Assembly: GCA_013298595.1 (NCBI GenBank)
Contig: JAAFIG010000043.1
Span: 1-36,509, forward strand
Source of the DNA: Deinococcales bacterium
GTDB taxonomy: Bacteria; Deinococcota; Deinococci; Deinococcales; JAAFIG01
Direction: 5' to 3'
DNA: 36,509 bases
Part shown: piece after piece, positions 1 to 36,509 of the stretch
Layout of the letters: the number at the start of each line of letters is the position of its first letter
Numbering within the stretch: the first letter of the stretch is position 1
Position numbers and translations under genes: made by a program
The notes under the pieces: model-generated
The model's database searches: none
Seen by the model: the letters and a program-made list of their open reading frames with translations, nothing else
Told to the model about the DNA's origin: nothing

Positions 1-1
1 T

Positions 2-379
2 GGTATTCGTCGTAAAGATGATGATGTGGTGGTTTCGATGAGCATTGTTCAAGCCGATGATACTGGCGAATTACTTGCCGTTTCGGAAAATGGCTATGGT
101 AAGCGTACCCCAATTTCTGAGTACCCATTGCAAGGACGCGGCGGACAAGGTGTCATCACCTTAAAAGTGACTGACAAAACTGGTAACTTAGTCTCCTTAG
201 ACCGAGTTGGTGGTGATGAAGAACTGATGGTACTGAGTGCCAATGGTGTGGCTATTCGTACCCGAGTCGAAGAAGTCTCGAGTTATGGTCGCAGCAGCCA
301 AGGTGTCAAAGTGATGCGTCTCGAGGATAAAGACTCGGTGATTCGTGCTTTCCCAATTCGTCAAGAAGAATCTTTGTAA
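2..379 (+). CDS. gyrA: DNA gyrase subunit A, C-terminal fragment
   Basis: The frame is open from base 2, so the gene begins outside the window; 125 residues remain. The fragment consists of repeated beta-rich blades of the GyrA C-terminal pinwheel, the domain that wraps DNA and lets gyrase introduce negative supercoils. The GyrA-box-like segment QGRGGQGV lies near residue 38, and further blades read GVITLKVTDKTG and GVAIRTRVEEV. The box favours GyrA over ParC. The protein ends in a short charged tail (RQEESL). The next gene is 281 bases away, and a GC-rich hairpin at 537-552 is the likely end of the transcript. Identity as a type IIA topoisomerase A subunit is secure; GyrA rather than ParC is very likely. 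Confidence 0.9.
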   Translation, partial: GIRRKDDDVVVSMSIVQADDTGELLAVSENGYGKRTPISEYPLQGRGGQGVITLKVTDKTGNLVSLDRVGGDEELMVLSANGVAIRTRVEEVSSYGRSSQGVKVMRLEDKDSVIRAFPIRQEESL

Positions 380-536
380 ATCTGGAAAAGAATTGTTGTC
401 AACACAATTGCATACTTTTTCACAGTAAGCACCATTGTTTTCTCACTCGAACTCGAGCTGAATTCTCATCAAGGCGGACTACCTTAATAAGCGAAGGCTA
501 AGCCAACGGCAAACGCCTCCATACATCCCTCCCCCA

Positions 537-558
537 GCCCCCGAAAGGGGGCGCAATT
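537..558 (+). terminator. GNRA-capped hairpin downstream of gyrA
   Basis: The arms GCCCCC (537-542) and GGGGGC (547-552) pair around a GAAA tetraloop, followed by GCAATTTT. The U-run is short, so this may be a weak terminator or a stabilising REP-type hairpin. The rest of the 380-660 interval holds three CTCGAG sites and the promoter of the next gene. I see no ORF in it. Confidence 0.5.
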
Positions 559-621
559 TTGCCTCGAGACTAAAAAACTTGCACCGTACAAAGGAATGGT
601 TTTCTCATTGCCTTAGCGCGG

Positions 622-655
622 TATACTTTTAAAGCACTACAAATCTCGAGGAGGA
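622..655 (+). promoter_or_regulatory. Promoter -10 and ribosome binding site of the LysM gene
   Basis: TATACT at 622-627 is a good -10 box, but no clear -35 is present. The ten-base string GTATACTTTT recurs upstream of speA at 9687-9696. The Shine-Dalgarno GAGGAGG (about 648-654) overlaps a CTCGAG site at 645-650 and lies a few bases before the ATG at 661. Confidence 0.6.
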
Positions 656-660
656 ATATT

Positions 661-1377
661 ATGTGGCCATTTGGAAAAAGCACAACAGACCGAGTTAAAG
701 AAGAGATGGGTAAATTTGATTTTCTTGCCCAACAAGCAATTACATTCACCGAACGTGGTGGCACAATTTATTGGAATGGTGTTGTTGCTACCGATAAAAT
801 GAAGCGTTTTCTCGAGATTTTTCCAGTAGGGCTTGGTGGTGTTAAAGCCGTAGATACCAGCAATGTTTCGGTGTTACCTGCCGAAGAAGCTACTGCTGCG
901 CAAGTGGAAACCGTTGAAGATAGCACCCTTGATCAAGTCATGGAAGCCAGCAGCTTGGCTAAAAATGTATTTCGTGCCTTTAAAGCCGATGTTGAACTGG
1001 CTGACGACCCAATCGAAGTGCTGCAAAGCGGCGATGGAGTGGTGCTGCGTGGCGCTGTAGATTCACAACACGAATTTAACTTAGCAGTAAAATTAGCCCA
1101 AGAAAACGGTGCTAACCGTGTCATGTCCGACGAATTACAAATTGCCGATGGGGCTAAAGCCAAAGCTGCCGAAGCTGTCAAAGCTGTCGAAGCTGCCAAA
1201 CCAGCTTATGTGAATTTGCCAGACGAATACCACATTGTTAAACCAGGCGAAACACTGACGGCTATCTCGAAGAAATACTTTGGCGATACAGACCATATTG
1301 ATGCCATTGCTAAAGCCAGTGGTATCAGCAACCCAGATTTGATTAAAGTCGGTCAGAAACTACAAATCCCACGATAA
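661..1377 (+). CDS. BON- and LysM-domain protein (Kbp/YgaU-like)
   Basis: 238 residues with no signal peptide. Residues about 20-70 and 85-165 each look like a BON module, a small alpha/beta fold for phospholipid or ion contacts. A short Ala/Lys-rich linker follows (about 168-185). A C-terminal LysM domain starts at YHIVKPGETLTAISKKYFGD and ends in VGQKLQIP, the canonical LysM close. The BON-LysM order is that of E. coli Kbp (YgaU, 149 residues), a cytoplasmic potassium-binding protein. This protein is longer because of the extra N-terminal module. The start is fixed by a strong GAGGAGG. The gene ends 16 bases before a clear terminator at 1394-1427, so it is monocistronic. Domain assignment is firm; a potassium role is inference from the family. 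Confidence 0.8.
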   Translation: MWPFGKSTTDRVKEEMGKFDFLAQQAITFTERGGTIYWNGVVATDKMKRFLEIFPVGLGGVKAVDTSNVSVLPAEEATAAQVETVEDSTLDQVMEASSLAKNVFRAFKADVELADDPIEVLQSGDGVVLRGAVDSQHEFNLAVKLAQENGANRVMSDELQIADGAKAKAAEAVKAVEAAKPAYVNLPDEYHIVKPGETLTAISKKYFGDTDHIDAIAKASGISNPDLIKVGQKLQIPR

Positions 1378-1393
1378 ACCCAACAAACCATTC

Positions 1394-1427
1394 AAGACGA
1401 AGACAACATGCCTTCGTCTTTATTTTT
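1394..1427 (+). terminator. Rho-independent terminator of the LysM gene
   Basis: AAGACGAAG (1394-1402) pairs perfectly with CTTCGTCTT (1412-1420) around a nine-base loop, followed by TATTTTT. The ATG at 1408 lies in the loop, which argues against using it as the start of the next gene. Confidence 0.85.
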
Positions 1428-1431
1428 GGAT

Positions 1432-1443
1432 TACAATGCCATC
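1432..1443 (+). promoter_or_regulatory. Leaderless promoter of plsY
   Basis: TACAAT at 1432-1437 is followed by exactly six bases and then ATG at 1444. This is the TANNNT-N6-start arrangement seen at a dozen other genes in the window. No Shine-Dalgarno is present. Confidence 0.7.
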
Positions 1444-2037
1444 ATGGAATTTTTTGCTCGAGGGCTGGCAGTCATAAGTTGCTATTTGATCGCTGCTATC
1501 AGCATTTCGGTGTTGTACTCCAAATCTCGAGGGCAGGATATTCGCACTTCAGATTTTGCTGGAGCCAGTGGCATGGTACGGCAATATGGTTGGAAAGTTG
1601 GTGTTAGCATTGCTGTGGCTGACATCTTAAAAGGTGTACTTGCCAGTTTACCAATTCTTTTTTTTGCCCCTGAGTGGCTGTGGTTAGCGCCAGCAGTCGC
1701 AGCTTTAGGGCATTGCTATCCGATTTGGCATGGCTGGGTTGGCGGGCAGGGAATAGCCCCTGCAACAGGTGCAATTTATGGGGTGGATATTTTTACAGGA
1801 GCAGTGGTCATGACTTGTGGGCTTGGCTTGATGGTTTTGCACCGTGCCTTGAAATTAAAACCCTATGTCAAACTGGGCAGTGTACCATTTGCAGGTGTTT
1901 TAACCCTACTGATACTGCTTGTGGTTGCCTACTCGAGGTTTGGAACAGCAGGAGTGGGCGGCACTGGCTTATTGATACTGGTCATGGGTGTACGTGGCTT
2001 ACAGGTGCTACGCTCGCCACCACCAGGCTCGAGTTAA
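1444..2037 (+). CDS. plsY: Glycerol-3-phosphate acyltransferase, divergent PlsY
   Basis: 197 residues with about five hydrophobic segments: a polytopic membrane protein that acylates glycerol 3-phosphate from acyl-phosphate, the first step of phospholipid synthesis. PlsY signatures seen are a degenerate motif 1 (FAGASGMVR where the family has SGNPGATN), then YGWKVGV and ADILKG, and motif 2 as LGHCYPIWHGWVGGQGIA (family GH-FP-F-GGKG). The Lys of GGKG is Gln here. I start at 1444 rather than the upstream ATG at 1408, because 1408 sits in a terminator loop and 1444 has a perfectly placed leaderless -10. The stop TAA overlaps the stop of the convergent asparaginase. Family is fairly sure. Activity is less certain given the altered motif 1 and GGQG; a paralogue with a changed substrate is possible. 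Confidence 0.72.
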   Translation: MEFFARGLAVISCYLIAAISISVLYSKSRGQDIRTSDFAGASGMVRQYGWKVGVSIAVADILKGVLASLPILFFAPEWLWLAPAVAALGHCYPIWHGWVGGQGIAPATGAIYGVDIFTGAVVMTCGLGLMVLHRALKLKPYVKLGSVPFAGVLTLLILLVVAYSRFGTAGVGGTGLLILVMGVRGLQVLRSPPPGSS

Positions 2038-3020
2038 TGCCAAGTCAGGTCAAAAGCGGCTCGGATTTCACCAACCTCGAGACCCGCATGATTTTTGGTT
2101 ATCGAAGTTTGTAAAGGCTTGAGGGCATTGGGGTCTGACAACACGCCTAATTGCTCGAGAATACTGATAATAGCAATGTCTCGAGCGCGTTCAGTACCAT
2201 CTTCGATTTTCATGGCAATACCTATGTTGCCATGGCTCGAGTGACGCACAGCTACGCCAACATAGGCTTCAGCACCAATTTTTGAGATGAGGTTAGCTTG
2301 GGTGCTGATAAGCACCGTATCTGCTCGCCCAGTGCCTGCGATCAGGTGCGGATGCTCTCGCATGGCATCAAAGGCTTGCTCGAGACCAAGTGCCAATTCT
2401 GGTTGCCGAGAAGGTTCAGCCAATTTTGCCATACCAAGCGCAGCTTTCTCGAGTGGTACACGAAAACACGGCACACTGCAACCATCTAGGGCAACACCGA
2501 TGTCAGAAACTTCAAAACATTTTTGGATAATCTCGAGAATTTCTATTTGTAATGGGTGATTTGGTAAATGATAACCTTGGGTCGGTAAACCCTTGGCTAA
2601 ACAAGCTGCCAACATACCAGCATGTTTACCACTGCAATTATTTTGCAGTACCGTTGGTTTAATACCAATCACTCGCATTTCACGCCGCGTGGTTTCATCA
2701 AATGGGCTATGAATGCCGCATTTCAACCAACTCGAGTCCACCCCACTCATTTGCAATAACTCGAGTACCGTTTCAACATGAGTAGCATCACCTGCATGGG
2801 AAGCCATAGCGATGGCTAAATGCCGATTGTTTAAACCCAAAGCCCCCAAATGTGGAATTAGTGGTTGTACCTGAAAGGCCTTAGCGCTAGAACGCAGAAA
2901 ACTGGCAAATTGTGGATTGCCAGTGCTTGCCAGTAAACGCCCACCACTCGAGACCACCGCTGAGTGCACCAAATGCCGAGACTCGAGCAACCCACCGCGA
3001 AGCACATGAACATACGCCAT
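2034..3020 (-). CDS. Asparaginase (bacterial asparaginase II, ReAII-like family)
   Basis: 328 residues, cytoplasmic, predicted to hydrolyse L-asparagine to aspartate and ammonia. The family is the Ser/Lys-dependent one typified by Rhizobium etli AnsA, not the E. coli AnsB fold. The key segments are visible: FLRSSAKAFQ near residue 42 (catalytic Ser-x-x-Lys), MASHAGD, NNCSGKHAGM near residue 127, DGCSVPCFRVPL and GTGRADT. The length is normal for the family. The start at 3020 is supported by a leaderless -10 six bases upstream. The 3' end overlaps plsY by four bases (shared TTAA), so the two genes converge with no terminator between them. The family is confident; substrate preference is inferred. 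Confidence 0.85.
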   Translation of the reverse strand: MAYVHVLRGGLLESRHLVHSAVVSSGGRLLASTGNPQFASFLRSSAKAFQVQPLIPHLGALGLNNRHLAIAMASHAGDATHVETVLELLQMSGVDSSWLKCGIHSPFDETTRREMRVIGIKPTVLQNNCSGKHAGMLAACLAKGLPTQGYHLPNHPLQIEILEIIQKCFEVSDIGVALDGCSVPCFRVPLEKAALGMAKLAEPSRQPELALGLEQAFDAMREHPHLIAGTGRADTVLISTQANLISKIGAEAYVGVAVRHSSHGNIGIAMKIEDGTERARDIAIISILEQLGVLSDPNALKPLQTSITKNHAGLEVGEIRAAFDLTWH

Positions 3021-3032
3021 ATGTGCAGTTTA
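3021..3032 (-). promoter_or_regulatory. Leaderless promoter of the asparaginase gene
   Basis: On the minus strand TAAACT (3027-3032) is followed by six bases and the ATG ending at 3020. The -10 is the centre of a small inverted repeat, CAGTT-A-AACTG. There is no Shine-Dalgarno. Confidence 0.7.
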
Positions 3033-3055
3033 ACTGATTAAGACTGCCTTACTAT

Positions 3056-3895
3056 CTATTTGATATAAACACCTACCCCAAAAGCAATTTTGCGTTTAGG
3101 GTGAATTAGAACCTTGCCTTTCCATGCCATGCCAACGCTTGATCCGCCATCAAGGGCTATGGCATCTCGAGCGCCTAAAGCTTTCATGATTCTTGCTAGT
3201 TCTCGCAAGGATAGGCGTTCTCGAGTGCTGGCGAGAATAATTTTTTTATTGTTGATAATTCCTATGGCACTGCGAGCAGCTCGAGACCAAATGGCTTTAT
3301 CGCCATACCCTTCGGCTTTTGGTACTGGGTTAATCAGTCCGTTACGAATCAGAATTGGTCCTGTGCCAATCAGGGTGCGTAATTGCCTAGGCGAGACATT
3401 GCTGTCTTTTGTCCAAAGTTTAGCTTCGTTATTGAAAGTAATAGCTAAACCGCTACGTAAACGACCTTTGTTAATCCATTTGCCTTGTTCGACTAAATCT
3501 CCAACTGGGCTGAAGGTTTGCGGATGAAAATACCCACCATTGAGTAATGCCACAGCGCTCGAGCCTGAGACGAGGGTGTCAAATTTTGCACCTTTTCTAA
3601 AAACATTTTTTGGCAGTACTGCACCAATTTTGACTTGTGGATTCTCGAGGTTCACCCGAATGAGTTTCATGGAAACGCCCAGCACTTTTTTGGACTCGAG
3701 CCGAATACTATTGTTGCTTGGTGCAGCGGGTTTTGGTCTTGGAGCATCGTAGATCAGGGGAATATCTGGTGCCTCTAAAGGTTCGGGAGCTGGAGTAATA
3801 GGGAGTGGTTGCCACTGACTTGGGTCTATGGTTTGTGAAAAGGAGGAAGAAGCGAATAAGGCAATACAAAGCGTAATCGCTTGGACTCGTGACAT
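3056..3895 (-). CDS. Secreted phosphodiester glycosidase family protein
   Basis: 279 residues from the chosen start. The N-terminus MSRVQAITLCIALFASSSFSQ is a Sec signal peptide with a likely cut after FSQ or SFS. A Pro-rich stretch follows (residues about 25-60), then the NAGPA/phosphodiester glycosidase domain. Its hallmarks are VALLNGGYFH, TGPILIRNG, RSAIGI and the C-terminal GARDAIALDGGSSVGM. The family includes the enzyme that uncovers mannose 6-phosphate; bacterial members are periplasmic or cell-wall proteins, often linked to exopolysaccharide. An in-frame ATG eight codons upstream was rejected because this ATG starts the signal peptide and has TACAAT exactly six bases before it. The gene diverges from the GGDEF-EAL gene across 56 bases. 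The family is confident; the substrate is unknown. Confidence 0.8.
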   Translation of the reverse strand: MSRVQAITLCIALFASSSFSQTIDPSQWQPLPITPAPEPLEAPDIPLIYDAPRPKPAAPSNNSIRLESKKVLGVSMKLIRVNLENPQVKIGAVLPKNVFRKGAKFDTLVSGSSAVALLNGGYFHPQTFSPVGDLVEQGKWINKGRLRSGLAITFNNEAKLWTKDSNVSPRQLRTLIGTGPILIRNGLINPVPKAEGYGDKAIWSRAARSAIGIINNKKIILASTRERLSLRELARIMKALGARDAIALDGGSSVGMAWKGKVLIHPKRKIAFGVGVYIK

Positions 3896-3907
3896 ATCTT
3901 CATTGTA
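3896..3907 (-). promoter_or_regulatory. Leaderless promoter of the glycosidase gene
   Basis: Minus-strand TACAAT (3902-3907) plus six bases (GAAGAT) leads directly to the ATG ending at 3895. It faces the plus-strand leaderless promoter at 3940, making a compact divergent pair. Confidence 0.65.
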
Positions 3908-3935
3908 CGCTATGAACACAAAAATTCAATCTTTC

Positions 3936-3951
3936 ACAGTAAACTGTTTTT
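3936..3951 (+). promoter_or_regulatory. Leaderless promoter of the GGDEF-EAL gene with inverted repeat
   Basis: TAAACT (3940-3945) and six bases precede the ATG at 3952. It is embedded in the inverted repeat ACAGT-AA-ACTGT (3936-3947). There is no Shine-Dalgarno upstream. Confidence 0.65.
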
Positions 3952-5580
3952 ATGTCCGTAGATATCCAACATCTTGCATTTCAAAATGCACCTCTTGGCA
4001 TGGCGGTTTTTTCGGTGGATGGTGTGCTACTTACCTCTAACGAAATGCTGGATTCTTGGTTACAGCAGCCAATTGTCGAGTTTCAAGCATTTATCCATCC
4101 CAGTGACCGTCGGGCGTTTCGGGAGTTATTGGTGCAACTTTCTGAAGGTGAAACAGGTTTTTTAGAATGCCGATTACTATTAGCTCAAGAGCGTTGGACT
4201 CGAGTGCATGCGTCTTGGTTTGATGGGCGTATTGTTTGTTTATTTGAAGATATCACGCGTCAAAAGCAATCGCAGGTTGAACTCGATTACCTTTTTTACT
4301 TTGATGCTTTAACCAAATTACCGAATCGTGCCATGCTCGAGCGGCAAATTGATGTCATGCTTTCCAGTGTGCGTCGCCGTGATGATGGGATGGCATTGTT
4401 GTTAATTGATTTAGATCGGTTTAAGTTAATTAATGATACGTATGGATTTGCCTTTGGCGATGATTTTTTAGTCGCTGTGGCAGCCCGTTTAAATGCGGCA
4501 TTGCGAATCACTGATTTGCTGGTTCGTATGGGTGGCGATGAATTTGCCATATTGGTACTCGGTTCTGCCGAAGATGCTCGAGTGGTTGGGCGACGCGTAC
4601 TTGAAGCGTTTGCTGAAGCATTTGTCATTAAAGAACAAGAAGTGGTGAGTAGTGCTTGTGTTGGAGTGGCTTTATTTCCGCAGGATGCCTCGGATGCGAC
4701 AAGCTTGCAAGCCCATGCCGATATTGCCATGTTTAATGCTAAGGAAGCAGGGCGTGGCAGAATGCGTTTTTATGGCGCTTTGGGGCAACATGCTGAACGT
4801 GAACAACTCGAGATTGAAGCCGAGTTACTGCATTGTATTGAGCGTCAAGAATTGGTGGTGATGTACCAGCCGCAGTACGATATCCGCGATCATCATTTGA
4901 TTGGTTTTGAAGCATTAACTTACTGGCAGCATCCTAAGCGGGGCTTGTTATCGCCTGGTAAATTTATTGCTCTTGCTGAACAAACAGGGTTTATTACGAC
5001 AATTGGCAATTGGGTTTTAGAAAAAGCGGCTTGGCAAATGCAGCAATGGAATGCAGCCCTTCAAAACCCATTACAAATTGCAGTGAATCTAAGTGCTACG
5101 CAACTCGAGCGGACTGGTTTTGTGGCTGTGGTCGCAGGGATTCTCGAGCGGACAGGGTTACAGGCGGGTCAATTAGAACTCGAGATTACTGAATCGCAAA
5201 TTATGAGTAAAGAATTCGAGCCTGAACAGCAATTACATGCTCTGGCAGCGCTTGGTGTGCATTTGGCAATTGATGATTTTGGTACAGGTTACAGCAACCT
5301 TGGGCGTTTACTGGGTTTGCCTTTAACCACTTTAAAAATAGATCGTTTATTTGTGATGGATTTATTGTCTGATCCGAGTAACCCAAAAAGCACTGCGCCT
5401 TTGGTTCGGTCTATTGTGCAATTAGCCCATAATTTAAAATTAACGGTTTTAGCCGAAGGAGTCGAAACCCAAGCTCAACTCGAGCGATTAAATTTTTTGG
5501 GTTGCGATTTTGCTCAAGGATTTTATTTTGCTCAACCACTCAGTTGTGCAGAAGCAGAAAAATTGGTCTTCCCAACTTAA
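3952..5580 (+). CDS. PAS-GGDEF-EAL cyclic-di-GMP turnover protein
   Basis: 542 residues, cytoplasmic, no membrane segment. The N-terminal 110 residues look like a PAS sensor (FQNAPLGMAVFSVDGVLL through CLFEDITRQKQ). A GGDEF domain follows with DALTKLPNR, an intact RMGGDEF (near residue 190), and an RxxD inhibitory site (RITD) five residues before it. The EAL domain then has FEALTYW, NLSATQL, LEITES, DDFGTGYSNL, LKIDR, AEGVET and QGFYFAQPL, that is, all metal and c-di-GMP ligands. Both halves appear catalytically competent, so net direction cannot be read from sequence. The stop overlaps the stop of the convergent gene (TTAA, 5577-5580). Family and domains are secure; the signal sensed is unknown. 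Confidence 0.92.
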   Translation: MSVDIQHLAFQNAPLGMAVFSVDGVLLTSNEMLDSWLQQPIVEFQAFIHPSDRRAFRELLVQLSEGETGFLECRLLLAQERWTRVHASWFDGRIVCLFEDITRQKQSQVELDYLFYFDALTKLPNRAMLERQIDVMLSSVRRRDDGMALLLIDLDRFKLINDTYGFAFGDDFLVAVAARLNAALRITDLLVRMGGDEFAILVLGSAEDARVVGRRVLEAFAEAFVIKEQEVVSSACVGVALFPQDASDATSLQAHADIAMFNAKEAGRGRMRFYGALGQHAEREQLEIEAELLHCIERQELVVMYQPQYDIRDHHLIGFEALTYWQHPKRGLLSPGKFIALAEQTGFITTIGNWVLEKAAWQMQQWNAALQNPLQIAVNLSATQLERTGFVAVVAGILERTGLQAGQLELEITESQIMSKEFEPEQQLHALAALGVHLAIDDFGTGYSNLGRLLGLPLTTLKIDRLFVMDLLSDPSNPKSTAPLVRSIVQLAHNLKLTVLAEGVETQAQLERLNFLGCDFAQGFYFAQPLSCAEAEKLVFPT

Positions 5581-6404
5581 CCAACTCGGTCTTGGAAGGC
5601 TTTAAGCACCGCAGGGGCAAAGGTATCGCCTAGCCATGCCTCGAGTTCGGCTTGTAATTTCTTTGGATCTGTTATTTTTAGCATGGTTTTATTTGCCTCA
5701 AGCACAGCTTTGCTGTTGACTCCGATATGCTCGAGTAAAATAGTTTCAACACTTTGGCGTATATGCTGGCAGCGTCCAAAAGTGTCTTTGTTGGCTTCGG
5801 CAGATACCAAATGCAGAATATCTTCTGGAGCTTCCCGAGGCATGGTCACTAAATGCAGTTTGCCCGCTTCAAAACGGTTAGGAAAGTTTAAACTCAGTTG
5901 CGATTGTCCCCCACGAAAAAACCAAGCTTGCCCTGTGCGGCTTTGCTCGAGTACAACGGCACCACTGAATAAATTATCGCGTAAGGAACCAAGCATGGTA
6001 CTGGGAATAATCTGGTGTGATTCGTAAGTTTGGATTTTACTGGCTACGGTTAAAGCAGCAATACAGGGAATGGCTTCTTTGGCTAAGGCATAGATTTCGA
6101 CTTCGGCAAAATCCAGTAAAGGTTGCAAATTACGGTATGCTTCAGCACGATTCTCAAAACCACCCAATCCTTGCCGCCACGCCTCGAGAATCCGACCTTG
6201 GAAAAATAATAAACCACCTAACCATTCAGCCTCGAGTTTGACATGCACGAACCCCGAGAAACCCGTGGTCTCGAGATGATGCAGCATCCGAGCATCAAAT
6301 TGCGTTCCAGGCATGGTCTGACCCATTTCCTTTTGTGGTAAAAACTCGAGAATGCAGCCCAATGTGGGTTGCGACACAGTGTCTATAATTCCTCGTCCGA
6401 ACAT
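5577..6404 (-). CDS. Uncharacterised protein, DUF4388-like N-terminal segment
   Basis: 275 residues with no signal peptide or membrane span. I do not recognise the family firmly. The N-terminal half has alternating beta segments with GFVHVKLEAEWLGGLLFFQGRILEAW (residues about 45-75), which resembles the DUF4388 pattern of 'effector' domains in Deinococcus-Thermus regulators. A second similar element, LFSGAVVLEQSRTGQAWFFRGGQ, begins near residue 145, so the protein may be an internal duplication of that fold. The last third is helical and charged. The start at 6404 is supported by minus-strand TAAGCT exactly six bases upstream. It converges with the c-di-GMP gene, sharing the stop TTAA. Function is unknown. 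Confidence 0.6.
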   Translation of the reverse strand: MFGRGIIDTVSQPTLGCILEFLPQKEMGQTMPGTQFDARMLHHLETTGFSGFVHVKLEAEWLGGLLFFQGRILEAWRQGLGGFENRAEAYRNLQPLLDFAEVEIYALAKEAIPCIAALTVASKIQTYESHQIIPSTMLGSLRDNLFSGAVVLEQSRTGQAWFFRGGQSQLSLNFPNRFEAGKLHLVTMPREAPEDILHLVSAEANKDTFGRCQHIRQSVETILLEHIGVNSKAVLEANKTMLKITDPKKLQAELEAWLGDTFAPAVLKAFQDRVG

Positions 6405-6416
6405 GCTAAGAGCTTA
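6405..6416 (-). promoter_or_regulatory. Leaderless promoter (5577-6404 gene)
   Basis: Minus-strand TAAGCT (6411-6416), six bases (CTTAGC), then the ATG ending at 6404. There is no Shine-Dalgarno. The 116-base divergent interval to the next gene holds no ORF. Confidence 0.6.
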
Positions 6417-6513
6417 ACAGAATTACGCAGTGCACATGCAAAAAACCACGCTTAAATGTGATTTTTTTAATGTTCTAGGCAATATGTCGCTGTTCAAGCT
6501 GTTCATAGGTTGC

Positions 6514-6547
6514 TAGACTAATGGGGCGCATCACGCGCTGGAGATCA
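6514..6547 (+). promoter_or_regulatory. Promoter and start region of the radical SAM gene
   Basis: TAGACT at 6514-6519 is a plausible -10 box. Transcription would then begin near 6526, inside any gene started at the ATG at 6521. GGAG (6540-6543) lies four bases before ATG 6548, which supports the downstream start. Confidence 0.5.
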
Positions 6548-8080
6548 ATGAGTTACTGGCGAAAAAATCTTAAACCCTTGTTAGACGATGAAATCGGCAC
6601 TATTCGCCGACATGCTTCAACCAGAGTTGCTCTGGGTTTCCCAAATCGGTATTCGGTTGCTATGGCAAGTCTGGGCTTCCAAGTGATTTACCGTATGTTT
6701 AACCAAGAAGAAGGCTTTAGTTGCGAACGAGCCTTTTTACCAGACGATCTCGAGGCATTTGCTAAAACCAACGAAACCCTGCCGATGCTGGAAAGCGGTG
6801 ATGCTGTTGGCAATGCCGACATGATTGCCTTATCGGTTTCTTTTGAATTAGATTTAACCAATATCATTCGTTTTCTCGAGTGCGCGGGTATTAACCCGTG
6901 GCGTGAAGAACGCGATGAATCTGACCCAATCATCATTGTTGGTGGTCCTTTAACCTCGAGTAACCCGTACCCTGTTGCACCTTTTGCCGATATTATCTGC
7001 ATTGGTGACGGCGAATTAATTGTGCCAATCATTGCCGAAGCATGGCGTGAAGCCAGTTCTCGAGCCGAATTCCTAGCTGATCTTGAAGGTCGTCCTGGAA
7101 TTTTCTTACCCGATCGTATGAACCATGAACCCCTGTGGGCAACTGCGCCAAAAGAAATGTTGCCTGCGTTTAGTCAAATTGTTACACCGCACAGCGAACT
7201 GAGCAACATGTACTTGGTCGAAGCCCAACGCGGTTGCCCACGCCCATGCACGTTCTGCTTGGCACGCACCATGTACGGACCAAACCGCAACAACGAAGCC
7301 GATGATTTGTTGGCATGTATCCCAGATTGGGTGAAAAAAGTTGGTTTGGTTGGCGCTGCTTTATCCGATTTTAAGCACACCAAATACGTCGGACGCACCT
7401 TAACCGAACGTGGTATCAAACTTGGAGTCTCGAGTATTCGCGCCGATACTGTAGACGAAGAACTTGCCCAAATTCTGCGGGATGGTGGTTTACGCAGCTT
7501 TACTGTGGCATCAGACGCACCAAGTCAACGTTTGCGCGACTGGATGAAAAAAGGCATATCCGAAGCGGATTTACTCAGAACCGCGCATCTCAGCAAAAAA
7601 CTGGGTTTCTCGAGCCTCAAAATTTATATGATGATTGGCTTACCACCCGAAAACGACGATGATATTACCGAGTTAATCGCTTTTAGTAAGCAACTCTCGA
7701 GTATCACCAAAGTTGCAATGGGTATCTCGCCATTTGTCCCAAAACGCCACACGCCACATCACTCAGACCCATTTGCAGGGGTGGATGTGATCGAAAAACG
7801 CTTTAAACGTATTCAAAAAGAATTGCGCCGCGATCTCGAGTTACGCAATGTCTCGGCAAAATGGGCATGGGTTGAACAAGTAATCGCTCGAGGTGACGCG
7901 AGCATCGGCAAGGCAGCGTACCTTGTTAAAGATAATGAATCCTACAGCGGTTGGATCAAAGCCCTCGAGCAAATCGGTTGGCGTGACGAACACGCGGGTA
8001 ACAAAGTCACATTCGAGCAACAACCAGGGCAGATTATTCGCCCACCTGCCCCTGTGTATGTGTCTGCCATAGGTGATTGA
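6548..8080 (+). CDS. Radical SAM protein with B12-binding-like N-terminus
   Basis: 510 residues from the preferred start (519 if ATG 6521 is used). The radical SAM motif CxxxCxxC is seen as RGCPRPCTFCLAR, near residue 230, and holds the 4Fe-4S cluster that cleaves S-adenosylmethionine. The preceding 200 residues (ALGFPNRYSVAMASLGFQVIYR ... IALSVSFELDLTNIIRFLECAGI ... IIIVGGPLTSSNPYPVAPFADIICIGDGE) have the Rossmann-like cobalamin-binding layout of the uncharacterised TIGR03960/YgiQ-like group. No cobalamin DxHxxG is evident. The substrate is unknown; some relatives act in tRNA or rRNA methylthiolation. It is followed at 32 bases by sufU, which fits an Fe-S context but may have its own promoter. 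Very rich in CTCGAG, with at least ten sites. Confidence 0.82.
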   Translation: MSYWRKNLKPLLDDEIGTIRRHASTRVALGFPNRYSVAMASLGFQVIYRMFNQEEGFSCERAFLPDDLEAFAKTNETLPMLESGDAVGNADMIALSVSFELDLTNIIRFLECAGINPWREERDESDPIIIVGGPLTSSNPYPVAPFADIICIGDGELIVPIIAEAWREASSRAEFLADLEGRPGIFLPDRMNHEPLWATAPKEMLPAFSQIVTPHSELSNMYLVEAQRGCPRPCTFCLARTMYGPNRNNEADDLLACIPDWVKKVGLVGAALSDFKHTKYVGRTLTERGIKLGVSSIRADTVDEELAQILRDGGLRSFTVASDAPSQRLRDWMKKGISEADLLRTAHLSKKLGFSSLKIYMMIGLPPENDDDITELIAFSKQLSSITKVAMGISPFVPKRHTPHHSDPFAGVDVIEKRFKRIQKELRRDLELRNVSAKWAWVEQVIARGDASIGKAAYLVKDNESYSGWIKALEQIGWRDEHAGNKVTFEQQPGQIIRPPAPVYVSAIGD

Positions 8081-8099
8081 AAAAAACAGTACAAACCAC

Positions 8100-8111
8100 T
8101 AGCCTTAAAGG
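8100..8111 (+). promoter_or_regulatory. Possible leaderless promoter of sufU
   Basis: TAGCCT (8100-8105) plus six bases precedes ATG 8112. The AAAGG in the spacer could instead be a badly spaced Shine-Dalgarno, so this is the weakest member of the class. Confidence 0.4.
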
Positions 8112-8528
8112 ATGTCAGCCCTTCTCGAGCAGATGTACAAAGAGATTTTACTCGACCATCAACGCAATCCGCGCAACCACGGCAAACTCGAGCCTGCAAC
8201 CCGAACAGAATTTGGACATAACCCAAGTTGCGGCGATCAACTCGAGATCAATCTGCTGCTCGAGCAAGATTGTATTACTGCGATTCGTTTTACGGGTCGT
8301 GGTTGTACCATCTCTCAAGCCAGTGCCAGCTTGATGACCAATGCCATTCAAGGAAAAAGCAAAAGTGAAGCCTTGGGTATCGCCCAAGCATTCACGCAGA
8401 TGCTGCGAACAGGGGAGAGCAACTCCAGCCTAGGCGATTTAAATGCTTTGATTGGCGTGGCAAAACTACACGCTCGAGTCAAATGTGCATTGCTGGCATG
8501 GCAGACACTCGAACTTGCTTTAGGGTGA
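8112..8528 (+). CDS. sufU: SUF system Fe-S assembly protein SufU
   Basis: 138 residues. The N-terminus MSALLEQMYKEILLDHQRNPRNHGKL is the SufU/IscU-type opening. Three cysteines sit at the expected places: NPSCGDQL (with the adjacent Asp), GRGCTISQAS and RVKCALLAWQTL. In Gram-positive and Deinococcus-type SUF systems SufU binds zinc and takes sulfur from the cysteine desulfurase SufS. The family insertion between the second and third cysteines is present though short. No sufS, sufB or sufC is adjacent, so the gene is detached from any suf cluster in this window. It lies just after a radical SAM gene, a client of Fe-S assembly. Confidence 0.88.
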   Translation: MSALLEQMYKEILLDHQRNPRNHGKLEPATRTEFGHNPSCGDQLEINLLLEQDCITAIRFTGRGCTISQASASLMTNAIQGKSKSEALGIAQAFTQMLRTGESNSSLGDLNALIGVAKLHARVKCALLAWQTLELALG

Positions 8529-8548
8529 AGGTCACGAACCTCGAGTCG

Positions 8549-8560
8549 TAAGATAAAATA
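8549..8560 (+). promoter_or_regulatory. Leaderless promoter of SHOCT gene 1
   Basis: TAAGAT (8549-8554) plus AAAATA precedes ATG 8561. The upstream flank CTCGAGTCG is shared with the promoter of the paralogue at 9095. Confidence 0.65.
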
Positions 8561-9061
8561 ATGAATCATGCACAAGATTTACAACAACTCGAGTCTTTTC
8601 TCGAGACCAAATTGGTTAATCCTGCGGATTTTGCCCAAGCCAAAGCATTGCTGCAAAACAACGCCATGACAGCCGAAGAAACAGAATTTGTGCAGCAAAT
8701 ACTGCGAAACTGCCAACAAAAAGTAATAGATTTAGCAAAACTCGAGGCAGATTGGGAACTCGAGAAAGCCAAATTCACCGCTTCTTTTCGTGGTGTGGTT
8801 TATACCCAGTCAATTGGATTGATTGCGTTTCGCTGTGTTTCTGGGATTCTGGTAGGTCTATTTTGCGCTTTAAGTTTAGTGCTTTTTCCTGTGGTAGGCG
8901 ATGATCCACGGTTTTTTGCAAAAATACTGGTCACAATTGTTGGTATTTCAATCATACTTGCCGCCATTCAATACGGTTTTGCTGAAACGAAAAAAATGAA
9001 TGTTCAACAAAAAGCGCATCAAAACTATCTCGAGCAACGCGAACGCATCATCAACAGCTAG
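8561..9061 (+). CDS. SHOCT-type membrane protein, paralogue 1
   Basis: 166 residues. Residues about 5-30 (LQQLESFLETKLVNPADFAQAKALL) have the short SHOCT layout: a helix, a turn, then 'x-E/D-F-x-x-A-K-x-x-L'. A second charged helical stretch follows (about 45-75), then two membrane spans (about 87-115 and 122-145) and a charged C-terminal tail ending EQRERIINS. It is the tandem paralogue of the gene at 9106-9591. The last 24 coding bases before the stop are identical in the two copies. SHOCT domains are oligomerisation modules of unknown role. This copy has six CTCGAG sites, the next copy only one. No function is assigned. Confidence 0.7.
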   Translation: MNHAQDLQQLESFLETKLVNPADFAQAKALLQNNAMTAEETEFVQQILRNCQQKVIDLAKLEADWELEKAKFTASFRGVVYTQSIGLIAFRCVSGILVGLFCALSLVLFPVVGDDPRFFAKILVTIVGISIILAAIQYGFAETKKMNVQQKAHQNYLEQRERIINS

Positions 9062-9094
9062 AATAAAGTTGGAACTCAAATCAAGCTCGAGTCG

Positions 9095-9105
9095 TATTAT
9101 TAGGT
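9095..9105 (+). promoter_or_regulatory. Leaderless-type promoter of SHOCT gene 2
   Basis: TATTAT (9095-9100) lies five bases before ATG 9106, in the same CTCGAGTCG context as the promoter of paralogue 1. It suggests that the promoter was duplicated with the gene. Confidence 0.5.
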
Positions 9106-9591
9106 ATGAGTCTTGCCGATGAATTATTAAAACTCGAGCAACTAAGACAAACAGGTTCTTTGACAGCAGCTGAATTTACGTCTGCCAAAGCCGCTTTACT
9201 TAGTGGCTATAATCCGAGTTCACCTGATGAAATCAAGCAACTACAAGTAGATACAGCACTAGCAAGGTTAGATATTGATTGGAAAAATCGAGAAAAAGAA
9301 TTGATGATTGTAGGAGGTTATGGAAATCGGTTCATTCCAACCAAAAATCTTGTGTTTACAAGAAGTTGGACAATTGGTGGTTTGGGTGGTCTTTTTATCC
9401 CATTATCAATTGCAATTTTTGTAAGCAGTTTGCAAGATAAAGAAGTAGGTGCGCTTTTGTTTTTTTTCCTAGGTAGTGGCTTTGTGCTTTATGGATTTTG
9501 GCTGAATTCACATCTCAATAAATTCGTGATTCAATATAAAAATGCCTATGATGACTATCTTGAGGAACGCGAACGCATCATCAACAGCTGA
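9106..9591 (+). CDS. SHOCT-type membrane protein, paralogue 2
   Basis: 161 residues. The N-terminus LADELLKLEQLRQTGSLTAAEFTSAKAALL is a clear SHOCT match. A charged stretch follows, then two hydrophobic spans (WTIGGLGGLFIPLSIAIFVSSL and GALLFFFLGSGFVLYGFWL), and a tail ending EERERIINS, almost the same as paralogue 1. Base composition is lower in GC than paralogue 1, and only one CTCGAG remains (in the LEQ codons near the start). Where paralogue 1 has CTCGAG at 9029-9034, this copy has CTTGAG at 9559-9564. Function is unknown. The 151 bases after it hold two CTCGAG sites and the speA promoter. Confidence 0.7.
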   Translation: MSLADELLKLEQLRQTGSLTAAEFTSAKAALLSGYNPSSPDEIKQLQVDTALARLDIDWKNREKELMIVGGYGNRFIPTKNLVFTRSWTIGGLGGLFIPLSIAIFVSSLQDKEVGALLFFFLGSGFVLYGFWLNSHLNKFVIQYKNAYDDYLEERERIINS

Positions 9592-9687
9592 ATTTATCTT
9601 CTCGAGTGAAAAATTACGTTCTAAAACCCCTATGAACCATTGTCTGACTCGAGGGACAAGCTGACATAACAATCACACTTTTTTCTG

Positions 9688-9734
9688 TATACTTTTGCAG
9701 TTGCCGTGTTGTCTTGGCAGATGTCTTTTGGAGG
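9688..9734 (+). promoter_or_regulatory. Promoter -10 and ribosome binding site of speA
   Basis: TATACT at 9688-9693 lies within GTATACTTTT, as upstream of the LysM gene. CTGACA at 9661-9666 is -35-like, but the spacer of 21 is too long. GGAGG (9730-9734) is eight bases before TTG 9743 and decides that start over the upstream TTG at 9695. Confidence 0.6.
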
Positions 9735-9742
9735 ACACAACA

Positions 9743-11662
9743 TTGAAAACCCTTGAACGTTTTAGCACCACCGAAGCCGCCGAATTGTACGGAGTTCCCA
9801 GTTGGGCTGGTGGGTATTACCGCATTGCCGAATCTGGTTTGCTCGAGGCAACACCAACGCAAAATGGTGTCAGTGTGCCTTTACTGGCGGTGTTGGACGA
9901 GTTGCGTAAACGTGATGAAGCTCTGCCTGTGATTATTCGTTTCCCACAAATTCTTGAATCTCGAGTGCGTGGTTTGAATGCGGCTTTTGCTGCGGCGATA
10001 GCAGAGTACAGTTATCCTGGTAAGTATCAAGGTGTTTTTCCGATTAAGGTTAATCAGCGTCGAGTGGTGGTGGAAACCATTGCGAAGGCGGGGCGTGAAT
10101 TTGCCCATGGTATTGAAGCAGGTTCTAAAGCCGAGTTGGCGTTGTGCTTAGCTCAGGATTTGCATCCCGAGGCTTTACTTTGTTGTAATGGTTTCAAAGA
10201 TGATGGCTTTGTGCGCCTTGCACTATGGGGGCGCAAACTTGGTAAAAACGTGGTGATTACGCTCGAAAAATTCTCTGAACTCGAGCGGGTGCTACGAATT
10301 GCTAAAGAAGTGGGTGTCAGACCAGCGGTTGGTGTGCGGTTTAAGCTTCATGCTAAAGGCAGTGGGCAATGGGAAGAATCTGGTGGTGACGGTGCCAAGT
10401 TTGGCTTAAATGCCACCGAGTTATTGGCTGTGGTCAACCGCTTAAAGGGTTTAGGACTCGAGAATTCTTTGGTGATGCTGCATTGCCATGTGGGTAGTCA
10501 GTTAACCGATATTCGTCGTATCAAAGTAGCAGTGCGTGAAGCCGCGCAAACCTATGCCGAATTGCGAGAATTGGGTGTGGGTATTAAGTACCTCAATGTG
10601 GGTGGTGGCTTAGCTGTGGATTACGATGGTAGTAAAACCACGTTTTACTCGAGTGCCAATTACACCCTGCAAGAGTATGCCCAAGATGTTGTTTACAGTG
10701 TACTCGAGACGTGCAAAGGGGCTGAACTCGAGGAAAGTGCTTATCCAATTATTGTTTCTGAATCTGGGCGAGCATTAACGGCGCATCATGCCGTGCTGGT
10801 GCTGCCTGTGCTGGATGTCACAGGTCCAACGCGTTACCCTGCCGATCTTGCCCCTCGAGATGCAGAGTCACATGAACTGATTAAGGACTTAGAGCAAATT
10901 CTCGAAAATATTAATTTAAAGAATTATTCAGAAATGTACAACGACGCTGTGGATGATAAAAATCAAATGCACACTTTGTACGATTTAGGGTACCTGAATT
11001 TACGAGATCGCGCTCGAGCCGAAGAATTATTCAATCGGATTATGCAGCGTGTGCTGAAGGTGATCGAAGAAGCCGACCCTAAGTATGTGCCAGAAGAATT
11101 TGAGGATTTACCACCACTGCTTGCCGATAAGTACATCTGCAATTTTAGTTTATTTCAAAGCCTTCCCGATCATTGGGCAATAGATGCTTTATTTCCCATT
11201 GTGCCTTTGTCTAGGCTCGAGGAACGCCCAACCAAACTGGGTACAATTGTGGATATCACCTGCGATTCTGATGGCAAAATAGATAAATTTATTGATTTAC
11301 GTGATGTCAAAAAAGCTTTGCCTTTGCACGAATTTGACCCTGAGCGCCCATATTACCTTGGTATTTTCTTGGTTGGGGCGTACCAAGATGTGCTTGGTAG
11401 CGATCATAATCTCTTTGGTAAAGTCAATGAAGTTCATGTGACTGTCGAAGAAAATGGTGAATACGAAATTGATTTATTTGTTCGTGGTCAAAAAGCACGG
11501 CGCTTAATCGAAGGTATGGGTTACACTGCCCCGCAACTTTTCTCGAGTATGCGTTCACAAGTGGATCGTAGTATCGCTATGAAAGTGCTGGGCACAGATG
11601 AAGGCGAGAGTTTTCTCGAACATTACGACGAGGAAATTGTTGGCTACACGTACCTCGAGTAG
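9743..11662 (+). CDS. speA: Biosynthetic arginine decarboxylase
   Basis: 639 residues with a TTG start chosen for its GGAGG at ideal spacing. The length matches the SpeA family (about 630-660). It converts arginine to agmatine with pyridoxal phosphate and Mg2+, entering polyamine synthesis. Family landmarks: the PLP lysine in FPIKVNQ (near residue 103), GIEAGSKAELALCLA, CNGFKDD, KFGLNATELLAV, LHCHVGSQLTDIRRIK, NVGGGLAVDYDG, SESGRALTAHHAVLV and, near the C-terminus, ILVGAYQD-type FLVGAYQDVLGSDHNLFG. All expected regions are present with no break. The gene is monocistronic and ends at a shared bidirectional terminator opposite clpC. An unrelated upstream in-frame extension (MQLPCCLGRC) is not family-like. 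Confidence 0.93.
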   Translation: MKTLERFSTTEAAELYGVPSWAGGYYRIAESGLLEATPTQNGVSVPLLAVLDELRKRDEALPVIIRFPQILESRVRGLNAAFAAAIAEYSYPGKYQGVFPIKVNQRRVVVETIAKAGREFAHGIEAGSKAELALCLAQDLHPEALLCCNGFKDDGFVRLALWGRKLGKNVVITLEKFSELERVLRIAKEVGVRPAVGVRFKLHAKGSGQWEESGGDGAKFGLNATELLAVVNRLKGLGLENSLVMLHCHVGSQLTDIRRIKVAVREAAQTYAELRELGVGIKYLNVGGGLAVDYDGSKTTFYSSANYTLQEYAQDVVYSVLETCKGAELEESAYPIIVSESGRALTAHHAVLVLPVLDVTGPTRYPADLAPRDAESHELIKDLEQILENINLKNYSEMYNDAVDDKNQMHTLYDLGYLNLRDRARAEELFNRIMQRVLKVIEEADPKYVPEEFEDLPPLLADKYICNFSLFQSLPDHWAIDALFPIVPLSRLEERPTKLGTIVDITCDSDGKIDKFIDLRDVKKALPLHEFDPERPYYLGIFLVGAYQDVLGSDHNLFGKVNEVHVTVEENGEYEIDLFVRGQKARRLIEGMGYTAPQLFSSMRSQVDRSIAMKVLGTDEGESFLEHYDEEIVGYTYLE

Positions 11663-11688
11663 CACACGTTAATCCCCAATTGTATAAG

Positions 11689-11724
11689 AACTCGAGGACA
11701 ACATAATTATGTTGTCCTCGAGTT
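11689..11724. terminator. Bidirectional terminator: perfect 36-bp palindrome with two CTCGAG
   Basis: The left arm 11689-11706 and right arm 11707-11724 are exact reverse complements (18 bp each), centred on TAATTA. T-rich sequence follows on the plus strand (TTTTGTTT, 11723-11730). The palindrome lies between the convergent ends of speA and clpC and serves both. One CTCGAG occurs in each arm (11691-11696 and 11717-11722). Confidence 0.85.
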
Positions 11725-11736
11725 TTGTTTAGTGAA

Positions 11737-13947
11737 TTAAAAATCGGCAACTAAATCTAGACGTGCAAATTCGATTTTGCCACCTGACATCGAAACAAAA
11801 ATTTCACCTTCTGGAACGGATAAAAACGCTAGTGCTAACGGGTCTTCGATTTCGTCACGTAAAATGGCACGTAACTGACGGCTCGAGCCTTTGAGTTTAA
11901 TTTTAGAGACCAAGTAGTTAGCAATTTTAGGATCAAAGTTAATTCGTAAATCACGGCTTTTTAGCTCTAAACGCATATCCTCAAGTAAAGCGCGGGCAAT
12001 GTCAACCAATTCGCTTTCACCGAGTGGTTTGAAACGAATTACTTCGTCAAGACGATCAATGAATTCTGGGGTAAATAGATTCTTGACTGGTTGGGTATCA
12101 GTGATTTCGGAGTCGCCTGCAAAACGCACACTGCTCGAGGTATTAAAGCCTGTGTTGCTGGTCATGATCAGGACACAGCGTTTGAAGTCTACAGCTCGTC
12201 CCATACCATCGGTTAAACGACCATCATCCATGACTTGCAAGAAGGTATTGTAAACATCAGGATGGGCTTTTTCGATTTCATCGAGTAAAATCACACTAAA
12301 AGGTTGACGGCGCACAGCTTCGGTTAAACGTCCGCCTTGTTCGTGCCCAACATAACCAGGAGGTGCCCCAATTAGTTTAGAAATACTGTGTGGTTCTTGG
12401 TATTCAGACATATCAAAACGAATCAGACTGCGTTCCGAGCCAAACAAGGTTTTGGCTAAAGCCTTAGCCAAATGGGTTTTACCAACACCACTCGAGCCAA
12501 CAAATAAGAAACTTGCCGAAACCCGAGTCCGACCGCCAAGCCCAACTTTGGAACGGCGTAAAGCTGCCGCTAATGAACGCACAGCATCCGGTTGACCAAA
12601 TACCTGAGCGCGTAATTCTTCCTCGAGTCCGAGCAATTTGGCATCATCGCGGTCGTCTACATAGACACCACCCCATGAGTCCACAACAGCTTCAATGTCT
12701 TCTCGAGAAACAATCGGTGTGCCGTCGGCATCTTCAAGTACAGGCATGTTCAAACTGGCATTGAGACGCACCCTCGAGCCAGCTTCATCAATTAAATCAA
12801 TGGCTTTATCAGGGAAATTTCGTCCTGGCAGGCTGCGTTCACCAACTTTGACCGCTAATTGCAAAATCGTATCTGGGATCAGCACATCGTGATGTTCTTC
12901 GTAACGAGATTTTAAGCCACGCAGAATTTCTAAAGTATCTTCGGGACTCGGTTCAAGTACCAATACAGGTTGGAAACGCCGCTCAAGTGCAGCATCTTTT
13001 TCGATATAGCGATGATACTCGCCTGTAGTAGTTGCACCAATCACTTGAATTTCACCTCTCGAGAGCGGTGGTTTGAGAATATTCGCAGCATCTAATGTGC
13101 CTTCTGCGCCACCCGCACCCACCAAAGTATGCAATTCGTCCACAAAAGCAATCACTCTGGCATTACGGAGTTCATCAATGATTTGCCGTAAACGTTCCTC
13201 GAATTCACCACGGTATTTTGTACCAGCCACCACGCCAGCCAAATCAATGGAAATTAAACGCATGTTTTTAATGGTATTTGGTACGCGATTTTCAATAATT
13301 GCTAAGGCTAAACCCTCGGCAATAGCCGTTTTACCAACACCAGGATCGCCAATCAGCACAGGATTATTCTTGGTACGACGTGATAAAATTTGTACCACAC
13401 GCCGAATTTCTTCAGAACGACCAATCACAGGGTCGAGTTTGCCATCTCGAGCTGCCTTGGTTAAATCATGACCATATTCGTCGAGAAACGGCGTATTAAC
13501 ACTTTTGGTTTCTTGTTTAGGGTCGGTATGAGCCAAAATCCGCCAGCGAATGGTGTCAGGGTCTCGAGCCAAATCGGTCAGGATGCGATACGCAACCCCG
13601 TCACCTTCACGCAAAATACCTAACAAAATGTGTTCAGTACCAATCACTTGGCTACCAAGGTTGCGGGCTTCGCTGGAAGCCAGTTCCATCACACGACGCG
13701 CCCTTGGAGTAATAGCTGGGGCTTCCGTATGACGTAAACCCTCACCACGCCCGATGATTTCTTCAACCCGACGACGAAAACCCTCAAGGGTTGCACCGAA
13801 CTCGGTCAGAATACGGCAAGCAGTTCCACCCTCACGCATTAAACCAAGCAATAAATGCTCGGGACCTATCATGGCATGACCGAGCTTACTGCCTTCTTCT
13901 CGAGCATAATGAAATACAAGTCTGGCGCGGTCATCGTAGCGGTTCAT
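11737..13947 (-). CDS. clpC: ATP-dependent Clp protease ATPase subunit ClpC
   Basis: 736 residues. Two Clp N-terminal repeats (residues 1-70 and 78-145, each with the GPEHLLLGL/GTEHILLGI signature) precede AAA-1 (Walker A GDPGVGKT, Walker B VIAFVDELH) and AAA-2 (Walker A GSSGVGKT, VILLDEIEKAHPDVY, GAPPGYVGHEQGG). It unfolds substrates for ClpP. It is shorter than B. subtilis ClpC (about 810). The middle UVR-bearing coiled coil between AAA-1 and AAA-2 is reduced to a few dozen residues, so MecA-type adaptor docking is unlikely. The start is supported by GGAG eight bases upstream. It is monocistronic, with TAGACT at 13975-13980 as the candidate -10 box. No ctsR, mcsA or mcsB is nearby. Confidence 0.93.
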   Translation of the reverse strand: MNRYDDRARLVFHYAREEGSKLGHAMIGPEHLLLGLMREGGTACRILTEFGATLEGFRRRVEEIIGRGEGLRHTEAPAITPRARRVMELASSEARNLGSQVIGTEHILLGILREGDGVAYRILTDLARDPDTIRWRILAHTDPKQETKSVNTPFLDEYGHDLTKAARDGKLDPVIGRSEEIRRVVQILSRRTKNNPVLIGDPGVGKTAIAEGLALAIIENRVPNTIKNMRLISIDLAGVVAGTKYRGEFEERLRQIIDELRNARVIAFVDELHTLVGAGGAEGTLDAANILKPPLSRGEIQVIGATTTGEYHRYIEKDAALERRFQPVLVLEPSPEDTLEILRGLKSRYEEHHDVLIPDTILQLAVKVGERSLPGRNFPDKAIDLIDEAGSRVRLNASLNMPVLEDADGTPIVSREDIEAVVDSWGGVYVDDRDDAKLLGLEEELRAQVFGQPDAVRSLAAALRRSKVGLGGRTRVSASFLFVGSSGVGKTHLAKALAKTLFGSERSLIRFDMSEYQEPHSISKLIGAPPGYVGHEQGGRLTEAVRRQPFSVILLDEIEKAHPDVYNTFLQVMDDGRLTDGMGRAVDFKRCVLIMTSNTGFNTSSSVRFAGDSEITDTQPVKNLFTPEFIDRLDEVIRFKPLGESELVDIARALLEDMRLELKSRDLRINFDPKIANYLVSKIKLKGSSRQLRAILRDEIEDPLALAFLSVPEGEIFVSMSGGKIEFARLDLVADF

Positions 13948-13955
13948 CTCAAAGC

Positions 13956-13980
13956 TCCTGTCACTCTGAGCTACAGTCTA
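13956..13980 (-). promoter_or_regulatory. clpC promoter and ribosome binding site
   Basis: Minus-strand TAGACT (13975-13980) serves as the -10 box, and AGGAG about eight bases before the ATG as the Shine-Dalgarno. No convincing -35 or CIRCE element is seen. Confidence 0.5.
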
Positions 13981-14027
13981 ACCTAACAACAGAAATTTTG
14001 CTTGGACAAAATGAACTTTTGTACTAA

Positions 14028-14528
14028 CTACAAACGCCATGAAAATCCTAGGGTAAATAAAAATCCGTACCCAACAGCGTAACCACGCTGAGTTGTAGGT
14101 GGACAACCCCCTTCAAAACCAGATTGCGTTGATCCATCGGCAGCAAGGCAGGTATTAAATGAAGTGTACAAAGGGTTTAACTCAAAAAAAATCCCAGAAA
14201 CCAAGCTAATCCCAAGAATTGCTTTGACATAATATGTATTGCTATCAAAGATTGCCGAAATTCGACCCCATCCAACACCAGCATAGAGTTGCCAGTTAGC
14301 TGTAATGCTATAAAACGCATAAATATCGAATTGTATTTGCGAAACAAGAAGAATTGAAAAACCCGAAACTCGAGCCTCAACACCCCAACCACCAAAATCT
14401 ACTGCCCCAGCGATATGCACGCCTGGAATCAGCAGTAATTGTAAACCAGCTCGAACACTGAAATCTTGGGCATTGGCATGACCGAACCATAAAGCTAAAA
14501 CAGTCAACGCCACCAAGATTCTTTTCAT
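14028..14528 (-). CDS. Small secreted beta-barrel-like outer membrane protein
   Basis: 166 residues. A Sec signal peptide (MKRILVALTVLALWFGHANAQ, cut after NAQ) is followed by alternating amphipathic beta strands with many Gly and aromatic residues. These include QFDIYAFYSITANWQLYAGVGWG and the terminal GYAVGYGFLFTLGFSWRL, which ends in the aromatic C-terminal strand typical of outer membrane barrels. Two cysteines (TCLA and GCPP) could form a disulfide in a loop. No named family is recognised. The gene sits directly after arsN but has its own leaderless promoter. An alternative is a structural fragment of an outer membrane beta-barrel family such as OmpA/W-like proteins. Confidence 0.6.
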   Translation of the reverse strand: MKRILVALTVLALWFGHANAQDFSVRAGLQLLLIPGVHIAGAVDFGGWGVEARVSGFSILLVSQIQFDIYAFYSITANWQLYAGVGWGRISAIFDSNTYYVKAILGISLVSGIFFELNPLYTSFNTCLAADGSTQSGFEGGCPPTTQRGYAVGYGFLFTLGFSWRL

Positions 14529-14540
14529 GAAACCAGTTTA
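14529..14540 (-). promoter_or_regulatory. Leaderless promoter overlapping the arsN stop codon
   Basis: Minus-strand TAAACT (14535-14540) is followed by six bases and the ATG ending at 14528. The TAA of the -10 box is the stop codon of the upstream acetyltransferase gene (14538-14540). Confidence 0.65.
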
Positions 14541-15446
14541 CTCGAGAATTTTTTCAACAATCACACAGTCGCGCCAAATACCGTCCAGCATGGCGTGTTT
14601 TTGATAAATACCAACTTCTCTAAAATGATGGCGAGCACAAAGTTTTCTTGAGGCAGTATTTTCAGGAAATATTCTCGAAAGTACTTTCCAAAATCCTGCT
14701 GCTGTTAAAGCTGGTAAAAAAGCGGTCAGCAGAGCATCACCAATGCGTTGCCCTTGTAAATCTCGAGCTACATACACGCTGTACTCAGCAATGCCAGCGT
14801 AGCATTCACGGCTGCGGTAACTCGAGGCGCGAATAAAACCCTGCACGACATTATTTCGTTCGGCGACCAGAAAAGGGTATTTGGGGTCGAACCAGCCTAG
14901 AATATCGGTACTATTGCGTGGTTCGGTTTCAAAAGTGGCGATGCGGTCGGCAATGCCTTGGTTATAAATTTCGGTTACTCGAGTGACATCCGATGGTTGT
15001 GCTGCTCGAATTTTGAGCAATGCCCGAGTCATCAGCACTGCACTGTCCGAACAAGCACCTAAAAACTCGACTGATGACAGCATGGATTCTGTAACTGTAT
15101 CTCGAGTGGTTTGACGAAAACCTAGGTTTTGAAAGTATAATTCAGCTGTTTCAGTTAGTAGAAAGACCTGTTCTATTTCAAGATTTTTGGCATACTCGAG
15201 GATAGTTGCAATGATTTTTTTGCCAATACCTTGATGCTGATAGGCTGCATTGACTGCCACTGAACGTAGCAATGCTTGTTGCCCATACACTTCAAGTCCT
15301 GCTGTAGCAATTATTGTTTCGTTGTTGGTGGCAATCCAAAAATGCTCGAGGTGTTCTTCTACTCCTGCCAAGACAAGTTTGGCAACTCGTAAATGCTCGA
15401 GCACAGGTGTGAGGTCTTGGGGGGTGGCTGGTCGAATCAGCAGCAT
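14538..15446 (-). CDS. ArsN2-ArsN1 double N-acetyltransferase fusion
   Basis: 302 residues containing two complete GNAT domains. Residues 1-143 match the ArsN2 arsenic-operon acetyltransferase pattern (IRPATPQDL, VAGVEEHLEHFW-like opening, GLEVYGQQALLRSVAV, QHQGIGKKII, LGF, SVEFLGACSDSAVLM). Residues about 146-302 match ArsN1 (IRAAQPSDV, IYNQGIADRIATFETEPR, SYRSRECYAGIAEYSVYV, GQRIGDALL, LSRIFPENTASR, LDGIWRDCVIVEKIL). ArsN1 acetylates the amino group of arsinothricin and phosphinothricin; the ArsN2 substrate is unsettled. Both domains keep the acetyl-CoA P-loop (Q/R-x-x-G-x-G/I). The ATG overlaps the 3' end of the upstream gene by ten bases, implying translational coupling. The two activities are usually separate genes. 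Family identification is by recall of motifs. Confidence 0.75.
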   Translation of the reverse strand: MLLIRPATPQDLTPVLEHLRVAKLVLAGVEEHLEHFWIATNNETIIATAGLEVYGQQALLRSVAVNAAYQHQGIGKKIIATILEYAKNLEIEQVFLLTETAELYFQNLGFRQTTRDTVTESMLSSVEFLGACSDSAVLMTRALLKIRAAQPSDVTRVTEIYNQGIADRIATFETEPRNSTDILGWFDPKYPFLVAERNNVVQGFIRASSYRSRECYAGIAEYSVYVARDLQGQRIGDALLTAFLPALTAAGFWKVLSRIFPENTASRKLCARHHFREVGIYQKHAMLDGIWRDCVIVEKILE

Positions 15447-15937
15447 ATGTTGCTCGAGTCAACTGGTGTGCAACAACCTCCAATAACAGGTAATTGCTCG
15501 AGCGTACTATTGGCTTTGCGTTCAATGGCTTTGCAACGCACGCCGTCTGGCTCGAGGTAAATCAGTACGTTATCGCCTTGGGGTTCTATTCGGTTAACTC
15601 CGTACCGTGAAGCAGGTTCACCGTTCGCACCGTATAAAAAAATTAAGTCTGCGCTGCTCGAGAAAGCCACTTTTGGTGAGACTTTATTGTAGATACTGAG
15701 GAATTTTCCTGCAGGCATGTATTCGCGGCTTCGTTCTAAGGCAGTTCCCCAGAGTTCGATGACAGTTTCGTCAAAACGGTGCTCTACACCGCCACAATCT
15801 ACGGTGTGGTATTGCAAGGCTTTGAACTCGGTAACATGATACCCACTGGGGACTTGCTGACCATTGCTGAGAACAAAGATCATGGGGCGCTCGAGGTGGG
15901 CTTCTAGGGCGGGTATAAAAGTGCCGAGGTTAGACAT
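15437..15937 (-). CDS. DUF6428-like arsenic-operon protein with Cys-rich tail
   Basis: 166 residues, no signal or membrane segment. It has the look of the DUF6428 family that accompanies ArsR genes: an opening helix (LGTFIPALEAHLERPMIFVL), VPSGYHVTEFKA, a DCGG core, TVIELWG and DGVRCKAIERKA. The C-terminus ends GGCCTPVDSSNICC, giving two vicinal Cys pairs that could bind As(III). It is preceded by a strong AAGGAG six bases before its ATG and overlaps the arsN gene by ten bases at the 3' end. It is the third gene of the operon. Family assignment is moderate; the metal-binding idea is inference from the tail and neighbourhood. Confidence 0.6.
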   Translation of the reverse strand: MSNLGTFIPALEAHLERPMIFVLSNGQQVPSGYHVTEFKALQYHTVDCGGVEHRFDETVIELWGTALERSREYMPAGKFLSIYNKVSPKVAFSSSADLIFLYGANGEPASRYGVNRIEPQGDNVLIYLEPDGVRCKAIERKANSTLEQLPVIGGCCTPVDSSNICC

Positions 15938-15949
15938 AATTTTCTCCTT

Positions 15950-16141
15950 TTAGAAAAGACATGGGCAGGCAGCATCGGCACTGACCAAGGCTAGTGGAAC
16001 TCGAGTGCTATGAATGGTTTTGTGGCTGATTTTTTGCCATTGTTTTTGCCACCATTGTTGCCAATGATATTGTTCGAGATGAGCAGCACGGACTTGGTGC
16101 TGAATGGTTTCTTGGCGTTGCTGAATGAATATGTTTTCCAT
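15950..16141 (-). CDS. 63-residue Gln/Trp-rich protein with CxC tail
   Basis: Starts MENIFIQQRQETIQHQ and continues with a WQQWWQKQWQK stretch; it ends AACPCLF. It is basic and probably helical. I recognise no family. It is a real gene by context: AAGGAG lies seven bases before its ATG, it follows an arsR-type operator, and it is 12 bases from the next gene, which also has a strong ribosome site. The terminal CPC, like the Cys pairs ending the two neighbouring proteins, hints at thiolate ligation of arsenic or another soft metal. Because it is short it could be missed by automated annotation. Confidence 0.55.
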   Translation of the reverse strand: MENIFIQQRQETIQHQVRAAHLEQYHWQQWWQKQWQKISHKTIHSTRVPLALVSADAACPCLF

Positions 16142-16154
16142 AACAAATCTCCTT

Positions 16155-16174
16155 ATATCGAAATGTATCGATAT
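16155..16174 (-). promoter_or_regulatory. Second ArsR-type operator in front of the 63-residue gene
   Basis: ATATCGA (16155-16161) and TCGATAT (16168-16174) are perfect 7-bp arms separated by six bases, the same geometry as the operator upstream of arsR. A possible promoter (minus-strand TTTAAC, 17 bases, TATAAG) overlaps it, though its -10 box would coincide with the Shine-Dalgarno. Confidence 0.6.
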
Positions 16175-16189
16175 GTTAAATAAAATTTT

Positions 16190-16531
16190 TTAGCAGCACT
16201 GCTCAAGATACGCCTGAACTGCTTTAAAGCCTCGAGTATCCAAGTTGTAATACATCCATTTTCCTCGTTTCTCGGCTTGGATTAAATTTGCCGACAATAA
16301 ACATTTCATATGGTGACTAATGGTTGGTTGCGACAAACCAGTTATATCCTCGAGATCGCAACCGCAAATACCATCGCCACAACAACCAACAGCATCGGAA
16401 GCTAAATAGCGTAAAATCTTTAATCGCGCAGGGTCAGATAATGCCTTAAAAACCCATGCCACACCATCTAAACCTAACTCGAGATTGGTATTTGTTTGGA
16501 TATTTGGCTCGAGTTGCATAATAGCTGACAT
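16190..16531 (-). CDS. arsR: ArsR/SmtB-family metalloregulatory repressor
   Basis: 113 residues with a winged helix-turn-helix. ALSDPARLKILRYLA is the family's second helix, and the recognition helix is LSQPTISHHMKCLLSANLI. The metal-site segment is CCGDGICGCDLEDI, with cysteines placed as in As(III)-sensing ArsR proteins, where binding releases DNA. The protein ends LEQCC, adding a C-terminal Cys pair that could form part of a second site. It is first gene of a minus-strand operon with the 63-residue, DUF6428-like and ArsN2-ArsN1 genes. Its own promoter is overlapped by an operator, which indicates autoregulation. No arsenite pump or reductase lies in the window. Confidence 0.88.
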   Translation of the reverse strand: MSAIMQLEPNIQTNTNLELGLDGVAWVFKALSDPARLKILRYLASDAVGCCGDGICGCDLEDITGLSQPTISHHMKCLLSANLIQAEKRGKWMYYNLDTRGFKAVQAYLEQCC

Positions 16532-16570
16532 ATCACTAGATTACACAACATATTGATAAATGTCAATATG
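16532..16570 (-). promoter_or_regulatory. arsR promoter with overlapping operator
   Basis: This is the best promoter in the window: minus-strand TTGACA (plus 16561-16566), a 17-base spacer, TAATCT (16538-16543), six bases, then the ATG ending at 16531, so a leaderless mRNA. The operator CATATTGA (16549-16556)-N6-TCAATATG (16563-16570) has perfect 8-bp arms and covers the -35. Confidence 0.85.
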
Positions 16571-16576
16571 AAATTA

Positions 16577-17191
16577 TTAGCGTAAAGAAATACGATCAGG
16601 CTCGAGTTTCACACCTTCAACAAGCTGCCCATTACGATCTACAGGGGTCAAACCAGTTTCAGAGTTACCCGATAAGCCAAGAGCAAAAACCACTCGCCCC
16701 ACTTGTTCCGAAGTACCAATAGCTGTAACACTAAAACTTGCGGGCAGCACAGGAATATTATCCAAAGCTGCAATTCGTACCAAAACATTTTGCCGCACCA
16801 CGCTTTTGAGGGTTGCTGAAACACGCTTAGGTTCAAATCTAAGCACCTTAACACTTTGCGGAGCATCTATACGTACATCTTGCGAGAAAAAACCATCCTC
16901 GAGATTACTCACAGAAATACTGGCTTCCAAATTGGAAGGCTCGATTTGTTCAATTTCGCCTCGAGCACCTTGGATACTGATCTGAATTTTCTTAGGTAAA
17001 TCGTTAAGTACCCGATTTTCGTTTAACCCACGAATCTCGAGTGGTACATCTAAACTGCGGGTTGCTGTAGTTCGTCGTTCGGCAGTTGCCACAAACCACA
17101 AGGCAATGGCAATCAGTAAAGCACTGAGTTTAGCAAACCAATTATGGAAAATACCTTGTCGTTGTACAAAGGTTTGCAACCTAATTAACAT
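16577..17191 (-). CDS. cdaR: CdaR, YbbR-domain regulator of the diadenylate cyclase
   Basis: 204 residues. One N-terminal membrane anchor (FAKLSALLIAIALWFVATAE, residues about 20-38) is followed by YbbR repeats: a first at RSLDVPLEIRGL...GARGEIEQI and a second at QNVLVRIAALDNIPV...VGRV, each about 80-90 residues. Only two to two and a half repeats are present, fewer than the four of B. subtilis CdaR. CdaR binds and modulates CdaA at the membrane face. The ATG overlaps the end of cdaA by eleven bases, a coupled pair. The glmM gene that often follows in Firmicutes is absent; the arsR promoter region lies next. Confidence 0.85.
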   Translation of the reverse strand: MLIRLQTFVQRQGIFHNWFAKLSALLIAIALWFVATAERRTTATRSLDVPLEIRGLNENRVLNDLPKKIQISIQGARGEIEQIEPSNLEASISVSNLEDGFFSQDVRIDAPQSVKVLRFEPKRVSATLKSVVRQNVLVRIAALDNIPVLPASFSVTAIGTSEQVGRVVFALGLSGNSETGLTPVDRNGQLVEGVKLEPDRISLR

Positions 17192-17999
17192 TGCTAACCT
17201 CTTTGACTCGAGTTTCTTGCAATTTCTGCCGCGTTAAACCAAATAAGGCGCGGCGTATGCGCCGTTGCGGATTAGCTTGAGCACTTGAGCGCAACCGATC
17301 ACGTAACTCGAGCACTGTTAAATCGGCACTTAGCACACCTGTTTCGGCAACCCGAATAGAACCGCGTTCCTCGGATACCACGATAATAATGGCATCGGTT
17401 AAATCTGATAAACCAAGGGCTGCTCGGTGGCGTGTTCCGTAAAGACGTTGCACACCACTTGAATCGCTTTGTAAAGGAAATAAACAACCAGCCGCTCGAA
17501 CACGCCCATGTTGCACAATCACACCGCCATCATGCAATGGGGTATTACGAGCAAAAATGGTTTCTAGTAAACCACTGGAAACTTCAGCATCGAGTTTAAC
17601 ACCACTACCTGCGTAATCACCCAGTGGTGTTTGCCTTTCCAAAGCCACTAAAGCACCTACTTTTCGTTCAGCCAACCATTCGATCGCTCGAGTGATTTCG
17701 TTAATCGCCAGTGTTTGTGGAGCATCCTCGGTTTGTCTTGGTCTGCCGACCCGTTCAAGCACAGCCCGTAACTCGGGTTGAAAAATCACAATCAAAGCAA
17801 ATAAACCAATTGCAGCCACTCGCTCGAGAATGGCGTACAAGGTTGTTAAACCAAACCATTGTGCGGCATACAATGCCAAACCAAAAACAAGTAAACCACG
17901 TACCAGATTGAGTGTTCTCGAGTCTGCCATGAGTTGATACCCCTGATATAACAGGGTCGCTACAAGCACAATATCAACCACATCAAGCACAGTTAGCAT
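17181..17999 (-). CDS. cdaA: Diadenylate cyclase CdaA
   Basis: 272 residues. Three N-terminal membrane spans (residues about 5-70) lead into the DisA_N/DAC domain, which condenses two ATP to c-di-AMP. The catalytic segments read LHDGGVIV (the family usually has DGA) and GTRHRAALGLSD (RHR motif intact); FARNTPLHDGG and VVSEERGSIRVA are also conserved. The C-terminal 30 residues (SSAQANPQRRIRRALFGL) are an Arg-rich tail. The start has GAGGTGA about seven bases upstream. It forms the first gene of cdaA-cdaR. The Gly in DGG is a mild departure that probably keeps activity. Confidence 0.9.
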   Translation of the reverse strand: MLTVLDVVDIVLVATLLYQGYQLMADSRTLNLVRGLLVFGLALYAAQWFGLTTLYAILERVAAIGLFALIVIFQPELRAVLERVGRPRQTEDAPQTLAINEITRAIEWLAERKVGALVALERQTPLGDYAGSGVKLDAEVSSGLLETIFARNTPLHDGGVIVQHGRVRAAGCLFPLQSDSSGVQRLYGTRHRAALGLSDLTDAIIIVVSEERGSIRVAETGVLSADLTVLELRDRLRSSAQANPQRRIRRALFGLTRQKLQETRVKEVSNVN

Positions 18000-18007
18000 C
18001 TAATCTC

Positions 18008-18020
18008 ACCTCGAATTGTA
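18008..18020 (-). promoter_or_regulatory. cdaA promoter -10 and Shine-Dalgarno
   Basis: Minus-strand TACAAT (18015-18020) is a good -10 box. GAGGTGA lies between it and the ATG. No clear -35 is seen, and there is no c-di-AMP riboswitch-like structure. Confidence 0.5.
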
Positions 18021-18103
18021 CACGTTTGGCATAACACAATCGTCACACGCAGTTTACGAGAAAATAATAGGTTGCGCCTCCGACGAATGGCGTACACATT
18101 TGG

Positions 18104-18137
18104 TTGCTTACTCATCTGGGCTGGTTAAACTTTGCCC
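18104..18137 (+). promoter_or_regulatory. Leaderless promoter of the GHL10 gene
   Basis: TTGCTT (18104-18109), a 16-base spacer, TAAACT (18126-18131), six bases, then ATG 18138. The alignment decides ATG 18138 over the TTG at 18132. Confidence 0.7.
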
Positions 18138-19652
18138 ATGTGGATTCGTTATGGCTTGCTTGGTCTTCTGGCAGTTTTTTTAAGTTTTACTTCAAAAGCA
18201 CAACAAGTAAAACCACTTGGTTTACCACCAATCATGCAAGTGCGCGGCTTATGGGTGGATGCCTTTGGCGCTGGTTTTAAAAACCAAACCGAAGTCAATA
18301 CGCTTATTGGTTACGCGCAAACCATGAAAATCAATGCGCTATTTGTACAAGTTGGTCGGCGTATGGATTGTTTTTGTAATCGCGCCAGTGTGCCACGCAG
18401 CGCTGACCCAAAACTGGCAGCCAACTTTGACCCATTACAAGCCATTCTCGAGAAAGCTAAACCATTGGGGATTCAAGTCCATGCTTGGGTGATTACCACC
18501 GCAGCTTTTAATAGCACCGAACCACTCTTTAGTGCTAAGCATGTTATGGCAACGCATGGACGTACAGCTCCCGATCCGTGGGTGACAATGGATGCAACTG
18601 GGAACTCTCGAGTTGGTAAAGATGAAATCCTGGATGTGGGGCATCCAGCCGCAGCTGATTACATTGTGCGTTTCTATACCTCTTTGCTCGAGAATTACGA
18701 TTTAGATGGCATTCAATTTGACCGAGTGCGTTACCCAGATAGTGGAGATGCACAATTTCGACCGCTTTGGGGGTATAACCCAACTGCTTTAAAGCGTTTT
18801 CAAACCGAAACGGCTCGCACAGATATTCCAAACCCAACCGATGAGCAATGGAGTCAATGGCGACGTGACCAAATTACCAATGTGGTACGCCGAGTTTATC
18901 TCGAGGCAAAAATGATTAAACCAAATGCTTGGGTTAGTGCTGCTACCATTACGTACAAAGCTGCACCGCGCACCTTAGAAGAATTTAAGCAAACCCGAAC
19001 CTACAAAGAAGTACTGCAAGACTGGGCGGGTTGGACAGCGGCAGGTATTTTGGATATGAACATCCCCATGAATTATAAACGCGAATACGATGCAACCCAA
19101 GCTAAAGAATTTGATGGCTGGAACAACTTTGCCAGCACCACTCGAGAGAACGCCGTTGTCTTATCTGGGCTAGGGTTTTTTGTCAATAAAACAACTGATT
19201 CGTCAAAACAACTCGCTCGAGCTTTAAAGACTCCTGGTATCTCGGGTTTTGTTGGTTACAGTTACCGCACCACCGATTTGGATGTACTGAATAGTAAAAA
19301 AACCGAAACCAACGGACGCAAAGATTTCCAAAAAATCTTTAGCCCAATTTTTGCTAATCAAGTCCAATGGACAAGGGCACCAACCAACAAACTCAGTGGT
19401 TTCCTCGGACGGGTAACCCAAGCTGGTACTGCGTTAAGTAATGCCGAAATTGAAATTCAAGCCTCAGATGGCTCGAGTTTATTGCTTCGCACTGATGCCA
19501 ATGGCTACTATGGCGTACCTCGATTACCGATTGGTAAAACAAAAATAGTTCTATTGCAACGCGCAGGTAATACTGTCACAGTCTCGAGTTCACTTGAGTT
19601 CACAGTGATTCAAAGACAAGTGCAAAGAATTACTGATTTAGTAGCGCCTTAA
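18138..19652 (+). CDS. Secreted GHL10-family glycoside hydrolase-like protein
   Basis: 504 residues. The signal peptide MWIRYGLLGLLAVFLSFTSKAQ is followed by a family-10-like TIM barrel (pfam GHL10/FenI): VRGLWVDAFGAGF, INALFVQVGRRMDCFC, FDPLQAILEKAKPLGIQVHAWV, LDGIQFDRVRYPD, and a final IPMNYKREYD and GFVGYSYRT. Residues about 415-480 form a carboxypeptidase-regulatory-like beta sandwich (LSGFLGRVTQAGTALSNAEIEI...TDANGYYGVPRLPIG). Bacterial GHL10 proteins are envelope-linked and are thought to act on peptidoglycan glycans or other polysaccharides. A CTCGAG-stem terminator follows 24 bases downstream, so it is monocistronic. Confidence 0.85.
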   Translation: MWIRYGLLGLLAVFLSFTSKAQQVKPLGLPPIMQVRGLWVDAFGAGFKNQTEVNTLIGYAQTMKINALFVQVGRRMDCFCNRASVPRSADPKLAANFDPLQAILEKAKPLGIQVHAWVITTAAFNSTEPLFSAKHVMATHGRTAPDPWVTMDATGNSRVGKDEILDVGHPAAADYIVRFYTSLLENYDLDGIQFDRVRYPDSGDAQFRPLWGYNPTALKRFQTETARTDIPNPTDEQWSQWRRDQITNVVRRVYLEAKMIKPNAWVSAATITYKAAPRTLEEFKQTRTYKEVLQDWAGWTAAGILDMNIPMNYKREYDATQAKEFDGWNNFASTTRENAVVLSGLGFFVNKTTDSSKQLARALKTPGISGFVGYSYRTTDLDVLNSKKTETNGRKDFQKIFSPIFANQVQWTRAPTNKLSGFLGRVTQAGTALSNAEIEIQASDGSSLLLRTDANGYYGVPRLPIGKTKIVLLQRAGNTVTVSSSLEFTVIQRQVQRITDLVAP

Positions 19653-19676
19653 ACGTAAAGACCATAAGTCAACGTG

Positions 19677-19706
19677 CTCGAGGTGTTGTTGGCACCTCGA
19701 GTTTTT
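19677..19706 (+). terminator. Terminator whose stem contains CTCGAG on both arms
   Basis: CTCGAGGTG (19677-19685) pairs with CACCTCGAG (19693-19701) around a seven-base loop, then TTTTT (19702-19706). It ends the GHL10 transcript. Confidence 0.85.
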
Positions 19707-19767
19707 ACTTCGGGAACTTTTCCCAAAGCTTTGACATCCTAAAGACAAATCCCGATTTGGAGGACTT

Positions 19768-21183
19768 ATGAAGCCATATAACCCAAAAGAGTACACGTTT
19801 GAAGATGCTTCACACTTGTTGCGCCGCGCTGGTTTTGGAGGCACGCTCGAAGAAATCGAAGCGCTGCGCCGCTTAGGTCCGCAATTGGCTGTGGAGAAGT
19901 TATTATCGTTTAGTTCCTTTGATGGTTCAGAACCCAACCCACACGATTTAGACGCTCAAGCTAAAGCAGCCGAAGAAGCAGGACGACCACTGAATCAAGT
20001 TGTTGCCAGCACAGTGCAAGTAACACAAGCTTGGTGGCTGCACAAAATGCGAACTACTCGAGAACCGCTGAAAGAGAAAATGACTTTGTTCTGGCATGGG
20101 CATTTTGTCAGTGGTTTAGATAAAGTGCGAAGCGGTTACTTACTGAGAAACCAAAATGAATTGTTTCGCCGTATGGCACTGAGTAACTTTGAAGCGATTA
20201 CCTTAGCTGTTGCTAAAGACCCAGCCATGCTTAGGTACTTAGATAACGATTCCAATACCAAAAAACACCCAAACGAAAACTTTGCTCGAGAAATCATGGA
20301 GCTCTTCACTATGGGTGTGAACAGTGGTTACACCGAAAAAGATATTCAAGAAGCAGCTCGAGCTTTTACAGGTTGGACATTTGTTTACGCACAAAAACAA
20401 GGTCTCGAAGGCTTAAAAAATCCGCCTTTTGTTTTTAACCAAAAAAACCATGATACGGGTGTTAAAACAGTCCTTGGACAAACTGGTAATTTGAAAGGCG
20501 AAGATATTGTTCGTATTGTTTGTACGCAGCCCAGCACAGCTAAGTATATGGTGACAAAGCTCTGGAAGTTCTTTGTGGCCCCAAATATTCCAGCGGCAAC
20601 ACTAGACGAATTAGTGCAACTCTGGACAAAAAGTAAAGGCAATATCCGTGATGTATTACGTGAAATTTTTGCTTCTGCCGAATTTTACGCAGCAGAAAAC
20701 CGTTTTGCACTGATTAAAACCCCAATTGAATTTGTGATTGGTTCAATACGAGCCACAAACGCCCAACTCGAGCCAGCTCATGAAATGGCATTGTCTAATA
20801 TTTTATCACGTATGGCACAAATTCCATTATACCCACCAGATGTTTCGGGTTGGGATGGCGACATAGACTGGATTGCTGATACCACCATGCTAAACCGGTT
20901 GCAGCACATGGCAACATTCTCCAGTGGTGCTTTACCAACAGTGGTTGAAAAACGTAAAAGTGTTTATGGTGCTGGTGGCTTAAAGAAATTCAGTGTGCAA
21001 TGGGTCATGGGTAAAGACCTATCCGAGACCATAGATTTAATTGGTAAAACCCATTATGGCGAGAAACCAATAGGGGTTTTACGTAAAGCCCTCGAAGTGT
21101 ATGCCAAAGGGCGTAACACCCCAGAGATTGCTCGAGGTTTAGCGTACTTAGCCATGATTTCACCGCAGTACCACTTAAATTAA
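19768..21183 (+). CDS. DUF1800 protein, copy A
   Basis: 471 residues. DUF1800 hallmarks are LLRRAGFGG at the start, KEKMTLFWHGHFVSG (near residue 100), NENFAREIMELFTMG (residues about 170-185), YTEKDIQEAARAFTGWTF, GEDIVRIV, and the C-terminal ISPQYHLN. No signal peptide is visible; partner DUF1501 proteins carry the export signal. DUF1800/DUF1501 gene pairs are widespread, envelope-associated and without assigned biochemistry. GGAGG lies before the ATG. The gene is the first of a two-pair array with the DUF1501 genes at 21524 and 24187 and the DUF1800 gene at 22748. Copies A and B share long conserved blocks and one 26-base exact block around ATGACTTTGTTCTGGCATGG. Confidence 0.87.
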   Translation: MKPYNPKEYTFEDASHLLRRAGFGGTLEEIEALRRLGPQLAVEKLLSFSSFDGSEPNPHDLDAQAKAAEEAGRPLNQVVASTVQVTQAWWLHKMRTTREPLKEKMTLFWHGHFVSGLDKVRSGYLLRNQNELFRRMALSNFEAITLAVAKDPAMLRYLDNDSNTKKHPNENFAREIMELFTMGVNSGYTEKDIQEAARAFTGWTFVYAQKQGLEGLKNPPFVFNQKNHDTGVKTVLGQTGNLKGEDIVRIVCTQPSTAKYMVTKLWKFFVAPNIPAATLDELVQLWTKSKGNIRDVLREIFASAEFYAAENRFALIKTPIEFVIGSIRATNAQLEPAHEMALSNILSRMAQIPLYPPDVSGWDGDIDWIADTTMLNRLQHMATFSSGALPTVVEKRKSVYGAGGLKKFSVQWVMGKDLSETIDLIGKTHYGEKPIGVLRKALEVYAKGRNTPEIARGLAYLAMISPQYHLN

Positions 21184-21191
21184 GGGATGCC

Positions 21192-21338
21192 ATGAAACAT
21201 CAATGCACTGGTTGCCAAAAGTTGCTTTGTCCGTTTAAGAAAATTCGTTTACAACTCGAGTTCCCTCGTTGTCACCAATGCAGTCTCGAGTTTCGCTTGC
21301 AACCCATCACTTTTTCTTTTGCTTTTACTAGAAGCTAA
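21192..21338 (+). CDS. 48-residue zinc-ribbon mini-protein
   Basis: A short ORF, too small for a 60-residue cutoff, between DUF1800-A and DUF1501-A. It reads MKHQCTGCQKLLCPFKKIRL then a second half with RCHQCSLEFRL. Two CxxC knuckles (C5-C8 and C27-C30) plus C13 make a classic four-ligand zinc ribbon. AAGGGA four bases before the ATG could serve as a ribosome site; the gene starts eight bases after the DUF1800-A stop, so it reads as an operon member. Two CTCGAG sites encode the Leu-Glu pairs. The last codons overlap the left arm of the structured element at 21327. Function is unknown. It may be a pseudo-fragment, but the clean CxxC pattern favours a real gene. Confidence 0.5.
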   Translation: MKHQCTGCQKLLCPFKKIRLQLEFPRCHQCSLEFRLQPITFSFAFTRS

Positions 21339-21494
21339 TTACTAAGTATCTCACGCTTTTCTTAACCCTAAGACGCACCTCGCGGGCAGGTTTAGAATTT
21401 TCAAAAAACGGCAATTCTGCCAGTACAGCGTGAGATACATCGCCCTTACTCCTTCTAGTCGGAAATGTTTTAGTAAGAAACGCTAAAACATTTC
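21327..21494 (+). repeat. Structured intergenic element with nested inverted repeats
   Basis: The outer arms ACTAGAAG (21327-21334) and CTTCTAGT (21452-21459) enclose perfect 12-bp arms GTATCTCACGCT (21346-21357) and AGCGTGAGATAC (21427-21438), with inner pairing AGAATT (21394-21399) and AATTCT (21413-21418). A separate perfect 12-bp hairpin, GAAATGTTTTAG (21462-21473) to CTAAAACATTTC (21483-21494), follows before the Shine-Dalgarno of DUF1501-A. It matches no riboswitch I know. It may be a cis-regulatory RNA or a MITE. Confidence 0.6.
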
Positions 21495-21523
21495 AGGGAT
21501 CTACTTAGTACAAGGAGCTATTT

Positions 21524-22693
21524 ATGAAAAGACGTGATTTCCTCAAATCTTCAATGCTGACAGTGGCTGGTCTGACCGGACCTGGTTTTCTGGCACGCAG
21601 TGCTGAAGCTGCCATTGGCAAAGGTAAGATTCTTGTTGTCATTCAATTATCGGGCGGTAATGATGGTTTGAATACCTTAATTCCGTACAGCAATGGTGCG
21701 TATTATGCTGCTCGTCCAACGATTGCCATTGAGAAGAAAAATGTTTTAACCCTCTCGAGTGATGTTGGTTTACATCCAAGCTTAAAACCGCTGATGAAAT
21801 TCTGGGATGACGGCAAACTTGGTTTGATCCAAGGTGTAGGTTATCCAAACCCGAACCGTAGCCACTTTGAAAGCATGGCAATTTGGCACACAGCCGACCC
21901 AAGTGCTCGAGAACATGATGGTTGGATTGGTCGTATTGCCGAAAAGTATGGCGACCCTTTCTGCGCGACAAATTTTGGTGGTACCACACCACTGGCTTTA
22001 CGCGGCGCAGATATGATTTTACCAAGTATTTCGAGTATTGATAGTTTTCAATTAAAAATTGCCCCTGAAGCCAAAGGTGCTTTGGATGTGATGCTTGGTT
22101 CTAATTTGTCAGGACGAGCTGAAACCATTCGCAATGCCACTAAGCAAATGTTTAGTAATATTGACAGTGTGCAAAAAGGGGTGAGTAAATATAAACCAGG
22201 GGCTGCTTACCCAGATGAAAACCTGGCAGAAAGTTTACGCGACATTGCTCGGTTAATAGCAGCCGATGTTGGACCACGGGTTTTTTATACATCCCAAGGT
22301 GGTTACGATACCCACGCTGGACAACCCGAAGACCAAGCAGCCTTACTCGAGACACTCAGCGCTTCGATCACAGCTTTTATGGCTGATCTCGAGAAACAAG
22401 GTCGGGCGGATGATGTGATGATTGTTGGTTTCTCAGAGTTTGGACGCAGACTTGCCGAGAATGCCAGTGCAGGCACAGATCATGGTAAAGCCAGTATGAT
22501 GTTCACCATTGGTAACAGTGTTAAGGGTGGTTTATATGGTGCCCAACCAGACCTCGAGAAACTCAATGATGGCGACCCCGTTATGACCACTGATTTTAGG
22601 CAAGTCTATGCCACAGCGCTGGATGGTTGGTTGAACGTTTCAAGCCGCGATATCCTTGGAGCAGCTTTTAAGAATATTCCATTTATTCGCTAA
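21524..22693 (+). CDS. DUF1501 protein, copy A, Tat-exported
   Basis: 389 residues. The N-terminus [10 protein letters not shown] followed by a hydrophobic stretch and ARSAEAA is a twin-arginine signal. DUF1501 motifs are [50 protein letters not shown] and [21 protein letters not shown]. The family belongs to the alkaline-phosphatase-like (sulfatase-type) metal-hydrolase superfamily; His and Asp ligands are visible in GTDHG. AAGGAG lies before the ATG and follows the 12-bp hairpin. It is a paralogue of copy B (24187), with a 62-base tract identical at the nucleotide level. Role unknown beyond the export and pairing with DUF1800. Confidence 0.88.
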
Positions 22694-22700
22694 TGTTACG

Positions 22701-22720
22701 GCGGAACACGAATGTTCCGC
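22701..22720 (+). terminator. Intercistronic hairpin without U-tract
   Basis: GCGGAACA (22701-22708) and TGTTCCGC (22713-22720) pair perfectly around CGAA. No T-run follows and the next gene's Shine-Dalgarno is 16 bases on, so it is more likely an mRNA-stabilising or attenuating hairpin than a full terminator. Confidence 0.55.
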
Positions 22721-22747
22721 CAACACCATCAACCTTGGAGGTTATCT

Positions 22748-24139
22748 ATGAAGCGATTATCCGCCCAAAAATTTGCTTACCCAGAAGCGGCGCATTTACT
22801 GCGTCGCGCTGGCTTTTCAGGCAGTGCAAAGGAAATTCAGAGTTACGCTGACCTTGGGCTTGAATTAGCAGTCGAAAGATTGCTTTACACCTCGAGTGAT
22901 GATGGTACAGAAAAGAATCCTTTTGATTTGGAAAAAATGTTTATCGAACGGCAAAACGATAAAACCATGCCAGGGGCAACCAATGGTTTATTTGGTTGGT
23001 GGTTGTATAAAATGTGCTATACCACCCAACCACTGAAAGAAAAAATGACTTTGTTCTGGCATGGGCACTTTGCTACCGAAATTGCTAAGGTCGAGAGTCC
23101 ATTTGCCATGAAATTGCAAAATGAAACGCTACGTACTTTGGGTTTTGGGCGTTTTGAAACCTTGGTGCAAGCCATTTCTAAAGATCCAGCCATGATTAAA
23201 TACTTAGATACAAACCGCAATGTCAAAGGTAAACCCAACGAAAATTATGCTCGAGAATTGATGGAACTTTTTACGCTAGGTGTCAATGGTGGATATACCG
23301 AACAAGATGTGCAACAAAGTGCTCGAGCTTTTACCGGCTGGACATTTCGCAGTGGTAATCCACAAAAACCAGAGGACAATGCCAAGTACATCAATCCAAG
23401 TTATGTCTTTGATAAAAATAAATTTGATGATGGCGAAAAAACCTACTTAGGGCAACGTGGCAAATTTTCAGGCGAAGATATTGTTCGCATTGCAGTCGCG
23501 CATCCTAGTACTGCCAAATTTATTCTCACTAAGCTCTGGAATTACTTTGTTTCCGAAACCATTTCGGAAACCGCGCTTGAATCGTTAATGACTATTTGGC
23601 AAACCACCAATGGTGAAATCTCGAGTATTCTTAGAAGCATTTTTACCAGCCAAGAATTCTATGCTAATAAAAATCGTTTAACCCTGATTAAAAGCCCTGC
23701 TGATTATGTGGTTAGCACCATCCGCCGACTTGGGTATAAACCTGTTCCCGAGCAATGTTATGGTTTATACAATGCCATGGCTGGTATTGGACAAAAACTC
23801 TTTAACCCACCCAATGTTAAAGGTTGGGATGGCGGCACAACTTGGATTACCGATACCACAATCCTCTCGAGACTCAATTTTATTGGTGGTGTTTCACAAA
23901 ATCGGTTACCAGCTAATGTTGCCAAAGGACAAGCGCAACCTAGTGTCAGTTATCAATTGCCCTTAGGTAAAACCGTGGCAGAAACCATAGATGCGCTTGG
24001 TATCCTTTTCTTAGATGCTCCGCCAGAATCGGCTTTGCGTCGTAGTCTCGAGAACTACGCTGCGGGTAAAAACACGGTCGAGAGTTTGCGTGGCATGACG
24101 TACTTAATTCTTGGCAGCCCGCAGTATCACTTGAATTAA
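22748..24139 (+). CDS. DUF1800 protein, copy B
   Basis: 463 residues from ATG 22748. An upstream in-frame ATG at 22712 lies in the hairpin loop and was rejected; TGGAGG (22736-22741) sits six bases before 22748. The protein opens MKRLSAQKFAYPEAAHLLRRAGFSG and carries KEKMTLFWHGHFATE, NENYARELMELFTLGVNGGYTEQDVQQSARAFTGWTF and a final LGSPQYHLN, matching copy A throughout. It partners DUF1501-B at 24187 with a 47-base gap. It probably arose by tandem duplication of a DUF1800-DUF1501 unit; the zinc-ribbon gene and structured element lie only in the first unit. Confidence 0.88.
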   Translation: MKRLSAQKFAYPEAAHLLRRAGFSGSAKEIQSYADLGLELAVERLLYTSSDDGTEKNPFDLEKMFIERQNDKTMPGATNGLFGWWLYKMCYTTQPLKEKMTLFWHGHFATEIAKVESPFAMKLQNETLRTLGFGRFETLVQAISKDPAMIKYLDTNRNVKGKPNENYARELMELFTLGVNGGYTEQDVQQSARAFTGWTFRSGNPQKPEDNAKYINPSYVFDKNKFDDGEKTYLGQRGKFSGEDIVRIAVAHPSTAKFILTKLWNYFVSETISETALESLMTIWQTTNGEISSILRSIFTSQEFYANKNRLTLIKSPADYVVSTIRRLGYKPVPEQCYGLYNAMAGIGQKLFNPPNVKGWDGGTTWITDTTILSRLNFIGGVSQNRLPANVAKGQAQPSVSYQLPLGKTVAETIDALGILFLDAPPESALRRSLENYAAGKNTVESLRGMTYLILGSPQYHLN

Positions 24140-24186
24140 GTGCATAGGTTAAAGGTCAATCGTGCTTAGCTCCAAAAGGAGTCCAT

Positions 24187-25374
24187 ATGAACCGACGTAA
24201 TTTTTTGCAAAACTCATTTTTTACCCTAGCAGCCGGATTTGGTGCCCCCAGTTTTCTTGAGCGAACAGCTTTAGCTGCAGCGGGACAAGGTAAAATCCTG
24301 GTGGTTGTACAATTATCTGGTGGTAATGATGGTTTAAACACCCTTGTGCCATACACCAATGGTGCCTATTACGCAGCCCGTCCAAGTATTGCTATCAGCA
24401 AAAAAGATGTGCTGCCACTTTCGAGTGATCTTGGTTTGCATCCAAGCTTAAAACCTTTGATGCAGCGCTGGGATGCCGGTCAATTTGCTGTTGTTCAAGG
24501 TGTGGGTTATCCAAACCCGAACCGTAGCCACTTTGAAAGCATGGCAATTTGGCACACAGCCGACCCGAGCGCTCGAGAATCCGAAGGCTGGATTGGACGT
24601 TTTGCCGAAACCTACGGCGACCCGTTTTGTGCTACTAACTTTGGTAGTTCATCACCTCGAGCATTAAGTGCTAATTCACTGATTTTACCTTCGATTGCCA
24701 GTGTGGACGGGTATCAATTAAAACTTGACCCTAAACTTGATGCAGCTTATAAAGATTTGCTTTCTTATCCTGTTGAAGGCTACAGCGATAAAGGTAAAAC
24801 CGATCTGCTGCGCCAAAATACACTCTCGATGCTGAAAAACACGGCTCGAGTGCAAAAAAGTTTGCAAAAGTACAAACCAGGGGCAATGTATCCAAAAAAC
24901 GGTTTAGCTAATAATTTACGCGATGTCGCCAGACTGATTTCGGCTGATGTTGGCTTGCGTGTTTACTATGTGCAACAAGGTGGTTACGATACCCATGCTG
25001 CCCAACCCGAAGACCATCCAAAACTGCTCGGCGATCTTGCCAGTAGTTTAGAGGCTTTCCGCGCTGATCTCGAGGTACAAGGACGCACCAATGATGTGCT
25101 GGTTGTGGCATTCTCGGAATTTGGTCGTCGTGTCAACGAAAACGCCAGTGCAGGTACAGACCACGGTAAAGCCAGCGTGATGTTTGCCTTAGGTAATGGT
25201 GTCAAAGGTGGAATTTACGGAGCAGCCCCAGACCTCGAGAAACTCGATGATGGCGATTTACGCTTCACCACCGATTTTCGTCGGGTCTACGGCGAAGCCA
25301 TGGATAAATGGTTAAACGTTGCCAGTAACAAAGTCCTTGGGCAGTCGTATCCAAATCTTGGTTTTATCAAATAA
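24187..25374 (+). CDS. DUF1501 protein, copy B, Tat-exported
   Basis: 395 residues with a twin-arginine-type signal [10 protein letters not shown] and cleavage after LAAAG-like sequence. Motifs match copy [80 protein letters not shown] lies before the ATG. The gene ends in TAA, which also supplies the first bases of the leaderless promoter for the next gene. Export via Tat suggests folding or metal loading in the cytoplasm. The 62-base exact match to copy A (24505-24566 versus 21839-21900) implies recent gene conversion. Confidence 0.88.
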
Positions 25375-25383
25375 ACTGATGCT
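25372..25383 (+). promoter_or_regulatory. Leaderless promoter overlapping the DUF1501-B stop
   Basis: TAAACT (25372-25377) begins with the TAA stop of the upstream gene. Six bases later comes GTG 25384. There is no Shine-Dalgarno, which supports a GTG-initiated leaderless gene. Confidence 0.65.
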
Positions 25384-26412
25384 GTGCTCAAAGGAATCCT
25401 TGGTGCTGTATTTCAATTATCCGACCTCAGACCAAATTATATTGGAGAACGTTGCTTACTCGAGAAACACGCTGTAGGTGGTTGTGACAAGTGTATGCAG
25501 GCTTGTCCACACGAGGCAATTCAAATTGGTAATCGCCCAGAAATCAACGATGCCATTTGTACAGGTTGTGGTTTATGCGTCCAAGTCTGCCCAACGGCTG
25601 CTCTCGAGTACGACATCCTTAAACCATTAACTCAACTCAAAGCCCAAGGCACAACCACCTCTCGAGCCAGCCAACTCGAGCAAGTGCCTTGTAGCCTGAA
25701 ATGCAGCAAAGTCACAGGCGATACTGCCACCATCGAATGCTTAGGGCGAGTCACACCAGCCATGATTCTTGCCTCGAGCGCATGGGGGCAAAACCTGACC
25801 CTGATTCGTGGAACATGCGAAACTTGTAAAATTGGCGGAGCCACTGTTCCCGAAAGTTTAGAAAATGTGATTGCCATTGCCAAGGAATATAAAAAACACC
25901 TCGAGCAACCAGAAATCACGGTACAAATAATTGTCGGCAATACCGAAACCGCTACCCACAACGAACCACCGCCCAGTATCTCGAGACGCGGTGCTATGCA
26001 AGCTTTGGCGCGTAATTCACGTGAAACTACTGCAAAACTGATTCCCGAAAAAATTATTCCAGGCGTGGATACTAAACTTGAATCGCCACGAATTCCAGAA
26101 GAATGGGCATGGCGCAAAAAAGCTTTACGTCCAATACCAGAAGCCAACACACCACAATACTGGGTCATCCCAAGCATCAACGAAGACTGTATTTTCTGCC
26201 CCGTCTGCGCTAATGTTTGCCCAACCACAGCTATCACTCGAGACCGTGAAATAGACGGCAGTTGGAAAATTACCCTCGAAACAGCCGCTTGTACGGGTTG
26301 CAATGCTTGTGTACTCAGTTGCCCACCAAGTGCTATGAAACTCGAGCCTGAAATACCTTTTTCGCAACTCGAGCAAACTGTTTTATTGCACGAAGGTGAT
26401 GGGTACAATTAA
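25384..26412 (+). CDS. Multi-cluster 4Fe-4S ferredoxin-like protein
   Basis: 342 residues, GTG start. The N-terminus has two ferredoxin motifs (CDKCMQACP and CTGCGLCVQVCP). A central segment has extra cysteines (VPCSLKCSKV, ECLGRVTPA, RGTCETCKIGG). After a linker with SRRGAMQAL, the C-terminal third has two more motifs (CIFCPVCANVCP and CTGCNACVLSCP). It can thus hold four 4Fe-4S clusters, plus perhaps a fifth at the middle Cys group. It resembles NapF/HycB-like electron-transfer proteins, but the central domain is unfamiliar to me. No dehydrogenase partner is adjacent. It follows the DUF1501-B gene by nine bases yet has its own promoter. Very rich in CTCGAG (about ten sites). Confidence 0.78.
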   Translation: MLKGILGAVFQLSDLRPNYIGERCLLEKHAVGGCDKCMQACPHEAIQIGNRPEINDAICTGCGLCVQVCPTAALEYDILKPLTQLKAQGTTTSRASQLEQVPCSLKCSKVTGDTATIECLGRVTPAMILASSAWGQNLTLIRGTCETCKIGGATVPESLENVIAIAKEYKKHLEQPEITVQIIVGNTETATHNEPPPSISRRGAMQALARNSRETTAKLIPEKIIPGVDTKLESPRIPEEWAWRKKALRPIPEANTPQYWVIPSINEDCIFCPVCANVCPTTAITRDREIDGSWKITLETAACTGCNACVLSCPPSAMKLEPEIPFSQLEQTVLLHEGDGYN

Positions 26413-26417
26413 TTTAC

Positions 26418-26554
26418 TAGACCTCGGGTGAAAGTTTGATTTTTGGGGCAGGGCGAATACAAGGTTCGCTCCTACAAGAACGATGTTTTTCGTAGGGGAG
26501 GGGCTTGTCCCCTCCCATGTGAGATTGAATTTGGGGACTTTTGCCCGAGGTCTA
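26418..26554. mobile_element. MITE-like element with imperfect terminal inverted repeats
   Basis: The left end TAGACCTCGGGTGAAAGT (26418-26435) and right end ACTTTTGCCCGAGGTCTA (26537-26554) match in 16 of 18 positions as inverted repeats. They enclose a strong hairpin, GGGAGGGG (26496-26503)-CTTGT-CCCCTCCC (26509-26516). There is no coding capacity and no CTCGAG inside. The short repeated-looking string GGCGAATACAAGGTTCG is of the kind dispersed in many genomes. Together with flanks it fills the 26413-26642 gap. Confidence 0.65.
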
Positions 26555-26642
26555 ATGTAGAAACACACGCCAAAAGTCTGTGCTCAACCGTAAGAGTTAG
26601 GCATACCTAACCCTCTATGAAATGATTTTTAAGAATCTGCGT

Positions 26643-26654
26643 TACACTGAAAAC
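26643..26654 (+). promoter_or_regulatory. Leaderless promoter of the MA-type peptidase gene
   Basis: TACACT (26643-26648), six bases (GAAAAC), ATG 26655. It decides the start over the ATG at 26622, and the chosen ATG opens a signal peptide. Confidence 0.65.
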
Positions 26655-29165
26655 ATGCTGCGTTTTCTACTGGTATTTTTGCTTTTTTGTATGCCGGCTC
26701 GAGCACAATTGCTTACAGGTAAAGGTGGCGAATTACCACTAGCAGTGATTAAAACTCCGCATTTTGATGTGATTCACCCGCCACGTCTCGAGGGTTTTGC
26801 TCGGCGAGTAGCTGCCGCTGCGGAGCGGATGCGAAATGGGGTACTCGAGATTGTTGGCAATGACCCTAGTCGGACTTTTATTGTGGTCAATGATGAAACC
26901 GATGATTTTAATGGTTTTGCAGTGCCTGGTCCATACCCATTTATTCGGGTTTTTGCAACATTCCCTCGTCCCACAGATATTGGTGCACAATGGCAAGACG
27001 CGATGCTGGCATTGGTTTCACATGAATTTGCCCATGTCGCCCATTTGTCCACTCGAGATGATTTACGTAATGGGTTACGAAGTATTTTTGGTGCGGTGCC
27101 AGGTTTACTCGAAGCTCGAGTCCCACCAGCTTGGTTTGTTGAAGGCTACGCTGTGTATCTTGAAGGGAAACTCACCACAGGTGGGCGAGTTCAAGATTCT
27201 GGGATACGAACATTGCGGGCACAAATTGCTCGAGAGGGAAAATTCCCAAGTTTAGCCGAAGCTGGTATCGAATCCTACGATGAATACCCATTTGGTAATA
27301 CGCGTTATGTGTTTGGTTCGGGATTTGTGGCATTTTTGATTGAACGGTTCGGTGAAGCTACAATTCGCCAAGTGATTCGGGTTTATAACCAACGCTTAGC
27401 TTTTTCGGATGCTTGGTTTGATATTACTAAGCAATCCTTAACATCACTATGGGCAATTTGGGAAGCTGCTGAGCGCACCAGAGCGGCTCAGGAACTCGAG
27501 GTTTTACGCAGCACCAAACTCGAGGTTGGGCAGCGTTTACATCTTGGTAGTGGTGCACCAGCTTGGGATGGGGCGAACAAATACGCTTTTACCAGCGGAG
27601 CAACAATACGTTTTGCACAACTCGAGAATGGTAAAACCCAATTTGACCCACAAAGTATTGCCTTGCCCAGCCGTCCACATCGGTTGTCGTGGGCAAAAAA
27701 TAAAGCCTTGGTTTACTCGAGAAATGTTGTCCGAGGTGCAACCACATACGGCGAGGTTTTTCGCCTCGAGAACGGCATTGAACAGCAATTAACGGTTGGT
27801 GCTCGTGCTCGAGATGCCATTGTTGCTGGGGATTGTATTGTCTATATACGCGATGTTTTAGACAACTCGAGTATTCGTCAGATTTGTCAGCAACAAGATT
27901 CACTGCTTTTTGCGGCACCACAAGGTTGGCATTTATTTCATCTTGCCCCTCGAGCCAATAAAATTGCTTTAACTGTTTGGCGACCAGGTGGTTTCTTAGA
28001 TGTGGCTGTGCTGTCTGGTCAGCGTCTCGAGTTTGTCACATCAGATCATGCCCAAGATCAATTTCCGACTTGGCTTTCAGATACCCAAGTGGTCTTCTCG
28101 AGCGACCGTCACGGCACAACGCAACTTTTTACAACCACTTTGGGGCAACGCAGTACTGTTCCACTGACCGCTGCGGCTGGTGGAGCCTATATCAGTAGCT
28201 TCCGACCAAATGGTCAACTCACTTTCTCGAGTTACACAGGTTTTGGCTTTGAAACTCGAATAGTACAAGTCAAAACAGGTTTATCCGAGCCATTGCCTCA
28301 AACCCAACCAGTAGCACTCGATGGGTTATCAGGTCTCGAGTACCCCATAGAACCCTATAATCCATTGCCACTACCCGTATTTTGGTATCCAGCCACCACT
28401 CAGGGTATCGGGGCAACAGTGGTTGGTGCTGACCCTGCTGGGGTGCTCTCATGGCAATTAGCAGCAGGATACGACATCACCACAGGAACTGGGTTTGGTG
28501 TCAATCTGAATGTGAATTTTGCACCCAGTCTCGAATGGAGTACCAATCTCAGCGCTAATGCAGACTCGAGTGGCTGGAGTGTACGTCTGACTGCGCCGTG
28601 GTCAGGGCGTGGTGAAAGCCAATGGACTGGGCAGGTTGGTTACAGCTTGCGACCAACGATTGGCATGATTAATGGCATTGCATTTGTAGCTTTATCAATA
28701 AATCTTGGCGCGACCAGCAGCGATGATTGGGGCTATGCCCAATATGGTTGGGCAATCAATGCGGGTATCTCGAGCGAATTAACAGCTCAACCTCTTACCA
28801 ATTACCAATTTGGTATTGCTTTAACCGACACTGTGGCAGGTTTACCACTTAGTATCAATTTAGGTATTCGCGGAAAAATAGGTGCTACACCAACATTGTT
28901 GACTCGAGCACAAACCCAAACTTCATTTGCAACTGCTTGGCGTAACGAAGATGGTTTTATTGGACTCGAGCGTTTAACCCTGCAACCTTTTGCCAATCTG
29001 CAATACACAACAACCCTTGAATACGCTATTGGTCTGCGGATTTTGGCAGATACAATCTTTAATTACTATGCGCCAATTTCATTTGGACTCGAGTTTGCTT
29101 ATGCAAGCGGGAACGGATTTGCTGTTCGACTCGTAACTGTGTTACCACTCGAGCAACTGCGGTGA
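26655..29165 (+). CDS. Secreted MA-clan metalloprotease with propeller and barrel-like domains
   Basis: 836 residues. The signal peptide MLRFLLVFLLFCMPARAQ is followed by a zinc metallopeptidase domain. SHEFAHVAHL (near residue 125) is the HExxH site and WFVEGYAVYLEGK, about 50 residues later, holds the third ligand (gluzincin-type Glu), as in 'peptidase MA-like' proteins. Residues about 290-570 carry TolB/WD-like blades (SLPSRPHRLSWAKNKALVYS, DQFPTWLSDTQVVFSSDRHGTTQLF). The last 250 residues are Gly/aromatic beta strands resembling an outer membrane barrel, ending in VTVLPLEQLR-type sequence. This architecture suggests a cell-surface protease. CTCGAG occurs more than twenty times. Confidence 0.82.
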   Translation: MLRFLLVFLLFCMPARAQLLTGKGGELPLAVIKTPHFDVIHPPRLEGFARRVAAAAERMRNGVLEIVGNDPSRTFIVVNDETDDFNGFAVPGPYPFIRVFATFPRPTDIGAQWQDAMLALVSHEFAHVAHLSTRDDLRNGLRSIFGAVPGLLEARVPPAWFVEGYAVYLEGKLTTGGRVQDSGIRTLRAQIAREGKFPSLAEAGIESYDEYPFGNTRYVFGSGFVAFLIERFGEATIRQVIRVYNQRLAFSDAWFDITKQSLTSLWAIWEAAERTRAAQELEVLRSTKLEVGQRLHLGSGAPAWDGANKYAFTSGATIRFAQLENGKTQFDPQSIALPSRPHRLSWAKNKALVYSRNVVRGATTYGEVFRLENGIEQQLTVGARARDAIVAGDCIVYIRDVLDNSSIRQICQQQDSLLFAAPQGWHLFHLAPRANKIALTVWRPGGFLDVAVLSGQRLEFVTSDHAQDQFPTWLSDTQVVFSSDRHGTTQLFTTTLGQRSTVPLTAAAGGAYISSFRPNGQLTFSSYTGFGFETRIVQVKTGLSEPLPQTQPVALDGLSGLEYPIEPYNPLPLPVFWYPATTQGIGATVVGADPAGVLSWQLAAGYDITTGTGFGVNLNVNFAPSLEWSTNLSANADSSGWSVRLTAPWSGRGESQWTGQVGYSLRPTIGMINGIAFVALSINLGATSSDDWGYAQYGWAINAGISSELTAQPLTNYQFGIALTDTVAGLPLSINLGIRGKIGATPTLLTRAQTQTSFATAWRNEDGFIGLERLTLQPFANLQYTTTLEYAIGLRILADTIFNYYAPISFGLEFAYASGNGFAVRLVTVLPLEQLR

Positions 29166-29325
29166 ATATCGTTGTGATAATTCTGTAAGCATTTACTGCA
29201 ATACTCGAGCTAATCATCCTTTAGGACGAAGACAAGAATCGCAATCTGCTTCAGAATCAAGGTGTGAAAATAAGTTCATCAAGCCCTCATTCAATTGGTC
29301 AAAATACAGCACGGAGTAAACATTC

Positions 29326-30984
29326 ATGAAACAATTTTTGTTATCAGCCATCGCCATCTCGAGTCTAGGAGCCGCTAACGCTCAAAGTTTAGCCAAATAC
29401 GCCCCAAGTAACGCCATTGCTGCCATCGAACTTAACGATATTGCAGGCGCACAAAAACAAAGTGCAGCTCTGGTTAAACAATTAGCAGGTCTTAATTTAG
29501 GGGCTGTCATTGCCGAAGCCACAGGCTCAAACAAACAAGAACAAAAAGACCTCGAGAATATGCTTTCCGATTTTGGAGCACTGGTGAACCGCGAAGGACT
29601 GGTTTCCTTGTACCTCAGCCCGAAAAGTGGACAAGTTGGTTTTTTACTCGCAGCCAGACCAGCCAGTAACGCCGATGCAAAAATGCAAAAATGGATGCGA
29701 GACAGCGCCAGAAACATGGAAGCTCGAGGCACAAAAATCCTAGGATTCCCAGTCTATCAAAGCAGTTTTATCAACTTTGGTTATATGGGAGGTTTAGCCT
29801 ATGCCGCTTCTGATACTGCCACCCTCAACGAATTCCTCAGCCGATTCCGCAACCAAGGCAACTTTTCAAAACCAAGCTTAGCTGGTAGCACCAGCTACGA
29901 CGAAGTCATGAAACAAACAGGCGAAGGCAATATGCGTCTCTACTTTGACTTACGCAATGCCAGCCAACTGGCTCGAGGCATTATAGATATGGTTGACCCA
30001 GAAATTCCAGGAATCAAACTCGAGCCAATCCTCGATGCCCTCACCACTTACGGACGTTTTGGTGGATCATGGCGCATCACCCCAGAAGGTATTGATAACA
30101 CGATTATCACCGTGCCAGAATCTCGAGGAGTAGACACCCAATTCGCTCGTTTATTAACCCCCAAAGACCCAATTAACTTACGAGCCGCCAGCATCGTCCC
30201 AGCCAGCGCTGTTGGTTTTAGTACCAGTAGCAATAACCCAGTGCTTTTTTACAACTGGATCTCGAGTATGCTCGACCGCACAGGTGCCAACCCAGGTGGT
30301 TTAGACGCGTTCTTCAAAGGCGAATTTGGGATTGATGCCCAAAAAAGCATTCTTAACTGGATGACAGGCGAAATTGCCAGTGCCACTTTTGTTGGCAAAG
30401 GCGCAACCCAAAGCCTAGGCGAAAGCGTCACCTACCTTGGCACCAAAGACGAAAAAGCCACCACCGAAATGATCGAAAAAGTGCTCCCAAAACTGATCGA
30501 AATTGGACAGAAACTTGCTCAACAAAAAGCCAATAGTAAATTTACCAAAGCCAAAATTGGTAACACTGATATCTACCGCTTTGTCATTACCGAAAACTTC
30601 CCAATTATCCTTGCAATCAAAGATGGCTTTTTAATGGTTGCAACCTCCGATACAGGCATCACCACAGCCCTATCGAGCGGTGCAAAACTCGAGACCAGCA
30701 CCAATTACAAAACCGCAACAGCTCGAGTACCAAAAGATGCGCTAGGCTGGAGTTACGGCGACACCACCGCTAGCTTAAAAAGTGCCGCTGAGGGCGCAGG
30801 ACAAATCCTCGAGTTAGCCCTTAGCTTAGGCTTAGATCTCAAACCAAGCACCAGCAAGAAACTGGTCAATGGCATCACAGGGTTATTAACTGCTCTGAGT
30901 GAACGTGCAGGTTCAGCAGTATCATGGACAGAAGCTGTACCAGCAGGTACCAAAACACGTAGTTTTCAACCAGTTAAATGGTGA
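29326..30984 (+). CDS. Secreted DUF3352-domain protein
   Basis: 552 residues. The signal peptide MKQFLLSAIAISSLGAANAQ is followed by DUF3352 landmarks: LAKYAPSNAIAAIELND at the N-terminus, FLLAARPASN, TKILGFPVYQS, and GAKLETSTNYKTATARVPKDALGWSYGD toward the C-terminus. The protein is largely alpha/beta with no further membrane span, so it is periplasmic or envelope bound. The function of the family is unknown. GGAG (29313-29316) is nine bases before ATG. Codons use more C-ending triplets than neighbours, which may indicate high expression. The gene ends at a strong bidirectional terminator shared with leuB. The 160 bases upstream hold one CTCGAG and no clear promoter. Confidence 0.78.
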   Translation: MKQFLLSAIAISSLGAANAQSLAKYAPSNAIAAIELNDIAGAQKQSAALVKQLAGLNLGAVIAEATGSNKQEQKDLENMLSDFGALVNREGLVSLYLSPKSGQVGFLLAARPASNADAKMQKWMRDSARNMEARGTKILGFPVYQSSFINFGYMGGLAYAASDTATLNEFLSRFRNQGNFSKPSLAGSTSYDEVMKQTGEGNMRLYFDLRNASQLARGIIDMVDPEIPGIKLEPILDALTTYGRFGGSWRITPEGIDNTIITVPESRGVDTQFARLLTPKDPINLRAASIVPASAVGFSTSSNNPVLFYNWISSMLDRTGANPGGLDAFFKGEFGIDAQKSILNWMTGEIASATFVGKGATQSLGESVTYLGTKDEKATTEMIEKVLPKLIEIGQKLAQQKANSKFTKAKIGNTDIYRFVITENFPIILAIKDGFLMVATSDTGITTALSSGAKLETSTNYKTATARVPKDALGWSYGDTTASLKSAAEGAGQILELALSLGLDLKPSTSKKLVNGITGLLTALSERAGSAVSWTEAVPAGTKTRSFQPVKW

Positions 30985-31001
30985 TTTCTAAAAAATAAAA
31001 A

Positions 31002-31026
31002 GGGGCGGCTCAGCCGCCCCTTTTTT
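31002..31026. terminator. Bidirectional Rho-independent terminator
   Basis: GGGGCGGC (31002-31009) pairs with GCCGCCCC (31013-31020), flanked by AAAAA before and TTTTTT after. It separates the convergent DUF3352 and leuB genes. Confidence 0.92.
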
Positions 31027-31041
31027 ATTGCTCTGCAAAAT

Positions 31042-32076
31042 TCACAATAATTGTAAAACAGCAGCCGTAAAATCACTCGAGCCAGACGTACCACCTAAAT
31101 CTCTGGTTGGATGACTAAACAAGGCTTGACGAACAGCTTCTTCGATTTTCCGAGCAATCTCTGGGCGCTTAAAACTGTACTCGAGCATCATTGCAGCACT
31201 GAGAATTGTCGCAGCGGGATTGGCGATTCCTTGCCCTGCAATATCAGGTGCAGAACCATGAATCGGTTCGTACAAACCAATCTTATCGCCTAGGCTGGCG
31301 CTGGGTAGCAAGCCAAGGCTGCCAGGCAAAACACTGGCAAGGTCGGATAAAATGTCGCCAAATAAATTTTCGGTTAAAATCACATCGTAACGCTTAGGAT
31401 TTTTCACCAAAATCATCGCACAAGAATCCACATACTCATGCGTCAGCTCGACATCTGGGAATTCGGTTTGTTGCACATGTACCACAATGCGCCGCCAGAA
31501 TTCCGAAACCTCGAGTACATTGGCTTTATCTACGCTACAAACTCGGTTCTGCCGACCCCTTGCTGCTTGAAACGCCCAACGAGCAGCACGTTTCACTTCC
31601 TCGGTTGTGTACCGAATGGTGTTAAAGCCACCACCTTCCTCGAGACCACGCGGTTCACCGAAGTACGCACCACCAAGTAACTCACGTAAAATTAGAATAT
31701 CCACACCACCTGCAACTTCGGGTTTTAATGGTGAAAGATGCTCGAGACCAGCGTACACTTTACTAGGACGCAAATTGGCATAGACACCAAGTGCTTTACG
31801 CAGCTTTAACAACCCAGATTCAGGGCGGAGTTCCCTAGCAATGTTATCGGTGCTACCAGGTAGCCCACCTACCGAACCCATCAGCACCGCATCAGAAGCC
31901 AATGCCGCCTCGAGAACTTCGTCACCCAAGGGTTTACCGTACTTTTGGGTACCTGCTAAACCAAAGGCAAATTCGGAATACTCGAGATCAGGAGCAACTT
32001 TATTCAGCACTTGAATAGCACTCGAGATAACCTCAGGACCAACACCATCACCGGGAAGAACAACGACTTTTGGCAT
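31042..32076 (-). CDS. leuB: 3-isopropylmalate dehydrogenase
   Basis: 344 residues, normal length. It oxidises and decarboxylates 3-isopropylmalate with NAD in leucine synthesis. Seen motifs are [60 protein letters not shown] (catalytic Lys), [15 protein letters not shown] (metal Asp) and [15 protein letters not shown]. The LILREL segment and the SVGGLPG loop are typical of LeuB over isocitrate dehydrogenase. A GAAGGG Shine-Dalgarno is about nine bases before the ATG. The leuD end lies 4 kb away, so the leucine genes are split. A 16-bp palindrome sits in the likely promoter spacer. Confidence 0.93.
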
Positions 32077-32099
32077 AATAAATAACCCTTCTGAAATAA

Positions 32100-32127
32100 A
32101 TTCTATTTACCATGGTAAATTTTTTAA
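32100..32127 (-). promoter_or_regulatory. leuB promoter with 16-bp palindromic operator candidate
   Basis: ATTTACCATGGTAAAT (32105-32120) is a perfect palindrome. On the minus strand it falls between a -35-like TTAAAA and a -10-like TAGAAT (32100-32105), 16 bases apart, a position suited to a repressor. The remaining bases up to 32284 are AT-rich without an ORF or CTCGAG. Confidence 0.5.
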
Positions 32128-32284
32128 TAGAACTGTGGATCTATTTCCAATTTTAAAGATGAAAATCGATTGCATATCTGACCATTGAGAAGACGTTTCT
32201 AGGCAAATAATGAACAGCTATAATGATATTATAAATTGTGCATTTTGCTCCAAGTAACTTAAATTTAGGCTATTTTATTTGAAA

Positions 32285-34033
32285 CTATTTGATTTCAAAT
32301 TCGGTAATTCGATTATCATTACTAACATATAAAAAATTTCCGAAAAATCCTCTTTGAATTTCTACATTTCCGAAAATGTTATATGAATTTCTATCTTCAA
32401 ATAAAAACGGCTTCTCCATTTTTGGAACGTAGTTCGATAACCGCCGTAAAGTTTCGATTTCTCGTACTCTATTCTTCTCATATAGGTTATAATAGGATTT
32501 TTCAAGATCATCAACTATATTCCTTCTGACAATAAAGTCTACTTGGTTTCCATTTATATCAAATTTGTATGCAAAACGACTACTAAATATCCAGTAATAG
32601 TGATTTCCTTGAAACAAAATAGGGTTTTTTCTTATATTTTTACCAAGATATTTATTTAAATTTTTTAATTTTGTTGTATCTCTAAAATAAAAAAAACCAA
32701 ATCTCTTTTGATTTTGTAAATTATAGAAACTTATTATATGAAATCGGTCATCGTCTCTTTTTATGATAAAACTTACAGCAAGAGATCTTCTATTATACGG
32801 TAAAAAAAATGATTCTAGTTCAAGATTATATTCTTTCAATTTGCTTGGAAAAATAAAATTTCTCAACGCAAGTAGCTGACCATCTTTCTTATTGAGAAAT
32901 CTGATTACAAGGCTTTCACCTTTTTTGAATTGCTCAAAGCTTGGCGAAAGTAAATATTCGGCAGATCTATTTGTGATACTTTTCCAGTCATAAACTTCGG
33001 CTAGTAAAACACAAAGAAAAAAGGATAAAGTCAACGCTCTCGTTAATACCCATCTCCAATTCAAAGTAGGTTTCTTTATGCGATTACTCTTATCTTTAGG
33101 TCCAACGCTTTGAACCATGAAAGTCCTCATAGTATTCACATCTATGAAACGATTCTTAACTCTCATCTCGAGCGCTTTCTCGAAAACATCTGATAATTCC
33201 TTCGAGAACTTTTGTAAGGCTAACATATTTGGCTCAATGCTTGCGCCATTCGCCCGCTCAAGTGCATTTGGTACTCGAATACCAGTTATGGCTTCGCAAA
33301 AAGTTGCAGCTAAAGCATATAAATCTGTGGCTGGAGTCAATTCGACTTCACCACCAAATTGCTCGAGAGGTGCGTACTCTAGCGTGACTATGCGGTTACT
33401 AACTTTAATCCGTTCACCATTTTTAAATTCGGTTAAGCTCCCGAAATCAATTAATTCCACTCGAGACGGTGTAAAAATGATATTGGCAGGTTTGATGTCT
33501 CGGTGCAAAAAACCATGACCGTGCAATTCTTCTAGTACTTCGAGAATGGTGAGTAACGCACTTTTGGCTTCGGTTTCGGTTAATAATTTTCCTGTTTGAA
33601 TGCGTTGCTCGAGGGTCTCACCAGCTAAGTATTCCATTGCCATGTATGTTGTGTTATTTTCTTCCCAGTAAGCAAAGAGTTTAGTGGCACTTGGGTGCTT
33701 GAGGTTGCGTAACATTTTCGCTTCACGGTTGGTCCGAGCAATAGCAGATTGCATTCCGGATTGATGAATAGAGATTACTTGTGTATTGTAGCCTCGAGTC
33801 GCTAGACCTTCTGGAAAAAGTTCTTTGACTGCAAGGCGTTTTTGATGCTGAAGATGGACTACTTCATAAACAATACCAAAACCACCTCGACCAATCACTT
33901 GAATAATCTTGAGGGTATTGCTAAACAGTCTTGTGCCATTTGGTAGCACATCTGCACTAAGACTTGAGCCACAGGAAGCGCATAATGTGGCAGTGCCTTG
34001 ATTTTCAGTTTGGCAATATAGACAAGTTAGCAT
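32285..34033 (-). CDS. Zinc-ribbon Ser/Thr protein kinase with transmembrane span
   Basis: 582 residues from the chosen start; an upstream in-frame ATG at 34117 is possible. The N-terminus is a zinc ribbon (C4-C7 and C18-C21). A kinase domain of Hanks type follows: GRGGFGIVYEV (about 48-58), AVKELF, EYLAGETLEQRI, HRDIKPANIIF, LIDFGSLTEF (DFG), and APLEQF in place of APE. A membrane segment near residues 325-345 (ALTLSFFLCVLLAEVYDW) places about 230 C-terminal residues outside. That part is Lys/Phe/Tyr/Asn-rich, matches no family I know, and is encoded in AT-rich DNA lacking CTCGAG, while the kinase half has five sites. The tail may be acquired or fast-evolving. No partner phosphatase is adjacent. 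Confidence 0.85.
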   Translation of the reverse strand: MLTCLYCQTENQGTATLCASCGSSLSADVLPNGTRLFSNTLKIIQVIGRGGFGIVYEVVHLQHQKRLAVKELFPEGLATRGYNTQVISIHQSGMQSAIARTNREAKMLRNLKHPSATKLFAYWEENNTTYMAMEYLAGETLEQRIQTGKLLTETEAKSALLTILEVLEELHGHGFLHRDIKPANIIFTPSRVELIDFGSLTEFKNGERIKVSNRIVTLEYAPLEQFGGEVELTPATDLYALAATFCEAITGIRVPNALERANGASIEPNMLALQKFSKELSDVFEKALEMRVKNRFIDVNTMRTFMVQSVGPKDKSNRIKKPTLNWRWVLTRALTLSFFLCVLLAEVYDWKSITNRSAEYLLSPSFEQFKKGESLVIRFLNKKDGQLLALRNFIFPSKLKEYNLELESFFLPYNRRSLAVSFIIKRDDDRFHIISFYNLQNQKRFGFFYFRDTTKLKNLNKYLGKNIRKNPILFQGNHYYWIFSSRFAYKFDINGNQVDFIVRRNIVDDLEKSYYNLYEKNRVREIETLRRLSNYVPKMEKPFLFEDRNSYNIFGNVEIQRGFFGNFLYVSNDNRITEFEIK

Positions 34034-34212
34034 ATGGTTGTTACGAGACAAGCATCTATTTCGTTCCTTTTGTATTCTATCGTTTCTCAAGCTTAACAAC
34101 CAGCAGCATAGGTTCATGATTCTTAAACGAATGATTGTTTTTCATATTATTTGAGGCGAATTTCTATTCGGGCAATTTCTATAAACTGGTTAGTTATGAA
34201 GCCAAAGGTATC

Positions 34213-34728
34213 TCACGGATCGAGAATTTTTGATACCGTTTCCTCAATCGTTAAACCACTCGAGTCAATCACAATCCATCCCTCTTGATCCATATTTGTG
34301 TATTCATTATGCAAGTACCGAATGGCAGGTTCCAAACCTTTGGGGTCAAAATTCTTATTGGTTCGGCTCGAGCTTCGTTGTAATGCAACTTCAAGATTGG
34401 GAAGTAAAAGTATTCTTTTGAATTCGGCTCTCTCGAGGTGTGGAGCGTAGTCGGTTTCAAAATCCTTGGTCGAAAAAACATCATCTATAGCAACAGTAAA
34501 ACCAGCCCTCGAGTAGTTTGTAGCCATTTGTACAGCATTTTCTCGAGCTAATGCAAATTGCCGAGTGGTTTCATCTGTCCATGTTGGCACTGGATGAGCA
34601 ATGCCAGACACCACCATTTCTCGTAAATCATCTACAGGCACGTGTACACCTTTGGCAAAGCGTTGCATTAAAGCTTTACAAACACTACTTTTACCCGACG
34701 CTGGCGTACCCGAAATCAGATAAATCAT
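34213..34728 (-). CDS. P-loop kinase/AAA_33-like ATPase
   Basis: 171 residues. The N-terminus MIYLISGTPASGKSSVCKAL is a Walker A motif at residue 7. The AIDDVFS segment and FKRILLLPNLEVALQRSSSR give the lid and Arg-rich part typical of AAA_33/zeta-toxin-like kinases that phosphorylate small molecules or tRNA termini. Substrate unknown. It overlaps orf70 by four bases (ATGA), so it is translationally coupled as the last gene of the tam operon. The 179 bases to the kinase start upstream are AT-rich with short imperfect repeats (ATTTCTAT) and no ORF. Confidence 0.75.
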   Translation of the reverse strand: MIYLISGTPASGKSSVCKALMQRFAKGVHVPVDDLREMVVSGIAHPVPTWTDETTRQFALARENAVQMATNYSRAGFTVAIDDVFSTKDFETDYAPHLERAEFKRILLLPNLEVALQRSSSRTNKNFDPKGLEPAIRYLHNEYTNMDQEGWIVIDSSGLTIEETVSKILDP

Positions 34729-34937
34729 GTTGCGCGTTTCCTCTCGAGTGTTGCCATAAAATCATTGTAAACACTTGAATCAAACATATTGGGATTTGTT
34801 TCAATAAAAGCCCAAGCATCTTCGATAGTGACAAACTCGAGTTTATTACTTTCCCACTCGAGCCGCACGCGGCTTTGAGCTGTGATGAACAGTTTCAAAG
34901 CATTTGTCTCGAGAATTAAGCGATCTTGTTTTATCAT
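34725..34937 (-). CDS. 70-residue unknown protein coupled to tam and the P-loop kinase
   Basis: Starts MIKQDRLILETNALKLFITAQ, with a probable beta hairpin then helix (LEFVTIEDAWAFIETNPNMF) and a charged end LERKRAT. No family is recognised; the size and the DAWAFIETN segment recall antitoxin-like or accessory proteins but this is a guess. ATG overlaps the tam stop by four bases (ATGA), and its stop overlaps the kinase start in the same way, so all three are one coupled unit. The segment carries four CTCGAG sites in 213 bases. Confidence 0.6.
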   Translation of the reverse strand: MIKQDRLILETNALKLFITAQSRVRLEWESNKLEFVTIEDAWAFIETNPNMFDSSVYNDFMATLERKRAT

Positions 34938-35698
34938 AAGTACGCAATCATAAATAAGCGATTAAACTCGAACAGTACCCGACCATCTTTTTGCATCGGG
35001 TAGTCTACGCGTACTTGCTCGAGTAGCAGCGCTTCAAATTGAATTCGGGCATCATCGTCTGGCAAAGCCTCGAGAAACGGACGCAAACCCGTACCCCGAA
35101 TCCACTCGAGAATCGCTTCTGCATTTGGCATGACATGCTGATACGCGGTTTGCCATAACTCAATTTTGTTGGCTGGTAGCAGCGCATCATAATAAAATTG
35201 CGGAGTCTCGAGCGATAATGCTGTACTCGCTTTGGATAATTCATCAACCCATTGAGGGTTTTTGGCAATCTCGAGCATGGCTTGGTGCAAATACGAACGT
35301 TGATGGGCAGGAATTTGAATGGCTAAAGCACCACCCGCTGCCACCAGATTCTTGAGTTTAGGTAACAGGTCTGCGTGATTCTTGACCCACTGAATAGCGG
35401 CATTGGAAAACACCAAATCAAACTTTGTTTCGGACTGAAAAGTTGCCATATCTGCCTCGAGCCAATGCCAATCAGGATGCGCTTTTCGTGCTTGTGCGAG
35501 CATGGCACTCGAGGAATCTAAACCAGTTAAGTCCGTATTCGCCCAGCGCCGAGCCAGAATTTCGGTACTATTGCCAGGACCACAACCCAAATCAACAATA
35601 GATTTTGGCTCGAGTTGAATTCTCGTGACCAAATCTATCGCTGGCTGTGTGCGTTCATTGGTAAATTGCAGGTACAAATTGGCATCCCAAGTTGGCAT
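34934..35698 (-). CDS. tam: Trans-aconitate 2-methyltransferase-like protein
   Basis: 254 residues from ATG 35698 (E. coli Tam is 252). A class I SAM-dependent methyltransferase: SIVDLGCGPGNSTEIL (motif I), DLTGLDSSSAMLAQAR, DLVFSNAAIQWVKNH, GGALAIQIPA, with the WDANLYLQF opening and the RGTGLRPFLEALP region characteristic of Tam, which methylates the aconitate isomer that inhibits aconitase. The upstream in-frame start at 35767 would overlap the preceding gene; GGAG lies seven bases before 35698 and the Tam-like N-terminus begins there. First gene of a three-gene coupled unit. Confidence 0.82.
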   Translation of the reverse strand: MPTWDANLYLQFTNERTQPAIDLVTRIQLEPKSIVDLGCGPGNSTEILARRWANTDLTGLDSSSAMLAQARKAHPDWHWLEADMATFQSETKFDLVFSNAAIQWVKNHADLLPKLKNLVAAGGALAIQIPAHQRSYLHQAMLEIAKNPQWVDELSKASTALSLETPQFYYDALLPANKIELWQTAYQHVMPNAEAILEWIRGTGLRPFLEALPDDDARIQFEALLLEQVRVDYPMQKDGRVLFEFNRLFMIAYL

Positions 35699-35699
35699 G

Positions 35700-36155
35700 T
35701 TAAACTCCGAATTGGCGCAAATGATGGTCACAGTGTAAGTACGCCCATCGTTGCCATTCTTCTGCACTTAAATTTCCAAACAGCGAGTGTTTCACAAATT
35801 TTACTTCGTTGGCACTGACTCGCCGTATCCACTCGAGCAATACAGCTTTGTCTGCTGCAAATTCTTTGGGTGTTGTACCTTGTTTTTCTTGGTCGTTTTC
35901 TTTGGCTGTCGGCGCTCCTTTTGCCCAAGCCAGCCCTGAATAAAGCGCCAACCATTTCAGCAACGGTTTTAGAAAATTTGGCATCGGTGGTGGAGTAATG
36001 ACACGATTGCCTGATACTGAGTTAAAAGCATCAATCAGATGACAAATTGCTTGGTGTGAGTTCATTTTGCCCCACTGCCTTGGAGAATTTGGTTCAAGAG
36101 CAGCGAGGCGGGTTTGAATTTCAAGAACATCTGTTGATTGCGAAAAAGATTTCAT
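35700..36155 (-). CDS. DUF1569 protein
   Basis: 151 residues from ATG 36155. DUF1569 (DinB-like four-helix fold) features: LAALEPNSPRQWGKMNSHQAICHLIDAFNSVSG at residues about 20-55, with the conserved His, and LSAEEWQRWAYLHCDHHLRQFG at the C-terminus, giving the paired His ligands of a metal-binding bundle. The start is chosen from TACAAT exactly six bases upstream; the longer in-frame ATG at 36200 would overlap leuD. One base separates its stop from the tam start. Role unknown; such proteins are often thiol- or metal-linked hydrolase relatives. Confidence 0.68.
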   Translation of the reverse strand: MKSFSQSTDVLEIQTRLAALEPNSPRQWGKMNSHQAICHLIDAFNSVSGNRVITPPPMPNFLKPLLKWLALYSGLAWAKGAPTAKENDQEKQGTTPKEFAADKAVLLEWIRRVSANEVKFVKHSLFGNLSAEEWQRWAYLHCDHHLRQFGV

Positions 36156-36167
36156 TTCAATATTGTA
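36156..36167 (-). promoter_or_regulatory. Leaderless promoter of the DUF1569 gene
   Basis: Minus-strand TACAAT (36162-36167), six bases (ATTGAA), then the ATG ending at 36155. There is no Shine-Dalgarno. Confidence 0.65.
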
Positions 36168-36196
36168 AAGTGATGTGACTGAAAGTCTTGTTACAC

Positions 36197-36509
36197 TCAA
36201 TACGGCTTTGCTCGAGCTTCAAAAGCACCAATCACATCGGTTTTATTTAGCAAGTACCCAAGGTCATCTACACCATCAAGCAAACACAATTTCCGAAATG
36301 GATCAATACTAAAACCATGACTCGAGCCATCAGGTAACGTGACAGTTTGACTTGGTAAATCCACTTTGATTTGCGAATCAGGAGCTTGCTCAAGCAGATT
36401 CCAAATGCTCGAGACAACATCTTCGGGCAATGCCACAGGCAACAAACCATTTTTTAAACTGTTGTTATGAAAAATATCGGCAAACACAGGCGCGATCACT
36501 GTTTTAAAA
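36197..36509 (-). CDS. leuD: 3-isopropylmalate dehydratase small subunit, C-terminal part
   Basis: The frame is open to the window edge (36509), so the N-terminus is missing; about 104 residues remain. LeuD sequence is clear: VIAPVFADIFHNNSLKNGLLPVALPED, then FSIDPFRKLCLLDGVDDLGYLLNKTDVIGAFEAR, the E. coli-type ending. With LeuC it isomerises 2- to 3-isopropylmalate, the step before leuB, which lies 4 kb downstream on the same strand behind unrelated genes. The GTG at 36497-36499 is internal, not a start. Confidence 0.88.
   Translation of the reverse strand, partial: FKTVIAPVFADIFHNNSLKNGLLPVALPEDVVSSIWNLLEQAPDSQIKVDLPSQTVTLPDGSSHGFSIDPFRKLCLLDGVDDLGYLLNKTDVIGAFEARAKPY

Follow-up and report, generated by a model that had tools for sequence, protein, structure and literature searches.

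Why does one palindromic hexamer, CTCGAG, crowd a stretch of DNA from a Deinococcales bacterium, and what keeps it there? The stretch that was analysed (the window) is the 36,509 nucleotides of contig C38 of genome G000, an assembly of 4,582,226 bases with 94.4% completeness. An original prediction, made from the sequence of the window, had called CTCGAG a highly iterated palindrome of this genome. We compared the window with the rest of the genome and with a set of 111 genomes of the order Deinococcales.

Abundance and distribution of CTCGAG

The window contained 231 exact copies of CTCGAG with a mean spacing of approximately 158 bp (Table 1), in agreement with an earlier hand count of about 230 and with the first and last positions given there. 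Base composition predicts 7.0 copies, a second-order Markov model 15.4, and a third-order model 72.8, the last figure being inflated because CTCGAG itself supplies the tetramers. In a 436-kb sample (L001–L020 plus the window), with the motif masked before fitting, 2,660 copies were found against 36 (second order) and 48 (third order) expected; no model approached the observed number. The whole genome held 27,159 copies (5.9 per kb, or one per approximately 170 bp), about 30 times the base-composition expectation, so that the 25-fold excess first proposed was an understatement. The reversed word, GAGCTC, occurred 15 times in the whole genome.

No other palindrome was enriched to a similar degree. 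In the 436-kb sample, the observed/expected ratio (O/E) of CTCGAG was 31 vs 2.5 for the next palindrome, and the remaining 63 hexamer palindromes were jointly depleted (3,346 observed vs 6,793 expected), which refutes the idea that many unrelated palindromes are similarly dense. Words that differ from CTCGAG at one position were near expectation, except for the transitions, which showed an approximately 2-fold excess, as decay products would. The search for a longer motif around CTCGAG was also negative: there was no flanking extension, and the unit is a bare 6-mer of sharp specificity.

Table 1. CTCGAG copies and selected open reading frames (ORFs) of the window
Feature	Position	Strand	Remarks
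CTCGAG set	277..36413	.	231 exact copies; the feature is the ensemble, no single copy being special
First CTCGAG of the window	277..282	.	Exact match
Last CTCGAG of the window	36408..36413	.	Exact match
ORF, 847 aa	26622..29165	+	24 CTCGAG sites, the maximum among the ORFs of the window
ORF, 655 aa	9695..11662	+	12 CTCGAG sites; 80% nucleotide identity to congener G001
ORF, 736 aa	11737..13947	-	10 CTCGAG sites; 79% nucleotide identity to congener G001, 73–74% to G002/G003

Comparison with related genomes, which had been suggested as a check, revealed the iteration in six full carriers, separately assembled and belonging to several genera. Four of them (G000–G003; 5.9–6.5 per kb) represent three genera of family f1, and two, G012 (6.2 per kb) and G016 (7.7 per kb), belong to genus g11 of the sister family f2; GAGCTC was nearly absent from all six. 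In other genera of f2, the density was 3.6 per kb in G008 (genus g8), which is half-strength, and 0.3 per kb in G004 (genus g4), which lacks the trait. CTCGAG was also enriched approximately 10-fold in samples of G068 (family f5) and G104 (family f3), and therefore a weaker form of the iteration may be older than families f1 and f2. In the samples with weaker iteration (G008, G068, and G104; L229–L237 and L243–L247), the density was 2.4–3.6 per kb, the enrichment approximately 10-fold, and the O/E of the dipeptide Leu-Glu 1.4–2.0. Viral contigs were scanned for CTCGAG-dense phages; among the matches listed, there was no clear virus with such an iterated palindrome, and the densest fragments were GC-rich (0.57–0.71).

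A force on the word that weakens near a neighboring site

Fine-scale statistics were based on 1.23 Mb of G000, with genes called as long ORFs and gene boundaries hence approximate. The density of CTCGAG was the same within and between ORFs (5.79 per kb each), and 19 of the sites in the window were intergenic, consistent with the predicted spread over genes and intergenic DNA. All codon phases were used, as predicted, both in the window (110/56/46) and in the G000 sample (3,477/1,526/1,186). Relative to background codon use, and given the amino acids, the log-odds shifts for the three phases were 4.75, 3.71, and 3.88, and the ln O/E of intergenic CTCGAG was 3.94. Because every phase and the intergenic DNA show similar shifts, codon bias alone is insufficient, as had been argued. 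CTC-GAG encoded 3,483 of the 5,240 Leu-Glu dipeptides (two thirds), where 82–89 (<2%) were expected. Furthermore, Leu-Glu itself was 2.33-fold over expectation in the G000 proteome, with Glu-Leu at 0.98, and its O/E was 2.2–2.5 in all six full carriers vs 1.00 in G004. Therefore, the force changes proteins and is not limited to silent positions. These results show that the 6-bp word itself is under a near-uniform force, with a log-odds push of approximately 4–5 per site, and that this force suffices to double the number of Leu-Glu dipeptides in the proteome.

The spacing of CTCGAG was near random overall (coefficient of variation [CV], 1.01), except at short range. Pairs of sites less than 20 bp apart occurred at 0.34 of expectation and those at 20–40 bp at 0.77, and pair numbers were normal from 60 bp. 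The probability that a Leu-Glu dipeptide is encoded by CTCGAG was 0.20 when a neighboring site lay less than 12 bp away and 0.77 when it lay at 75 bp or more. Expressed as a push S within genes, the force was approximately 5.3 beyond 70 bp and fell smoothly to approximately 2.2 at 6–10 bp from a neighbor; the distance dependence in phases 1 and 2 had the same shape, and 25 control codon pairs showed no dependence on neighbor distance. The within-gene Mantel–Haenszel odds ratio for a neighbor within 30 bp was 0.23 (z = −17.5), or 0.28 (z = −10.5) when only neighbors outside Leu-Glu codons were counted. The push on a CTCGAG site inside genes thus drops when another lies within approximately 60 bp. 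In intergenic DNA, the repulsion was weak (78 pairs at <50 bp vs 90 expected, and 89 vs 110). The short-range deficit recurred in G001, G002, G003, and G012 plus G016, and was absent in the half-strength G008. Hairpin avoidance was rejected as its cause, since ordinary inverted 6-mer pairs fell only to approximately 0.8–0.9 of expectation at 6–20 bp, compared with 0.34 for CTCGAG, and stood at approximately 0.9 at long range; neither general inverted repeats nor other palindromes showed repulsion to the degree of CTCGAG. No helical phasing of the sites was found.

The sites are also conserved in place. In a 64-kb alignment of G000 with its congener G001 (74% nucleotide identity), 247 of 393 G000 sites (63%) were identical in place, compared with 22% for hexamers of equal composition, and CTCGAG ranked first of 157 words. 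Where Leu-Glu was conserved in both genomes and was encoded in G000 by something other than CTCGAG, G001 had CTCGAG in 50 of 80 cases. This pattern is less suggestive of frozen ancestry than of sites turning over about a strongly biased equilibrium. A GC-poor (34–37%) polysaccharide cluster on L190 carried 9 and 3 copies in two 5-kb pieces, the mean being 29. The nearly CTCGAG-free part (L190:10000–20000) contains genes for a UDP-GlcNAc 2-epimerase, a flippase, and a glycosyltransferase. The cluster was probably acquired recently, and its low CTCGAG content fits newly arrived DNA that has yet to gain the word.

Candidate mechanisms

Our preferred explanation, with a probability of roughly 0.4, is that a putative CTCGAG-specific DNA-binding factor reads the word and that sites are selected one by one. 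CTCGAG would then be a chromosome-wide recognition word for a sequence-specific, probably dimeric factor, and the occupancy of each site would add a small fitness benefit, for example in chromosome organization or repair. Close neighbors would be redundant or mutually exclusive, and foreign DNA would enter without the word and gain copies over time. The sharp 6-bp specificity, together with the near-expected frequency of one-off words, fits a single recognition site. The equal coding and intergenic densities, the similar shifts in all contexts, the conservation in place, the repulsion, and the Leu-Glu excess of the full carriers also favor this reading, whereas the weak repulsion in intergenic DNA, its absence in G008, and the otherwise near-random spacing without helical phasing count against it. 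The factor is one that we infer, because no reader protein was identified among the XhoI-family nucleases, methyltransferases, and Vsr enzymes that were searched for. Biased repair or conversion could yield the same equilibrium without any benefit. More tentative still is the full proposition that the Deinococcales harbor a CTCGAG-reading chromosomal system other than a methyltransferase, with sites individually maintained and mutually exclusive below approximately 60 bp, and with Leu-Glu approximately doubled.

A repair bias of the type proposed by Elhai is the foremost alternative, and we consider it rather unlikely. A methyltransferase would mark CTCGAG, methyl-directed mismatch repair would keep mutations that create the word, and copies would accumulate without being useful. 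This would suit a force that, like a drive, acts even where amino acids change, and the model predicts a lower gain near an existing site, which is the same in kind as the observed repulsion; however, the scale of approximately 60 bp is far below the approximately 1 kb that the model invokes. CTCGAG methyltransferases of the m6A, m4C, and m5C types exist in other organisms, and the highly iterated palindromes (HIPs) described in cyanobacteria occur together with a methyltransferase that can act on them (PMC4390886). Nevertheless, searches with five methyltransferase families (PF01555, PF00145, PF02384, PF07669, and PF02086) revealed no enzyme common to all full carriers, whose genomes were 91–94% complete, so that methylation, one of the causes originally listed, gained no support from these families. 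The methyltransferases of G000 and G001 and those of G002 and G003 were mostly different. Since the genomes are incomplete and three G000 enzymes have no assigned specificity, a cognate methyltransferase may yet exist.

The best methyltransferase candidate was a C5 enzyme encoded on contig C15 of G000, because it has close orthologues in carriers and no adjoining nuclease. These orthologues were found in G001, G012, and G105 only. Its relatives elsewhere are paired with MspI-type nucleases, and others with HNH or weakly BsaWI-like ones; the MspI-type pairing makes CCGG or a CCGG-containing sequence the likely target. CCGG was scarce in G000, as it was at the loci of G001 and G012. Judged by these sequence comparisons, the enzyme is probably CCGG-specific, and it was rejected as the cause of the iteration on account of its relatives' MspI-type partners and the patchy occurrence of its orthologues.

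Compared with site-by-site selection through a binding factor, a drive by DNA uptake appears improbable. Competent cells would favor CTCGAG-bearing fragments and recombination would spread the word, as for the uptake sequences of Neisseria (DUS) and Haemophilus (USS). Drive or selection causes uptake sequences to accumulate, and those of Neisseria have a spacing that matches the length of conversion fragments (PMC2397512), and the recently acquired-looking DNA described above lacks CTCGAG. However, with sites already 170 bp apart on average, a further one would add little to uptake unless the fragments were approximately 100 bp long. Uptake sequences are moreover 9–12 bp long, non-palindromic, and biased to non-coding DNA, whereas CTCGAG has the same density within genes as between them; those of Neisseria often form close inverted pairs, whereas close pairs of CTCGAG are depleted.

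Correction by Vsr-like very-short-patch repair, in which T:G mismatches in a CTTGAG or TTCGAG context would be converted to CTCGAG, is very improbable. Such a word-specific correction would act everywhere, genic and intergenic alike, but the precursors CTTGAG and TTCGAG were approximately 2-fold enriched, not depleted. Among the 13 genomes searched for Vsr (PF03852), only G008 had it, and none of the six full carriers did. Vsr itself is thus largely refuted as the cause, and this form of the repair bias named in the original prediction has become unlikely.

It is harder still to credit restriction and modification by a resident system of the XhoI type. XhoI recognizes CTCGAG, and nucleases of its family occur in the order, but the family (PF04555) was absent in G000–G003, G008, G012, and G016, and G018, G042, and G048, which possess such a nuclease, had only approximately 0.7–1.0 CTCGAG per kb; restriction, furthermore, normally leads to avoidance, as for many other palindromes in G000. 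In G009 (L124–L125), a genome without full iteration, an XhoI-family nuclease gene is interrupted by stop codons. Finally, chance, codon usage, and assembly artefact were rejected: Leu-Glu encoded by CTC-GAG accounts for half of the CTCGAG sites, but phases 1 and 2 and the intergenic DNA hold the remainder at similar enrichment, masked Markov models predict <2% of the observed number, and separately assembled genomes from several genera agree.

Relation to known iterated words and other observations

By class, the CTCGAG feature is a highly iterated palindrome, and the parallel originally drawn with cyanobacterial HIP1 was apt. HIP1 is GCGATCGC, and alternate HIPs are known, such as GGCGCC of Calothrix PCC 7103; non-degenerate HIPs have densities of 0.5–2.5 per kb, a typical range and not a strict criterion (Elhai 2015, PMC4390886). 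Like these, CTCGAG is a short GC-rich palindrome that is the top over-represented word by a wide margin, lies in genes and between them, is patchy among relatives, and is accompanied by the avoidance of many other palindromes; a Pseudanabaena sample likewise had one enriched and many avoided palindromes. Unlike them, it is a new word in another phylum, has a density of 5.9 vs 0.5–2.5 per kb, yielded no cognate methyltransferase in the five families searched, and measurably changes the proteome. The repulsion below approximately 60 bp was not seen for CGATCG in the Pseudanabaena sample, which was small and of low power.

Like DUS and USS, CTCGAG is a short word with copies in the thousands, maintained by selection or drive and conserved in place. 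In contrast to them, it is a palindromic 6-mer, is several times denser, has no preference for non-coding DNA, and is depleted in close pairs, whereas pairs of DUS or USS form terminators. XhoI/PaeR7I-type restriction-modification systems have the same 6-bp word and sharp specificity, but their nuclease family was not found in the carriers, where the site is hugely enriched and not avoided. In accordance with the statement in the original prediction that no description of CTCGAG iteration was known, a literature search of limited subscription-journal coverage, by which novelty is not proven, gave no report of it or of HIPs outside the cyanobacteria.

What cyanobacterial HIP1 is for has lacked an explanation since the 1990s. 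CTCGAG adds another case, of higher density and from a different phylum, in which carrier and non-carrier genera stand side by side and rival causes can be separated. Its spacing rule and proteome effect are quantitative constraints on any mechanism. Furthermore, a 6-bp word that alters proteins bears on analyses of codon usage and protein evolution in these lineages.

Several other words and enzymes stood out. In the 436-kb sample, GGCC occurred 13 times vs 1,123 expected, CCGG 104 vs 1,123, and GAGCTC once vs 85, and TTCGAA, CTTAAG, CCGCGG, GGGCCC, and CGGCCG had 0 copies each. The top enriched hexamer without overlap with CTCGAG was TGGTTT/AAACCA, at 4.8-fold over composition. One C5 methyltransferase family (L130, L145, L135, L129, and L140), spread over different phyla, had MspI-type, HNH, or weakly BsaWI-like nuclease partners, a case of partner exchange. 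On contig C34 of G000 (L027:1399–3242), a PF01555 methyltransferase gene adjoins an ORF that matches the NotI-family nuclease, and the two are likely to form a restriction-modification pair.

Follow-up and report, generated by a model that had tools for sequence, protein, structure and literature searches.

A dispersed hairpin repeat between a small ORF and a DUF1501 gene in a Deinococcales bacterium is almost certainly an IS630-type MITE with a nested hairpin module

The RUP element of pneumococcus is 107 bp long and has been proposed to be moved by IS630-Spn1, and TA targets have been described for this IS630-related repeat (PMC2229807). Correia/NEMIS elements of Neisseria measure about 107 and 155 bp (PMC2229807). 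Deinococcus radiodurans carries 295 copies of small noncoding repeats (SNRs), which belong to at least 9 types and have been called 'mosaic' (PMC1978522). The SDR5 repeat of Nostoc (Elhai et al. 2008) is cited in PMC4390886.

We analysed a 36,509-nucleotide stretch of DNA from a Deinococcales bacterium (contig JAAFIG010000043.1; hereafter the window), in which a DUF1800 gene, a small ORF and a DUF1501 gene follow one another (Table 1). An initial annotation had described nested inverted repeats at 21327-21494 as filling the gap before DUF1501. The gap is exactly 185 bases, from the small-ORF stop (21336-21338) to the DUF1501 ATG at position 21524, as had been stated; the real unit, however, runs from 21345 to 21505 and is flanked by TAs. 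It was also correctly assigned to the first DUF1800-DUF1501 unit only, since the gap of the second unit measures just 47 bases and lacks the element. We conclude that 21345-21505 is almost certainly an IS630/Tc1-mariner-type MITE, a known kind of element of which it represents a new family. The preceding small ORF (MKHxCxxC....CPF) returned zero matches in Pfam and NCBIfam; it is also found, with 53-60% identity, in two relatives, G001 (a Deinococcales MAG of the same genus, JAAFJQ01) and G002 (another genus).

Table 1. Positions of the features discussed. Coordinates are those of the window unless a locus or contig is named.
Feature	Position	Strand	Remarks
DUF1800 gene	19768..21183	+	context
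Small ORF, 48 aa, conserved, CxxC...C	21192..21338	+	between DUF1800 and MITE
TA target-site duplication, left copy	21343..21344	.	target C^TA^G
Whole MITE, 161 bp	21345..21505	+	28-copy alignment, ends, empty orthologous site
Left terminal inverted repeat AGTATCTCAC	21345..21354	+	family consensus AGTATCTMCC
Left hairpin 5' arm GTATCTCACGCT	21346..21357	+	perfect 12 bp; overlaps left MITE end
Truncated 37-bp mobile hairpin repeat TCTTAACCCTAAGACGCACCTCGCGGGCAGG	21360..21390	+	nested in MITE
Left hairpin 3' arm AGCGTGAGATAC	21427..21438	+	
Right hairpin 5' arm GAAATGTTTTAG	21462..21473	+	perfect 12 bp
Right hairpin 3' arm CTAAAACATTTC	21483..21494	+	loop inverted in L010, L013, L045
Right terminal inverted repeat AGTAGATCCCT	21495..21505	-	somewhat degenerate; family consensus AGTACCTCCCT
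TA target-site duplication, right copy	21506..21507	.	
DUF1501 gene	21524..22693	+	AGGAG ribosome-binding site immediately outside MITE
Two interrupted tRNA genes	L204 1460-1570 and 505-613	-	Rfam tRNAs of 111 and 109 nt, contig C5 array
Third interrupted tRNA gene	C35:157295-157486 (L338 about 396-587)		read by eye

The boundaries of the element were drawn from aligned copies and their flanks, which gave the family consensus YTA, AGTATCTMCCG...AGGGAGGTACT, TAR, with AGTAYCTCCC as terminal inverted repeats on both consensus ends. Among 28 aligned copies, TA was present on the left in 27/28, on the right in 27/28 and on both sides in 26/28; the base preceding TA was C or T in 27/27 cases, and the base after it A or G in 24/27. 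Duplication of TA on insertion is the mode of the IS630/Tc1-mariner group. The orthologous locus of G001 (L169) proved to be empty, reading GCTAAAAACTAGCCGCTAGGAGCTATTTATG where the window reads GCTAATTACTA, the 161 bp and TAGTACAAGGAGCTATTTATG (i.e., ACTAG versus ACTA, AGTATCT...CTACT, TAG). Since the orthologous site is a plain CTAG, the MITE was inserted into C^TA^G, duplicating the TA. This is the one locus at which an empty site was established by orthology; the loci examined contained no second example, and one apparently old copy was shared (L024 with L093/L130). No ORF of at least 100 aa lies inside the 161 bp, and hence the MITE has no transposase gene of its own. The right end of the window copy is degenerate (AGTAGATCCC), so that this copy is possibly immobile now.

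Dispersed copies with target-site duplications, which the initial annotation had named as the observation that would speak against a leader RNA, were readily found. Searching the genome of origin with 21311-21500 yielded 30 matching segments spread over nearly 20 sites; these copy numbers derive from sequence searches. Two of 60 sampled relatives carry the MITE, with at least 25 copies in G001 and two in G003 (another genus of the same family), and the remaining 58/60 sampled relatives of the order gave no match. Copies are 133-260 bp long and fall into classes of 133, about 170, about 210 and 247-260 bp. When 24 copies were placed relative to ORFs in a simple survey, nearly all proved to be intergenic. 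Searches of phages, plasmids and viral contigs gave no matches.

The two sets of perfect 12-bp arms seen initially are indeed present (Table 1), as are two smaller pairs that had been listed with them, although neither of these is a further hairpin of the element. One pair (TACTAAGTA, 21340-21348, and TACTTAGTA, 21502-21510) consists of the MITE ends and the duplicated TA. The other (ACTAGAAG, 21327-21334, and CTTCTAGT, 21452-21459) has its left arm within the small ORF, outside the MITE, and is most likely a chance match. The RNA folds at -54.3 kcal/mol, whereas shuffled sequences average -35.8 (z = -5.3) and 0/200 of them were equally stable; the pairing is therefore not due to chance. Across copies the hairpins are kept, with standard pairs in 96.1% of cells versus 92.7% in shuffles, and 23 cells show double changes versus 11.6 in shuffles. 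Since these double changes are confined to three pairs and separate a few subfamilies, the covariation reflects palindromes kept together and not a conserved leader. Selection on a DNA hairpin, or copying between arms, might have kept them. Three copies carry the right-hairpin loop in the opposite orientation (AGCAAAAAACGCT versus AGCGTTTTTTGCT; Table 1), which is a sign of recombination between arms.

The initial annotation had left the choice between a structured leader RNA and a degenerate MITE, and the features that suggested the former are real: the fold is strong, and both helices hold 96% standard pairs with some covariation across the family, as could be expected of a riboswitch-like cis-regulatory leader of DUF1501. 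Nevertheless, the same sequence lies at about 20 unrelated places in the genome, and the covariation of the helices is that of a dispersed repeat family, contributed by a few of its subfamilies, and not that of a conserved locus. The element is missing from the orthologous DUF1800-small ORF-DUF1501 loci of both G001 and G002, and Rfam returned zero matches at E<=1, in agreement with the early remark that no known riboswitch fits. We regard a leader RNA as extremely improbable, and the empty orthologous site together with the absent Rfam match rules out a conserved leader or riboswitch. Co-option of the MITE at this one locus, with its hairpins now controlling DUF1501 expression, is less remote. 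The MITE lies in the transcription path, with a conserved small ORF before it and an intact AGGAG after it, and control of gene expression has been proposed for some Correia-type elements. However, a consensus-based scan of the MITE revealed neither a promoter-like site nor a forward terminator-like site, and the insertion is known from one species only; we consider co-option quite unlikely. As to the family of the MITE, a CTAG target and a TA duplication alone cannot separate IS5 from IS630, as some IS5-family groups likewise use YTAR targets. An IS5-type (IS427 group) origin is still very unlikely: the comparison of ends, which covered IS630-type elements, found its matches in elements that carry an IS630 DDE_3 transposase, and the genome of origin has no DDE_Tnp_1 gene.

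Matching ends were seen in two relatives. In G012, which belongs to another family of the order, we identified a 1066-bp IS630 with DDE_3 and HTH ORFs (DDE_3, 4.8e-24; NCBIfam transpos_IS630, 1.1e-27), which ends in TAAGTACTTCCC and GGGAGGTACTTA and is flanked by TA on both sides. When its right end is set against the left ends of the MITE, 14/14 bases (G003) and 13/14 bases (G001 consensus) are the same. An IS630-like transposase homologous to that of G012 is represented in G001 by one and the same C-terminal piece at three contig ends. The right end of these fragments (TAAGTATCTCCACGAAATCATTTAGATTTT) aligns with the MITE ends, and each fragment ends in TTTCGTGGAGATACTTAG, followed by differing sequence; both ends of the full G001 IS630 should read TAAGTATCTCC. 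No full-length intact IS630 partner was found within the genus, for which draft assemblies, prone to losing multi-copy IS elements, were searched, and the flanks of the IS630 DDE_3 genes of G002 and G003 contained no ends matching the MITE. Since DDE_3 genes were not found in the genome of origin and G001 provides contig-end fragments only, the mobilising enzyme can only be inferred: judging from the end sequences, a transposase of the G012-type IS630 subgroup would have moved the MITE.

Such an IS630-family transposase, acting in trans, would recognise MITE ends of the form AGTAYCTCCC..., excise a MITE elsewhere and join it into the CTAG site 3' of the small ORF, the joining step being expected to duplicate the central TA. 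The two hairpins are the MITE's own palindromes. Should transcription of the operon run through the MITE, they would form in the mRNA immediately before the intact AGGAG, and may affect the stability or translation of DUF1501.

Comparison of MITE copies uncovered a second repeat. At three exact positions, MITE copies either have or lack a segment of about 37-50 bp, which accounts for the size classes. The segments are copies of a module of 36-39 bp with the structure TCTTG-stem-...GCACCTNACGGGC-stem'-CGCT. Most full copies of the MITE in the genome of origin carry it at the same site; in the window it lacks 9 bases relative to sister copies, including the end of the 3' stem. The module, which is unrelated to the MITE, inserted into the MITE lineage, and the window copy holds it in truncated form. 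Comparing MITE copies that have the internal segments with copies that lack them locates module insertions exactly, and the MITE thereby records the movement of a very small mobile hairpin.

Exact matches to the module core pattern numbered 37 in G000, 106 in G001, 65 in G002, 79 in G003 and 23 in G012, with 1 in G008 and 0 in G047, counts in which some places are included twice owing to the variable gap length; a reversed control pattern gave 0 or 1. About 139 module units were examined in all. The inner stem covaries in a set of 45 distinct units, three positions pairing in 82-98% versus 51-64% in shuffles and a fourth in 78% versus 62%. The flanks of 64 units with independent flanks also pair with each other (-7.30 versus -6.11 kcal/mol when re-dealt; 0/5000 shuffles), and no such effect was detected 20-38 nt away from the module. 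Modules are nested in the loops of other modules (L112, L182, L199, L204 and L232), and they occur inside palindromic repeats of other kinds as well. The module is a repeat family of its own, whose members insert precisely, favour hairpin loops and nest within one another.

The module does not fit the REP/RAYT repeats. By definition these bear a GTAG or CGTC tag at an end, beyond the stem (PMC3733652), and such a tag is absent from the module ends. A RAYT was considered as the mobiliser and rejected: the Y1 genes resemble ordinary IS200/IS605 transposases, and no modules were found in the flanks (up to 1.5 kb) of Y1_Tnp genes in G000, G001, G002, G003 and G012. Rfam searches on intact modules gave no match except to surrounding tRNAs.

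These tRNAs belong to G003, where three genes, Arg(tcg), Gln(ttg) and Arg(tct), carry a module at the same position of the anticodon loop (Table 1). Removal of the module in silico restored tRNA-Gln(ttg) and tRNA-Arg(tcg) as read by ARAGORN. The third gene contains several modules, one inside another, at CT^TCTAA. Elsewhere G003 has intact genes for Gln(ttg), Arg(tct) and further Arg tRNAs, so splicing of the interrupted tRNAs is not required, and a necessary splicing was dismissed on the same ground. The surroundings of the C5 genes (G003:C5:1-5700; L324) form an array in which about 20 tRNA genes are densely packed; a large share of them duplicate tRNAs found elsewhere in the genome. We put forward, as a speculative and rather unlikely reading, that the module is a distinct class of mobile repeat, inserted by an enzyme into hairpin loops of ssDNA or RNA, and perhaps acting in G003 as a tiny self-nesting intron removed from tRNA. 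If modules were indeed spliced from tRNA, they would constitute a new kind of bacterial intron.

A further repeated motif was noted across the whole window (1-36509), the palindrome CTCGAG. It is present 231 times (6.3 per kb) versus about 4 expected from dinucleotides, and the second-ranking palindromic hexamer occurs 30 times. In this Deinococcales window CTCGAG looks like a highly iterated palindrome, comparable to cyanobacterial HIP1 (GCGATCGC).

Taken together, these results describe a MITE that is ordinary in kind, yet adds a new family of IS630 type, with a clean empty site, from a probably uncultured group of Deinococcales. Reading it as a MITE removes a false riboswitch candidate. The 37-bp module has its nearest likeness in Nostoc SDR5, a tiny repeat that is reported to insert precisely into other repeats. 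The two differ in sequence, length and host phylum, and loop preference and self-nesting have been measured for the module only. The SNRs of D. radiodurans, from the same order, resemble our elements by description, as mosaic small repeats. The MITE has no match in 58/60 sampled relatives of that order. Like RUP, the MITE is a short non-coding intergenic repeat with IS630-like terminal repeats and TA targets; unlike RUP, it resides in another host phylum, carries two adjacent hairpins and has size classes that stem from nested insertions of a second repeat. Correia/NEMIS elements share the TA termini and likewise have two main sizes, owing to an internal segment of about 50 bp. Their terminal repeat is 24 bp versus about 10 bp in the MITE described here, and each extra internal segment of our MITE belongs to a dispersed hairpin family that is independent of it.
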